Of a DNA stretch of 64,000 nucleotides, positions 1 to 64,000 are shown one piece after another; the stretch's first letter is position 1; each line of letters opens with the position of its first letter. The notes beneath the pieces were generated by a model. It saw only the letters and a program-made list of their open reading frames with translations, was not told the DNA's origin and searched no databases. Source of the DNA: Acholoe squamosa (lineage: Eukaryota > Annelida > Polychaeta > Phyllodocida > Polynoidae); assembly GCA_949317995.1 (NCBI GenBank), contig OX439050.1, positions 22,894,061 to 22,958,060 on the forward strand, read 5' to 3'. A program made the position numbers and the translations under genes.

Positions 1-234
1 GTGGTGAATGGGGTAGGCTACTGAGAAGAGCCTGTAGTTCAACCTAGGGACTAGCTGACTTGTTCTCGATAAACAAAGGTAAAAATAAGCCAGTTCTGAC
101 TTGAATGGCAGTCCATAGAGGTCCCAGTGTGTGCTATCTGTGACAGGCATGACTCAGTACCTTAGCACCTCACCTATCTCACACACACATACACCATACC
201 CAGAACCAGACTCACTACATCACCTCCACCCCTC

Positions 235-454
235 AACCCTGTAATGGCCGCTGATGCAGTAATGCATCATGCCCATTGGTCGCCATGATCAATGAATGCA
301 GCCCCTGACAAGTTATAGCTGCATTCATACATCATGCCGACCCTTCAGGGTCAATATACCTGATCCCGGAAGGTCGGCATGATGCTCCAATGAAGTGCTG
401 GCGAGCAATCTCACCAGCACTTCATTGGTGCATCGGCGGCCCTTAAAGGGTTAA
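235..454. mobile_element. piggyBac-like foldback MITE, copy 1
   Basis: The right end reads CGGCCCTTAAAGGGTTAA; the left end (CAACCCTGTAATGGCCGCTG) is a diverged inverted match. Inside are two hairpins: a B module (GAATGCAGCCC...GGGCTGCATTC type, somewhat eroded) and an A module (CCAATGAAGTGCTGGCGAG paired with its complement). TTAA next to CCC...GGG ends is the piggyBac signature, so a non-autonomous piggyBac-derived element is inferred. It has no coding capacity. Confidence 0.75.
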
Positions 455-539
455 TCCACTCACCCCAGTCTCATATTTCACAACCAATCCTCTGACTCTT
501 TTCACTATGTTGTGTAACAAAAAGTAATGCGCTACACTT

Positions 540-700
540 GTACAGTGATAGACAAAGGGAAAGGAAGGGTGTGACTGTGAGTGAGTAAGCAAAAAAAAAA
601 ATATGTGGGTGAGTGAGTGACTGGCGGATAAAGGGGGAATGAATGAGTTAGTGAGTGAGCGAGAAAGTGATTGAAGGTGGAGAAAGGGTGGGAGAAAGGC
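540..700. repeat. GTGA-rich simple repeat
   Basis: Degenerate GTGA/GAGT tetranucleotides with an A12 run near 590. It resembles the tail of the (GTGA)n SINE seen at 4222-4400, but no SINE body is recognisable beside it. Confidence 0.6.
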
Positions 701-1176
701 GAGTGTGAACAAGGGAACCAGACATACTTTTATGCTAAGGTCTCGACTAATGTGCCAATCTCGAATAACAGTGTGTGTACAGGGGGTTTGAAAAAAAAAC
801 CACCAAGCACTGAGGCTCCGTCTCACATAGGCGCCTTGGAGACATTGGTATTGAAATATTGCAAATAGTCAAGCTCTTGGGTGCTTACAGGGTAAACATA
901 GTCTAATTGTAAACACCGGCATAAATATTTAGATTCAGTCTTTTCTTTTTTACTTTTGGAAAATCCTTACAGTGGAATATATATCACATAATGGACTAAA
1001 TTAAATCAAATGATACCATCATCTGCATGTATTTCAATGATATTAACATGTTGAAATATTTGTTGATCCCTTACACACATATACATACTACTTAGCCATA
1101 AAGGCAACTGTATACACACAAACATAGCTCACATAACTTCTCAAGTACCCCCTCCTTCCTAACTCAGACCTTTGAC

Positions 1177-1458
1177 TAACCCTTTAAGGGTTACACAGTG
1201 CATTAATGCATCATGTCCATTGGTGGTTATGATGCATGAATGTAGCCTGGCGAGTAAGTTACCAGTGCTGCATTGATGCATCATGCTAACCCTCTGGGGT
1301 GGAGGCATCCATAAAGGGTCGGCATGATGCACCAATGCAGTGATGGCTAGTATACTCGTCAGTCCTGCATTTCTGCATCATGACTGGAGGTACCATGCAC
1401 CCTTATAGGGCATGCATGTACATAACCCCGAGGTCATCCAGTGGTCCTTAAAGGGTTA
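1177..1458. mobile_element. piggyBac-like foldback MITE, copy 2
   Basis: Begins TAACCCTTTAAGGG and ends CCTTAAAGGGTTA, with a B module followed by a diverged A module between. The GGTCGGCATGATGC linker typical of the family separates them. It is somewhat mutated, so an older copy. Confidence 0.75.
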
Positions 1459-1767
1459 GAGCCCAGGAGAAGATATGCTGGGGTTATCAGTTGCCCCCTG
1501 ACCTGCCCTGGATACCAGTTATCACACTGCCCCTTGGCAACCCTCTCAGACTGCCCCTGAGACTATAGGTCTCTCTGATATTTCACAACAACTCATCACA
1601 TGGCGGCTACAGTTGGTGCTGCCCTATCACAATCTTCCCTGAGGGGTGCTTACAAGGCGGAGTGGTAGAGCACAAGTCGTCTTATGTTCTCCATCAAGCC
1701 ATCCAGGGGATTGTATGTTAGCCAAGGTACCTTCCACTTGAATACAGTCTGTTCTGGTTAGGCGGAT

Positions 1768-1930
1768 CAGGGGCGTAGGAAAAGGGGGGGGGGGCAGGGG
1801 GGCCTGCCCCCCCCAGCTGGGCCCCCCAATAATGAAGAGGTTCCCTATATAAGCCTATATAAAAATATAGCGACCCCCCCAACCGAGACCCCTGGGTCCC
1901 CCCAATAAAAATTTGCTTCCTACGCCCCTG
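1768..1930. mobile_element. hAT-like MITE, CAGGGGCGTAGGAA family
   Basis: Termini CAGGGGCGTAGGAA and TTCCTACGCCCCTG are inverted repeats, flanked by a 5-bp duplication CGGAT (1763-1767 and 1931-1935). The interior is rich in G and C runs. CAG...CTG ends are typical of hAT elements, and 5-bp duplications occur in some hAT groups; the superfamily is inferred from the ends only. It gives a spurious minus-strand open frame. Confidence 0.8.
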
Positions 1931-1946
1931 CGGATACATAATTTAG

Positions 1947-2425
1947 GGTACAGTGTAGCTTAGCTATGGGGACAGTCAGGATAATGTGAGTGATAGGTCA
2001 CATTGTGTATTGTGCCTTAGATACAGGGGCGTAGGAAAAGGGGGGAGCAGGGGGGCAATAATGAGGAGGTTCCCTATATAAGCCTATGTAAAAATATAGT
2101 AGCCCCCCCCAACCGAGGCCCCTGCCCCCCCCCCCTATAAAAATTTGCTTCCTACACCCCTGCTTAGATATTAGGACAGTCATGGCATAGTACAGTGTAC
2201 CTTAGCTATGAGGGCAGTCATGACATTGCAGTGTACCTCAGCTATGAAGACAGCCATGCCACTCTACAGTGTGTCTCAGCTATGAGGACAGTCATGGCAT
2301 TCTACAGTGTGTCCTAGCTATGTGGACAGCCATGTCACTGTACAGTGTGTTTCAGCTATGAGGAAATGCTGCTGTCCAGAGTGCCTTAGCTATGAGGACA
2401 GCCATGGCATTCTACAATGTGCTTT
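1947..2425. repeat. 38-bp minisatellite interrupted by a MITE
   Basis: Imperfect units of about 38 bp built on CTTAGCTATGAGGACAGTC and a TACAGTGTG box. The clearest are at 2160-2425. The array starts before the MITE at 2024-2162, so the MITE inserted into an existing array. Confidence 0.75.
2024..2162. mobile_element. hAT-like MITE with 8-bp duplication
   Basis: Ends CAGGGGCGTAGGAA and TTCCTACACCCCTG. The flanks carry an 8-bp direct repeat CTTAGATA (2016-2023, 2163-2170), the classical hAT length, whereas three other family members show 5 bp. At 139 bp it is shorter than copies at 23 and 38 kb. Confidence 0.8.
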
Positions 2426-3317
2426 CACAAAATCATTTAGAAACTTGTAAAGTCGATTACCTTAGGAGGGAGGTTGAGGCTATGACTAAACCAAAATCAC
2501 AGAATAGAAACGGAATATTCATGAAACACTGAAGTCTGTGTTCATAACTGCTGAGAACGAACTATAAGTAAGTCCCCATGTTAAGTCGTGATTTAATGTT
2601 GGATCAGGTATGCCTCCCAGCACTGGACAGCTCTGTGTACTGAGCATGGTTAGGATATTGCCTACAGATAGGCTTGTAAAACAATAGCCTTATACTTTGG
2701 GGCACAGATCCAGGAATGCTTGGTCAATGTGACAAATTGAGATAATGAGAAAACTTATTCTACTACTAAACGTAAGCCCAGTTCCAATTCATGGTAATAA
2801 TGAATCTAGGGGACTACCATTTACATGTATGGGATACGCTTAAATCAGCAACTGCTGGCTCCCATTTGGAAACACAGCTGGTATGCAATAAGCATTTCTC
2901 GTATGTAATATGAGCGCCTAATGTCTGTGTAACCCTGTCCACATACAAATATATTTGGTTACACCATACCCTTATTAGGCAGCCGTGTATTGTAAGTCTA
3001 TACAATGTATTGTAGGTCAATACAATAAGATGTGTACAGTCTGCTCCCTAATGAAGCACACAGTGTGTACAAATACAAGGTGTTCTGTCATACTATTACA
3101 AACCTTCAACACCCCTGATACACTTATAAAAGTGTTCATACTCTGTCACCTTGATTAGAATCATTAGGACTGCATGTATGCATCATAATAATCAATGGAC
3201 ACAGTGAATTAAAGCACTATGTGCTGCTTATTGGTTGAAAACAGGATTGAAGCTTGTACAATAATACAAAAGGTGAAGTGTTTGGATGACAACACAATCC
3301 TACCTCATACTGTTAGG
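2426..3317. other. Intergenic, nothing recognised
   Basis: AT-rich unique-looking sequence with no convincing exon, RNA gene or transposon end. Confidence 0.5.
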
Positions 3318-3521
3318 TTAACCCGTTATGGACCACTAATGCATTCATGCACCATGCCCATTGGTCGGCATAATGCATGAAAGCAGACCCTACGGAAATG
3401 GTACACTCTGCATGATGCTCCAATGAGGTGCCGGTGAGTATTCTCGGCAGCACTTCATTGGTGCATCATGCCGACCAATGGGCATGATGCACACATGCAG
3501 CAGCAGACCTTAAAGGGTTAG
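3318..3521. mobile_element. piggyBac-like foldback MITE, copy 3
   Basis: TTAACCCGTTATGG at the left and CCTTAAAGGGTTA at the right. One half of the B module is deleted; the A module (CCAATGAGGTGCCGG...) remains. Downstream to 3880 a GC-richer patch has GGCCGCCATTA and an inverted CCAAT box (ATTGG) near 3812, but no clear exon. Confidence 0.75.
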
Positions 3522-3897
3522 AGGTTATGGCCACACCTCCAGCATTCTTACAGCTGCTATATTAGCTCGTTACGTTCACCGAGTATTTGTCAATAAATGT
3601 TTATTTTCACTCACCGCCTGCGCTACACAGGTAGACACACATGTATATAGACAGCTTAGGGCGTGTGTAAGTGTGTGTCGGTTGGGGGAGGGGTCGGCCA
3701 CTCATATAGCTCACATAGCCATTATCAGCTGGGGGCCGCCATTAGACCCCGACGCCACTATGACTAACACCTTCAGCCCCCGACTCGGCAGTATATGCCA
3801 GGGATGCCTCCCATTGGTCAATAATACAATAGCCATGTGCCGTATATGGTATGAGGTGCCAGTTCAGCATTAACATACATTTACCAACAAAATGTAT

Positions 3898-4221
3898 ATG
3901 ATTGAGTGAGTGAGTGAAAGAGTGAGCAAAGGAGTGAATGACAGATTGAGTGATTGAGCAATACTAGTAAACAAAGGGAGTGTCCGACAGTGAATGTGGG
4001 ATTGATTGTGTGAATGAGTGACCAAATGAGCGAGCAAAAGAGTGGGTGAGTGACTGAAGGGTAGGAAGCTAATGAGGTACCAGGGATGAAGGGTGTGATG
4101 AACAGGAGTAAGTGAGTGAGTGAGTGGGTGGGTGTGGTGAGAGAGGGAGGGACGGAAGGTGGTGAATAAATGAGTGAGTATGAGCGTGAGTGAGTGAGTG
4201 AGTGTGTGTGTGTGTGAGAGA
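3898..4221. repeat. GTGA tetranucleotide tract
   Basis: Long degenerate run of GTGA/GAGT units merging into the SINE body at 4222. It is the probable expanded tail of that element. The 141-residue minus-strand open frame here is only translated repeat. Confidence 0.7.
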
Positions 4222-4400
4222 GTGAGTGAGTAATATATGTTTAACGCCATTTCGACAACTGAGGTCATATTCATGTCGAGAACTACATTACACAATTTGA
4301 CAGGGGAATGTGTCAGTGCCCGCGCATATGTGCATCACACACATCCCGAGGGGATAGGAAAGAGGAGAAATAGACCCTTTTAAGTGGGCTAGGGAGGCCC
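4222..4400 (-). mobile_element. (GTGA)n-tailed SINE-like element
   Basis: Body contains TTTAACGCCATTTCG and GGGGATAGGAAAGAGGAGA. It matches, in inverse orientation, the element at 23431-23614, which has a 10-bp target duplication. The tail is at the lower coordinate, so the element reads on the minus strand. No A or B box is obvious in the body. Confidence 0.7.

Positions 4401-4488
<88 letters not shown>
4401..4488. repeat. (GT)n(GA)n microsatellite
   Basis: About 12 bases of GT followed by about 76 bases of uninterrupted GA, directly abutting the head of the SINE-like element. Confidence 0.95.
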
Positions 4489-4490
<2 letters not shown>

Positions 4491-4720
4491 TTGAGTGAGC
4501 AAGCGAAAGGCTAAGTTAGTGAGTGAGCAATAAACAAAGGGGGAGTGTGACAGTGAATGTGTGAATAAATTAATGTGTGTGAATGAGTGAGCAAGCGAGC
4601 AAGTGACCGAGATACCCAGGGAGGCAAGCAGACTGAGACTAATGAGATATGAGGAATGAAGGATGTGATGAACGGGATAGTAAGTGAGTGAGGGAGAGAT
4701 GGGGGGAAAGGATAGTGGGG
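4489..4720. repeat. Second GTGA-rich tract
   Basis: Similar to 3898-4221, with shared phrases such as AAACAAAGGGGGAGTGTGA. This suggests local duplication around the microsatellite. Confidence 0.6.
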
Positions 4721-7334
4721 AGACCTATGAGCGGAATGGGGTGAGGTGAAGGAAGGAAGAACAGTTCTGTAATGAAAGTAAACAAGAATAACCGCATGTT
4801 TTATTTGATAGCTCGAAGGCAAAAGATCTGGCAGCATTTGAACAAGTCCAGAACAGTCTGCATATAATGAATTTACCTAAACGACCTTCCATATACCTAA
4901 CCATAACATCCATGTCCCATAGGTTTAAAATTAAATCTACACCAGTTATTTACACTTCTATGTAACCTTTTGTAGAGTCTATAAAGATCATGGTCTGTAG
5001 TACTCTGTACACTGAATAGCCTATTCAGGCGAAAACGACAGATAAAATGGATAAAGGAAGTCTACATATTTATTTCCCTCTTGTGAATCAAACTAAAGTG
5101 TTTTAGCATAGGATGAGGCAAATGGTGATTTAACCTGTGACTTTATCCCCACAGTGACATCAAAGTAGATATGCCTACATAACCTAGATCATTAGCCGTG
5201 GATGGCCACATCATCATATCATAGCCTTAGCTATTGCAGTGGTAAAGAAGACTAGAGCCTATCTCTATCACCAATTAATATGTATATCCATATTGAGGGC
5301 CACTATGATGGGTGTGCGTTGATATGAGAGAGGGTTATATAACCCTAATAAGTACCGATGTAATATAGCCTATAGATCATGTATGCACCTCTCACCTAGA
5401 TTTGCATCAAACTTCAATGTCAACAAAAAGAACATGTAGTTACCAACACAAATAGCTATTTACATACTGATTTCCCAAGCCTTCCACAAATATGATTTCC
5501 AATTACAAATCAGCGATTTTCAACAATGAACGATCCCGTAAACAATGGGCTAAGCTTTTTAACAAGACTTAGTGTTGGTTAAAAAGAATAGTCAATTTAG
5601 TGCAACTCGGCAATGGTAACCTAGATTGACAATTTTAGAACACCTAGTTCAGACTGACACATTGTCACTATACTATCGGTATCTGTTGATAGCAAAATTC
5701 TAAAAAAAAAAAAACAAAAAAAAAACAAAAAAAAAACTCAGCAACTAACCTCTAAATGGCCAAAGTCTACAAACTTCGCAGACACCTCTCACATACACTC
5801 CTCACAAACTAGAAGAAACTATTAAAATTAAACTTACCATTGGGACTATGGGTTGGACACTGTATCCCTTCTCCTGTGTCCATAACCAATGTACACAGGG
5901 TCTACACATCTCCTCTACACACCACCCATGGAGCCTGTGGTGGATAACAGTGTAAAAGACAGTGACCTAATACCACCTACACTGGTCCAGCTGGTTCATA
6001 CTAAACATTCTGGCCAAAATTATTTGAGAAGAAAAAAATTTGAAGTATGCCTCTAGGGTTTGCCCCCAAAATGAGTGTATCGTGTTACATCAAATAACAG
6101 TCTGTGAGCAATTTTTGGAGAAATACCTTCATGACTTTTTATTCTTTCGCCCCATAATCTGATCAATAAATATATGATTATAATGATGGTGCAGACTAAT
6201 TAATGCAAAATCGCTGAGGGGGGATGAATATATTAGTACATATTCCCAACCTTTGCCAAGATTTTTTTCCACAGCTAGAAGTATTGAGATATATTTTCCA
6301 TCTTTATGCTTTTGTCCAAACTGGTGAATATGGAGCAGGTGCCTGGGGTTAATGTAGTGTGTGCTTTAGTCACTAGGGGGCACCACCAACAGTGTCAGGT
6401 GGGGACAGGTCTGGTGTTAGAAGGGTGGGGGTTTGGTGACATTTAAAACATAAACCTTTACTCAATGTTGTATGGATGCGCCTCATCCCACCAAATAAAT
6501 CATAATTTATAGCCCACACTCAAATTCCATAGACACCCATCCCTCACCATACAGTGATATCGCCTCTATCCGTGGATTTAGAGTATCCGTTTTAGGTCTT
6601 TGCTTGGCTAATACCATGGTGTGAACTCCTGAATAGACCCACTGACATTTTGCAGACACCTTTTTAACCCACCAATAAATCCCCCTATACAGACTTTCTC
6701 TACTTCTGGCCAAGAGACCCTCATGGGCCACGTGACTGGGCCCATTGAACAAAAGGCTTTCACATATATAGAGGGTATACAAACTCTGAATCGTTACGGT
6801 TTATTTTTACATTTTTATATATCTGAAATGCTCATTTTTATTTACATGTTGTGGTTGTATGTGTGGAGAGATAGATACAATTAGATAAATACGGAGAGAT
6901 ACCAAGCACAGGTAGGTAAGGGAGAGAAGGAAAATGAAACAGGGCTAGAATACAGATTGAAATGACTCAGCTGTACCTGGGGGTGATGTTACATCTACCG
7001 ACACTCTAAAAAATAACTGTTAAATCTATACCAGGGATCTTCGAAAAACTGAACAGTGAAGCACTATTCCATTGCAATGCAGCAAAGTAGTTCAATAATG
7101 AAGCCCCAGATGGCAGTACAGTAATGCACTGTGGTACAAGGAATCTCTGTGAAAATAACAGTGAAATCATTGTCCAAAAGTGGCTGGTTATCCGCCGTTA
7201 TTTTCACGACATCTTTTTTACAGTGTACCTCCCCTCACACATGTACACATTGCCTACAGTGGGTCTACTCTAAATGCCACATCGGGTGCCTTTGTACTGG
7301 TAGATAAAAGCTTTAAATTGGTGTCACTTCTCTC
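4721..7334. other. Intergenic, nothing recognised
   Basis: AT-rich. It has an A-rich run at 5702-5736 and a CTCF-like motif at 6371. Open frames such as 6507-6782 (-) have no exon signals I trust. Confidence 0.5.
6371..6384 (+). promoter_or_regulatory. CTCF-like motif
   Basis: CACTAGGGGGCACC resembles the core CTCF consensus (CCASYAGRKGGC). Motif match only. Confidence 0.25.
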
Positions 7335-7598
7335 TTAAACCCTTAAAAGGCCCCCAGCAGGTCTATGGTCCTGAGGCATCATGATGCACCAATGATGTGC
7401 TTCTCTCCAGCAGGACATTGGTGCATCATGCTAACCCTTTGGGCACATTATCAGTCCTGTATTCAGGGCCAATATTACACATCATAAATGCAGCGCTGGT
7501 GATTTACATTTTACTTACCAGGGCTGCATTCATGCATCATAGGGACTAAGGGACATCATGTATTAATGCCGTATACTGCCCTTACAGTTAAAGGGTTA
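7335..7598. mobile_element. piggyBac-like foldback MITE, copy 4
   Basis: TTAAACCCTTAAAAGG at the left, AGTTAAAGGGTTAA at the right. An eroded A module (CACCAATGATGTGCTTC...) precedes a B module with GCATTCATGCATCAT. Confidence 0.75.
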
Positions 7599-7869
7599 AA
7601 CCACTGCAGCCTCTACCTCCAAACACATCATAAATACTTTCAACTATTTATAGCCATAATCTGATGTTGGACCCTATAGCAGGGAATGCTGAATACATAG
7701 CATTTATGCTAACTCTCAATTGCTAACTCTCAATTGACCTGTCAACTTTAAGATGGACCCTATGTATGGCAATGCCTCTACCCCACTTCATTCTTGATGC
7801 TATGCACTGGGAAGAAAAATCTACTACCACGGGGTACCACAATATTAATTATATAGGGAAAACACATGG

Positions 7870-8031
7870 CATGGGCGTGGGAAGCAGTTTCAGAGTGGGT
7901 GGGACCAGGGGGGGTTTCTGCAATTTTTGACCTCACTTTGCTTGACCTTTTAGTTTTGACCTTTTGAGGAGTTGGCCAAAAGTGGGATGGGGGACATGTC
8001 CCCCCTGTCCCCTCTGCTTTCCACGCCCATG
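7870..8031. mobile_element. MITE with CATGGGCGTGG termini
   Basis: Inverted termini CATGGGCGTGGGAAGC and GCTTTCCACGCCCATG, flanked by the direct repeat CATGG (7865-7869, 8032-8036). The 162-bp length, GGGCG-type end and 5-bp duplication recall the CAGGGGCG family, but the end sequence differs. It gives a false 97-residue open frame. Confidence 0.75.
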
Positions 8032-8360
8032 CATGGCAGTCATTTACCAAACAAATGTGAGAGGCTGTCATTAAATCTAGTGATAATTTTCTTAAAATAA
8101 AAATGAAAACTCAGAAATAGTTGGTACATGTATGTCTAACAATACCAGCATCATCCTGCACTCAGGCCTTTATGTATGTACACACGAAGTAGAGTTTTAT
8201 CAACCTAAATCTGACCAGAGACCGCAGTGCGTCATTTCAGGCACCAATATTATAAATGCCCCTTTGCCTCACAATGTAGATATGGGTTTTAGAGAAGCAG
8301 ATGCATGCACTGATATGATGTGATTATAATACTACCCTACCTTGATACCACAGTGATACC

Positions 8361-8592
8361 TTTAAATCTTAAAGTGCTGCATTGTGCATTAAGCCATCAT
8401 GTCCATTTGTAAAGATGATGTGTGAATGCAGCATTGGCAGGAAACATGCCAGGACTGCATCACGCTGAACCTCCAGGGTTGATACACTCCTGACGGATTG
8501 GTATAATTCACTACTGGCGAGTAGACTCATCAGCATTGGGTTTGTGCATCATGACGACAATGGAACATGAACCTAGAGGCATAAGATGGTCA
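8361..8592. mobile_element. Degenerate piggyBac-like MITE, copy 5
   Basis: CCTTTAAATCTTAAAG start, then CATCATGTCCATTTG and GCATTGGCAGG...CCAGGACTGCAT remnants of the B module. It directly abuts the better-preserved copy 6. Confidence 0.55.
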
Positions 8593-8853
8593 TTAACCCT
8601 GTAAGGGCCATTGCTACATTAAAACATCATGCCCATTGGTCAGCATGATTCACCAATAAAGTGCTGGCGGGACTGCTCGCCAGCACTTCATTGGAGCATC
8701 ATGCCGGGAGTTTGTGTATTTATCCCGTAGGTCGGCATGATGTATGAGTGTAGCCCTGGCAAGTTACTCGCCAGGGCTGCATTCATGCATCATGACGACC
8801 AATGGGCATGATGCATTAATGCATTAGCGGTCCTTAAAGGATTAAAGGGTTAA
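8593..8853. mobile_element. piggyBac-like foldback MITE, copy 6 (reference)
   Basis: One of the best copies: TTAACCCTGTAAGGGCC start, A hairpin (AAGTGCTGGCGGG...CTCGCCAGCACTT), linker GTCGGCATGATG, B hairpin (AGCCCTGGCAAG...CTCGCCAGGGCT), then GCATTAATGCATTAGCGG and terminal AAAGGGTTAA. At 261 bp it shows the full A-B architecture. Confidence 0.8.
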
Positions 8854-10576
8854 CGAAGCATGTATATGGGCAGGCAGGTGCACCTGGATATAGGACCTGG
8901 AGGTACAGGCACAGGTACTAATCAGGTGTTAGGCAGGTGACTGTGGGTGTGATGAACCTCATCATTACACCTGTTGGACTTTAAACTACTAAGTCTATAC
9001 ACTGCCTAACACAAACTTACAGTACACAGGCATTTCTAAAGTTAAGTACTGGTAAGGAAATACATGTATTTCAGTCACATAGGTCTACATTGCTTAGGTA
9101 TGACAAAATAAAGTATGGGAATGTCAATCTATGTCCATGCATCTCCTTCCCTTTAGCTTACCCTCCCCAAACTCTTTCCTTGTCCCAACCTGACTTTCCA
9201 TGCACACATCGCCATCCCTTTGCCTTCTAGTCCACAGCAACTCCGAATGTAGGTATAGCCCCTGCCCCAGCCAAAGGCTCGCAGGGCAAGGCCTCTTCTC
9301 TTCATTGCTTGTCCATGTACAATAAATGTATGTTTTACTCTTTATCTTCTCCCCTATCTCCCTAGACAATCCTCCCATGCCATCATGATCCTTCCTAGTG
9401 ACATTGGTTATTCCCTAGTACCCTCTATAGGGCCTACAGGTGGGTGGGGCTTACCTGTATATTGATAAGTATGTCTGGCTGTCTCTGTCTGTCTCTCTGC
9501 TCCCCACGTGTTCTGGCCCTGTCACCTTGGATACTATGTATCCTACCTCACACTACGTCCAGAGTGTCAGTGTATGTGTGCAGTGTGTAAGTGAGGGGAG
9601 GTGAGTGAGGGACCCTACCTCTCTCTATACCTCCAGCGGGTATTTCTATCAACCTATAGATACTCTGCACACAGAGTGTCAGCACTGCATGCTCATTCCC
9701 CACTATGGCCCTGAGGGTGACTCCATCGACACTAACCTCTCAGTGTGTATGTAGCTAATTAAATGTATGAATAGAGGTGGTGACATCTGCGTCCATCTGA
9801 TTTAGAAATCAAAAGGACCTTGTGCATTGTCATAGAGATGGGGAATGGCTCTAGTGTATCCCCCCCACCCCCACCATCATCCATCACACTGATATTATGG
9901 CACAGGTGTGATGGGATGATGGACATAATCCATGTACCTTTAAATAGGGATATTATTGATAGAATGGGACTTTATATTAAATGTGGAACCCCCCTTAACA
10001 AGTATGTTTTTACGTGGTGTGGTAGTCAAATATGCATCTATGATATATTCATTGGTTCTGTTCCAAGGTATCTAGATACTGAGGAAGATGGCCCTCGTAT
10101 GGGGGGGGGGGGTGTTAATAAATAAGAGAAGTCAGGAGTAACTTACTTAGTTGCCAATAAAATATTGTTAAATGGTTTGAAAATCTAGGCCGGATTATTT
10201 TCATTTTATATCTCAAACGTACCCTCGCAATGTATGTGATGGCAATGAGTGAATGACTCTTGTCACATCTGTCGACTCGTCATTAACTCAAAAATTGACC
10301 TAATTTGGGCTAGCTAGAATGAAGATCATTCTTAAAGTTAGCTAAGAAATCAAGGGTACATTTTGTTTTGGTTAACCTTGAAACTAAGTTGTTTACAGTG
10401 AGCAAAGGCTGTATAAAAGAAACTGTATTCCACGTTTTTACTTAAATATTTAATCACGATTTTAGGGAAACCACAAGTTGCAAAAAAAGGGCAGAGGGGA
10501 GAAAACATTTCGTTTCTGGCTCTGCACAGTAGGATTTGTTGAGGCCTGGACAAGATGGCGGAGTGCACATTATGAT
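8854..10576. other. Intergenic, nothing recognised
   Basis: Mixed composition. Pyrimidine-rich near 9480 and a G11 run near 10098. No supported gene. CAAGATGGCGG at 10550-10560 resembles a YY1 site but stands alone. Confidence 0.45.
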
Positions 10577-10825
10577 TACCGTAGATCCTCGCGTGTAAGA
10601 CACGGCTTATACTCCAGATTTACATCATGTGTGCGTCTGATAGAATGTAGCCCAAGTCAGGGTGCGTCTTATAAGCGTCTTATAAGCGAGGATTTTACAC
10701 TATAGAATAGTACACATGTAATAAATGACCAGAATTTGATCCCAGGTACATCCTGTGGGGTTTTGCCTAACTGAGGGTGCGTTCTACACGTGGGGGGGGG
10801 GTTCTATAGGCGAGGATTTACGTAG
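10577..10825. mobile_element. MITE with TACCGTAGATCCTCGC termini
   Basis: Imperfect inverted ends: TACCGTAGATCCTCGCGTGT at the left and GGCGAGGATTTACGTAG at the right. Internal repeats read GTCTTATAAGCG. A related fragment (TCGTGTATAAGGCGCGG) lies near 24260. The superfamily is unknown. Confidence 0.55.
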
Positions 10826-11777
10826 TTGAGGGAGCTCCATCCTACGCATTGCTGACCTATAGACGAGTGTCTGTCTGCCAATAACATCATGTTACATGTG
10901 TATAGGGAGACGCTATAGTAGCACGGGTCAGGAGGAACCACCCAGACATGTATGGTCAAGTCGCATGGCTTTGGCCAAAATTTATGCATCACTCTACAAA
11001 TTTACACCATCATTGCCCAAGGCTGTTTATGATGGCCACTTTATAGGTATACATAGCCAAAACCATTAGATTTTCCCCTCAAAATTTGGCCATATTCATT
11101 GGAATGGACCACGTGCATGGATGAGCACATGTATCGTCAATCATGATATGACACATGTGTTATTAGGTCTGCTATCTTCACTCAGTGCCAATATCAGGAT
11201 ATGTCCACGGTGTCTCCTTATCTTATATCATAGCCAATAAAGTGTGCTAGTGAATATAAGTCTACATGAACACCCCCAATAAACAAGCCTTCACTATCCA
11301 AAATATGACTCAATACAGGTCTGTGTCGAACAAAGAAGTTCAAAAAGATGGGGTGCACTATTGTAATTTTTTCTGGTAAATATCCAATCTGCCATAACAA
11401 ATACCTTTAGCATGTTGACCTTCCACCTCTTGGCACTGAGGGTTGTATATACTCTCTGTCAATTGTGTCATCAGACTACCAGGAGGCCTAGTTGATCTAA
11501 TCTCTATAAGGATCCAGGCAAACTCAAAGAACTCTGTGGTCAAGCAAAAAACAGCATATTTGTTTCAGTTAACCCGATCCTACCTCTTAAAACATGGCCG
11601 AACCTGAAATCTTTTTCTTCCGTTTTTTGTAGAAATTATACAATTTTGGGTGTGTTTTGAGTTAATTTCAGTCGTCCACGGTCACCATGCCTTGTTGTAA
11701 GTCACCACTTTTAGCTGAAAAACACAATTTTTTGTTTGGCCCCATGAGGCATAAAGAACACATACTCTGTCCTCGCT
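10826..11777. other. Intergenic with a possible diverged TE end
   Basis: No gene seen. At 11555-11670 TTTGTTTCAGTTAACCCGATC resembles the TTTCCGGT-type termini of the element at 27715, heavily diverged. Confidence 0.35.
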
Positions 11778-11967
11778 TTAAACATTTAAGGGCCGCTGAT
11801 GCATTAATGCCCATTGGTCGTCATGATGCACCACTGTATCAACCCCGTAGGGTCGGCATGATGCTCCAATGAAGTGCTGGCGAGCAGTCTCGCCAGCACT
11901 TCATTGGTGCATCATGACGACTGATGGACATGATGCACTCCTGCATCAGCGGCCTTTAAAGGGTTAA
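11778..11967. mobile_element. piggyBac-like foldback MITE, copy 7 (A only)
   Basis: Compact 190-bp version. Termini TTAAACATTTAAGGGCCGC and GCGGCCTTTAAAGGGTTAA surround one near-perfect A hairpin (CCAATGAAGTGCTGGCGAG, 4-nt CAGT loop, then its complement). The B module is absent. Confidence 0.8.
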
Positions 11968-12859
11968 CAAGGTGGAACACAGACTTTTATGACTAAGTGC
12001 TGGGGCCCACTTTCTTGTGCAACAGGTCACGGCCCTGGCATATTAAGTCACGTTAACTATGACAGGGTAAGAGGTGTAGAGGATATTTTCTCCTATCTCC
12101 AATAACCGGCCTTACAGACATTGTAGCTAACCTTGATCAGTGTTTATGTTCCGCCTCGACATTACTATTTCCTCCCTCGCCTTTCTCTCCCTTTACTCGG
12201 CTTCTCAAAAAAAAAAAAGTTTTATGATAGAATAATGCATTTACAAAGTGAAATATAAAAGAAAAGAAGATTTTAAGCTTACATCTCAAAAACATATTAT
12301 GATTTGAGATGGTTTTCTGTTGTTTAAAATTTGACAAAATAAATCACACTAAAATAGTCGTGTGGGATGTGCCAGTGAGTTTGGTTGGTTTACAACATCA
12401 TTTTAGATTTACCTTCCACTGGACTGAATCTCTCAAGCTTCACACCATATTCTTTATATGTCCCCCTTCACTCCTCCCCACACTGCAACCACGCCCCACT
12501 CTCAGTGTCATGCCATCAGCTTAAACCAGCTGCAGGGTGCCTCCTGTGTATAGATCTACAGGTGGATGTGACGTGTTATAGATTTTACAATTAACCTATA
12601 TATCCTCTCAGCACAGTGCAGACTACTGAGTCTCCAGTATATTCATCAGAACTATTGCAATTCTGACTCAGCCCCCCCCCCCTAATTCCTCCACTGATCC
12701 CAAGGTACAACAGCTCTGACTCACTCCATCTACCCTCCTTTCCCCTTGTACCCAGACCCCCGTTGTCTCAATCAGACAGTTGCCTTGTTTTTATACCAGT
12801 CATGTTTCACCCTAGGCCCAGACTACACATCATGTATGCATGCATGCCCATGGTTGACT
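11968..12859. other. Intergenic, nothing recognised
   Basis: AT-rich with an A12 run near 12207. Short open frames only. Confidence 0.45.
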
Positions 12860-13116
12860 TTAACCCTTTAAGGGCTGCTTATGCAGGAGTGCATCATGCC
12901 TATTGGTCGTCATGATGCACTGGCGAGTCTGCTCACCAGCACTTCATTGGAGCATCATTACGACCCTCCGGGGCATGTATAAATTCTGTAAGGCCAGCAT
13001 GATGCTTGAATGTAGCCCTGGCGAGTTATTCAGTTATTTGCCAGGGCTGCATTAATGCATCATGACGACCAATGGGTATGATGCATTAATGCATTAGTGG
13101 CCCCTGAGAGGATTAA
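12860..13116. mobile_element. piggyBac-like foldback MITE, copy 8
   Basis: TTAACCCTTTAAGGGCTGC start and GAGAGGATTAA end. A shortened A module is followed by a B module with a small duplicated GTTATTCAGTTATT loop. Confidence 0.78.
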
Positions 13117-13479
13117 CTAGAGGCACATTTGGTGCACTATGGTCTATTTCCCAATAGTATCATTATGTGTCGCACTTTGTGTTTCATTATATCTTATCAT
13201 CAATCTATTGATCATCACCTTCTTGGGAAAAAAAATGTTACACTGTGTAAAATAGTGATTCATATTTATACTTAGACAAATGGAACAATACACCTGGGTG
13301 GAATTTAGAATTACACTTCCCATGGGGATTGCCATGCTATTCAAAAAGCTGAAATTTCTATCATTTTATTCTCCAAACTAACATTGATACGTTATGACTA
13401 CATACGTTCCCACCCAGATGCTTTGCCCCCTTCACGCTAGTACACCCTTTGACAGTTTGAGGGAGCATGACAATTCCAG

Positions 13480-13636
13480 TCTCCTGTTCCCTTGTCATAA
13501 TGCACGAACGCACTGGAGCATCAATACCGGCCATCCAGGACTGGATGAAACCCATAAGGCTGTCTTATGCAGCATGAATGCAGGCCTGGTGAGTAGACGC
13601 ACCAGGGCTTTATGCATTGTGACGACCAAAGTGTAC
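13480..13636. mobile_element. Fragment of piggyBac-like MITE
   Basis: CATGAATGCAGGCCTGGTGAG ... CACCAGGGCTTTATGCAT is a decayed B module followed by GTGACGACC. The termini are not recognisable. Confidence 0.45.
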
Positions 13637-13655
13637 CGTATGAGCCTGTGTATCT

Positions 13656-13822
13656 AGCGCCAGGTCTTCACTTGAATAAGCGCCCGGTGTACAGGGATAT
13701 TTTCAATTCTAAAATACACTATAATATTTGTCTTGAATAGCTGCTGGTCTTGAATAAAGGTGGGGGTTTAGACTGTTTGAAATCAATGAGCGCCCCGACG
13801 CTTATACAAACCAATATGGTAT
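13656..13822. mobile_element. MITE-like repeat, GCGCTTATTCAAG family
   Basis: Contains CTTGAATAAGCGCCCGG and CGCCCCGACGCTTATACAAA in opposing sense. Related copies are at 21484-21621 and 43263-43323. Exact ends and class are uncertain. Confidence 0.5.
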
Positions 13823-14155
13823 ACTGCATTAATACACACTACATCACTATAACTGAAGCATTAAGCAGAATATAAGATTTACCCAGGCTCTGACCTCAAT
13901 CTGATGGTACCTTGGCTGAGGGGGTGGTCCTAATGCATATTTCATTAGTCATGACTAAAACGCCTGGCCGCTAGTGGCCCGTACATCACCCAACCTATTC
14001 AGGCAGTGAAACATGTTTGACACAGCCCTATGTGAAGGTGCCGCCTATCTGAGTCAGCCTTGACCCGGTATTCTATGCATATTGGTAAATGTTATTATTG
14101 TCAATGTCATCTGGCCAATGTCATCTTTCCAGTGTTAGGCCCATGTCATATTTAA

Positions 14156-14288
14156 CAGGGGCGTAGGGAAGTGGTTGGGGGTGGAGAGTGGGGAGAGGGC
14201 TGAACACAGAGGCTTAACAGGTGGGCCTGAATATGTCTGATTCGCTTGAATTTGGCAAGATGCACCAAAATCCAAAACCATACCCCTG
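14156..14288. mobile_element. Decayed CAGGGGCGTAGG MITE
   Basis: Starts CAGGGGCGTAGGGAAG and may end at ATACCCCTG. ATTTA occurs beside both ends with a one-base offset. Low-quality match to the CAGGGGCG family. Confidence 0.4.
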
Positions 14289-15153
14289 ATTTAGACCAAC
14301 ATGGTAGTGGACCCAGAGGGTAGTGGGACTATAGGGAAAATGACGGTCTGGCACTCAAACCAGAACTAAAAGACCTCATATTATACAAAACCCATTATAG
14401 GCATAGCGTTTTTTCTTCAAGTTATCCTATATGAGTTCCAATCTTATTTTCAGATATTCACTTCTTTAATTTTTTGACTATTTATGTCTACTCTATATCA
14501 GTACATTGCCATCATATGAGCCGTGTTTGATTTTCATTAATTTTAACAATGCCGTTAACCTGATTAAATCTAAATCACAATTATAAACCACTGAATATTG
14601 CATATTCTATAATACAGATAGTGGTCAACATAGGTCCAAGGGCCAAGGTCTTGATTAGCATTTCAATCGGTTGCCTTCAGGATATCGCCAGTGGTATGAT
14701 CGTGAGCACATAGTTAACACGGGCTCTATGGATGCCTATGGCACTCAGATTAGACCTCATTAAATATCCATACAGGAGCATGGAGAGGGCCCTAGACTGC
14801 GTATTATAAACTGTCCCACGTGACTTGTTTATCAGCCAATAGCATGTGCTCTGACAGGTCACGTGACTGGGATGCACCTGCTCCTCATTTAGACTAGTAA
14901 GGTTGGAAGAAGAGCTAAAATGTAGACCACAATCAATCAAGGCATCAAAAATCTATCTAGGATTTGGCCTTCCAATGCTCTGATACTAAGAGGCCTGGAA
15001 AATTATCTATGATCATAATGTGTGATCCCAATTCCAGGTTGGGGTTCACTTTTTTAAAGTAGCAGTGCACTGATTTTTACAGAGTGTCATATATATGACT
15101 GTTTGGCTACAGTGACAGTATTTGCTGTACTATAGACTATATCCAGGTAGGGT

Positions 15154-15167
15154 CCAGCAGGGGGCGA
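15154..15167 (+). promoter_or_regulatory. CTCF-like motif
   Basis: CCAGCAGGGGGCGA matches the core CTCF consensus. It lies 203 bp from a second motif in the same orientation. Confidence 0.35.
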
Positions 15168-15356
15168 CAATGTCTATGTGACCAGGATTAGAGTATACAT
15201 GTAGCAAACTAGTGATTCGCCCTGTTGACGCCACCATCTTGTCCCCTGGTAGGCTGACTAGCTGCCCGTGTTTGTACCTACACTATACGCTCTTCGACAC
15301 TCCCCCAGGCAAGCCAGGTTAGTCCCCTGTTGACAGCGCCTTTGTACATGAAGGCA

Positions 15357-15370
15357 CCACCAGAGGGCGA
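15357..15370 (+). promoter_or_regulatory. CTCF-like motif
   Basis: CCACCAGAGGGCGA. Part of the same local duplication as 15154, so the two are not independent evidence. Confidence 0.3.
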
Positions 15371-15405
15371 CAAGGTCTGTGTGACCAGAATGATGTCGGT
15401 ATATA

Positions 15406-17226
15406 GGTATCGGACCACCAAAACATTCTGCACTATAATTTAATGTAACTCATGCACCCGTAAAAGTGGAATTTCACCTTTCAAACACTCCAAATCACTC
15501 AAAATCATGAAGAGGCACATTTTCCCCCTCTCTGGGTGTCAGATCCAGACGTCGTTCACCAACCCAGTTTTTCTGTATGTGCATATGTTTGAACCCATCC
15601 CCATTTTGGCCTATTCTGCACACAATTAGTGATTATTTCCAACCTTTTTTTAAATGAATATTTTGGGATCCTAGACAAAGGAGCTGTCCCTTGTACCCCA
15701 TATATTCTGAATCACAACAGGTTAAACATTTTATCTATGCTTTATTTAAAAGTTTGCAATGATTTTGAACTCTAATATAGACCAATCACAGCCCTCCAAG
15801 TCCTAAATCCGTACATCTCAGTGTATTACCGGAAGTGACGTCATCATCAATAGTGGAACGATACCTTAAAGGAAGCAGTATTTTATAATTACCTGGGAAA
15901 TATGTCTCTCACATGTCCTTATTCCCAACCCAGTACAAAAAGTCCCTCAGAAATACATTTCAGCTTCTCTACAGGGGGTGTCTTAATGCCTCGGCTTACC
16001 GAGAATAACCTTGATTTTTCCTCATTTTCACCCCTCCGTCAAATATCTGCTTACCACAAAGGAACCGATGAGCACAATGACCTGAGAATTGGTATCCTTA
16101 TTGCCAAAGAGTTATTCTGCATGGTACAAATGCCAGGTTTGGGGTTTCAGTTTTTATTTCTCAGAAATCTACGCTAATATAGCAGAGGAAAATAATGAAA
16201 ATCTATCAAAAATCACAATTTTTTGTCAAAAAACTGATTTTTCAGAGGCTTTACCTTGCTCAGAATACACTGTACTGTCCATATTACATCTCCCAATACT
16301 GTTAACGAAATCTGTTCAAAATTTCATGTATATTTGAGCATTTTTAATGGTTTAATGGACTCTAATGGGGTTCAATACCGAGGTGGCTCGGAATCTTCCG
16401 AAGCTGCGTAAGCCCACATTTAAGCCCTATAGCTCCAATATCCAAGCACCTATGGGTCAAAATAGGACATATACTGACCAGTTATTGTGATTTTTATACA
16501 AAATCTTGATTATTTGAATATCTACACTTCTAAACCCACACTGGGAGGCATATGGGTGATTGGAGCTGAAAATTAGTGAAATTCCAGTTCTCTCCGCAAC
16601 CTTAAAACCCACATTTTCCTCCATTTTTGACAGTTTCCCTGCATATAAGGACAAAATAAGGGTTTATTTTTCATGAATAACCAATTCCTGATAAAATTGA
16701 TAGCTTTTGGTTCATGTTTAGCCTGTATTTAACTATGTCCATTCCATAGGCCTATGGTTCTCTTAAGGTATCGGACCACCAAAACATTCTGCACTATAAT
16801 TTAATGTAACTCATGCACCCGTAAAAGTGGAATTTCACCTTTCAAACACTCCAAATCACTCAAAATCATGAAGAGGCACATTTTCCCCCTCTCTGGGTGT
16901 CAGATCCAGACGTCGTTCACCAACCCAGTTTTTCTGTATGTGCATATGTTTGAACCCATCCCCATTTTGGCCTATTCTGCACACAATTAGTGATTATTTC
17001 CAACCTTTTTTTAAATGAATATTTTGGGATCCTAGACAAAGGAGCTGTCCCTTGTACCCCATATATTCTGAATCACAACAGGTTAAACATTTTATCTATG
17101 CTTTATTTAAAAGTTTGCAATGATTTTGAACTCTAATATAGACCAATCACAGCCCTCCAAGTCCTAAATCCGTACATCTCAGTGTATTACCGGAAGTGAC
17201 GTCATCATCAATAGTGGAACGATACC
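15406..17226. mobile_element. Terminal-direct-repeat element (TRIM-like)
   Basis: Two 460-bp direct repeats (15406-15865 and 16767-17226) that I read as identical enclose 901 bp. Each repeat begins GGTATCGG and ends CGATACC. The whole unit is flanked by TATA on both sides (15402-15405, 17227-17230), which fits a 4-bp target duplication. No reverse transcriptase, gag or clear primer-binding site is visible inside, and the short open frames at 15902-16337 match no family I know. Each repeat carries CCGGAAGTGACGTCA (ETS plus CRE motif) near its 3' end, a plausible promoter. Lack of divergence implies recent insertion or gene conversion. Alternatives are a DNA transposon with long direct repeats, or two copies of a shorter element. 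Confidence 0.7.
15829..15843 (+). promoter_or_regulatory. ETS-CRE composite motif in the left repeat
   Basis: CCGGAAGT overlaps TGACGTCA, repeated at 17190-17204 in the other terminal repeat. This motif pairing is common in TATA-less promoters; function here is inferred. Confidence 0.35.
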
Positions 17227-17933
17227 TATAGGGAAAAAGAGCCATTCCTGTAAGGAGGTGGCCATCTTGAATTTACTTATGTAACTGCCCCCGACGGCCA
17301 TTTTGGATCTGGCAGAGGATTGTGGGTAATCTCTTATCTTCCCTTCCACCCACAGAGGACAATGGGAATTGATAAGACTGATAAGCTGCCCCTGCCTCTA
17401 TCTAAATCACCTTAAGTACCGGTCCATTGTTTTAGGTGTGAATGGAGGGGATTAGCCTGATCGGGAGACAATGGCTTGGTTCTACTCAGCCTGGATTATA
17501 TGTGCCCTTTAAGAAAACTTTTAAATTTTAATTTCTCTTATATTTGAAATATTAAGTCTATATAAAGCTTATGTTGTTTAAGTTTAAAGTATTTGCTATC
17601 CACAGGTATAGATTTTTAGAATATAGCTTCATATAGACTATTAGGAAGGGACAGCCAAAGGTAATTTGTTTGGTACTAGCAATTGCTCTGTCCCGTATAG
17701 GCCTAGGTGATCGGGCATTTTGCCCCCTGTAGACACTGGTCTATAGGTAGATATCACCTAGGGTAATGTAATCGGTGTGACCAGAATGGAGGGGGGAGGG
17801 CATTATGGATTTGTTGGCTGACAGCTAGACTTCCTGCCACCTGGCCGGCTATGAATGAAAATTATCTAAGATTCCTGTTCACTATGAAACAACTTTTGGA
17901 TCTACCAGGCATCCGTGTGAAAATAAGTTGATA
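17227..17933. other. Intergenic, nothing firmly recognised
   Basis: Contains GGCCATCTTGAA and GGCCATTTTGGATC near 17259-17305. These resemble promoter-proximal YY1-type words, but no adjoining exon was found. Confidence 0.4.
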
Positions 17934-18020
17934 TTAAAATCCCTGTGCCTTTATGGGTTTTCTCATCAGCCTTTCTATTTTCCAGTGGGCATTCTCTTGG
18001 CGTCTCAGGGAGTTGGCATT
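17934..18020 (-). CDS. Exon-like terminal ORF, unresolved
   Basis: On the minus strand an AG acceptor (ACTCAAG) is followed by 28 open codons and TAA. The peptide is basic and helix-like, ending ENAHWKIERLMRKPIKAQGF. A stop lies in frame just upstream of the acceptor, as expected of an intron. The frame needs a preceding exon ending in phase 0, which the three-exon gene upstream does not supply, so it may be an alternative or separate terminal exon. The competing frame here is also open for 38 codons. Confidence 0.22.
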   Translation of the reverse strand, partial: NANSLRRQENAHWKIERLMRKPIKAQGF

Positions 18021-18200
18021 CTTGAGTTACCAGCAAACAATATAGATACATTACTATTATAGAGTGTAGATGGAAAACATGAGAGACAATACCGTGGAAC
18101 AAATAATCACTGTGAGAAAGAGAATTCCCGGTCAATAATCAACAATGCAATGCTACAGATAACATGACTAGAATATGTTCATCTCAATATCAACACTTAC

Positions 18201-18274
18201 AGTATACAAAATGGACTTTGAAACACCGGATTGATGTCAGGTTTACTGAACATACATTTGGGGAGAACCAAAAT
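18201..18274 (-). CDS. Exon-like segment with strong splice sites, unresolved
   Basis: Minus-strand acceptor CTATCACTTTCAG and donor GTAAGTG bound 74 bp. Two of three frames are open; one contains KPDINPVFQSPFC. Joined to exon 2 of the upstream gene it would add about ten residues and stop. Linkage cannot be decided by phase alone. Confidence 0.22.
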
Positions 18275-18639
18275 CTGAAAGTGATAGCACTAATATGACA
18301 TAGTAACATTACAACACATAGAATGTCTCAACATCGGCATCATCAACAATGCACTCATGCAAAATATAGCACTGGCTTCATATAAATATAGGGCAGCAAT
18401 GTGCATTGCTCGTAACACAAAAAGAAATTAAATTAAAAAATTTTTGGCAGATGTTATCTTCCATAAATTCTTTGATTTGAGGTTCATATCATATTTGAAT
18501 CAAATCAAGATTGCAAGTTATTGCAAAGTCAGTAATGCAGGGAATGTTGCTTGTATCAGAGAATTTAAGGTAATTGCAGTTAGTTAGACTCTCTGCTGTC
18601 CCAAAGCTCTGGCCCCTTTATACTTGATTGTCTTTTCCA

Positions 18640-19933
18640 TTATATTGTTTCTCCTGAATCAAAATCAATAGCCTTGAGCAAGTCTAGCTTGTGGTCTGAC
18701 ATCAGCACTCCTATTCACAGACAGGAACCAACTCCAAGCAGTTGTTAAGTAGTGTTATAATCCTATACTTTCACAAGACATCTGCTTGGAGGACCAGATG
18801 CTACTCACCCAGGTTATTTGCATCACCAAGCCACCATTCGCATAACTCCCGGCAAAAATGCGCTATTCGCACCACACTTTCAAAAAAGGCGGGAAAGTTG
18901 ATACATGGATCAACATCATATACCTTCACCATTGGAGGCAAAAAGTGTCTTATGGCTGCTAACCAATTGACTCTGTAGAATATAGACAATTACTCAAAAT
19001 TTACAATAGTTGGTACTGAAATACCTTTTCCTGCAAGACCCCTACATCTCCTTTAATGACACTACAAATTCAATAAGTAATTCTGCCTCTTATATATAAA
19101 ATTTCCATTTTTTTTTAAACTTATTTGTAACACCAAAATGACTGAAAATGAGAGGACCCTAGTCATCTCCTATAACTCTTTTCGAGTTAATAAGTAAAGT
19201 AAGGGTCAGTCCATCACTAGAGACCCTACTATTTGAATAAGTCAACAACATACACCAGAAAGAACTACTTTAACAAATATATCTATGACAAACAAACCAA
19301 AAGACGACACCAACAGAACAAGAAACACAAAAGGACAAATAACTGACAACAAGTAGAACACCTATCATAGCAACAACAATATCAATAACGACAATAGAAA
19401 ATAGCAACAACAATACTAACAAAGAAATCAACCGGAGAACATAAGAAAGTGGACCATTCACAATACGAAGTACTATTGCCTTGATCACAAAATGTTCCAA
19501 CAAAAATGTCTAACAATTGGGCCTACAATGAAACCAAGAACAAACAGAAATATATGCCAGGACATACACTGTTAGCAACATTGTCATTGTGCACAGTCTC
19601 AACAAGAACAAGAAGCCTACCTGAGGGGCTATACAGTGATCTGCGTGGTTGGTAGTACAGGGATCCCTGAGGACCTAGCCATGCCTTGATGGGCAGCGCG
19701 AAGATATCCCACAGACTACCGATCCAGGAATTCCTCTGTGACGTCACACGTGACGTAGGGACGCCCTTACGTAACGTCACATGTTCTCCTCCAGGTGGTG
19801 TTTTCTCTGGCATGTAGGTGAAGCCATGCGGGAGGGAGCGGGTTCCGGAATCCCCGTCCGGAGGTTCCCCGACACCTCCGGGCGGCTTCTTCCACCTCTG
19901 GAAGCTGGACGACAATGGTACATCACAACTCAT
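18640..19933 (-). CDS. Three-exon gene model, unknown 181-aa protein
   Basis: I do not recognise the family. Model on the minus strand: exon 1 19933-19621, exon 2 18970-18809, exon 3 18710-18640 with TAA at 18642-18640. The exons sum to 546 nt, exactly 182 codons, with junction phases 1 and 1 and no internal stop. Donors are CAG|GTAGGC and TGG|GTGAGT; acceptors end CAGAG and GAATAG. Intron 2 is only 98 nt and has a TACTTAAC branch-like sequence; intron 1 is 650 nt. Exon 1 is a GC-rich island with many C/G third positions. It encodes a Pro/Gly-rich start (MSCDVPLSSSFQRWKK) and then an aromatic stretch with SLWDIFALPIKAWLG. Exon 2 is hydrophobic with Cys and Trp (FCRELCEWWLGDA). Exon 3 ends KLDLLKAIDFDSGETI. 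There is no signal peptide. The 5' end is uncertain: CTTCCAG at 19904 could follow an acceptor (GTCGTCCAG), which would make exon 1 internal, and ATG 19954 is an alternative start. Confidence 0.55.
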
Positions 19934-19935
19934 AA

Positions 19936-20103
19936 TGACGTCACACCACGACACACTATGACGTCACATCCAGTAGAGAATACCCCATTTGTCTAACACT
20001 CCTACCAGGGTTTGAAACCCAAAAATATCTTTAGCAGCAGCTCATGGTGACATCACTTATGTGAGGGAATCACTGGGGTGTATAACCACTCATAATGACG
20101 TCA
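19936..20103 (-). promoter_or_regulatory. CRE cluster at the 5' end of the three-exon gene
   Basis: Perfect TGACGTCA palindromes at 19936-19943, 19959-19966 and 20096-20103, each in a related context (CATAATGACGTCA or ACTATGACGTCA). A fourth lies inside exon 1 at 19739-19746. Position just upstream of the proposed ATG suggests a promoter or 5' UTR. The shared context also suggests local duplication. Confidence 0.4.
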
Positions 20104-20238
20104 TATCTAGCAGGGTATTCCCTGTTTATCCCACTCTGGAGGATTTGTAGTTAAGGTGTTTACGAACTCTGATGGTGGTCAGCCATGTTTCCTGGTTCCC
20201 TGACTGCGGCCAGCATGGAAAGAGAGGAACTCTGTATG

Positions 20239-20592
20239 AGACAAGTAGGGAATCAAAGTGGGGTGTAGGATAATGGGAAAGAAGTAGGGAATCAAAGTGG
20301 GGTGTAGGATAATGGGAGAGAAGTAGGGAATCAAAGTGGGATGTAGGACATTAATGGGAGACAAGTAGGGAATCAAAGTCGGCTGAAGAATAATGGGAGA
20401 CAAGTATGGAATCAAAGTCAGGTGAAGAATAATGGGACACAAGTAGGGAACCAAAGTGGGGTGTAGGACGTTACTGGGACACAAGTAGGGAACCAAAGTG
20501 GGGTGTAGGACATTACTGGGAGACAAGTAGGGAATCAAAGTGGGGTGTAGGAAAATGAGAGGAAAGTTAGGGAATCAATGTGGTGTGTAGTA
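20239..20592. repeat. 39-42-bp minisatellite
   Basis: About nine units built on ACAAGTAGGGAATCAAAGT and GGGGTGTAGGA(CATT)ATGGGAG, in lengths of about 39 and 42 bp. The 119-residue minus-strand frame (HPTLIPYLSP repeats) is translated repeat, not a gene. Confidence 0.85.
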
Positions 20593-21483
20593 TAAACACA
20601 AACAGAACTGATGGTAGACAATATGAATAGGAATCAAAGAGCAATGTAGAAAGATAACAAGACATGTTTGTACGGGAGTAAAAAGGAAATTTTTGTATAG
20701 TATTGTATAGGAAATTAATGTATACAGAGAAATGGAAAAGAAATCCAATGTATAGGGAATCAGAGGAGATAGGTGGGGAGTGAACAATGGTGCAGGGAGA
20801 GGGGCTACAATAAGGCTTTCCAACATGGACCCAAGAAAAGATATACATCTAAGTAATAAAAGAAGCAAAAGATATACATCTAAGTGATGAAAGAAGCATG
20901 GCAGAAATGAGATTTTAACAACAGGCATAAAAGGAGGTGGGTCCATCAAACAAGCTATAAGGACAGACACTAATGTGATGCGCAGGGGAGTTTACGACAT
21001 AAAACAGAACATGCTCCCTTCTTTATATGGGGCACAAGCAGAACTGAAATAGGCAAATACCCGGTGCTGGGCAAAACTAAAACGTACTGTGCAATTCAAA
21101 CTAGAAGACATAAGGTTTGATTGAAAGGAGAAAGAGAGAGTTGTGCTGTAGAATAAATGTTATCATAACCACATCCATCATTGTGATCGTGGTGTATTTT
21201 CTACTATCACATGATTAGTTGTTTAGCATCATTGTCTTCTAGCCAGCTATATGTTAAACACTTGAGATAGTCATTTTAAATTAAGACGGAAAATTATAAA
21301 ATGTCGGGTCCTATATTGTGGAAAAGAGACTCCAGAGATTTTTCATCTCTATACCTACCCTCCAATTTCCCTTTTGTTGATATACCTTTCCTCAACTCAG
21401 CACTCCAAATTCAGAACCTCCCCAAACCATTAAACTGATTGCAAGTGTTTGCTATATGAGTCCACTGACCTACTTATTGAGCT
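20593..21483. other. Intergenic, nothing recognised
   Basis: Purine-rich to 21100, with a duplicated AAAAGATATACATCTAAGT at 20836 and 20868. Low-complexity minus-strand frames only. Confidence 0.4.
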
Positions 21484-21621
21484 GTATAAGCACCCGGACA
21501 CTCATTAATTTTAACTAGGCAATACCTCTATAGTTTATTTCAAAATTTCAATACCCCTGGTGCTTATTTAAGACCGGCGATCATTCAAGGCCCGGCGCTT
21601 ATACAAGCTGATAAAGTACAC
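21484..21621. mobile_element. MITE-like repeat, GCGCTTATTCAAG family
   Basis: Contains TATAAGCACCCGGACACTC and GGCCCGGCGCTTATACAAG. Related to 13656-13822 and 43263-43323. Confidence 0.5.
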
Positions 21622-21745
21622 TCACAGCTCACAGTTCCTTCGGTAAATTGAGAATAAGAGCTATCCAAAAACGCCATTTCTGAACAGTCATAGTGAATCT
21701 GACCTAACAAAGGGTCTATGGATAACATACCTATATATGATATAG

Positions 21746-21862
21746 CCTGAAAGCCCTACAATCAGAGCCCCCAGAGTCGACGTAATCAAGAAAGACTTGC
21801 CAACAGTTCAGGAAGTCATTTCACAAGATGCTACAAGAGCTACCGATCAAATCACAATCTGA
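21746..21862 (+). CDS. Exon-like terminal ORF, unknown
   Basis: After an in-frame TAG that doubles as a splice acceptor (GATATAG|CCT), 38 codons run to TGA. The peptide has ordinary coding character (APRVDVIKKDLPTVQEVI). The upstream in-frame stop means this must be spliced if real. No partner exon was identified upstream, and no family is recognised. It could be a last exon or an old retrocopy fragment. Confidence 0.28.
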   Translation, partial: PESPTIRAPRVDVIKKDLPTVQEVISQDATRATDQITI

Positions 21863-21914
21863 TGGGAATCGCTTCAAATTGTAGCGGCTGTGATATATCG
21901 TAGCATTCATAATG

Positions 21915-22009
21915 GAAAACCTCCACGGAGCTGGAGGATTTGCCACAAAACCTCTAAGGCGAAGGCGAGGAGGTTTTGTGGCAAATCCTCCAGCTCCAAG
22001 GAGGTTTTC
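21915..22009. repeat. 40-bp-arm perfect-type hairpin
   Basis: The left arm 21915-21954 and right arm 21970-22009 are complementary at 38 of 40 positions, with a 15-nt loop. Arm core: GAGGATTTGCCACAAAACCTC. The word CACAAAACCTCC recurs in the 31-bp tandem repeat at 22597. Confidence 0.9.
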
Positions 22010-22173
22010 TTACTTATACTCCATCCACAGAAGTTTATTGAACAGTAAAACCCTGAATGTAAGCATAGTTTGACTTTAACTGTAGAGGCCTAGAAGAGGA
22101 TTCAAATCTTCTACAATGGCTGTGATGCAAAGCTATGATAAATGTATGGTGTTCCAGTCTACAATCACCAGCA

Positions 22174-22245
22174 GTCTCAATAGTATAATGGTTAGCATGT
22201 CTGACTTTGAATCACAGAATGTGGGTTCAAGACTGCATGGGGAAA
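22174..22245 (+). pseudogene. tRNA-Gln-like degenerate sequence
   Basis: A box TAGTATAATGG and a B-box-like GGTTCAAGACT are separated as in a tRNA. The anticodon loop would be CTTTGAA (UUG, Gln). The acceptor and T stems pair poorly, so this is a tRNA pseudogene or the head of a SINE rather than a working tRNA. Confidence 0.55.
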
Positions 22246-22471
22246 GTGTTTTTAACTTACACATACAAGGTAAAAGGATTCTTTATGAAAGGCCCCCCTA
22301 AAGCCCCCTTTATCATTTTGGTAATCAGAGGATGTTCATTATAATGCATTATTTTTAGAATTTGTTGCGAAAATGTCAGTGGTCAACCGAGAATAAAACA
22401 ATTGATTACTCAATCATAGAAGTAGCATATTGCCCTTCAGTAGATGTTCTAACACCCACAGTATCAGCTGA

Positions 22472-22553
22472 GGACTCATGGTGTAATGGTTAGCACATGA
22501 GACCCAGGATCCCAGCACTGTCTGGTGTGTGGGTACGAATCCCATATGGGACA
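22472..22553 (+). pseudogene. tRNA-like sequence with long variable arm
   Basis: A box TGGTGTAATGG and B-box-like GGTACGAATCC with a GTGGG/CCCAT T stem. The spacing leaves room for a long variable arm. The acceptor pairs at about 5 of 7 positions. Probably a pol III-derived pseudogene or SINE head. Confidence 0.5.
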
Positions 22554-22596
22554 GAATTTTCCCAAGAATTACATCTGCTGTTCAAAAATGACCTTA

Positions 22597-22707
22597 TTCA
22601 TAAAACCTCCTGCTACACTTGGTCTATTTCACAAAACCTCCTCCCAGACCTGACCCAATTCACAAAACCTCCTGCCAAAACTTACCTAATTCATAAAACC
22701 TCCTGCT
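22597..22707. repeat. 31-bp tandem repeat, 4 copies
   Basis: Units begin at 22597, 22628, 22659 and 22690, each with TTCA(C/T)AAAACCTCCT. It sits directly after the second tRNA-like sequence, and its core is the same word as the arm of the hairpin at 21915. Confidence 0.85.
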
Positions 22708-23029
22708 GGCCCTCCAACTGTAGAATATGGAAATAAACCTACAGTAGGAACAATAGGGAGCAGAGCCAGGTGGAGTATAATGACAAATAACCTCCAAAAA
22801 TCTAGTACATATCAAGCACGCCTCTAGGACTCTAATTACTGCTGGTCAATCTAATCAACTTGGTAACCCTTTCAGGACTGTATGTATCCCTTAAGTATGT
22901 CTCCCTTTGTTTCCACGATGCACCAGTGCAGTCTTGGCAAGTATAGACTCGTCTAAGGTGCATCAGTTCATCCTGTAGCCACTCCAGGAGTGTATCAGCC
23001 CCACAGGTTGGGAATGATGCAGGGGCGTA

Positions 23030-23377
23030 GGAAAAGGGGGGGCCAGGGGGGCCCGGCCCCCCCCCCCCCAATCATGAAGGAGGTGGGGCCTGAGTATGTC
23101 TGCCCCCCCCCCCAATATTTTCCAAGAACTCATAAACACAATGGAAAAGAAGCTAAAACTTTACATCTCAAATTAGATTATTATGGTGATGTCATAGGGA
23201 AATGGGGGTCTGAGCCTAAAGTCAGATCCAAAATTTACCAAAAGTTACTTTTCTATATGAATTCTATATACGCATTATATAGACGCCATCACGCATCAGC
23301 CGACAATTCAAGGTGGTCACGACGGTGCCCCTCGCCGGGCCCCCCCCCCCAATGAAGATTTGCTTCCTACGCCTCTG
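23030..23377. mobile_element. hAT-like MITE, long form, 5-bp duplication
   Basis: 348 bp. Ends CAGGGGCGTAGGAA and TTCCTACGCCTCTG; target duplication TGATG (23025-23029, 23378-23382). The interior includes GGAGGTGGGGCCTGAGTATG and ACGCATCAGCCGACAATTC, also found in the 38312 copy. Confidence 0.85.
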
Positions 23378-23430
23378 TGATGCATGAATGTAGCCCTGGT
23401 GACTTTCTCATCAGGGCTACATTCATGACG

Positions 23431-23614
23431 CGGGATTCCCTAGCACAATTAATGGGTCTATATCTCCTCTTTCCTATCCCCTCAGATGTGTGTGGTGCAC
23501 ATATATGCACAGGCACTGACGCTTTCCCCTGTGAAACTGTGTAATGTAGTTCTCGTCATCAATATGACCTTAGCTGCCGAAATGGCGTTAAATATCTATT
23601 ACTCACTCACTCAC
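23431..23614 (+). mobile_element. (GTGA)n SINE with 10-bp duplication
   Basis: Begins CGGGATTCCCTAGCAC and ends in (ACTC)n. It is flanked by ATTCATGACG on both sides (23421-23430, 23615-23624). A variable-length duplication plus a simple 3' tail indicates LINE-type retroposition. Counterpart at 4222-4400. Confidence 0.85.
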
Positions 23615-24411
23615 ATTCATGACGACCAAATGGCATGAAAGTGCTAAAGTGGTCCTTCAAGGGCTAATGAAGGGGATGAGGAGCAGACATCTTGTGTGAG
23701 GTACAAATTAAAATGACGCCAACAAATGTACCCTGCTCCTATTTAAGAGGCATTGATAAAGGAGTGGACCTACTACACTGAGGTCTGGAAGGAGAGTAAT
23801 TTCCTGATAACGTGCCATAGCCTATACAGCTTCGTTATTAGTTACTAATGGATCTTAGCATAAGATAACTAGTAAAATTGTGAGGCTCTGAGAGCCCAAG
23901 CGTTGGGGTTTACTAAATCAACATCATGATGGAAATACATGTAATTGTATATATGTAGAAGAGAAAACATACCATTGGCCTTGGCCTACATTACGGGGTT
24001 AATTAGTGTCAACAAAATAACTCACAACAGCCAATCATATCCATTGGTAACGACCATATGATTACTTTTTTTTGTCAGTCCCCTCAGGCCATTGATGGGT
24101 AGGAAAATTAAATCAATCCACTGGTAATTGGATTTGATTAGTTTCTTCCTTTTTCCCCCCTCTACCAAGACTAATGGATCGTGGTTTCGGCTAATGCAAT
24201 GATTGGCTATGAAAAACAAAAGTACATGTATGCAGCGAGAAGGGCTTATGATATGAGAATAATACTTCGTGTATAAGGCGCGGCCTTGTAGGTAAGGTAT
24301 TACGGTATTGAGTTCATGCCAGATCCCTGGAGTCTGGTTTTTAAACAATTAAGTACTGTTCTAAAGTACAATATTTTCGCCCATTAGCGCCATGCTGTCA
24401 CCAGGCGCGTG

Positions 24412-24563
24412 TAGGAAAAGTGGTGGGGGGCAGGGGGCCAACGCCCCGCCCCCCCCAGATAATGGGATGTTTCCCGATATGAGCCTATATAAATGTATAG
24501 CAGGCCCCTCTAACAGAGATCCCTGCCCCCTCCCCCAATAAAAAATTGCTTCCTACGCCTCTG
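24412..24563. mobile_element. hAT-like MITE, short form
   Basis: CAGGCGCGTGTAGGAA start and TTCCTACGCCTCTG end. The flanks CATGCTGTCAC and CATGCTGCCAC form an 11-bp near-duplicate, longer than usual. Confidence 0.7.
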
Positions 24564-27500
24564 CATGCTGCCACAAACAGCATATGACATGCTATAGGAA
24601 CAAGATTGTTTCCGAGATTGGAGCCGGAAAAGTGCTCTTTTTAGCCGTACTGGTGTAGGCATTGGTAGCCACAGCTTAGTATTGTAATGGCAATATAGTG
24701 AGGCCTAGCTCCCACTACGATTTGCAGGAGGGTAGTCGCAGTATGTTAAGAAATTAACTCCAGGGCGATTTTTCTGGTGGGTAGATTCTATGGTAGACAC
24801 CTTTGGGAATGAAATAGCATGTTCATTCCGATATTAGTCTATTTCTCTACAGAACAATTTCAGGTAAATTGCTTAAGTAGTACATACTATCTTGTTATGA
24901 TCCTGAAGTCTCGCTCAGAATCACTGATTTAGTCTGTTCTACAGGGTTCTGAAATGCACTTTGTGTCAAATTCTAAATTGACCCACATTATCCCTATATC
25001 CTCGCTCCAATTAGCTAATGATTCATAAACTTTCCTTTAAATTGATATCAAACCTGTTGATAACAATGTCACTGCGCAGGCCCTAGTTGGAATATATGAA
25101 GCTTTCCATACTGTTCAGTGTTGCACAATGCTTCTCCATATTGGCATCTTGGCTTCTATAATTGACTATCATAAAACAAAAACCATTTGTAACATACACT
25201 ACCATTAATACTACACATCAGTGCCACATATCAAATGCCCCATTTCCCTGTCCTTTTCCCCCACACCCCATAGCAAACAGTGGCCTTGGGCTGAGGTGAC
25301 TACTACCTTTGATCTATAAATAAGGCACCCTCAGCTCTAAGGGAGTGCATTCCACTCCCTCCAGTATACCCCCAGGCTATTGGTGGAGCGGGTTTGTGTT
25401 GGTATCTTCAGGGTAACTCCTCTCTGTGTTTCCATTACTGCAGATCAATATCGAAAACCTTTATATGAGCACTACTACTGCCCTATCCATGGGCATTCTT
25501 AAGGGCAACTTCCACCAAACTGAGTGAATAATATGGTTGTTTAATGATATTTTGACATATATGATCATATTATCTATGGCGAGAAAACTACATTGGACAC
25601 CAGTTTGGGTGTTTATGCATATGTGCATCAGACACACAGGGGACAAGCAAAAAAACACAGACGCATGCGATACCCCCAGAGCCTCCCCACCATAACGTAT
25701 AGGTCCTGACTTTGCTTAATGAAATCAAAAGTTCAAATGACTATCCTACCAAAAGCTATTATTAATATCTCTACCAAAACTCACTAAAAGACATAAGGCC
25801 TGCCTTCGAGGGGGGGGGGGAACTACGAGGGATTCCATCATTTAAAGTTATGAGGATTTCCAAATGCTATGATGACTGCCAAATGTTATAAATACTGTTT
25901 TCAGCAAAATACGATTTTCTCTGGAAGGGTTTCTACTTTGCCACGTAAGTCCATCATTCAAATATCTCATCTTGAAACACTGAATTATGGCATAGTAAAT
26001 GTCATAGTCTCCTACCCAGGGCCAACACCCATTGATATAACCCCAAACCTCAGCCTATCACACTGGCACTTCAGATATAAATCAGAAGTCAAGGCACAAC
26101 CCCAGTCCCCATGCCAACCCCATCTACTGTCTGTAGATTGTGATCAGCACAGAGAGCATCCCCATCCCACTCAGGCCCCATTTTACGGAGTTGTACTTTC
26201 TTTCCTGCATGCTTAGGCTAAAAAAGATGTTATGGTTCAGTTGCATGGTTTGCATATCTAGGATCCTAGAACTGGTTTGAAACTCACTTAAAAGGGACTC
26301 TTGTAAGGTTTATAGCATTGACATGATGAGCACCATGAAAGATAACTCCTACATTTCCTCAAAACAGTCTGTGTTGGAGAGGGTTAAAAAAAGAGAATTG
26401 TTCTGGTATTTGCTCCATCACTTTGCTTTTGAATTGATTACTTTACATGTACAAGAAGAACAAAACCATGGAACCAAAATGGGAAACCTCTCAGATTCTA
26501 GTGAGCTTTGTTCAGTGGTAATTCAGTGGCAAATGGCAACCTATTCATGGCAATTCGGAACTGGCTATTCATGGCAACTGGCAACATGTGTGGCACCGGC
26601 CTTCCATACCACCCCTTTCTGTCAGAGATACTGATTGGGTTATTTCTTACAGATTGGTGCCATAGGACCATTATATCTGATATCTGTAGATTTAAGTTAT
26701 ACAAGTGTATAGAATGCCTTTACATGATTCAGTATTTCACTTTGCCATCTAGCCTGGTCGTTTGTGCATGACTATATCACGTGACCAATAAAAGGATGCA
26801 CTCAATCTATCTGGAGCTTCTAAGTGGAGGCAGATCGGATGAAAAGAAATGTTAACAGATATATTGTTTGTCTCTGTAAAGAGAACATGCCGATGGTGGA
26901 TAGCCCATTTTTATAAAATGTGGACATGTTCATGTCTCAGTGGGGTTGAATGGGGATAAGACTGATTTGCCTTACCTGAACATTATACGTGACAACAACT
27001 ACCGTGTATATATAGATACATGGTATGTGTACATGCTCATCACTGTACAGGAAACATGTTTGGATGGAAAGCTACACTGTCAAAAATGTCTTCGAAATGA
27101 TGGCAACATGCTTGTTCCAAAATTGCCAGAGATCAGTTGTTATTTTCAAATATTCATGTTCCACCGCACTGCAACCTGGGGCTTCTTGTAAAAACTACAC
27201 TGGTACACCACAATACAATGACGGTGGTTCACTGTTTAGTTTTACCAGGATCCCTGGTAGATTCAACAGTTACCATTTACAGTGGTATATGCCATCAGAT
27301 CCTCCTGTAATTATAGCCAGATCGTGTAAAGAAAACTAGGCCTACTTCCTGAGAATACGTAGGCCTTGTCAGTAGCTTAGTATATGCCAATATTGACATG
27401 TTTGATTCAGAGACATGCTACATTATTGATATAGGGTTATGTAGGTACATATGCCACAATGGTGTATAGAATGGGGGCTATGCCTATGGGTGGTTACATG

Positions 27501-27714
27501 ACTGTTAGCCTTAGGGTTTGTCATGGTGAGGTGCGTGTGTGAGTAGCTCTGTATATAGGCATATATATGTATGAATGTAAGGCAGTATGTTCGAGCAACT
27601 CAACACATGTCTTCCATCTGTGCTGTGCCTGCACTGTAGTCCTCCAGTCCAGGTACATGTATATACATGTACTCCTGCCTCCTTCACCTTTTCTCTTCTA
27701 CCTTGGTCTTGGAC
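24564..27714. other. Long intergenic or intronic stretch
   Basis: No convincing gene or transposon. Candidate open frames (for example 25869-26216, 26323-26634, 27025-27339) overlap each other in several frames and lack coding character. Confidence 0.45.
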
Positions 27715-28053
27715 TAAGGCCAAAAGAAAATTGTATGTTTCCGGTAACATGGTCTAAAAAGTTGAGGTCGGATTTTTTATTTTTTATTTATTTTTTTAAA
27801 TCTGAAACCTTACTTACCAATGAGATTGTGGATATCATAAGTGTCCACACATCTTTTTACATTGGTCATTATGGTTGAGATGAAAATCGGCGGGGAATAC
27901 TGTATTTACTATAGCAAGCAGGAAAATATGGGTATACATTTCTGACGAATTCTGTTGCCAAAAATACATAAAAACATTTAAAAAAAATCCTGAAAACTTG
28001 TGAGGTCGGCCCTGTCGGTCGGGTGACCGGAAACAAACTTTTTTTGGCCTAAA
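27715..28053. mobile_element. MITE with AGGCCAAAA...TTTCCGGT termini
   Basis: Left AAGGCCAAAAGAAAATTGTA then GTTTCCGGTAACATGG; right GTGACCGGAAACAAACTTTT then GGCCTAA. Inverted ends share GGCCAAAA and GTTTCCGGT. A second copy ends at 37815. The class is not established. Confidence 0.65.
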
Positions 28054-28541
28054 TACTCCGTCTGTCTGCTGTCTGCCTGTCCTTCTCCCTATTTTCCTAC
28101 CTAGTCCGCCTACCTGTCTGCCTGCCCCCTCTTAACTAGTTTGCCTACCTGACTACCTGCCTATCTACCGGTACATGCATATATTAAGCGTGTTTTTGGT
28201 ATCACATATTCTGTGTCTGGAAGTTATCGTTATTATTGAGACACCAGATTGTAGACATGTATTCCGAGTTAGCAGGTCGGTCCATGGGCGCCGCCATTAC
28301 TGGAGCTTGTTTTGATCAACATTTAGGCCTAGATAAAATCGCTGTTTTAATGGCAAATCCACAACATCAAAGACTCAACGCTATGTCTCGACAGTGATGG
28401 CGGGGTTTCTATAATAAAGGTGGGGGGGGGGGGTGGAGCGTAATCAAGGTGATACGTAATACAACAATAGGAGAACAACCGTGCGTCCCCCCCCCCCCCG
28501 TTCCTCTACTACCGCCCTCCTCCTCCCGGCTGCTCCTTGAC

Positions 28542-28562
28542 ATGAAGCCGTTGACAACACAG
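28542..28562 (+). CDS. Possible 7-codon first coding exon
   Basis: ATGAAGCCGTTGACAACACAG is followed by the strong donor GTGAGTGAGG and preceded by a GC-rich leader (about 28490-28541). Upstream at 28286 is GGGCGCCGCCATTA. No downstream exon identified. It overlaps the path of the opposite-strand candidate at 29236-29320, so at least one may be false. Confidence 0.2.
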
Positions 28563-28891
28563 GTGAGTGAGGATGCACTGGGAGGTCAATAAGACGTGTG
28601 AAGTTGGAAGCACTCTAATAACATGCCCCTTTGTAGTTTGTAATTCCTCTCTCACCCCCGCGCAACACATATGGACACCGACCCCTATAGATCAGGGGCA
28701 TCCAGGACCAGGTGCATGCGGGTATATGTTTTAATATATGTAGCATCATGGTCGTACGTTATGCACATATGGCGGCCTGCATTAGGCTACAATACCGGTC
28801 ATTAAAGCATATTATTGATTCAGGCATATTCATAGACTTAGGCTACAAATGCTAAAATGAATGTGTCACAATCTGCCTAACGGTTAACCCC

Positions 28892-28912
28892 CCACACACA
28901 CACACACACACA
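28892..28912. repeat. (CA)n microsatellite
   Basis: About ten CA units. Confidence 0.9.
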
Positions 28913-29235
28913 TATACGTACCATGGAGTTACAAAATATACGGTGTATCTCCATGCATATATGGAAAAAAAGCCTCTAAAAATCTATAATAATATTAATA
29001 TATCATTCAAACAGCAAAAACATTATGCGGGTTCTGCTTTCTGGTACAAAGTGTATATTCGACGAGCTGAAGTCTATTCTAAGGTCTCCTAGTATAGTAT
29101 ACAGTATACTTTTATTCGTTCAGAAGAAAAGTTTATTTTTAGTAGTAGACTTACATGTAAGTTATTTTCAAAGTTACCCGCCTCCACCTCCCCCCCCCTG
29201 CCTCCAGCATCCTTAACTTAAGGCTAGCTACATAC

Positions 29236-29320
29236 CGTGTTTGGTGGGTGAGTAGAGGTCGTACTCCTGTCCTCCAGGGTTCTTGGACGAGCCACACCAC
29301 AGTAAAAGTCCCAGCGGCAT
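29236..29320 (-). CDS. Candidate first coding exon, unknown protein
   Basis: On the minus strand an ATG in good context (GCCAAGATGCC), with an in-frame TAG 27 bases upstream, opens 28 codons ending at donor CACG|GTATGT. The peptide includes SSKNPGGQEYDLYSPTKH, with ordinary coding composition. It leaves phase 1. A different, longer frame (29406-29224) overlaps but reads like chance. No matching downstream exon was found before the three-exon gene at 19.9 kb, and linkage to it is unsupported by phase. The family is not recognised. Confidence 0.35.
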
Positions 29321-29813
29321 CTTGGCGCTACAAAGTCTTTTCTATGCTCCCTGATACCAAGTAAATCAGAGATCAACTCGCATGAAACGAAGCCTGTGAT
29401 CTCCAATCGTACCTCAAATTGGGACTCCTCTTCAACTTCAAGACGTTCTCTTTCAATTCAAGTGGACGTCCTTCTAATTTCCAAGTATCATGAATGACGT
29501 GAAACGATGTATTTCTATTTCAATATACGATTTGTTCTCATAAATCGAAGGATTATAATCAAGCTTATACTGTTGATAAAAATTATGAGGCAAAACTATA
29601 TAAGTCTGTGTTGAAGTGGACTATGGTGTCCGCCTCCAGTAACGGCTGGATGTGTACTGATGTAGAGACTGCCCCTGCTTAAGCCACAGGTACGGGTATG
29701 TATGTATACCTGTGTGTACTGGTCATCCACCCCCCCCCTCCCACCTCCCGCTGTCTCCACCCCCATTCAAGCCGCACTCACCTAAATACATGTACCACAT
29801 GACCTACTCTCTA

Positions 29814-29985
29814 TTAACCCTTTAGATACCGCAAATGCATTAATGCACCATGCCGACCCTACAGGGTTGGTACACTCCCGGAGAGTCGGCATGATGCTTC
29901 AATGAAGTGCTGGCCAGTTCATTGGTGCATCATGACGACCATGATGCTTGATGCACTTCGGCATCAGCGGCCCTTAAAGGGTTAA
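29814..29985. mobile_element. piggyBac-like foldback MITE, copy 9 (A only)
   Basis: TTAACCCTTTAGATACCGC start and GCGGCCCTTAAAGGGTTAA end. The A hairpin is half deleted (AAGTGCTGGCCAGTTCATTGG). Confidence 0.78.
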
Positions 29986-30551
29986 GAGCAGGATAAAGGC
30001 ACTGCAGGAGAGCTCGATAAATGTATGTGAGCCATACAGAATAACAGGGTGGGGTCCATTGTTTCATCATTTCTTTTTTATACGGCCCACATGGCTTATG
30101 CATGTTTAACATATGAGCACTCAGATTAAGAGATGTCACTCCGTAAAGTCAGTTAAAGTAGGAAAACTTCTACCTTTGGAGAACTTTCTATAATTGTGAT
30201 GAATGTAATGCATAAGAAATGTGCACGTTAATAGGGGGAGACTTCTTACAACTCTACACAACATATAGGCACGTGCGCTTTTCTTTTTAATTTAAGACCA
30301 TTGATTCATTCTAGATTCACATATCACAAGTACAAGAAACATTAACCTAATAATTGTATAGGGCATTAATACGAGTAGGGGTCAGAGAGTGCATTAGGCC
30401 CACACCTAAGATTACCGTACTCATGTCCTAACACTATGAACAATAAGGATATGCAGCATTAATACTGGGAACACAATGACACAGCATCTCATGGTACACA
30501 AAACCCGGACCCGGGAATATCCCCCAAGAGAAGGTTCTTCTCTATGGCATC

Positions 30552-30715
30552 CTGGGGCGGATCCAGGATTTTGGAAAGCGGGGGAGGGGGGGTCCAACCC
30601 TGGGGCGTATGGCCGTGATGTTGCAAGCATAGCGCCGCGACGTTGCAAGCGCAGTGCCGCAACATGTGTAGGGGGGTTTGGGGGCATGCCCCCCCAAGAA
30701 AATTTTGAAATGTAG
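30552..30715. mobile_element. hAT-like remnant, GGGGCGGATCCAGG end
   Basis: CTGGGGCGGATCCAGGATTT start followed by G-rich DNA and ATGCCCCCCCAAG. GGGGCGGATCCAGG is a recurrent hAT-type terminus. The far end is not located; a GCATT(A/T)TGGTG(C/T)ACCAT phrase occurs at 30764 and 30969. Confidence 0.5.
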
Positions 30716-31345
30716 ACATCAAATGCTGCATTCTGATGCATTTCTAGACCCCAATTCAGTAAAGCATTATGGTGCACCATCAACAGTAAACCCATTATTA
30801 TTAACAGGGAATGGAAATCTTATTAAATTTTGATTGCACAATGGTGTTTATGGGAGGCTGCGGCATGTCTCCTAGAAATGTATTATTTTTAGATACTGTT
30901 GTCCAAGGGGGTGTGGTCCACCCCTGGGAAACTTTTGGAAGAATTGATGTCAAACCTTTAAGTTTAAAGCATTTTGGTGTACCATAAGTGATGAATAAAT
31001 GGGATGTAAATCTGATGGAAAATTACCTGGGGAACCCCACATAGTATACCACGCATAAGGCACACTGAATGCCTAGATGCCTATGTGGTCACTCATGCAT
31101 ATTGGGGATAATTTTTAGTAGATTACCCCTATTCTAATGTAATTATACTCTACATCCCTGACCCATTCCTATACCACTGCCTATACCAGTCAAACTCAAC
31201 TAATAAGACTCACCTTGTATGGGTCTAAGGTATAAGCTATGCCTTATATATAGGCCCTAAGCCAAGCATTATATGTATGGTATGACTGCTTTTTTCTGGA
31301 TTGGCTCATGTTCGAAAATTTTGAGAAATTCTTATATATTTTAAA

Positions 31346-31671
31346 CAGAGGTGTAGGAAGCAAATCTTCATTGGAGGGGGCCCCACCGCTGCCACCATAA
31401 ATTGTCGGCTTGAGCGCGCTGGGGTTGATGCATCACTGTATTGGATTTATATAAAAGAATACTCCTTGATGACTTATCTTTAAACAAATCTGCCATTTTC
31501 CCTATCTTGATTACATATTTGTCCAATTTGAGTGCTGAGCTGTGGGAATCTTGTACAATTTATAGGGAGGGGGGTTGACACATTTTTTTTGGGGGGGGGC
31601 CCAGACATATTCAGGCCCCACCTCCTCTGTGATTGGGGGGCCCGGGCCCCCCTGGCCCCCCCCTTTTCCTA
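31346..31671. mobile_element. hAT-like MITE, reverse orientation, truncated
   Basis: CAGAGGTGTAGGAAGCAAAT start is the right end of the CAGGGGCG family inverted. The other end stops at CCTTTTCCTAC without the final GCCCCTG. The interior CCACCTCC...GGGCCC matches 23030 and 38312 inverted. Confidence 0.7.
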
Positions 31672-31744
31672 CATAAATTGTACAATTGGCAAACAGTCAT
31701 AAATTGTACAATTGGCAAACAATAAAAACTACTTCGAAGAGGGA

Positions 31745-31885
31745 TAGGGTCATGAATGGGGGCATACAAAGTGGACATCTTATATGTGGGCCCAAAAAGG
31801 GGGGGGGTCCACCTTCAGGGACCCCCATTCGGACATGCTATTGGTGGACCAAAGGGGGGGACCCCCCCCCCTGGATCCGCCCTGG
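31745..31885. mobile_element. hAT-like remnant ending TGGATCCGCCCTG
   Basis: The right end TGGATCCGCCCTG is the inverse of the terminus at 30552. The two may be ends of one disrupted element or separate relics. The start is approximate. Confidence 0.4.
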
Positions 31886-32829
31886 CATCTACTACCCTGG
31901 TATAAATGCCCCCTCCCCTTCCTGTACCACCTCATCCCCCACCCCCTAAATACAATTAGACACAGAAATGTGCATCCATACACCCGTTATGGGCAGACAG
32001 CCATGGACTTTCACAGAAACTATCCTACACTGACTCAGTTCGTACTCATCCACCCGCCTTGAAGGTCATCTCTAGTATTCTACATCGTTTCTCTTTGCTT
32101 GCCCAGTCAAGAGTTGGCCCCACCTGATAGCCCATGTCCAGGGGCGGGTTCTAACTTGGGTTTTGACAAGGATAAAAAGGATTGATAAAGAAGACACCAA
32201 AGCAAAAGATAAATGAAATGAATTTTTTTTTCTTATAAGTGGATCTTAAATATTAAAAAAAAAATAAAAATATAAAAAAAAAAACAACTGTGTAGGGGCT
32301 TGGGAAAGGGGCGGGGGGCTGGGAAAGGGGGTCTTAGGGTGAACCCCTCGATCACCTCCCTGGCCCCAACTGGACCTAAAAAAAATATAAGCTGCGGCTT
32401 ACTCGCGGGGTTTTAATGTAGGTCTAAATGAAGACAGTCATCACTAAGCTGGTGACGAGATCATCCATAATTAGACAGGCAATACAAGCCTAGAGTTTAC
32501 TTCATGATAGGGTTCAGAGCTTTAAAAGGACACGTATATTATAGCCATGTAGGTTACTGTAGATACCAGTATATATGGCATCAACGGTACTTTGTCAGCA
32601 TGACGTCACAAAAAGACGCTAGTACGTCCTGATGACGTCACGTCATTATGTTCTAGGCTGGTGTCTGGTGTGTGCATGATGAGTCAGAGCTGGTACCCAG
32701 CCTCATAAGGCACGGGACAAGGCCGTTAGAGGAGCCCTGGGTAGGTGGGTGGGTGGTGGTGGGGCTGGAAGCACCTGTTGCCTGTGACTTGTAGCTCAGC
32801 AAATCAAGACGGATTGCTGCTAACCCCCC
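31886..32829. other. Intergenic with a CRE/AP-1 patch
   Basis: A-rich low complexity at 32220-32285. No gene supported. Confidence 0.45.
32601..32686. promoter_or_regulatory. CRE x2 and AP-1 motif cluster
   Basis: TGACGTCA at 32601-32608 and 32633-32640, TGAGTCA at 32680-32686. A GC-richer segment with a GTAGGTGGG donor-like site follows at 32740. Could be a promoter with a non-coding first exon; motif evidence only. Confidence 0.25.
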
Positions 32830-33332
32830 CCCCTTTAACTCTTGATGGGCCTCACGATGTATCCAACGTCCCAGATTCCCTGGTCATCATCATGGTGTCC
32901 TCCAGATCATGAGATGCATCAACCTCATAGGGTCTGATGAATAAAAGTGGCCCTGGTGTGTTACTTACCAGGGCTGACTTGATGCAGTATGACGACCAAT
33001 GGCCCTACTCTCCAGCACTGCATTGGTGCATTGTGTAACAATCCAGAAGGATAAACATGATGATAAATTATACATGTGGGGTCTAGATTAGATCCACCAT
33101 TATCATTCTATAGCCCTACTGCCCAGCACTGCATTGGTGCATCGTGTAACAATCCAGAAGGGTAAACATGATGCTAAATTATACATGTGGGGTCTAGATT
33201 AGATCCACCATTATCATTCTATAGCCCTACTCCCCAGCACTGCATTGGTGCTGTATCGCGTTCAGGGGTATAACAAATCAGAATAAACATGATGTTCTAA
33301 TAGATTAAGGCTATACCACTTAAAGGGTTGTC
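32830..33332. mobile_element. Rearranged piggyBac-like MITE with internal tandem growth
   Basis: CCTTTAACTCTTGATGGGC at the left and CACTTAAAGGGTTG at the right, with a B module (GTGGCCCTGGTG...ACCAGGGCTGA). The A-module side is replaced by the 111-bp tandem array at 33002. Confidence 0.55.
33002..33260. repeat. 111-bp tandem repeat
   Basis: Units start at 33002, 33113 and (partial) 33224 with GCCCTACT.CCCAGCACTGC, nearly identical between the first two. A displaced piece (TCTAGATTAGATCCACC) recurs at 33389. Confidence 0.88.
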
Positions 33333-34347
33333 AGGGCCTATGGTTGCCCCCCCCTGTGACTTCTCATAGTTCTAAATTATACATGCGGGGTCTAGATTAG
33401 ATCCACCTCTATCATTTTGTATAGTGCACTGTCACCCAATGGGCGTATGTTTTAGTGTTGGATTAAGGGACCCAGGTGTCTTCTAAGATCGGGTTCTTTG
33501 CATGGTTATTTTTCTGATATCACTTCACAATACAGACAAATAGAAAGCTTACCAGATACACTGTCTCTCCCCATGGTTCTCTCCACCCCCCCCCCCCAGA
33601 ATGTATATTTAAACACATTTCCAACCCACCCACGCACTCTTCTATCTTTGTCACCGCATCTTTCCTTCACCCCTCCCCCAAAGAAAAACAAAAAAAACAA
33701 ACAACAAAACTGCCACCACCTTCACACAAATTGTTTACTTTTCTAAATTTCTGTCACCCCCCCTCTTTTATTTGGGAGTGGGGGGGGGGCACAAACAGTT
33801 ATATTGCTATCCAAGGTAATGAATACACAGGATTGGGGGCAATGATAGGGAACGTTCAACAATTATGTCACTGTTATTTAGGCATTTTTCACGACACACC
33901 CACCTCCTTGTCAATGTTTTTGTATGGAAAAGACCCCCCTCCCCCTAAGCAGTGCCGTAATTGTTGAACATTCCCTTAGAATAGAAGTAATGTTGCTCGA
34001 GACTATTCCAGGCCCATAATCGTTGAAGCCATTATATTGGAAAGACTGGAGTGTGGACCTTTATAGGTAAGCTATCATATATGATTTAATATAAATACAT
34101 AGATAGGCCTGCATACTCATAACTTTAATAAATGACATACCGTCCACTGTAGAACTGCCGCACTTTGGCTACAGTAATAGGGACTGGTTTCCCATCCCTC
34201 ATTAATCATTTACCTCCCCTGTGTGATTTGTTCTGGAGGAGATCAATTGTTGGCGCACTGCTACAAATAACAGACCAGGAACAAGCTATCATTATTCACC
34301 CCCACCCACCCCAATGCCCACTACAGACACACCCAAATGCATTCTGA
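33333..34347. other. Intergenic, nothing recognised
   Basis: Several long C or G runs (33585, 33760, 33780). No supported gene. Confidence 0.45.
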
Positions 34348-34640
34348 CTGATGCACTTATTGACTGCTGCCTATTGACTTTACCCTTTAAGGACTGCTGA
34401 TGCATTAATTCATCATGCCCATTGGTCGGCATGATTCACCAAGGACGTGCTGGCAAAACTGCTCGCCAGCACTTCATTGGAGTATCATGCCGACCCTACG
34501 GAGTTAATACATAAACACCCAGAGGGTCAGCATGATGCTCCGATGTTCAAAGTGCTGGCGAGCAGTCTCGCCCGCACCTCATTGACCAGTGCATCATGAC
34601 GACCAATGGCCTGATGCACTTATTGACTGCTGCCTATTGA
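34348..34640. mobile_element. piggyBac-like MITE (A-A) between 30-bp direct repeats
   Basis: The element runs from about 34379 (TACCCTTTAAGGACTGC) and has two A-type hairpins (at 34447-34480 and 34551-34590). Its normal right terminus is missing. A perfect 30-bp direct repeat beginning CTGATGCACTTATTGACTGC lies at 34348-34377 and 34611-34640. Confidence 0.7.
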
Positions 34641-34781
34641 ATTAATGGGATGCTTTTAGTCTTTTGGAAATCAATCCTACTGTGCCAACTTATCTCCATC
34701 CCCTTGCTTTCCTCCTGCTCTCTTATATTCTCTATGGTATCATTTCCAAAATGATATAGTACCCCCTATCCTGACCCCCCC

Positions 34782-34783
<2 letters not shown>

Positions 34784-34833
<50 letters not shown>
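34784..34833. repeat. (TC)n microsatellite
   Basis: About 50 bp of CT/TC. Confidence 0.95.
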
Positions 34834-34835
<2 letters not shown>

Positions 34836-35172
34836 CTCTCTCTGGCTCTTTCTTCCTTTCTTTTTATACTCGCCTCTCCTTTATGATCTAGGTATATAGG
34901 TCATAAGGTATCTACACCTGTCTAATCATGCTAATTAACTAATTGACCTTAACCTGGTGCTACCGTCCTTACAAGTCAGCTGCCAGTTGGTTATGGTTAT
35001 TAACAGACAGCAACTTCCATACTATCAGGACATTACAGAAGTCATTATATAAATATGTCTGTGCCACACTGATTGTGTTTATGCTCCATGTGAAACCACC
35101 AAAACATTTTATGACCCCATTAACCCGATATGGCAGTCTATACAAAAGCTTTCTCCCCTCACAAGCCATTCA

Positions 35173-35410
35173 GTCCCGCAGAGGTTATTATTCTGCAGGC
35201 CCGGATCGATCTTGGCAGGACCAAACACCTCAAGATTATTACTATAAACAGCAATGCCTTTTGGTTTAGCCTGGATAAACCTTTATGATGGTCCAATTTG
35301 CAAGTTGTAAAGATGAATTGTAGTCCAAGGTCCCAAGACTACACCGAGACATTCGGTCCTGCAGTCTGGCAATGTCTGCAGGCCCGGCAGCGATTTTGCT
35401 GGCAAAAGCC
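35173..35410. repeat. Diverged duplication containing open frames
   Basis: Segments 35173-35226 and 35350-35404 align loosely (both contain TCTGCAGGCCCGG). The minus strand is open through 35463-35266 with coding-like composition (AFASKIAAGPADIARLQDR). The plus strand has an acceptor (TTATTCTGCAG) followed by 29 codons to TGA at 35288. I cannot decide between gene remnant and transposon. Confidence 0.3.
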
Positions 35411-35446
35411 TCAGTCCCGTGAGTTTTCATATTGACTGATTTTATG

Positions 35447-35575
35447 TAGTCGACATGATGCATGAATGCAGCCCTGAAGGGTTAACTTACAGGGTCGCAG
35501 TCATGTATCATGAAACCAATGGACATGATGAATCCATACACCTTGCGGCCATTTTAGGATTAAAATTGTTAAAAA
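35447..35575. mobile_element. Fragment of piggyBac-like MITE
   Basis: GACATGATGCATGAATGCAG, CATGTATCATGAAACCAATG and GCGGCCATTTTAGGATTAA: B-module half plus right terminus, internally deleted. Confidence 0.5.
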
Positions 35576-37479
35576 TTTAACGTGTGCTATAGAGCACTTA
35601 TGGCCGAGATCTTCCACCAAATATCATAAAAAAAAATATAGAAATTAAACCTACCTAACTGTTGACACTATAATGACAGAATGTCCAAGTCGTCAATGCT
35701 TAAGCCTATGGAAAATGCACCCATTATTGCTTGTATGTTTCATTGGTGAATAACTCCTCTCTTGGAAAGTTAAGCATTGCAAAACAGCAGCAGGTCTTGC
35801 ATAAGGATCCATATTAACCATAAAAAGGCATGAGACACTGCAATTCTCCTCCATTTTGTTATAATCAAGCAGTTTCAATGGAAGTTTCAATGGAAGTAGC
35901 ATTTTCGATGGAGAAATGATATATTCTATCGATTTAACTTAAAATTAATGGCTTTTTGATTATAATCCATGCATCTTTGGCAATATCAATCGAATTGAAT
36001 CAAATATATATACTCTATCTATTTACTATTAATTCAAAAAATAAAATCTGACGACTGGTTACTCTGCGCGCATGCGTCAAGTCTCCAGACCAGAAGTGAG
36101 GCGGTCGACATAACAAAATTATGGTGGTCCGATTTACACACTCATATACCAACGGTCTTAACCCGTCATACACAGAAAATCCCACCTTACCTGCTGAAAA
36201 TAGCGTCTTAATTGCCCTATTCCCATAGGAGTCACTGTGTTATTTTGACCCCTTGTCAACCACCGAAATTGACCGTGCAATGCAATCCTATGGAGCCTCG
36301 TTTTCGTAAGAAAGTAGATCAAATAAGTCAGGTTTTTTCTTCAGCTTTTTTCATAGCTAAAGAAATTTTCTTTCCAGGAATTGTGCATGTACAATGGAAG
36401 ACTAGATCCTAAAGAACATGTTTCCATGATTTTTTGTTTAATTATCCCCCAATTTCGATGAACAATTTCCATCTAAAGTCCCAATTCCCGATCGTCAGTT
36501 TGTGTCCCAAAAGGTGCCGCCAATGACCCATGAGGACCTGGGCCAAAAATTACCTAGGCATCCCTTCTAGATTGACCCCACTGAAAACCAGGTGCAGGTT
36601 CTCTTTGTCCAGATAGCATATAAGCATATAATGGATGCCTGTAAATTTACAGAAAATTCTACACCACGATTGGAAACATGTACATGGTATAGAGAAATTG
36701 TTATGTGTTTGTCCATAAAATCTGCTATTTCAAGATGATTTATATAATCTCAGCAGCCTGCCTTCCTCGACATACATCTCTGAAGTTACAAATAGAAATT
36801 CTGAATTTATTATAGAATATCATTTTCTTTATTTCAAGAACCGACGTGGAGTGATTCTTATGGGTATATATCAAACTGGGAAAAATCCAAAATCAGAAAA
36901 AATTCTGAAAACCTCTATCACTGCAGCAAATACCGGTGTAGATTGAATGTTCTGCTGAAGTGGAGCCATGTCACCCTTATACAACATGTAGTAGGGTTGC
37001 CATGGTAACAGATCCGTTTGCTCCTCCATACCAGGTGGGCTTTGTGAATGTCATCTTTGATCCCTCCATCTATGGATCACTTATGAGTAGGTTATCTGGG
37101 GTCAGTCTATAGGAATGTGTCGATGGTCAGATCTAAGCCTGTGTTATAGGGATACTTTGGGATTTGCAGTGCACTATAGGGGTGTCAGTCGATAGTGGCA
37201 TCATTTATTGCCAAAAGTCCACTACACCCCTGTCGTCAGATTTTATATAGAATTTATATGCCTCAGTTGGGCAAGGGACAAGTGGACTCTGGGTTTTAAT
37301 GTGAGAAGTAGGCCTAATATTTGATGGGCATTATTGCCACAATCGGCCCTTGTAATGGCGATATCCATTCCTGTGAACAATGCCCATTCCCTATACTACT
37401 CACTGACTGGCCTGTGAAATATAGCCCTTTTTGTGTTGTGTGCTTTGGAGGTCACCTGACCTACCTCAGCTAAAACTAA
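35576..37479. other. Intergenic, mostly unrecognised
   Basis: TGCGCGCATGCGTC at 36065-36078 resembles an NRF1 site. ATGGTGGTCCGAT at 36122-36134 is the inverse of the GGTATCGGACCACC-type end of the element at 15406, so a diverged relative may end here. Confidence 0.4.
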
Positions 37480-37815
37480 AAAGGGGCCGACCTCAGATTT
37501 TTAAAGAAGATTTTTATATTTCTTTTTTCAACATTTCTATATATTTTTTATAATGTTTCTACATTAATGTTACATTTCTAATGTTTCGCCAATTTGCTTG
37601 TGTCCAGTTATAGAATCCAGCTTTTCTGCCAAAGAATTATAAGTAATGGCTGGTATGACAGATGAAATCGATTATCCATGACTCAATTACCATTGATAAC
37701 AATAAAATATTATAGGCCAAAATGTGGTTCAGCCAAAAAAAAAAAAAAGAATCCGACCTACCTACCTCAACTTTTTGGACCATGTTACCGGAAACCTACA
37801 ATTTTTTAGGCCTAA
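37480..37815. mobile_element. MITE, TTTCCGGT family, second copy
   Basis: The right end ACCATGTTACCGGAAACCTAC then TTTTTTAGGCCTAA is the inverse of the left end of 27715-28053; the left end is eroded (AAAAAGGGGCCGACCTCAG). An A13 run lies near 37736. Confidence 0.6.
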
Positions 37816-38311
37816 TGTGGGTCAGTGAAAGATTCCCCAAATAAAGTTGCTAAGACATGAGACCTGCTATAATACAAAGTGCAATAAGATTCCCAGGCTA
37901 TACCGAGGTTCTGGATCGTCCAGTGGTGACGCCATTGCTTGATCTGGTACCCTGCGAGACAAGCACTGATAACAGCCCGTATGCTGGATAATAGTCTGCA
38001 ATTAAAGAAGGGAATTTCTCATTGGTTGTTAATCGCCCCCGCTACCTCCATATTGTACAAGCCAGTTTGCTGACTGGGCAGGAGCTGCTCTAGGAGTCAG
38101 AGTGAGTGACTCACGGCTCACACAGAGCTGCTCACATTTACAGGTCAATACGTCCCACTTTAATGTCCCTGGTCAAGGACCTGTATCAATCCCATATAGT
38201 GTGGGCAATAAAGTAAATCGGCAATATAGTGGAAGCAATAGGAGCCAAATGGTGGGATCTTTGGTCAACTAACTGGTCAAATTATGGAGGCAATGATAAA
38301 TAGTGATTATA
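37816..38311. other. Intergenic, nothing recognised
   Basis: Unique-looking sequence without supported features. Confidence 0.4.
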
Positions 38312-38655
38312 CAGGGGCGTAGGAAAAGGGGGGGGCCAGGGGGGCATGGGCCCCCCAATCATAAAGGAGGTTGGGCCTGAGTATGTCTGCCCCCCCAAAT
38401 TTACCAAGAATTCATAATGAATTGAACAAGAAGCTAAAACTTTCCATCTTAAATCAGTTTCATATAGTAATGGGATATAGGGAAATAGGGGCCTGGGCCT
38501 CAAACCAGATCTAAAATTCATAAAAAATTACTTTCCTATACAAATTTTATATAGGTATGTATAGGCACTATTGCGCTTGAGCCGACAATTCAAGGATGTC
38601 GAGGTGGGGCCCCCACCGGGCCCCCCCCAAAGAAGATTTGCTTCCTACGCCTCTG
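38312..38655. mobile_element. hAT-like MITE, long form, 5-bp duplication
   Basis: 344 bp. CAGGGGCGTAGGAA start and TTCCTACGCCTCTG end; target duplication TTATA (38307-38311, 38656-38660). The interior is shared with 23030-23377. Confidence 0.87.
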
Positions 38656-39207
38656 TTATAGTGTAGAAAGGAAGGCAAAAAATGCTGTTACCGAGTCCGC
38701 CTCTATAGCCTGATGCTGTGCCAAAAGGGAGGAAAAAAAGAGATGGGTTCCAGGTTACATGATCCTGTACTTTTAATAACCCATTCTTTTTATGTACTGA
38801 CTTCTACCGAATCTGTAAGATAACTGCTTAAATCATTAATCATAATGGGATATGCAAACATCTAACAATGATTCTGCCCTACCGCGCCAAAATTGTCCAC
38901 CCAAGTTAACAGAAACACACCACTTATTCACAGTCTTCCTATAGGCCGGTGTTCCCAGTGGTCTTGGTTGGTTGTAGGAGTGCAGAGAATGCAGACAGTG
39001 TTGACAAAGGCTGTCTAATGAGCAGTTCGCGAATAGTCCATGAGCCACATAGTAAACCAAACAGACCTTATGGCAAAGCGAGCACAGAGTGAGCATCGGT
39101 GTTACAGCATTACACTCCTCAAGGAACGGCATGATGCAGAAATGCAGTACTGGTGAGTACTCACCGGCACTGCATTAAGGACAAATGAACAAAATAATGC
39201 AGCCCTC
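38656..39207. other. Intergenic with MITE fragment
   Basis: The open frame 39132-38836 (-) is Cys/His-rich (LCSLCHKVC, LCQHCLHSLH) but has no reliable splice signals. 39127-39175 is a piggyBac-like A/B module fragment (GGCATGATGCAGAAATGCAG). Confidence 0.35.
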
Positions 39208-39401
39208 AGCCCTTTAACGGCCGCCGATGCATCATGTCCATTGATTGTCATGATGCACCAATGAAGCACTTCATTGGAGCATCATGCAGACCCTCTGGGA
39301 GTGTATTGACCCTGTAGGATGGGCATAATGCATGAATGGAACCCTGGCGAGTTACTTGCCAGGGCTGCATCATGAAGACCAATGGGCCCTTGAAGGGTTA
39401 A
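39208..39401. mobile_element. piggyBac-like foldback MITE, copy 10
   Basis: CAGCCCTTTAACGGCCGCCG start, A module lacking its stem centre, B module intact (CCCTGGCGAGTTACTTGCCAGGG, with a few changes), end CCCTTGAAGGGTTAA. Confidence 0.75.
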
Positions 39402-39484
39402 AGTACAATAGTGAGCAGCCCGTGTTGACACTTATACCAGTGTACAGTACAAAGAGCAGCTCATCCAACATTCAGACTACATCT

Positions 39485-40030
39485 TCACTCCTCCCCTCCT
39501 GCTGCCATCATCCTAGCTCCTTCTGCTGCTGCATCTATATGGTACATCCCTGGGCCTCTGGAGGGCCCCATCATTGAAGCCTGTACATGTATATATGGGT
39601 CATCTACAGGGAATTTTAGACTTTTGGCCTTTTGAAATGATGTAACGTTGGTAGGACATGCAAATCTAGGAATGATTTGAAGATCCCTGGTCATCAAGGG
39701 ATGTGGTATAAGAGAGTCGTCATTCACCATGTACCGTAATGACAACTGTATCATGACCTTTATGGAGCATTGATGCGATTCGAGATGTTGTCTGCTGCTG
39801 CCTTTTTTCTTTATAGGTCGTTTCTTATCTCTGGTAAATAATAGATATCTGATACCACAAGGATAATACCCATAACTGATATTCACTGTGTTCATTGTAC
39901 ATAGAAGTCCCGAATCCATATTCACAAATTGAGCTTCAAACCATGGTAATACATGAGAAAAGTACTGTAACTGCAATCTAGTTTCTCCTTGCAATACGAT
40001 GTATAAATGGCTCTGAAGCTGCGAGAGCAT
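39485..40030 (-). CDS. Longest non-repetitive ORF, hypothetical
   Basis: 181 codons from ATG 40030 to TGA 39485 with no tandem repeat structure. Features: a basic patch (RDKKRPIKKKGSSRQ) in the middle and an Ala/Met/Gly-rich C-terminus (AAAEGARMMAAGGEE) derived from a GCT/GCA-rich stretch. No family, signal peptide or domain is recognised. Its start lies beside a decayed MITE. Chance open frames of this length are unusual but possible in 64 kb. I treat it as hypothetical. Confidence 0.25.
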   Translation of the reverse strand: MLSQLQSHLYIVLQGETRLQLQYFSHVLPWFEAQFVNMDSGLLCTMNTVNISYGYYPCGIRYLLFTRDKKRPIKKKGSSRQHLESHQCSIKVMIQLSLRYMVNDDSLIPHPLMTRDLQIIPRFACPTNVTSFQKAKSLKFPVDDPYIHVQASMMGPSRGPGMYHIDAAAEGARMMAAGGEE

Positions 40031-40264
40031 TGGACACAGGACCTGCCGAATGCCCAGAGGTGTACTTTAGGGTCCAGTCTTTATGACCAGCTTCCATTAT
40101 CAGCTTCCCTCTGCTGTAACTCCTAAGGGGCCACATGATGCCTTCCAGACTTATTTTTCTTGGTGTATCATGCCACATCTGAGTGTATCAACTCTGCAGC
40201 CTTGGTGGGTAGTCCCACCAGGGCTGCACTCAAGTACTGTATTATGACGACCACTGGATATAGG

Positions 40265-40446
40265 GTTGACCCGGGATCCATTATCAACCGATCAGATAAT
40301 TCTCTCTATTCACTGCAGATTTTTTTGGGTACATTATGTAACACATGGTACCCATCATGCTGGTTGTTATCAGTGCTTATCTTACCAGGTGCCAGATCAG
40401 GCAGTGGCGGACCCACACAGCGTCCATACTAAACCCTATACAGCAC
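40265..40446. repeat. Dispersed repeat, copy a
   Basis: Aligns over about 180 bp with 52682-52863 (both contain TTTTTTGGGTACATTATGTAAC and GGTACCCAT.ATGCTGGTT). Type unknown. Confidence 0.75.
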
Positions 40447-40556
40447 TAACCATTATTATGACGACCACTGGATATACAGCATTAACCATTATTATGACGA
40501 CCACTGGATATACAGCATTAACCATTATTATGACGACCACTGGATATACAGCATTA
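40443..40556. repeat. 36-bp tandem repeat
   Basis: About three units of CATTAACCATTATTATGACG plus ACCACTGGATATACAG. The core ATGACGACCA.TGG is the MITE's subterminal word, so the array probably grew from a MITE fragment (40140-40260). Confidence 0.85.
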
Positions 40557-40558
40557 TC

Positions 40559-40733
40559 TATTCAATGGCCGCTAATGCATTAATGCATCATACCGACCTT
40601 ACAGGGTCGATACACACACTCCTGGAGGGTCGGCATGGTGCTCCAATGAAGTGACTCGCCAGCACTACATTGGTGCATCATGATGACCAATGGACACGAT
40701 GCACTCCTGCATCAGCGGCCCTTCAAGGGTTAA
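40559..40733. mobile_element. piggyBac-like foldback MITE, copy 11 (A only)
   Basis: Left terminus lost to TTCAATGGCCGCTAATGC; right end GCGGCCCTTCAAGGGTTAA. A module shortened. Confidence 0.72.
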
Positions 40734-40891
40734 CACACCATGCGACCTCAAAGGGTTAAGTATTCAATCAACGCTGTCAACACCAGCCCATCCCAGTCCT
40801 GTTCTGGGAGCCGCTCCTCCGTCCGTGAGCTGCTCTGTCCTCATGAACTATACAGAACTCAAAATACACCTAAGGTCTCTACAGGCCCAAC

Positions 40892-41059
<168 letters not shown>

Positions 41060-41134
41060 TAGTAAAGTTGTACAGAGTTGTACCTACCATTGAGAGATGC
41101 CTGCCTGCCATATACATTTGAATCATGTCTATAA

Positions 41135-41245
41135 ATTCTACCAAGGCCAAAAAAATATGAATCATCTGTTTTAGGTAACCCGACCCTACCTAGCCAAATG
41201 ACGCCAACCTTAGAATGTTTACTTCGATTTTAAAGATATAACTTT
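41135..41245. mobile_element. Diverged relative of the TTTCCGGT MITE
   Basis: AAGGCCAAAAAAATATGAAT ... AGGTAACCCGACCCTACC resembles the left end of 27715-28053, but is much decayed. Confidence 0.3.
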
Positions 41246-41423
41246 TTTTGGGGGTAATTTTAGTCATGTGTGAGTCTCTGCGATTCGTCGAGCAATCAGA
41301 ATTGGTAGTGGGCAATTGGGCTTATGAGATGAATCTTATCAGTGATACCCCACTGGTAACCAGCTCAGGTAATGGCTACGCCTTCAGGCTTTTCATTAAC
41401 ATCGCTATACAAACCCATCTGTC

Positions 41424-42975
41424 ATGGGTCTACATACAGTCTATACAGGCCTACCTGTCACACACGGCTGTGTCTACAGTCTATACAGGCCTACCTGTCA
41501 CACACAGCTGTGTCTACACTCTATACAGGCCTACCTGTCACACACAGCTGTGTCTACAGTCTATACAGGCCTACCTGTCACACACACATCTGTGTCTACA
41601 TACAGTCTATACAGGCCTACCTGCCACACACAGCTGTGTCTACAGTCTATACAGGCCTACCTGTCACACACAGCTGTGTCTACACTCTATACAGGCCTAC
41701 CTGTCACACACGGCTGTGTCTACAGTCTATACACGCCTACCTGTCACACACAGCTGTGTCTACAGTCTATACAGGCCTACCTGTCACACACACATCTGTG
41801 TCTACATACAGTCTATACAGGCCTACCTGCCACACACGGCTGTGTCTACAGTCTATACAGGCCTACCTGTCACACACAGCTGTGTCTACAGTCTATACAG
41901 GCCTACCTGTCACACACACATCTGTGTCTACATACAGTCTATACAGGCCTACCTGCCACACACAGCTGTGTCTACAGTCTATAAGGCCTACCTGCCACAC
42001 ACATCTGTGTCTACATACAGTCTATACAGGCCTACCTGTCACACACAGCTGTGTCTACAGTCTATACAGGCCTACCTGTCACACACAGTTGTGTCTACAG
42101 TCTATACAGGCCTACCTGTCACACACAGCTGTGTCTACAGTCTATACAGGCCTACCTGTCACACACAGCTGTGTCTACAGTCTATACAGGCCTACCTGTC
42201 ACACACAGCTGTGTCTACAGTCTATACAGGCCTACCTGCCACACACAGCTGTGTCTACATACAGTCTATACAGGCCTACCTGTCACACACAGCTGTGTCT
42301 ACAGTCTATACATGCCTACCTGTCACACACAGCTGTGTCTACAGTCTATACAAGCCTACCTGCCACACACAGCTGTGTCTACATACAGTCTATCCAGGCC
42401 TACCTGTCACACACAGCTGTGTCTACAGTCTATACAGGCCTACATGCCACACACAGCCGTGTCTACATACAGTCTATACAGACCTACCTGTCACACACAG
42501 CTGTGTCTACATACAGTCTATCCAAGCCTACCTGTCACACACAGCTGTGTCTACATACAGTCTATACAGTCCTACCTGTCACACACAGCTGTGTCTATAT
42601 ACAGTATATACAGGCCTACCTGTCACACACAGCTGTGTCTACAGTCTATACAGGCCTACCTGTCACACACAGTTGTGTCTACAGTCTATACAGGCCTACC
42701 TGTCACACAGCTGTGTCTACAGTCTATACAGTCCTACCTGTCACACACATCTGTGTCTACAGTCTATACAGGCCTACCTGTCACACAGCTGCATGTACAT
42801 AGTCTGTACAGCCCTATCTTTCACACAGCTGTGTATACAGTCTACACAGGCCTACCTGTCACACACAGCTGTGTCTACGGTCTATATAGGCCTACCTGTC
42901 ACACACAGCTGTGTCAACAGTCTATACAGGCCTACCTGTCACACACAGCTGTGTCTACAGTCTATAGAGTCCTAC
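41424..42975. repeat. 40-bp minisatellite, about 38 units
   Basis: Unit TGTCTACAGTCTATACAGGC then CTACCTGTCACACACAGCTG (40 bp), with 44-bp variants carrying TACATACAG. Each unit includes the palindrome ACACAGCTGTGT. Since 40 is not a multiple of 3 and the unit lacks stops in any plus frame, all three plus frames stay open. The apparent 634-residue frame 41248-43152 is therefore not evidence of a gene. Confidence 0.95.
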
Positions 42976-43001
42976 ATCACACACCCTTATAGATTTCGAC
43001 G

Positions 43002-43003
<2 letters not shown>

Positions 43004-43048
<45 letters not shown>

Positions 43049-43106
43049 ATCCCCTGTATACCTGCCTGCCTTCCCTCAATACCTACAGCTCCCACTACTT
43101 CCTCCT
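43004..43106. repeat. (CT)n with 62-bp flank, copy a
   Basis: About 40 bp of CT, then 43045-43106 beginning CCTCATCCCCTGTATACCTG. The same flank follows another (CT)n at 44263-44324. Confidence 0.9.
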
Positions 43107-44200
43107 GCACCCCAGCCCTAAGAGGCAGGCACTAATGCGAGGTCTAGTTTAAGTGCTGAAAAGACATTTCAGTACCCCATTATCCCTCCCCCCCCCCCAC
43201 GGACCCAGGGGTCTGGCGGGGGATAGTCTGGGGAATCCGGGGATGAGAAGGATAACTTATCCCAGTGCTTAATTGAGACCGGCGCTCATTTAAATGCTTG
43301 GTGCTTAAACAAAATAATATGGTACATGTATATGCGGAAGCTTAATGATCATATATTTTACCGAGCACAAACTGTAAAATTCTATTTTGATGATAGTGGA
43401 TATGATTTAGTTCAATACATACATACATGAAATGATGTCCATAATGCAATCATTGAATTTCAGCCAAGCAGCACACATAATATAACAGCAAAGACAGTGA
43501 GAGTAGTCTACCAGCTGCATGAATGCAGGGCAGGTGCAGACTGACAGGTAGGCTGGAGGGTCAGGTGAGTGAGGGCTGGGTGAGGAGAGGGGCTGAGGTA
43601 CCGGGTATGTAGATTAGCACTGTGCATAGGGAGCTACTCAGGCTGGGGTGAGCAGGAGGCGAGCAATACAGCAATACAGTGCTTGCTTGCTAATACCAAA
43701 CTCTAGGTTTACAGGCAGGAGTGTGTAAATTGTACATGTTTTGCCACTATTACCTGACTCACTATTTGTATAGTACAGGTATGTTTTCCATACAGCTACA
43801 ACTGCTCCATACTAATTTTACTATCTTATCTACCTCGCCTTTGTCATACCAATCTCTAACTATACATGAAATCAATACCCAACATTCTGGCACCTTTCTG
43901 TACCTGAGTCATGGCTCCCGCATATTGGTATGTGCATTCACTATTTCCCTATAATGTTTTTACCGGTGCAATTCAAAACCAATATGTCTTGGGTAGAGAT
44001 ATTATGATGCTGGGGTTTACTGTTCTCACAGTTACATTCTATAAACCATGTATAAAAATTATCCTTGTCTCCAAATGACCCAACTCCATAGTTATAAATG
44101 ACACTCATATCATAATGTTATGTTTACATAACTGACATATTTTTGTCACCCTTTATTTCATTGATAACCCCCCCACCCCCTCCACCTTTGAGCATCATTC

Positions 44201-44201
<1 letters not shown>
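43107..44201. other. Intergenic with a MITE fragment
   Basis: 43263-43323 carries GGCGCTCATTTAAATGC and GTGCTTAAAC of the GCGCTTATTCAAG family. No gene recognised. Confidence 0.45.
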
Positions 44202-44263
<62 letters not shown>

Positions 44264-44324
44264 CTCATCCCCTGTATACCTGCCTGCCTTCCCTCAATAC
44301 CTACAGCTCCCACTACTTCCTCCT
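44202..44324. repeat. (CT)n with 62-bp flank, copy b
   Basis: About 60 bp of CT followed by the 62-bp flank of copy a, which I read as nearly identical. A segmental or repeat-mediated duplication. Confidence 0.9.
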
Positions 44325-44908
44325 ACCCCCCCCCCCTTTTATCCCTGCCACAGTAGCTACTGACCTGTGCACCTTACATTAGAGTGAGTAGCTCGGCTGA
44401 GCAGCTCGTACCACCACGGTGCCAGCTCCCACGGTCACCACTCCCTTCTTTCCCTCACATAGACCTGCCTCCATCTCTCTCAGTGTGGTTCTGCATATAA
44501 CCTCCTCCTCCATCCCCTACCACTACTACACCTGCCTCCATGTGCTGCCTACCTCTGTCACTGATGGACCTGTCCCTGCCTCCTCCAGTGTATTAATTCC
44601 AAAGCCACTGATATAACGTACAGTCCTCCAGTAGCTCCGGTGCTGGTGATGATGCAGTGGTCTACTATGAATTCACACCTCCTATTCACACCACACACAT
44701 CAAGCATGCCGTGCTGCCGGCCTTAAGCCCTACTCTTACACTACTGCATGGTCACTGGGTTATAGTCCCACACAGTCTCCCTCCCAGACACACCAACCTC
44801 CTTGCAGCACCAGGAGGAAGAGGACCAATATTAATCATCATCAGCCATTTTGTGTGAGCTACTGGAGGAATTATTATTATTATTATACCTGGTGGTACTG
44901 GTACCTAC

Positions 44909-45135
44909 CTAGCCGCACATGGTGGGCGCTGTATTAGTATAGGGCTGTCTCCACCCTCCTCCTCCTCCACTGCCTCCCTCCTCCAGTGTCCCGGCTCCTG
45001 GTGCTGACTGCTCCTCCTGCCTCCAGCCTGGCGCGGCCTCCTCCTGGGCAGGGCGTAGATTAGCACTGCTGGATGAGGGAGGGAGGGGGATCCATACGCG
45101 CTGCATGCAGCTCAGAGGGCTACGCGGGCGGCAGC
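44909..45135 (-). promoter_or_regulatory. CpG-rich patch, possible promoter and 5' exon
   Basis: GC and CpG content jumps (GCTACGCGGGCGGCAGCGCGC at the upper end), ending at a donor-like CTAG|GTAGGTACC on the minus strand. A short ATG frame ends at TAG on the junction, so any exon would be mainly 5' UTR. The 111-residue frame here is Gly/Pro-rich and unconvincing. Confidence 0.28.
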
Positions 45136-45179
45136 GCGCATTATGGAGTGCCAGATGTGTAATATTTTCATGGTTTGTT

Positions 45180-45300
45180 GAATTAACCGTTGGCCTTTGA
45201 GGATTGGAATACAGGATGCCCCTATAGGTTTTATGATGCACCAATGCAGCACTGGAGCATCATGCTGACCTCAACCCTGTAGGATCAGCACGATAGATGA
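45180..45300. mobile_element. Fragment of piggyBac-like MITE
   Basis: AATTAACCGTTGGCCTTTGA, TTATGATGCACCAATGCAGC and GGAGCATCATGCTGACC: left terminus plus half an A module. Confidence 0.5.
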
Positions 45301-46609
45301 TGTTGATGATGATGATTTGACCCCACTCTGGTATGTAGGCCAAAGTCACTAGGGCTGGGGTTACTAGGTTCTGGGTCATTAAAATCTGTGTCGGGGTTGA
45401 TCTCCTGACGTCCACCAGCTTTTATATCAGAGAACGTGCATATGCCCTTTCAAGAAATTCATATTCTTTTCATCTATATGTTCAGCAATTCTGCCCCCCC
45501 TCCCCATTTCAATCTCATCCGGTCTCTCTAATAACTCCTGCATCTTTCACCCACTCCAATATCAGTATCTTATGTAGAGATATTGGAGTGGAATGATCTT
45601 ATTGTTACAGGGATAACCCCCCCCCCCCCCGCAGTGCCTACCAGGTTCCCTAGTATGTGTTACTGAAAGCATTGTCTATGGGAAGCGTGTAACAGGCCAC
45701 CCCCCTCTACCCCCCCCCTTTAAAGTAGGCTGCTTTGTGTGTTCAGTGTTGATTCATATAGAAAATTAGGTGGTTTATGGAACTGTGGTATGCCTTTATC
45801 AGGTTGATACCAGATAGTAAGAAGGAACCAACCAAACCAGAAAATTCTGCTGATCCAAAATTCTTGGTCTTGATTCTCAGAAATTGATCAAAATTACTCA
45901 AAAATGAGGTTTGATGATGAAAATATTTTGAAAATGTACAAAAATAATTTTGAAAAATGTTGGAACTCTTTATAGATACAACACATAAATCAAAGTTCAT
46001 ATCCAATCTACATATCCAAATATTTGCCTATCTCTCAATCTGGCAAGGACTGTGTCTGTGCATCGCTGTCTATCCAACATACTGCCTATCCCTTAGTCTA
46101 CCTATCACTCATACTGCCGATGTCTTGAATTCAAAGCACCTTGAGTTAAGTAAGGCTATCCCCAAAAGGCATAAAGGCTAAAGCTGACTCCTCACCATAA
46201 ATAATCCTCTCTGTGCCTACTGCCCTTAGTCTACCTATCCTCAATCTGCCAATCATTCAGTTTACCTATCCCTCATGGTGACTATCCCTCAGGCCCTCAT
46301 GTCTACTCTATATTGTTCATCTGAGCCCTAATGTTTAACAGTGCATTCCTTATCATGTCTACTTTTTTAAATCTACAGGTATACCTTAATAATGCCTATC
46401 ATAAAGCCTGTCTATCCCTCATGGTGCCTATCACTCATGCTTACTTTACATATCACTCAGCCTCTTGAATTACCATGCTTATCTTTATATGCCTCACCAT
46501 GCCTATCATTATGCTAGCTTTCTATCCAACTTGCTTCACATCCCTCTTGATGTCTATTCCTCTCTTCCTATCCCCCATGCTGCACATCACTCATGCTATA
46601 CCACTTGGC

Positions 46610-47400
46610 AAAAAAAAATATTTAAGGTTAAAAAAGTTCTCCCTATGTTCCTAAATTGTTCAAATGTTTGTTTAAAATATGCACTAAAAACCTATTAATG
46701 TTATATCAAAAGGTTTTATATTAGGTAAAAACCAGAAACAAAAAATTAGAAAAAACATTTTACAAACATTGAACAGATGTTGAAAAACAAACATCAGAAG
46801 ACATTTTATCATGTTCAAAAGTTTTTAAATGTAAATATTTTCAACTTAAAAATAAACGTTTTTCTTTTTGCATACTTTTCTACCCAAACCTATTTCAAAC
46901 ATTTGAAAATGTTAAAAAGATTATTTTTTTTGCCATATGGGATCTATCCCACTTACACAAAAAATGTTTTTCATGTAAAACAAACATTCATTTCATCATC
47001 TTGAGTTTCTTTTAAATGCAGATAAAACACTCCAAAAAACATTTTTTTAAACCCCTACTTGGTTAGGTAGACTAAGGGATCTCACTTGGCTAAAAAACAT
47101 TTTTCTAACATTAAAATAACATTTTTATTTGGTTCCTCAGTTTGCAAAATGCTTTTTCAACGTTGAAATAACATCAAAACATGTCCTCAAAAAACATTTT
47201 TTTCACATATTATAAAAATCTTTTGTTTTATTTCAGGATAAAAAATGTTTTTATGACGTAAAATAAAAATGTTTATACAAAACGTTTTTTAACATTGAAA
47301 ACACAAACATTGAAAACTGGTTTGAAAACATATTTTTAATGTTCTTTTAACCAACCTTATTACCCAAACCTAATGAAAACATTTGCAAACGTAGAATTTT
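46610..47400. repeat. Degenerate AAACATTTTT repeat field
   Basis: Dozens of AAAACATTTT, AAAACGTTTT and AACATTTTT words in both senses, strongly AT-rich, within the 3.2-kb foldback. Confidence 0.7.
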
Positions 47401-47661
47401 TTTTTTTTTGTCAAGTGGGATATATACTATGAAGGATAGGCGACCTGAAGGATAGGTAAACTGAAGGATGTGTAGTATGGATGATAGGTAGATGTATGGT
47501 TGAGGTAGACTGTTGGATTGATACCTTATGGGATATGTTGACTTAGATTTGGTCATCATAATGAAGATTGGTCGTGATGGCCAGGGAAACTATATAGTGA
47601 GCTTGAGGGATAGGACCTGTATTCAAAAGTATGGGCAACAAGGGGGATAGGTAGCATGTGT

Positions 47662-47700
47662 CTGTGCCTATCTCTTAAACAGTTTAAGAGATAGGCACAG
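47662..47700. repeat. 39-bp perfect palindrome
   Basis: CTGTGCCTATCTCTTAAAC, one A, then its exact complement. Lies between the inner GATAG-type arms of the foldback. Confidence 0.95.
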
Positions 47701-49096
47701 AGAGTACTTGTAAGGTGAGCATTATTTAAAGGAGACATGGATGTTGGTAATAAACCAGTTTCACTAGTCACAATCACAAGGGGGAACCCCTGTAGGTTAG
47801 CCAGCTAGGAGGGCTAGTCACTCATCTAGCCCTATAACCCTATGCAATCAATATGGAGAAAGAGACACCTCTCAGAGATGAGCCTTAATCTGGTAGAAGA
47901 AATGTCCCCTCACCTTAAAAATTACAGCTACATAGGGAGAAAATGCTCATCTACCTATCCCTGTGATATTAGGGCATTATCTTTAGCCAAAATCTATCTA
48001 GACTTAGATAAATATGAGTGACCTTCCAATTTTGAGAGCTCAGAAAAGGGGGCAGAAGGGGGTGCATGGGGGTGGTGTTGGTGGTCATAGCAAACCACAA
48101 GACAGGTCCCTTGGGGGCATTAGGCCAATTAGATATAGATTATCTCACCACGGAGGAGTGTGTTAATGGTTATCTCAGGCCTGGGTAGGGGTGCTGTCTT
48201 TCATGTTTATTATCTCTCCTCTGGTGTCCACCACAGTAATGACAGGTGACAATTACCCTACTCTGACCACCCCCCTTTTCCTTCGGAATCACCCCTCCAG
48301 TGGTGCCCCTGTAACTGGGCCAAAATGGTAAGGTCAACACTAGTCACCATGAGGGGTAGGTAAAATGAATGATAGGCAGATTGAGGATAGGTAGACTAAT
48401 GGAATGTACAGAGAAAGTTAGGTACAAAGGTAAGAGGTAAACCTTGGTCCATTAAGCCTTTTGAGGGAAAACCTGATTAAACTCTAGATTTCAAGAGAGA
48501 GGTATTAATAATTATGAGTGATAGGTACACTAAGGGATAGGCAGAACCATGCAAAGGCAGCAGTTATCAGGTTGAGAGATAGGAAGACATCAGGATATGT
48601 AGATTGAGGTACTGACTTTGATTAGCATGTTGCATTTATAAAAAGTCCCAATTATTTTCAATATTACCTTTTTACATTGTTAAAAATATTCTCATCATCA
48701 AACCTCATTTTTAGGTACTTTCAGTCAATTTCTGAGAATCAAGATCACAAATTTTGGATTCAGCAGGATTTTTTTGGTATAGGTGGTACCTTGTTTGCAT
48801 TTAATATCAGTCTGATAAAGATTATTTGCATCTCCATAAACACCCTTATCTTACATAGGACTCAATACTGAACATAAAAGAGAGCCTACTTTTAAGGGGG
48901 GGAGGGGGGTGGTCTATACTATAGGACTCTACATCGTAGGGAACCTATACTATCCTTGACAGCAGTGAGTCAGTCTAGGGATTCCCAAACGTCCTGTCTC
49001 TACGCGTTTGTCACCATGGTAACAGGGCTTAACCTGCAACATAGCTGCCCGTTGGGACTCAAAACATCAACTTTTTATTCCAGCTTCACATTCCTT

Positions 49097-49215
49097 GGTA
49101 GTCATAATGAAGCAGAGGGTATCCTACTCGCCAGCACTGCATTGGTGCATCATTATTATTCGGTCATGCATCATGACTACTAATGGCATGATACATTACT
49201 GCAATATGCGGCATA
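49097..49215. mobile_element. Fragment of piggyBac-like MITE
   Basis: CTCGCCAGCACTGCATTGGTGC half A module, then GGCATGATACATTACTGCA. A second decayed piece lies at 49330-49480. Confidence 0.45.
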
Positions 49216-49798
49216 GTGAGGACCATGAATGAGAGGAGTTATGGAAACCATACAGGTCAAAACCATAAGGGCTGCACACAGGTATATATAGTGTGGAAGC
49301 ATTTTACTCGCCTTAGTATAGATCAATAACCTATTGTTGGTATGATTCATCAATGTAGCCCCATGGAGAGTTGCATTCATGCATCATGTTAAACTTAAAG
49401 TATTGATGCATTCCCAAAAGGTTGTATGGTGCAGCAATATGGGATCGCCAGGTTGCATCAATTTGGCGTATCATGATGTAAAGGGAAGATGACGCCTACA
49501 ATATGCATCACCATGCCTCTATAGGAGGTGGGGGGGGGGCTTGGCTTATCTCCTGTAAAATGCAGCAGATGGAAAGCCATGAGCAACAGAGCAACTAAAA
49601 ACAATCACTGCTAAAAAGGGTGACTATAAAACAAAGTCAAACAAAATTGGGTCACTCTGTTCCGTTCCAGTCTCATCACCGGAAGTAGACGTCAAGTCAT
49701 GGACGTAGTCACGTGAAGGCTGATAGTCATGTGATCTGGGCTGGTTACCTGGTTACCGGCATGTCTCACTTCCTGTCTGCTACCTGTCTTTTTATCAT

Positions 49799-50290
49799 CA
49801 ACCCTTTAAGGGCTACAGAAGGGTTGCTGCATTCAAGCATCATGCCGACCCTGTACTTGTTGATACACTCCCTATGGCTCGCCATGATACATCAATGCGG
49901 TGCTGGTGAGTGAGTAGACCCACCAACACTGCATTGGTGCATCAAGCAGCCTTTCACGAAGGAAACAGGAAAAGGGCACGCCCCCCACCAATCACTGGAA
50001 GTTGGGCCTGAATATGTCTACCCCCCCCCCCAAAAAAAAAAAAAAAAAAAGGTGTCAAGCCTCATTATTAGATATACAAGATTCCAACACGTCAGCACTC
50101 AAATTGGACAAAGATAGGGAAAATGGCAGCAACGGATTGAGATACGCCATCTTTTGATGGTAATCTTTTATATAAATCCCATACAACCTTGCATCAACAC
50201 CAGCGAGCTCAAGCCAATAATTCACGGTGACTGGGATGGGGGCCCCCAATGAAGATTTGCTTCCTACACCTCTGCCTTTAGAGGGTTAAA
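49799..50290. mobile_element. piggyBac-like MITE carrying a hAT-like insert
   Basis: CAACCCTTTAAGGGCTAC at the left; the copy resumes after 50275 as CCTTTAGAGGGTTAA. Between them (about 49970-50275) is a CAGGAAAAGGGCACGCC...TTCCTACACCTCTG element of the CAGGGGCG family. CCTTT occurs on both sides of the insert but not flush with its left end. Confidence 0.6.
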
Positions 50291-50937
50291 TCAAGTTTAA
50301 CCCTTTCAGGGTGGGGGTAGATGTCCCTATTATCGCCATCTCCCCATTTCCAGTGCCTCCCAAGTACTATTTATATGGGGTGGGTAGGAATAGCAGCAGC
50401 CCAGGATTGCCTGATTCAATTCCGATCTGAGTAGCAATGAATATTGGCGCATAAAGAATGAGACTTTACGTTAGAAGAGGGCCGTATGGCAGGTCTGGTG
50501 AGGTATGGGAAACGTATTGGGAGCAGCTACTGGGCACTGTCATTGGTTATTCTGTGGTAGTGACAGTAGAGTGTTATCTATAGTACAGCAGGCCTTGTGG
50601 AGGCAATAATGTCTAATAGTGAGCTTCAACAGAGAATCCTCTCTGGTGATTCTCAACTTCCTTCGTATAGATTTGATGACCACCCATATTTTCAACAATC
50701 ACAAGTGAAGACCAGGTCAATTGTCAGGCCCATATAGGTGGATGTTGTCTAATACTGCAATGGCGAGATTCATCAGTATATAATTTTATCTAGGGCATCT
50801 AGGTGAGTTATGTAACTGATAAGTAGCAAAAAGTATAGGTCTACATGTAGGAATACCCTCGAACTGACTGATTGCGTAGACTGCAAGTATTGGTGAGCTC
50901 ATACCTGGTGTCTCAGAGGTAATAATGAGTGCAGCAT
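50291..50937. other. Intergenic, nothing recognised
   Basis: A further TTTAACCCTTTCAGGG at 50298 hints at another MITE terminus, with no matching right end. Confidence 0.4.
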
Positions 50938-51757
50938 AGAGGTTATATATATGAACCTTTCACTGTACATCAATGATAACTAGACAGGCCTTCACTGGGT
51001 AGAGGTTACATCTATGAACCTTTCACTGTACATCAATGATAACTAGACAGGCCTTCACTGGGTAGAGGTTACATCAATGAACCTTTCACTGTACATCAAT
51101 GATAACTAGACAGGCCTTCACTGGGTAGAGGTTACATCTATGAACCTTTCACTGTACATCAATAATAACTAGACAGGTCTTCACTGGGTAGAGGTTATAT
51201 CTATGAACCTTTCACTGTACATCAATGATAACTAGACAGGCCTTCACTGGGTAGAGGTTACATCTACGGACCTTTCACTGTACATCAATGATAACTAGTC
51301 AGGCCTTCACTGGGTAGAGGTTACATCTATGAACCTTTCACTGTACATCAGATAACTAGACAGGTCTTCACTGGGTAGAGGTTACATCTATGAACCTTTC
51401 ACTGTACATCAATGATAACTAGACAGGCCATCACTGGGTAGAGGTTACATCTATGAACCTTTCACTGTACATCAATGATAACTAGTCAGGCCTTCACTGG
51501 GTAGAGGTTACATCTATGAACCTTTCACTGTACATCAGATAACTAGACAGGTCTTCACTGGGTAGAGGTTACATCTATGAACCTTTCACCTTGTGCCAAT
51601 GATAACTAGACAGGCCTTCACTGGGTAGAGGTTACATCTATGAACCTTTCACCTTATGTCAATGATAACTAGACAGGCCTTCACTGGGTAGAGGTTACAT
51701 CTATAAACCTTTCACCTGATGTTAATGTCACCTTGGCAGGCCTTCACTGGACAGAGG
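50938..51757. repeat. 63-bp minisatellite, about 13 units
   Basis: Units contain GATAACTAGACAGGCCTTCA, CTGGGTAGAGGTTACATCTA and TGAACCTTTCACTGTACATC. Two units lack two bases (CATCAGATAACT), and the last three diverge. Homogeneous centre, diverged 3' edge. Confidence 0.95.
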
Positions 51758-52330
51758 TTACTTCTATGCTGGGGGGGGGGGCACTGAGGTGGGTTTTGTA
51801 TAACAACTGCCGCCCAACCCTCGGGAGCCGTGGGTGGTTGGCTGGCAGTACAACTGAAAAGGGAAGGGGGGCAGTCAGCTCACTGTATCGTCAAAAACCA
51901 GGGCTTGATTCACTAAAGATATAAAGCTGACACCTGAGTGTAACAGCACTACAGAAGCTATTGTGGTACTAAGGTGTGAAAGGCTAAGACCTTTTCATCA
52001 GAGCTCCCATAATATCCTGTACCACATACAAATGAATCCTGAAAACCAGGGCGGTGGAAGGGACTTCATGTTCAAGAAAACACAGGGCGGTCAAACCCCA
52101 GCTGTGACAGATAACATTGGCAGTAGGGCGACAGTTGCTACTTACCCTAAAAGAACAAGTGCCTCCCCCGGGCTTTTATGGGCCTTTCACCTTACCTCAA
52201 TGTCACTAAGACTCTAGGTTGCCTCTATGGATCTTTCACCTCACCCCATTGGCATCAGACGAAGTGCTGTGTGCCAGCAACAGGTGCTTTTTGACCTAGT
52301 AATGAATTGGGCCCTTTTTTCCTGGAGGAC

Positions 52331-52547
52331 TTAACCCTCTGAGAGTCGTGCACTGTGTCTAATGGCCTCACTAGGGCGTCCTTCATGCTTGATGCCAACA
52401 CCTTGCTGGGTGCATAGCCCCCCCCCCCCAAATCCTAAAAGGGTTGACATGATCACGATGACAATGCATTGGTGGCGAGTGCACCGGCCGCGATGGGGCA
52501 TTATGAGAACCAATGAATGTGACATTATGCGGTACTCAAAGGGTTAA
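52331..52547. mobile_element. piggyBac-like foldback MITE, copy 12
   Basis: TTAACCCTCTGAGAG start and CTCAAAGGGTTAA end. The internal hairpins are heavily decayed (GCATTGGTGGCGAGTGCACC). Confidence 0.6.
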
Positions 52548-52681
52548 TCCTGGGGTCATAGTGTAATGTACGCCGATCATATAGAAGTAACCCTAACACT
52601 TGTGGCAGGATGCGAAAAGGGCCCTTAGTGCAGGACGCACCAAAGCCCCTATTTCGAGTACATGTCTTAGGCTATAGGGCT

Positions 52682-52863
52682 GACCTAGGATGCATTATCA
52701 ACCAATCAGATCATTCCCTGTATTCACTGCAGAATTTTTTGGGTACATTATGTAACACCTGGTACCCATAATGCTGGTTCTTATCAGTGCTTATCTCGCC
52801 GGGTGACAGATCCAGCAATGGTGGACCCACTAGGCCGCCATACTAAGCCCTATACTGTAGGGC
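52682..52863. repeat. Dispersed repeat, copy b
   Basis: Partner of 40265-40446 in the same orientation, diverged by scattered substitutions. Confidence 0.75.
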
Positions 52864-52934
52864 TGCCCTGCGATGATGTCATGCCTGGGACAAAACCACT
52901 TTTTACTATACTACTTATACGGTCCCTATATATA

Positions 52935-53620
52935 TATATGGGGACATTTAGTGAAGAGTGGGGTTGGCAATCAGTGGGGGTTTTGGTCCCTGCTGGTTGG
53001 CATCCTGGGGCTCTACCGGGGCGGAGGCCCTTCAACCGGGGGTGGATGGAGGATTTTCTACCGACTCTTCACTTTGGCCTACTTCTGGACGAGTTCTCAG
53101 CTGTCCGACCTGGAGGAGGGATTCATATACCCATTGCACCTAGCTCCTGCCGAGTTTGTGGGACTGGTCATGCTAAGTACATCCTATCACCTAGAAGTCG
53201 TACCACCATATGACACTACTTCTTGATAGGTCACTTTCCGGGGCATGTAACCCACCTATCAGGGATAGTACTACCTAACTGGACTCCTGTAGGACGGACC
53301 TAGGATTCGCTGAGGTGTTGGAGGAGGGGATGCTGAAGTTCATCGCTGCCTGGAGGGCCTTCGCCCCAGGGACTAGACGTTTACCCACTGTACTGTGTAG
53401 CCTACAGGTAGCCCTCCTGGTACCTGTGGACCCGCCTATTCGGACTATGGGTCCTGCCCGTGCACCCTCCGAGGGGTGTCGGGTCTTAAAAGCATACTTA
53501 CTTACTGAAGAGAGGGGGGGACGTGACCAAGAAAAGCTTCAAGGTCGCAGTGGATGGAGGGGCATCACAGGCAGGCACACATGTTTTAGGTCCTTGCTTT
53601 AATTCTTCCTTGTATCTACT
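52935..53620. other. GC-rich, open in several frames, unidentified
   Basis: Composition rises well above the neighbours. Plus-strand frames 52803-53213, 52873-53226 and 53315-53602 are open and partly overlap, so at most one can be real. No motif recognised. Could be a decayed retroelement segment, an exon cluster or a repeat. Confidence 0.3.
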
Positions 53621-53820
53621 GAAGAATTAGGTCTATAGGTCTATGCCTAGAAGGCCTACTGAGAATTGGCCGACTTAGTCGGATTTCGGCCCTATTAGGC
53701 CTATGTAAACTCATAGACTGTTTACGCAAAGGGACAGCCGACTGCGGCCTGTGCTTTCTTGGTTCCCTGTTTTGATCGTAGTGCAGGGGCTAGCGTAGAT
53801 TTCAGACGTGCGCTTGACAG

Positions 53821-53832
53821 TGGCGCCCTCTC
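53821..53832 (-). promoter_or_regulatory. CTCF-like motif
   Basis: TGGCGCCCTCTC (inverse GAGAGGGCGCCA). Motif match only. Confidence 0.22.
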
Positions 53833-53965
53833 CGGGGATGAGAGGCGTTATCATTTCCGATATGCTGTACCCGCGATCCCGAGGATTTCCTCTTCTATCA
53901 TCAAAATGAGTTCACTTATCTACTGGGAAATGCAATATTTCACGATAAGAATGCTATTCTTGATA

Positions 53966-54136
53966 CAGGGATGTAAGTCAGGCATGGGTAAAAATCAGGA
54001 ATTCATACATTTACTTGATATAAAAGCCTTCTATTTTTCCAAACAGCCTGCCTCACCTCTCTTATAATGAAAATATGTCACTCAAAATTTTCAGAAATCA
54101 GGAAATCCTGATAAAACCTGAAGACTTACATCCCTG
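53966..54136. mobile_element. 171-bp hAT-like MITE, copy a
   Basis: Inverted termini CAGGGATGTAAGTC and GACTTACATCCCTG; 6-bp duplication TTGATA (53960-53965, 54137-54142). The interior TTTCAGAAATCAGGAAATCC is shared with copy b. Confidence 0.9.
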
Positions 54137-54789
54137 TTGATATTTAAAATGTGAATGTCAGATATCTAGATAACAGTGCCTTAATAGATCTGACTTCAAT
54201 TGAAAGGGACGAATCCGGACCCCATTTTTGCCACGCTGCTAGGATCAAGATAAGCGTAGAGCAGCGTTCATTAAACTCCTTCAGTTTAAGTATTCAGAGC
54301 TATCTGACACGAAAATATGCACTACCAGGTTAATGTGTGTACCAAAATCAGTAATTGTCCAGCATAAAACGCAGACTTTTACTCAAGTTCTTCCTGAGAT
54401 AAGGCATTGAAAAGTTTGTTAATCGAAGCACATTCCCAGCATGACACTGGCACCCTGCACAGCGTTGTGACGCCAGTGGTCTCTCGGACATAGCGAATGT
54501 ACCAGCCTAATGTTTATCTGTTTCATGTGGCTAACGCTTTTGTGTTTCAAACCCATAGACCATTTAGATGTATAACTAATGATGCCATCTTCAAATAAAT
54601 GATCCATTTATAAGATTTACTGAAGTTCATTTGATGCGAGAAGGGGAAATTCGCATGGCAGTAGGCATCGCATAGCCTAACACTTGATTCCTCTCACTCC
54701 AGGTGAGGGCACTGTTTTTGCACAAGACTGGTGGCCCCACTTTACACCTGTCGGCTCTCCCTTCACCTACTCGCTCTAAGGTAAACTAA

Positions 54790-54962
54790 CAGGGATGTAA
54801 GTCAGGCATGGGCAAATATCAGGAAGCCATACATTTACTTGATATAAAAGCCTTCTATTTCTCCAAACATCCCTCCTCACCACTCGTATAAGGAAAGTAC
54901 AAGGCATTCAAAATTTTCAGAAATCAGGAAATCCTGATAAATCATGAAGACTTACATCCCTG
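54790..54962. mobile_element. 173-bp hAT-like MITE, copy b
   Basis: Same termini as copy a, same orientation; 6-bp duplication AACTAA (54784-54789, 54963-54968). Confidence 0.9.
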
Positions 54963-55591
54963 AACTAAAGAGTGGGTACATCTATTAAATGGCGGTTTAA
55001 CACTTTTTCAACAGCTCAGTTCATTTTCAACAGCTCAGTTCATATTAATGGCGAGAAAAATAAACTACATTAGACCGCCCGGTAATGACTGCATCCATTC
55101 CTGTGCATATAGGCCAAGGTGCACCAGATGTGCAGAGGGGGCAGAAAAGATGAGATATTTCAATTAGAATTAAGAGCCTTTTAAGATAGGAAGCAAACTA
55201 AGTAAACATTTAGAGTATAGGGCATGGTCCTGTAAATTTAACCCTAATGTGGCTCTACTATTAAACTTGGTTGCGGTCTATAGGCATATCTAATACATTT
55301 AGAAAAATTTTAATGTGTCTATTTCAAAAATGGTTCGGATTAGGATAAAGCACATTACAGGAATATGCCTAATTCGGTGTAGGTCCTTCATTTGCTGGTG
55401 GGTATCAGCGTGTGTCGCTATAACTTAAACTCACAAATAGGTATACGAAATATCAATTCTAGAGGCAAATTGTAAAGAGATAAAACCGTTATTTTGAAGA
55501 AATTAAAAATGCCTCCAATGCTAACAGCAGTATTGGTTATTGATCCAGGACTGGTGATTAGGCACGAAAACAGCTGGCCGCCCTGTAGGCA
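54963..55591. other. Intergenic, nothing recognised
   Basis: AT-rich upstream flank of the tRNA. TTCAACAGCTCAGTTCAT is duplicated in tandem at about 55007-55040. Confidence 0.4.
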
Positions 55592-55664
55592 GGTTTCGTA
55601 GTGTAGTGGTTATCACGTTCGCCTCACACGCGAAAGGTCCTGGGTTCGAAACCCGGCGAAACCT
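55592..55664 (+). tRNA. tRNA-Val(CAC)
   Basis: The full cloverleaf can be drawn. The acceptor stem GGTTTCG/CGAAACC has 7 pairs. The anticodon stem is TTCGC/GCGAA with loop CTCACAC and anticodon CAC at 55625-55627. The T stem is CTGGG/CCCGG with loop TTCGAAA, and the variable loop has 5 nt. Internal pol III promoters fit: A box TAGTGTAGTGG and B box GGTTCGAAACC. There is no intron and no encoded CCA, as normal for eukaryotes. A TTTT terminator lies 14 bases downstream (55678-55681). The discriminator base is T rather than the usual A, the one odd feature. It decodes GTG valine codons. Confidence 0.93.
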
Positions 55665-55677
55665 AGCAGGGCCTACG

Positions 55678-55681
55678 TTTT
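55678..55681 (+). terminator. Pol III T-run terminator
   Basis: TTTT shortly after the tRNA-Val 3' end; four Ts are the minimum effective run. Confidence 0.6.
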
Positions 55682-56629
55682 ATACCAAACAAGATACATC
55701 TAGACTAAAACAATATAAATATACATTACCTCGTAGTGTTATCTACCAGCAACAGCTAGTAGAGCCTTATCTATAACAGACATCTGAACGGTGGTCTACA
55801 CTCACCTGGATGGATTGAAAAAGAAGAAACAGCTGCTTAGGAAAGAAGTGATGACAGGGTCAGGATATATAGCCTAGGTTATATATAGCATATAGACCTA
55901 TGCTAAATAAAACAACAATTTTTATTTCACTTGGCCTAGACTACTATATGGTAGGCCTCGGCTACATCAAATTTGGTTACTACGGGGCTGTCGCACCTAT
56001 TTTATTAAAGTGGCGAAGTGGGTAGATACCCCCCATTGTTACTGCAGTAGGCACAACCAGCACCCTATGGCATAATGTGTTACACTGGTATTCGATAGTA
56101 ATAGGCCTAGACATTGGTCCCGTACTGGAATTTAACCAATTAATGGTATCAAACCTGGAAAATAATGCTTCTATATCTATATGAAAGTAGGCCTATATCG
56201 GCCTAGCCCACCTACATCCAATATTACTTGATGAAATAACCGAGGTAGAGCACCACCATTCAACACAACCACGAGCCCTACTATCTAGCCTACCTATCAC
56301 CACAGTCCTATCGAAAGGGGCCTATATGCCACCTTTATTCCGAGGTAGGAGGTTGTCCCATGGGCGCGGCCATTGCTGAAGCTTGTTACCAGGGAGTTCT
56401 ACTGATAAGACCTATCAAATGGGTACCAGTTGGCCCCCGAGAGGGCTGCAGTGAATAGGCCTAGTTGAGATCATCTCATTGGCTAATAATTAATCCTGCT
56501 AAGTCTGTATAGACCTACTCCCTATTCATCAATCTACTGAATTCTCGTAGACACATGCTATCATTAGAAAACAGATAAAGTAGTATAAGTTAAGATTCCA
56601 AGTGCTCCACAATGGCTTGATCAGGACCA
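55682..56629. other. Intergenic, nothing recognised
   Basis: AT-rich with many AGGCCTA words. CCATGGGCGCGGCCATTGCTG at 56358 resembles the sequence at 28283 (CCATGGGCGCCGCCATTACTG), a shared promoter-like or repeat word. Confidence 0.4.
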
Positions 56630-56787
56630 AGGGTCATCATGATGCATCAAGTTGAATGTATACCTGGCAGGCCTTCATGTAGGCCTGTTTGTTAACTTAA
56701 TTGCCAGGCCTTCAGTCAATCATTGATGCATCATCACAACCACAGAACTATTGCATTAAAATACCATGCATCCTTTAAAAGGTTAAA
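56630..56787. mobile_element. Decayed piggyBac-like MITE (B only)
   Basis: CATCATGATGCATCAAG, a TGGCAGGCCTTCA...TTGCCAGGCCTTCA B-type hairpin, and CCTTTAAAAGGTTAA at the right. Left terminus missing. Confidence 0.55.
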
Positions 56788-58577
56788 CCTTTCAGCTCAG
56801 CTCCAACCAGACTCCATAGAAACCCAGTGAGGTGTGAAGGGCAAGTTGCTTATGTGAAGGGAGAAGGGGGTTCTTGAGTTAGTGAGATTTAGCAGAATCT
56901 GGGTCACTCTTTCTGAGCTTACTCTCAAGTCTCTCAATGAACGTTGGGGGCTAGCCTACTGATGGGAATAGTTATATTCACCGCCTGGTGAAAGTGGATG
57001 TATACTAATTAGTTACAGGTGTGAATGTAGCTAAGCACAAAATCCCTGAAATGCTCAATTAGAAAGGTAAGTTTACATAGGAATGCAAAGTTTTTTTTTT
57101 CAAACTTGAAAATCCTCCAAATTAGGGGAAAAGGTTTTCCACCCCATAATATTCAAAGTAATCCAAAGACTTCTCTATTTTATGCAGCTGTTTGATGCCA
57201 CCTCATGGATCCCTCGACAGTAACATGAAAACAAGTTCCATACTACAGCACGATAGTAGTCTAATTGACATAATGTAAATAACACCAAGTGAGCTGACAC
57301 GAGTGACCGCTGATTTGGTGACTATACAAGATGCAGACTGTGTGAACCCGGACCTCATACATGTCTATATTGTAATAGAGGGGAACTCCCTCATTCCTTC
57401 TGCTGATCCTCTCCAGGGTTGTATGTCCAGGGGTTTTACTATGGTCAACAGATTCTTTTGAGGTATTATGCAAATCAAAGTGATCAATATTCCTTTATCA
57501 ATGATTTTATATTACCGGTAAATTTCATTACGGGAACCAGCCTGGACTGTGGCATGGATGTATGTAAGCAGAAAGTACAATGGATAGCCCGTTGGCCATC
57601 GCATGAGTTATCAATTTCGCTTTCCTGCTCATATTATGTTATATATCTCAAATAAAAGTGGTGCAATAGTTAATACACCAATATCTATGCACACAGGGAT
57701 ACTGCATCCACACAGCCTTGTCTTTAATAGGGTGGGGATATATGGGTGCTTCTGTGTCAAATAGGGCCATTAGAATTCCTGTCAAACCCCGGGGTCAAAC
57801 CTGTCCCTGCACATACCACATGGCATGCCTGACACCCTGTCTTCCTGTTCTATATACACACATTTCACTAAGGTAGTACACTACCCATCCACTAGGGGCG
57901 CAGTGTGTCTAGGGGGGGCAAGCCTGGCCTCCACTCTCAGCCTCCCATAGGCTTACTATAGGAGAAATGACACCTCTCACAATCAGGCCATTTTGTCAGA
58001 GAAGATATGCTCTGACCTCTGAGAAAAAGCTAGATACACAGAGAGAAAATGTTGGCAAACCTATGATCCAGGGGTAGACACTAAGAATTTGGACCTTTGG
58101 CCACCTGGGCCAGTAAACTAGTATAGAGCAATGTACTTTTAAATATCCTACTGGCCAGATGGCCAAATTCAAAGGGAATCTAGAAATAATCACTGACTCA
58201 CAGCCAAAACTACTGGCCATTGGCCAGTGGGCCAGTGTTAGTGTCTACCCCTGTTACTATCATAGTGATATGCTCGGGATATTTTCATGTCAAGAAGTGT
58301 TATTAAGACTTTTACATGACTGTATACATGAGTTGAAAAGTGACTGGATTCACATGGGTGAAGGGGGCAGAATGGAGGTGTCAAGTGAGGGCATCTGGTT
58401 CATTAAATCCTACTTAGGCTACTGGATGGGCAGTCACTAATTAGAAAAACTGGCCTCTATCTTACTCATAACCATATACATGGGCTAAGTTTAACCACAC
58501 TGTTGACATCACTCTAATTAAAATGCACTTTCGTCAGTGTATGGTAGGCTGATAATCATCAAATGACTTGTCCCTTT
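56788..58577. other. Intergenic, nothing recognised
   Basis: Short open frames only. 58060-58250 contains an inverted repetition around ACTGGCC(A/C) words (TAGTGTCTACCCCTG inverted at 58070 and 58240), a possible small foldback. Confidence 0.4.
57889..57903 (+). promoter_or_regulatory. CTCF-like motif
   Basis: CCACTAGGGGCGCAG fits the CTCF core closely. Motif match only. Confidence 0.3.
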
Positions 58578-59760
58578 GGGGGCTTCCATAAAGTTTGTAC
58601 GCACCCAGGGGGGTGCAGGGTCTTGCAAAATGCATACAAATGCGTACATGAAATCCAGGGGTGGGGGACTGGGGCTACAGGCATTTTGGCACACTCTTTA
58701 TGTACGCACTGCTGAATATTTTTAGACAGTGGAGGCTGTACTACTGGTAAATTTACACCTTAAAGTTCCATGTTTGTACACATTGGACAAGAGTCAGGGG
58801 GGAGGCAAAACTTTCAAAAGAGAAGAGGGTGTTTATTGAGCATGAAGGTACTAAACCAATTTGAGGGGGATAGGAAAAGGGCCCCAAAAACAGGAAGGTC
58901 CCCTACGTAAGCTTATATAAAAGTATAGTGCCCCCCCTACCCAACTGAGACCCAATGGAAACCCAATAGATGCAAACCTGGGTTTGCTAGAGCTATCATG
59001 TCTATCATGTCTTCATGTTATACTAGGTTTGTCTGAACAATATTTGCACTCTTAATCTAATGAGATTTTGATTTGGCAAATACATGTCCCCCATGGAAAA
59101 TTACATGTATCTTCTCACTCATGCAGATACCCCCAAAAATTAGGCCATCCCCTACTACAGATATCACAAAGTGAACCAAATGGGAGTTGAGAGAGAGGTT
59201 GATAGAAATTGGATATAAGGGGTGGGTGACATTTTGTGATTGGACTGACGGGGTAAAAATGATTCCAAAACGATTTGGCTGAGAGAATGTGGCCAAAAAC
59301 ATCTAAAATGGAATAGAAATACAATGTACCAACAAATTTCACTTAGAAATCACAATATCGTCCATTGTTCCTGATCGGTCACATACATCTTTCATCACGT
59401 CATGTCAACCATATTGGCCATAATTTTATCGTCTATTGTGGATGATCACAATTACTTTACCTTATAGGTGGGGTGTGTGTGTAGGGGGAGGAGGGTCTGA
59501 AAAGAACCTTTCTAGCAAATGAAAATCCACCAAGCCCCTTATCTAGTTGATTTGTTCCAGAATAGTAAATGGTCATTTATAGTTTTAGTAGTTATTTGGC
59601 ATGGGTAGAGTATGTGCATCTGAAGTGGAAAAGGGGGGTCGGCTTGCCAATTGAGTATGTACTTAAGGAGCGGGGGGTCTGCTGAATGCGTACATAATGC
59701 AGCGTGGGGGGGGGGTCAATTTCATGGGAAAAACTGTGTACATACTTTATGGAAGCCCCC
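58578..59760. mobile_element. 1.18-kb element with GGGGGCTTCCATAAAGT termini
   Basis: Left end GGGGGCTTCCATAAAGTTTG and right end CATACTTTATGGAAGCCCCC are inverted repeats, flanked by TTT on both sides, consistent with a 3-bp duplication. Subterminal TACGCA and TGCGTACA words are repeated. It contains a decayed CAGGGGCG-family relic near 58865-58970. No transposase recognised; class unknown. Confidence 0.7.
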
Positions 59761-59833
59761 TTTCTGGTGCAGATACTCACTGCCACCAGTGACCAAAGTC
59801 TGCCCCTGTAGACCAGGGGAATTTTGCACTTAC

Positions 59834-59850
59834 ACTAGCGCCCTCTGTAG
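59834..59850 (-). promoter_or_regulatory. CTCF-like motif
   Basis: ACTAGCGCCCTCTGTAG, the inverse of a CTACAGAGGGCGCTAGT CTCF-type site. Confidence 0.3.
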
Positions 59851-61499
59851 TATAGGCTTGATGGACTGAGTGTATACTTAGCGGCCCTCTCTCTGTTTCT
59901 ACTAAACTTATCTGCAGAGTTTCCCTATCCTCTGTGACAACTGTCTACCTACCCACTTCCCTGTCCACCCATAAATATCTTAATCATTTGTGAGTAAATG
60001 GGTGGTGATCTTTCAGAGGGTACATGTCATGGATTATATGGGAATGCATAGGTCTTTAAAAATCATCAAAACCCATCAAAACCTTGTTGAAATCAATCAT
60101 CCCCGTCCAAACTTGTGTACCTAGCGCATCAACAAAACCAACAAAGTCTTCTAAACTAAACCCGACGTAGAACATCTGCTAGTGGAGTGTAGAGACAGAT
60201 GCCTCACATGCCATCTGCTGGAGAGTGCAAGGACCAATGTCAAGGTCAGGGTCACACAGGGTTGATGTCAAGGTCAGGTGAAGGTCAACGAGGAGGTCAG
60301 GCCCCCTGGTGGTATTGAGAGGAGTAGAGCTATGCCGGGTATTAGTTTCGTACCAACACTTACATGATAGGTCCATGACATGTTTGGGTGACTGGTTGGG
60401 GGGAGGGGGTAGACTGACTGTATAATCGCACCCGGTACTTTAGGTCTTACTTTGGGGTGTTACTAGGGCCATTAAAACTCGACCTTATATTACACAGAAA
60501 ATAGAGATAAAATGGTTAAGTCCATGCCTTTGGTCTATGTGTGATTGAGTCCTATGTTCTATGTTCAATGCCCTTGTAGGGTTAATAATTTTACTGCTGC
60601 AATATGGCCCTGAGGGGGTTAATGACCACTGGTGCATGCAAGCTTGCAGAAATACCTTAATCCCCTATTGTTCTTTGCTCCTGACCTGTGACCACCCCAG
60701 AACGGAGGCTATTCTCTGTCTCTAAGGTGTAAATGCTAGCTGAACCATATACATGGCCTATGGGCTACCTTCAACTATATTATATACCAAAAACATTACA
60801 CCAATGCCAATGTGTACAGAGACAGAGTATGGGCCAAATTTCCCTCTTTGTTCCTATGTCTGTCAGAATCTCTCTTTGTTTCAATGTGATTTTGTGCAGC
60901 GGTCCATGTATATATAAGTATGTGATTGACGTCTAGTCAATCACATAATTAGTCATAAAGCAAGAAAGGATCGCTTCTACAGACATGTTCATAATCCTTT
61001 CAAACAAGAGTGGTGGATGCAAACATGGGATCCCTATTAAGTTGGGGCGCATCCCCATCTTTGGACAATATCTATGTTTAAGTACATGGAATCTCTAAAT
61101 CTGAAGCACAGGTACAGGCCGTTTGGAAATTTTCTTGGTTTCACAGAAAGTGAAATGCTTAAAAAAAGATATCTTCAAAATTGCAAATTGTAGGCTAAGC
61201 AAAATTTTATAGGTTATACAGTTTCTATCTAGCTACAGCTTCATTGGCCTTTGTCCCAACAGAAAGCCAAGAGTCGCTCATATCCTGGATTCGGTAACAC
61301 TAACAGATGAAGGCAGAATCTAAGATGTAGAACCCCTCCCCCCCCCCCACAACGCAAACACAGCCTAGAGCCCTGGCACCCAAAGAGAGGCACGTGGCGC
61401 CGACTGGTGTCATTTAGGGGTACTGGGAGGTGACACATGTGCATACCTAGTAGTGCATACCTAAGTTCGGGGGGGGGGGTGGAGGTAGCAGAAGTGAGG
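59851..61499. other. Intergenic, nothing recognised
   Basis: 60220-60300 has AAGGTCAGG repeated three times (nuclear-receptor-half-site-like AGGTCA). A C11 run lies near 61338. No supported gene. Confidence 0.4.
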
Positions 61500-61622
61500 G
61501 TTAGAAGTGGAGTTGGTTGCACAAAGACTGCTACCAGCGGGAGACCCTACGGCACGTGCCATAGGTACGTCACCCTCCACTTCCGGTTCCAAGAGGCGAG
61601 GACGCCAAGGAAGAGACGCTAA
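61500..61622 (+). CDS. Exon-like terminal ORF with basic tail
   Basis: A GC-rich frame ends FRFQEARTPRKRR and stops at 61622. A possible acceptor (GGAGGTAGCAG) lies just upstream at 61492. CACTTCCGG at 61580 could instead be an ETS promoter site. No family recognised and no partner exon found. Confidence 0.2.
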   Translation, partial: VRSGVGCTKTATSGRPYGTCHRYVTLHFRFQEARTPRKRR

Positions 61623-61870
61623 CCCAGGAGTTCAAGTCTGTTTTGTTGTTGTTGTTTTTTTTCGTGTTTTTTTTTGTCCCCATTGAGAGAGGAATGTCAA
61701 TGGATAATGACACATAAATAGGAGCCTGGGCTAAGAGCCCAGGAATAAGAGCCCCAAGTCATTGGACCTAGGCTTCCCTATAGCCCTATACCATTGAAGG
61801 GCCGCATGATTGTAAAACCACTATCTGTGTAAAGAGTCTTTTTTTCTCTAGTACTAGACCTACAGTTAGT

Positions 61871-63786
61871 AGGCCGAAATACCTGCCTGCTTACAGGCAG
61901 GATCCAACATGGGCTGGATTTTCTGATCACGTACAATTGGCATTTTTCACACTTTTGTATGCTTATAAATGCACCTATAGAATAAAAACTTTTGAACCAA
62001 TATCCTGCTTTTTGGTCCCAATTGGAAGGGAACACCATAACCTTTCAAATGCATGTACTCTCTTGCATATCCAACCATAATATTTGGATTAATTGGCTTC
62101 CAAAGTTGAAAAATTGTGAAAAAAGGCAAATTTGACGAAAAAGCAGGTTTTTTACAGCCCTGGCATATATCCCAGAGGGGTTCCAGAACCTCAAATATAG
62201 CTTTTTCTCATTGATATATCTGTTGTGTTAATGATTCAGAAGGTTTTTGGGTATTGTAGAGCATAAGTATTTGTTCGTGTAACATTCAGTGTAAAATGAC
62301 ACTCAAATGTCCATCCGACAGTAAAACTAAAACCCTCCCATATTCTAAACTAAGACAGTTAATACATTATCCTTACTCTGCTCAGAATTGAGGGGCACTA
62401 GGGTGGTTAAGCTGCCACAAAGATTTTTTTGCTGTAGCCTGAAGTCTTCCTCGTATACCAATGAGTGCATCCGTATACACATTTTTCTGTTGGATGGACA
62501 TTTTGCACTTTTGCTGTCGGAAGGACAAATTTCTTAATCTCAAAATAATGCATTTGGATGCATCCTTTATGTTTTAAATCAAGCACAGTCATCCCTTGAA
62601 CACTATTAAATAACATTTGTACCATAAGTCTCCCCATAAGTGTGTTTTTATACACTGTAATATGAAAAAAAGTGTCCAGCCGACAGATAAAGTCTGAATT
62701 TTAGGGTCATTTTAAGCTAATGCTGAGCTGAGTTGGTGGTCCATTAGGTTATGGTGATCATTATTTCTTAGAGTAGGCATGCTTCACTTAATGTAGATTG
62801 ATTTTAATGAGTATTTAAGCATTTTCTAGACAACTAGAGGGAAAATAACATTTTTGACAAGAATTTTCATTTTTTCACAAAATGGCTGAATTTCATCAGC
62901 CTATATCTCAAAGATTTTTTGAACAGTGATGTTTATTCATGAGCTTACTAAACTTGTATACTGTAAGAGCTGGTAAACAAAATTAGAAGTTTCTGTGGTG
63001 TATATATTGGTAACAAAATCATATCACTGATTAAATCTGTCAGATGGACACAAAAAGTGACAAATTGTTATCACACAGCTATAAAAATGGAACCGGTAGG
63101 GATAACTCTGTATAATTGGTGGTTCCAAGGAGCCAAGACATTGTTCTTTTAATGTAATAAAGTGATTAATTCCTTTTCTGAATTTCATATTTGGGGCCTT
63201 CTCAGGGAGATTTGTATGTCCCCAGGAAATCTGTATACAAGTCTATAGTGGCACAAACACATGGCTAGTCTGAACTAAGTACTCACTGTCAGTTCCTGGA
63301 AATTGTCCCTCCTATTCACAAACATGTAGCTTTCATGTACATCAGCTTATAATGACTGAAGCATGAGATATATCCAATAAATCTGACATGTTTATCTTGA
63401 GCTTAGATATCACTACCTCAATGGCCTCCATTGTCAACATGCTGGGGATGCTACCTGGCGTTAGCCTCCTTTTGAAACATAGGGCTAACCAACCAAGAAT
63501 AGTATAGTCTCTTTGGCACTAGGTGGCTACACCTGGCTTCAAGATGGCCGACAATGTTTTGGAGTAAGTGAGGGAGATTTGAAAATCACCTGGATTGTTA
63601 ATTATTACAAGTATTTCAAGTGCTTTGTGTATTGTGGATCTTTAGATATACATTGAGGGAAGTGTTGGTGGAAGCATTGGACCTGACAGTAAGTACTTCT
63701 GTGAGAACTGGGCACTCTGCCAATCTGAATAGACTACCAACAGACACCTTTGGATCCTGCCTGTAAGCAAGCAGGTATTTCGGCCT
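61871..63786. mobile_element. 1.9-kb segment bounded by 37-bp inverted repeats
   Basis: 61871-61907 and 63750-63786 are inverted copies, 36 of 37 identical, starting AGGCCGAAATACCTGC. Each contains the small hairpin CCTGC(C/T)TGCTTACAGGCAGG. Outside both lies CTATCTGTGTAAA (61824, 63813), but in direct orientation. The interior is AT-rich with no recognisable transposase. Either a non-autonomous transposon or two members of a short repeat in opposite orientation. Confidence 0.5.
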
Positions 63787-63854
63787 AACAGTTAGGGGTT
63801 GACCATCAAACCGCTATCTGTGTAAAAAAATAACGAGAATCTAGTCTAGCCTAA

Positions 63855-63900
63855 GCGATAGCAGTACATTGATGCATCATGGCGACACTTCGGAGTGAAT
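63855..63900. mobile_element. Fragment of piggyBac-like MITE
   Basis: GCAGTACATTGATGCATCATGGCGACACTTCGGAG resembles the junction between an A module and the linker, split here as two recognisable words. Confidence 0.35.
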
Positions 63901-64000
63901 GAACTCTAAATTTTTTGCATGACAAGGCTACGAAAGTATTATGCCTCCTGAAAAGTAGCAGTACTTTCTATGTATCAATTGGGCATATTGCAGAAACTTG

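Follow-up and report, generated by a model that had tools for sequence, protein, structure and literature searches.

The closest piggyBac-related transposons share TTAA with the repeat family reported here, and MER85, piggyBac and piggyBat also carry a palindrome near the element end. In autonomous piggyBac from Trichoplusia ni, a palindrome at bp 17–33 is bound by a dimer of zinc domains, and the pB CRD dimer is placed within this span (PMC7351741). For piggyBat, also autonomous, the published account describes a left end built of three motif-plus-palindrome repeats (PMC11707139). Human MER85 is short (140 bp) and non-coding, with 13-bp TIRs and one 16-bp imperfect palindrome near one end, 3 bp inside the TIR (bp 17–32 by count from the published layout); the palindrome is reported as essential for binding by PGBD3, and PGBD3, the parent of MER85, carries it three times (PMC3459987). 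Coral CMITEs are piggyBac-related elements of about 100 bp with 13–14-bp TIRs, a conserved interior, tandem arrays and insertion-made composites, and a CC[C/T]T start of the terminal inverted repeats is given there as a piggyBac-superfamily MITE motif (PMC2872659); the main text of that paper never uses the word "hairpin". Long terminal inverted repeats are also described for two foldback-like elements: Galileo, whose repeats are internally repetitive and are reported to have several transposase sites, belongs to the P-element superfamily (PMC3688188, PMC3573991), and Tetris is reported to have seeded a satellite (PMC4079207).

The window analysed here, a 64,000-nucleotide stretch of the Acholoe squamosa genome, contains many copies of a repeat of about 150–285 bp (151–284 bp across 24 copies classified by layout). 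We interpret this repeat as an old, high-copy, short non-coding MITE of the piggyBac superfamily with long compound ends, moved in trans, and give this reading a probability of roughly 0.87; "piggyBac-like MITE" is the best-supported interpretation. In comparison with MER85, in layout and not by sequence alignment, the present family has a palindrome at both ends and terminal repeats of ~50 bp that hold hairpins. It differs from piggyBac and piggyBat, whose ends are asymmetric and whose palindromes have other letters. The piggyBac MITE type is familiar, and what stands out as unusual is the layered, cloverleaf-like symmetry together with a likely transposase-binding palindrome at each end.

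BLAST with the family consensus gave 18 merged loci in the window (235–49947, 3250 bp in total) and none in the reversed sequence. Since merged locus 8362–8845 comprises two copies, the window holds 19 copies or fragments at this threshold (Table 1), close to the at least 20 counted in an earlier sequence-only reading. That reading had extended the family to 63900, too far by our search: beyond 49947 only an end-like match at 61791–61805 was found, and by motif scan and consensus BLAST it has no element body. When 18 fixed stretches of this 1.48-Gb genome, 10 kb each, were searched with the consensus, 27 loci turned up in 8 of them, covering 4037 of 180000 bp (2.2%), with none in the reversed control. 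The copy-number count gave 3569 exact occurrences of CCCTTTAAGGGCCGC and 1 of the reversed pattern. Within the window, the TTAA-flanked ends and the subterminal palindrome noted earlier were both far above expectation, with 14 CCCTTTAAGGGCCGC ends at ≤2 mismatches (0.05 expected; count reached in 0 of 100 shuffles) and 23 palindromes at ≤3 mismatches (0.02 expected). We saw no gene in the element. Nor did the window show an autonomous partner, which weighs against the piggyBac-MITE reading: 10 selected ORFs of the window had no Pfam match up to E 0.1. At gathering scores the sole Rfam match in the window was a tRNA, the repeat family itself matching no known RNA family.

Table 1. Copies and fragments of the repeat family in the window.
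Feature	Positions	Strand
MITE copy, A-core-B reversed; hairpin B about 283–342, hairpin A 381–434	235–454	-
MITE copy, A-core-B reversed, extra sequence in A-side arm	1177–1455	-
MITE copy that retains hairpin A but has lost B	3318–3520	-
MITE copy without left end: A-core-B-right end	7379–7599	+
Older degraded MITE copy; its end runs on through the flank left of the 8593 copy, with the remainder at 8846–8853 (AGGGTTAA)	8362–8592	-
Full MITE copy, TTAA-bounded, nested in older copy; hairpin A 8643–8704, hairpin B 8730–8800	8593–8845	+
AGGGTTAA, outer tip of older copy, severed by the 8593 insertion	8846–8853	-
One-hairpin MITE copy; highest-scoring hairpin A, 11852–11921	11778–11967	-
Full MITE copy; part of hairpin A deleted, hairpin B at 12998–13064	12860–13116	+
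Fragment around hairpin B	13511–13629	.
Short fragment, consensus BLAST only	22969–23021	.
Solo hairpin B	23378–23427	+
One-hairpin copy, TTAA-bounded; hairpin A internally deleted, B lost at GCATCATG-type repeat	29814–29985	-
Hairpin B fragment adjoining 111-bp tandem array 33002–33251	32914–33002	+
A-core-A copy; right end missing	34379–34618	+
Fragment: hairpin B with unusual centre AAGGGTTAAC, plus right end	35449–35563	+
MITE copy 39206–39401 (A loop lost, B kept) after B fragment 39127–39176	39111–39387	+
Inner part of older copy, split at bp 23–26 TTAA; tip side resumes at 40734–40759	40510–40554	-
One-hairpin copy nested in older copy; has lost hairpin B at a GCATCATG-type repeat	40555–40733	-
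Tip side of older copy hit by the 40555 insertion	40734–40759	-
Fragment: one hairpin A arm and subterminal repeat	49124–49203	.
Degraded one-hairpin MITE copy; BLAST body 49826–49947	49798–49960	-

The three copies singled out earlier as the best are all real. The one at 12860 is as it had been described, apart from the partial loss of hairpin A; the one at 11778 proved to be a one-hairpin form in reverse orientation, and homology of the 8593 copy ends at 8845, the following eight bases belonging to the end of an older copy into which it had inserted. The 111-bp array next to the fragment at 32914 includes part of hairpin A. The older-copy part at 40510–40554 overlaps a 36-bp array (40437–40556).

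The full element, of ~255 bp, consists of two mirror-image arms around a ~27-bp core, with TTAA on both sides. From the outside inwards, each arm reads TTAA, the tip CCCTTTAAGGGCCGC (bp 1–15), the palindrome GATGCA-nnnn-TGCATC (bp 17–32), CATGCCCATTGG, and a hairpin, A or B, before the core. Each arm forms a terminal repeat of ~50 bp and has a hairpin of its own, so that one strand can fold as a cloverleaf. The hairpins with CTGGCGAG stems reported earlier are present (14 exact motifs in the window, 0.58 expected) and fall into two related kinds, A and B. Among the 24 copies classified, 9 were A-core-B, 5 A-core-A, 8 had one A, 1 had B only and 1 lay at a B array, and hairpin A was oriented with its own end in 14/14 two-hairpin copies. 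Nineteen of these copies came from a script pairing end-like matches and five were added by hand (12860, 29814, 40555, 3318 and 34379); the set includes 34379, which lacks its right end, and L035, whose right "end" lies inside an array; most counts omit L033 (overlapping L032) and L059 (a duplicate of L058). The earlier claim of single-strand folding at three levels held up, the layers being real by fold energy: L067, a young copy at C1 near 4.372 Mb, folded at -125.4 kcal/mol (z -23.6) and the 8593 copy at -83.2 kcal/mol (z -13.2), each reached in 0 of 200 shuffles. The nested hairpin in each arm, as seen in the 14 two-hairpin copies and the L067 fold, is a matter of shape and not of descent.

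The outer boundary of the element was determined from 23 ends anchored on the inner GGGCCGCTGATGCA. This tip-side anchor was used because an alignment anchored on the palindrome (110 rows) was spoilt by the same motif in hairpin B. The TTAA at positions -4 to -1 was matched by 20, 17, 19 and 19 of the 23 ends, CCCTTTAA was kept in 18–23 and CCCT was matched by 18–20, in agreement with terminal inverted repeats that begin CC[C/T]T. From -5 outward the best base reached at most 12 of 23, and conservation stops at the outer TTAA. Hence the element has a sharp boundary, TTAA and then CCCTTTAAGGGCCGC.

Target duplication had been set beforehand as a point on which the piggyBac-like assignment could fail, and two copies nested in older copies of the family have their TTAA doubled, which identifies TTAA as the target duplication. 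The end of an older copy continues on either side of the 8593 copy, which thus split it at its bp 5–8 TTAA: the left flank runs inward from this site and the right flank is the missing tip. Among 1500 control flanks taken at TTAA sites, none reached either flank score, and for the 27 bases to the left of the junction the match to the consensus exceeded that of 4988 of 5000 shuffles. The flanks of the 40555 copy match both sides of the bp 23–26 TTAA of an older copy (0 of 5000 shuffles each), its left TTAA reading TTAT. Outside the nested cases, a search of 279 kb with 24 joined-flank queries yielded 572 matches and no filled/empty pair; of the five matches that spanned the junction, four lay within the locus of the query itself and the fifth, a match of 70%, extended out of a MITE copy into its flank. 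Copy 34379 counts against the piggyBac-MITE reading, since its broken side has, instead of the right end, a second copy of 29 bp from the left flank (34349–34377 and 34612–34640). The assignment stands on the boundary of TTAA followed by CCCT, the doubled TTAA, the 5'-CC...GG-3' termini and the palindrome at bp 17–32.

This palindrome is a likely transposase-binding site, lying in the register of the zinc-domain dimer site of piggyBac and of the palindrome of MER85. A subterminal palindrome at about bp 17–33 is a register known from two relatives only. Of 80 ends, chosen partly on bp 27–35, 46 are in register and conserve the half-sites GATGCA and TGCATC, and their spacer (bp 23–26) is TTAA in 21, GGAG in 12 and other in 13. 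The half-site pattern is of limited weight: in 50 ends chosen on half-site 1 only, matches amounted to 0.80 for half-site 2, barely more than the 0.75 for bp 33–43, and to 0.63 for the spacer; bp 25 of the spacer is conserved, and bp 46, 47 and 54 are as variable as the spacer. The presence of the palindrome at the same place in both ends counts against the comparison, the ends of piggyBac and MER85 being asymmetric.

At bp 5–8 of the tip, within CCCTTTAAGGG, lies an inner TTAA with GGGCCGC after it, and Kolobok, which is described as widespread in animals (PMC9587614), duplicates TTAA too, so the element could instead be a Kolobok-type MITE with its true start at the inner TTAA and 5'-GG. We consider this very improbable. 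The bases outside the inner TTAA are as conserved as given above, right up to the outer TTAA, and on this ground the inner site was rejected as element boundary; the 8593 copy was inserted with the outer TTAA-CCC boundary; and the termini reported for Kolobok are 5'-RR...YY-3' (PMC9587614), in contrast to 5'-CC...GG-3' here. A different question is whether selection preserves the hairpins for a function as RNA or DNA structures, such as small-RNA precursors or host-used cruciforms. The single strands do fold very stably, and comparison of consensus hairpin A with consensus hairpin B shows five changed arm positions (15, 16, 21, 24 and 25), always in both arms and with pairing kept. In the window set, the percentage paired was reached in 29/500 (A) and 44/500 (B) shuffles and the covariation score in 32/500 (A) and 98/500 (B). 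The B set (47 of 70 rows, after dropping 23 low-scoring rows in the hairpin tandem arrays L035, L036 and L037) had 60 both-arm changes against 42.1 in shuffles (0/1000), of which 35 were paired against 25.0 (5/1000). However, in the A set, with all 64 rows kept, both-arm changes (40 against 34.8; 134/1000) and paired ones (22 against 17.6; 132/1000) were near the shuffled values. Without one B pair, CG to TA in 17/44 copies, paired double changes fell to 17 against 13.2 (132/1000), while double changes of any kind stayed at 41 against 26.7 (0/1000), as expected from more decayed copies or subfamilies. Stem pairing after insertion is thus not clearly maintained, with no excess in A and a paired excess in B carried by one pair; covariation gives no clear support for processed small RNAs, and 9 of the 24 copies show a single hairpin only. 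Selection on the hairpins is accordingly improbable, and their symmetry looks like a property of the founder elements.

The hairpins might also be relics of copies that landed in or against each other's TTAA, the composite then moving with its outer ends, an origin that we regard as unlikely while noting several observations in its favor. Inner TTAA sites of the family do receive copies, as at 8593 and 40555, and L047 and L075 each have one flank that likewise matches the bp 5–8 site, above all 1500 controls, although some nesting is expected by chance at such copy number. The half-arm of hairpin B resembles an element end, with a score reached by 0.4% of shuffles; its inner part alone matches the tip at chance level (0.52 of shuffles), and the half of hairpin A gives no alignment to the element end. 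The idea that hairpin B is simply two ends joined together was rejected, the half-arm match being significant and that of the inner part not. The 35449 copy has AAGGGTTAAC at its hairpin centre, and coral CMITE-IN is described as having arisen via MITE insertion (PMC2872659). The tip CCCTTTAAGGG, the end palindrome in its commonest form and the hairpin B centre are all palindromes centred on TTAA or TTA. That the ends of this MITE lineage grew in layers by landing in their own ends is unlikely, with live examples of a first step in the copy inserted in another's bp 5–8 TTAA and the second in a bp 23–26 TTAA. If so, composites carried by their outer ends would have become elements of cloverleaf shape, each arm holding several transposase sites.

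For the piggyBac-superfamily MITE, we propose that an autonomous relative would supply a piggyBac-type transposase in trans. Its core would grip the tip and a dimer of its C-terminal zinc domains the bp 17–32 palindrome; the transposase would pair both ends, cut at TTAA and re-insert the element at another TTAA, sometimes inside an older copy of the same family. The nested hairpins resemble additional inverted copies of sequence like that of the ends: consensus hairpin B contains TGCATnnATGCA twice, the form taken at bp 19–30 by the TTAA-type end palindrome. They may be extra transposase sites or passengers; threefold palindromes are described in PGBD3 (PMC3459987) and in the piggyBat left end (PMC11707139).

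The family may already be catalogued in Repbase/Dfam. Among the matches listed for open-licence PMC articles, judged by titles and abstract openings, none described a MITE whose terminal repeats each enclose a hairpin. CATCATGMCGACCAATGG also occurred in 3 viral-contig and 19 prokaryote-genome stretches and ACCCTTTAAGGRCCGC in 7 viral-contig stretches; the longest alignment of these 29 outside loci to three window copies was 32 bp, and they therefore read as chance matches.

Since piggyBac is widely used for gene delivery, it matters in practice which parts of its ends are required, which help and which inhibit. The family makes up ~2% of the sequence sampled; its half-sites are conserved, its spacers are of two main types and its extra hairpins are optional, so that it constitutes a large natural experiment on how ends are designed. 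Hairpin units of a MITE are also seen here becoming tandem arrays, as are MITEs that nest within their own ends.

Searching the window with the consensus built from its own copies recovered 18 merged loci of the MITE family (3250 bp in total), and the same query returned zero loci on the reversed window sequence. The recurrent features named in the sequence-only reading were far above expectation: the shared end sequence (14 matches, 0.05 expected), the subterminal palindrome (23, 0.02 expected) and the CTGGCGAG hairpin stems (14, 0.58 expected). The span to 63900 given there was not reproduced, the last window locus in the consensus search stopping at 49947. TGCATnnATGCA had 42 window matches at no more than one mismatch (4.25 expected), and the family accounted for 10 of the 11 strong, short-loop window hairpins outside TA runs. 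The genome-wide count proposed earlier gave 3569 exact occurrences of the 15-mer CCCTTTAAGGGCCGC and one of its reversed control. Across 18 stretches of 10 kb, each at the 10-Mb position of one large contig, 27 loci occupied 4037 of 180000 bp and fell in 8 of the stretches; at face value, this small and uneven sample corresponds to about 150 loci per Mb and 220000 per genome. In 106 alignments spanning 100 bp or more, median identity to the window-derived consensus was 78% and the highest value 93.5%, and most copies therefore look old.

Boundaries were analyzed on 23 ends from the window and the 18 stretches, aligned on the inner GGGCCGCTGATGCA alone. With this anchor, TTAA at −4 to −1 was kept in 20, 17, 19 and 19 of the 23 ends and CCCTTTAA at bp 1–8 (counted inward from TTAA) in 18–23, and at −5 and beyond the commonest base reached at most 12 of 23. 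Hence, the MITE begins with CCC adjoining TTAA. A TTAA target is duplicated by piggyBac and Kolobok transposons alike. Kolobok termini are described as 5'-RR...YY-3' (PMC9587614), whereas the MITE starts with CCC, and CC[C/T]T is reported at piggyBac ends (PMC2872659); the earlier piggyBac-like assignment was thereby upheld.

The consensus order, based on 13 window copies, was end, hairpin A, core, hairpin B, end. Among 24 copies, nine were A-core-B in either orientation, five A-core-A, eight carried one A, one carried B only and one started a B array; hairpin A followed the orientation of its own end in all 14 copies of the first two layouts. The simplest description is an element of two arms and a core of ~27 bp between them, the arms being of type alpha where the end is joined by A or beta where it is joined by B, and paired as alpha/beta or alpha/alpha. 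In the one-hairpin copies 29814, 40555 and 49798, a TGCATCATGCCGACC-like junction connects the end straight to the core, the outcome that deletion between GCATCATG repeats would give. The layered self-folding noticed earlier reappeared in predicted folds of single-stranded DNA: the ends of L067, a locus elsewhere in the genome, paired in a single long stem, with three hairpins besides (−125.4 kcal/mol, z −23.6), and copy 8593 scored −83.2 kcal/mol (z −13.2).

Hairpins A and B are related, their alignment score being unmatched in 2000 shuffles. The consensus arms differed at five positions, each on both sides with pairing intact, and mispairs lay at two further positions, 5 and 14, in A and at 5 in B; the founder hairpins were therefore nearly symmetric. 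After founding, the copies do not clearly maintain this symmetry. Paired double changes numbered 22 in A (64 copies; 17.6 shuffled, 132/1000) and 35 in B (47 copies; 25.0 shuffled, 5/1000). A CG to TA pair in B was found in 17 of 44 copies and is, in our reading, a subfamily marker. With this pair removed, paired double changes in B were 17 versus 13.2 (132/1000) and double changes of all kinds 41 versus 26.7 (0/1000), an excess that unequal decay among copies would give. For window copies alone, percentage paired (A 29/500 shuffles, B 44/500) and covariation score (A 32/500, B 98/500) were borderline, and double-change counts were null for both hairpins; sequence kinship can produce such borderline values without structure. 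Consensus hairpin B shares TGCATnnATGCA with the TTAA-type end palindrome, and the half-arm versus end score was equalled by 0.4% of shuffles; the inner part of B alone showed no resemblance to the tip (52% of shuffles scored as high). The hairpins are possibly absorbed junctions of self-insertions, since nested self-insertion happens in this family.

Duplication of TTAA held at two such nested insertions, copies 8593 and 40555. The former, previously drawn as 8593-8853, is a genuine copy that stops at 8845, the remainder being AGGGTTAA from an older copy's end. This flank is the exact sequence outside the inner TTAA of a family end, and the left flank, read outward, is the element continuing inward from that TTAA. 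Neither flank score was equalled by any of 1500 control flanks, taken at other TTAA sites. On the left side of the junction, the 27 adjoining bases outscored 4988 of 5000 shuffles, and removal of the insert plus one TTAA restored the old copy's end (28 points, 58-base alignment). The left TTAA of copy 40555 is at present TTAT. Among 66 TTAA-type ends, five flanks from four copies matched the family interior, on one side only in L047 and L075. Because copy number is high, nesting need not reflect preference. No other filled and empty pairs were found for 24 joined flanks against 279 kb. At copy 34379, the right-hand one of two identical 29-bp flanking copies stands in place of the right end; this arrangement has the look of a repair-type duplication and not of a TTAA duplication.

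Coordinates of MITE insertions, arrays and other repeats
Feature	Sequence	Positions	Remark
Nested copy	window	8593-8845	inside older copy's bp 5-8 TTAA; right flank AGGGTTAA
Nested copy	window	40555-40733	inside older copy's bp 23-26 TTAA; each flank above 5000/5000 shuffles
29-bp duplicates	window	34349-34377, 34612-34640	flank copy 34379
MITE-matching array	L035	1576-2676	overlaps hairpin B
MITE-matching array	L036	1822-2354	overlaps hairpin B
MITE-matching array	L037	708-912	overlaps hairpin B
MITE-matching array	L034	841-1265	
MITE-matching array	L044	9780-10000	
MITE-matching array	window	33002-33251	
MITE-matching array	window	40437-40556	
MITE end	L037	1501-1515	
40-bp minisatellite	window	41435-42975	37.5 copies
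470-bp direct duplication	window	15405-15874, 16766-17235	99.4% identity
Inverted pair, ~600 bp	window	45694-46284, 48341-48915	72% identity; ~2 kb between
Dispersed repeat family	window	23014-23381, 31588-31672, 38306-38659	separate family

MITE-matching units have grown into tandem arrays, and 4 of 63 array rows from the window and the 18 stretches matched the family. Units included 77 bp x 14.4, 47 bp x 11.5 and 29 bp x 7.1, plus others, and the L035, L036 and L037 arrays overlap hairpin B, at consensus 123-200. The L037 MITE end shortly precedes a coding-looking exon that runs on the minus strand from ~1388 downward, reads DDFNVDQFVVECRRRVPLENLRNDL... and is followed by a GT splice site; by eye it resembles Golgi complex subunit COG2.

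The window looks like eukaryotic nuclear DNA. Its 64 kb hold zero N, numerous simple and tandem repeats, one tRNA gene and five ORFs of at least 150 aa, four of them inside one tandem repeat; it occupies positions 22894061-22958060 of contig C16, and the host genome comprises 1.481 Gb in 63 contigs, the first 18 of 54–127 Mb each. Open frames span the minisatellite, so that its long ORFs look like a repeat artefact. The 470-bp duplicates are far more alike than the MITE copies among themselves, the inverted pair perhaps represents the arms of another old transposon, and the translation of one copy of the dispersed family has GRRKRGGQGGPAPP.

The end palindrome was analyzed in 46 in-register ends out of 80, chosen by the tip and bp 27–35, a selection biased toward conservation there. 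In these, GATGCA (bp 17–22) and TGCATC (bp 27–32) were conserved, and the bp 23–26 spacer was TTAA in 21, GGAG in 12 and another sequence in 13, variable at bp 23, 24 and 26 (0.53–0.90 bits) and steady at bp 25 (1.59). Selection on half-site 1 alone (50 ends) gave 0.80 for half-site 2, 0.75 for bp 33–43 and 0.63 for the spacer; the central dip is therefore firm and the half-site 2 peak slight. A variable centre between conserved halves is what a candidate protein-dimer site would show. For piggyBac, a cysteine-rich-domain dimer is described as binding a palindrome within bp 17–33 (PMC7351741). Human MER85 is reported to carry a 16-bp imperfect palindrome 3 bp inside its 13-bp terminal repeat, bp 17–32 on the present scale, which is essential for binding by PGBD3; the PGBD3 transposon itself is reported to carry the palindrome three times (PMC3459987). 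The piggyBat left end is described with three motif-plus-palindrome repeats, and its subterminal sequences reduce activity (PMC11707139). As far as these accounts go, the layout is like that of the present MITE, but the letters are not.

The family is thus an authentic, abundant and mostly old piggyBac type. Its class is well known and its compound arm-and-hairpin design an unusual variant, in line with the earlier remark that a multi-hairpin body is unusual for a MITE, and the palindrome at bp 17–32 supplies a concrete mechanism open to testing.
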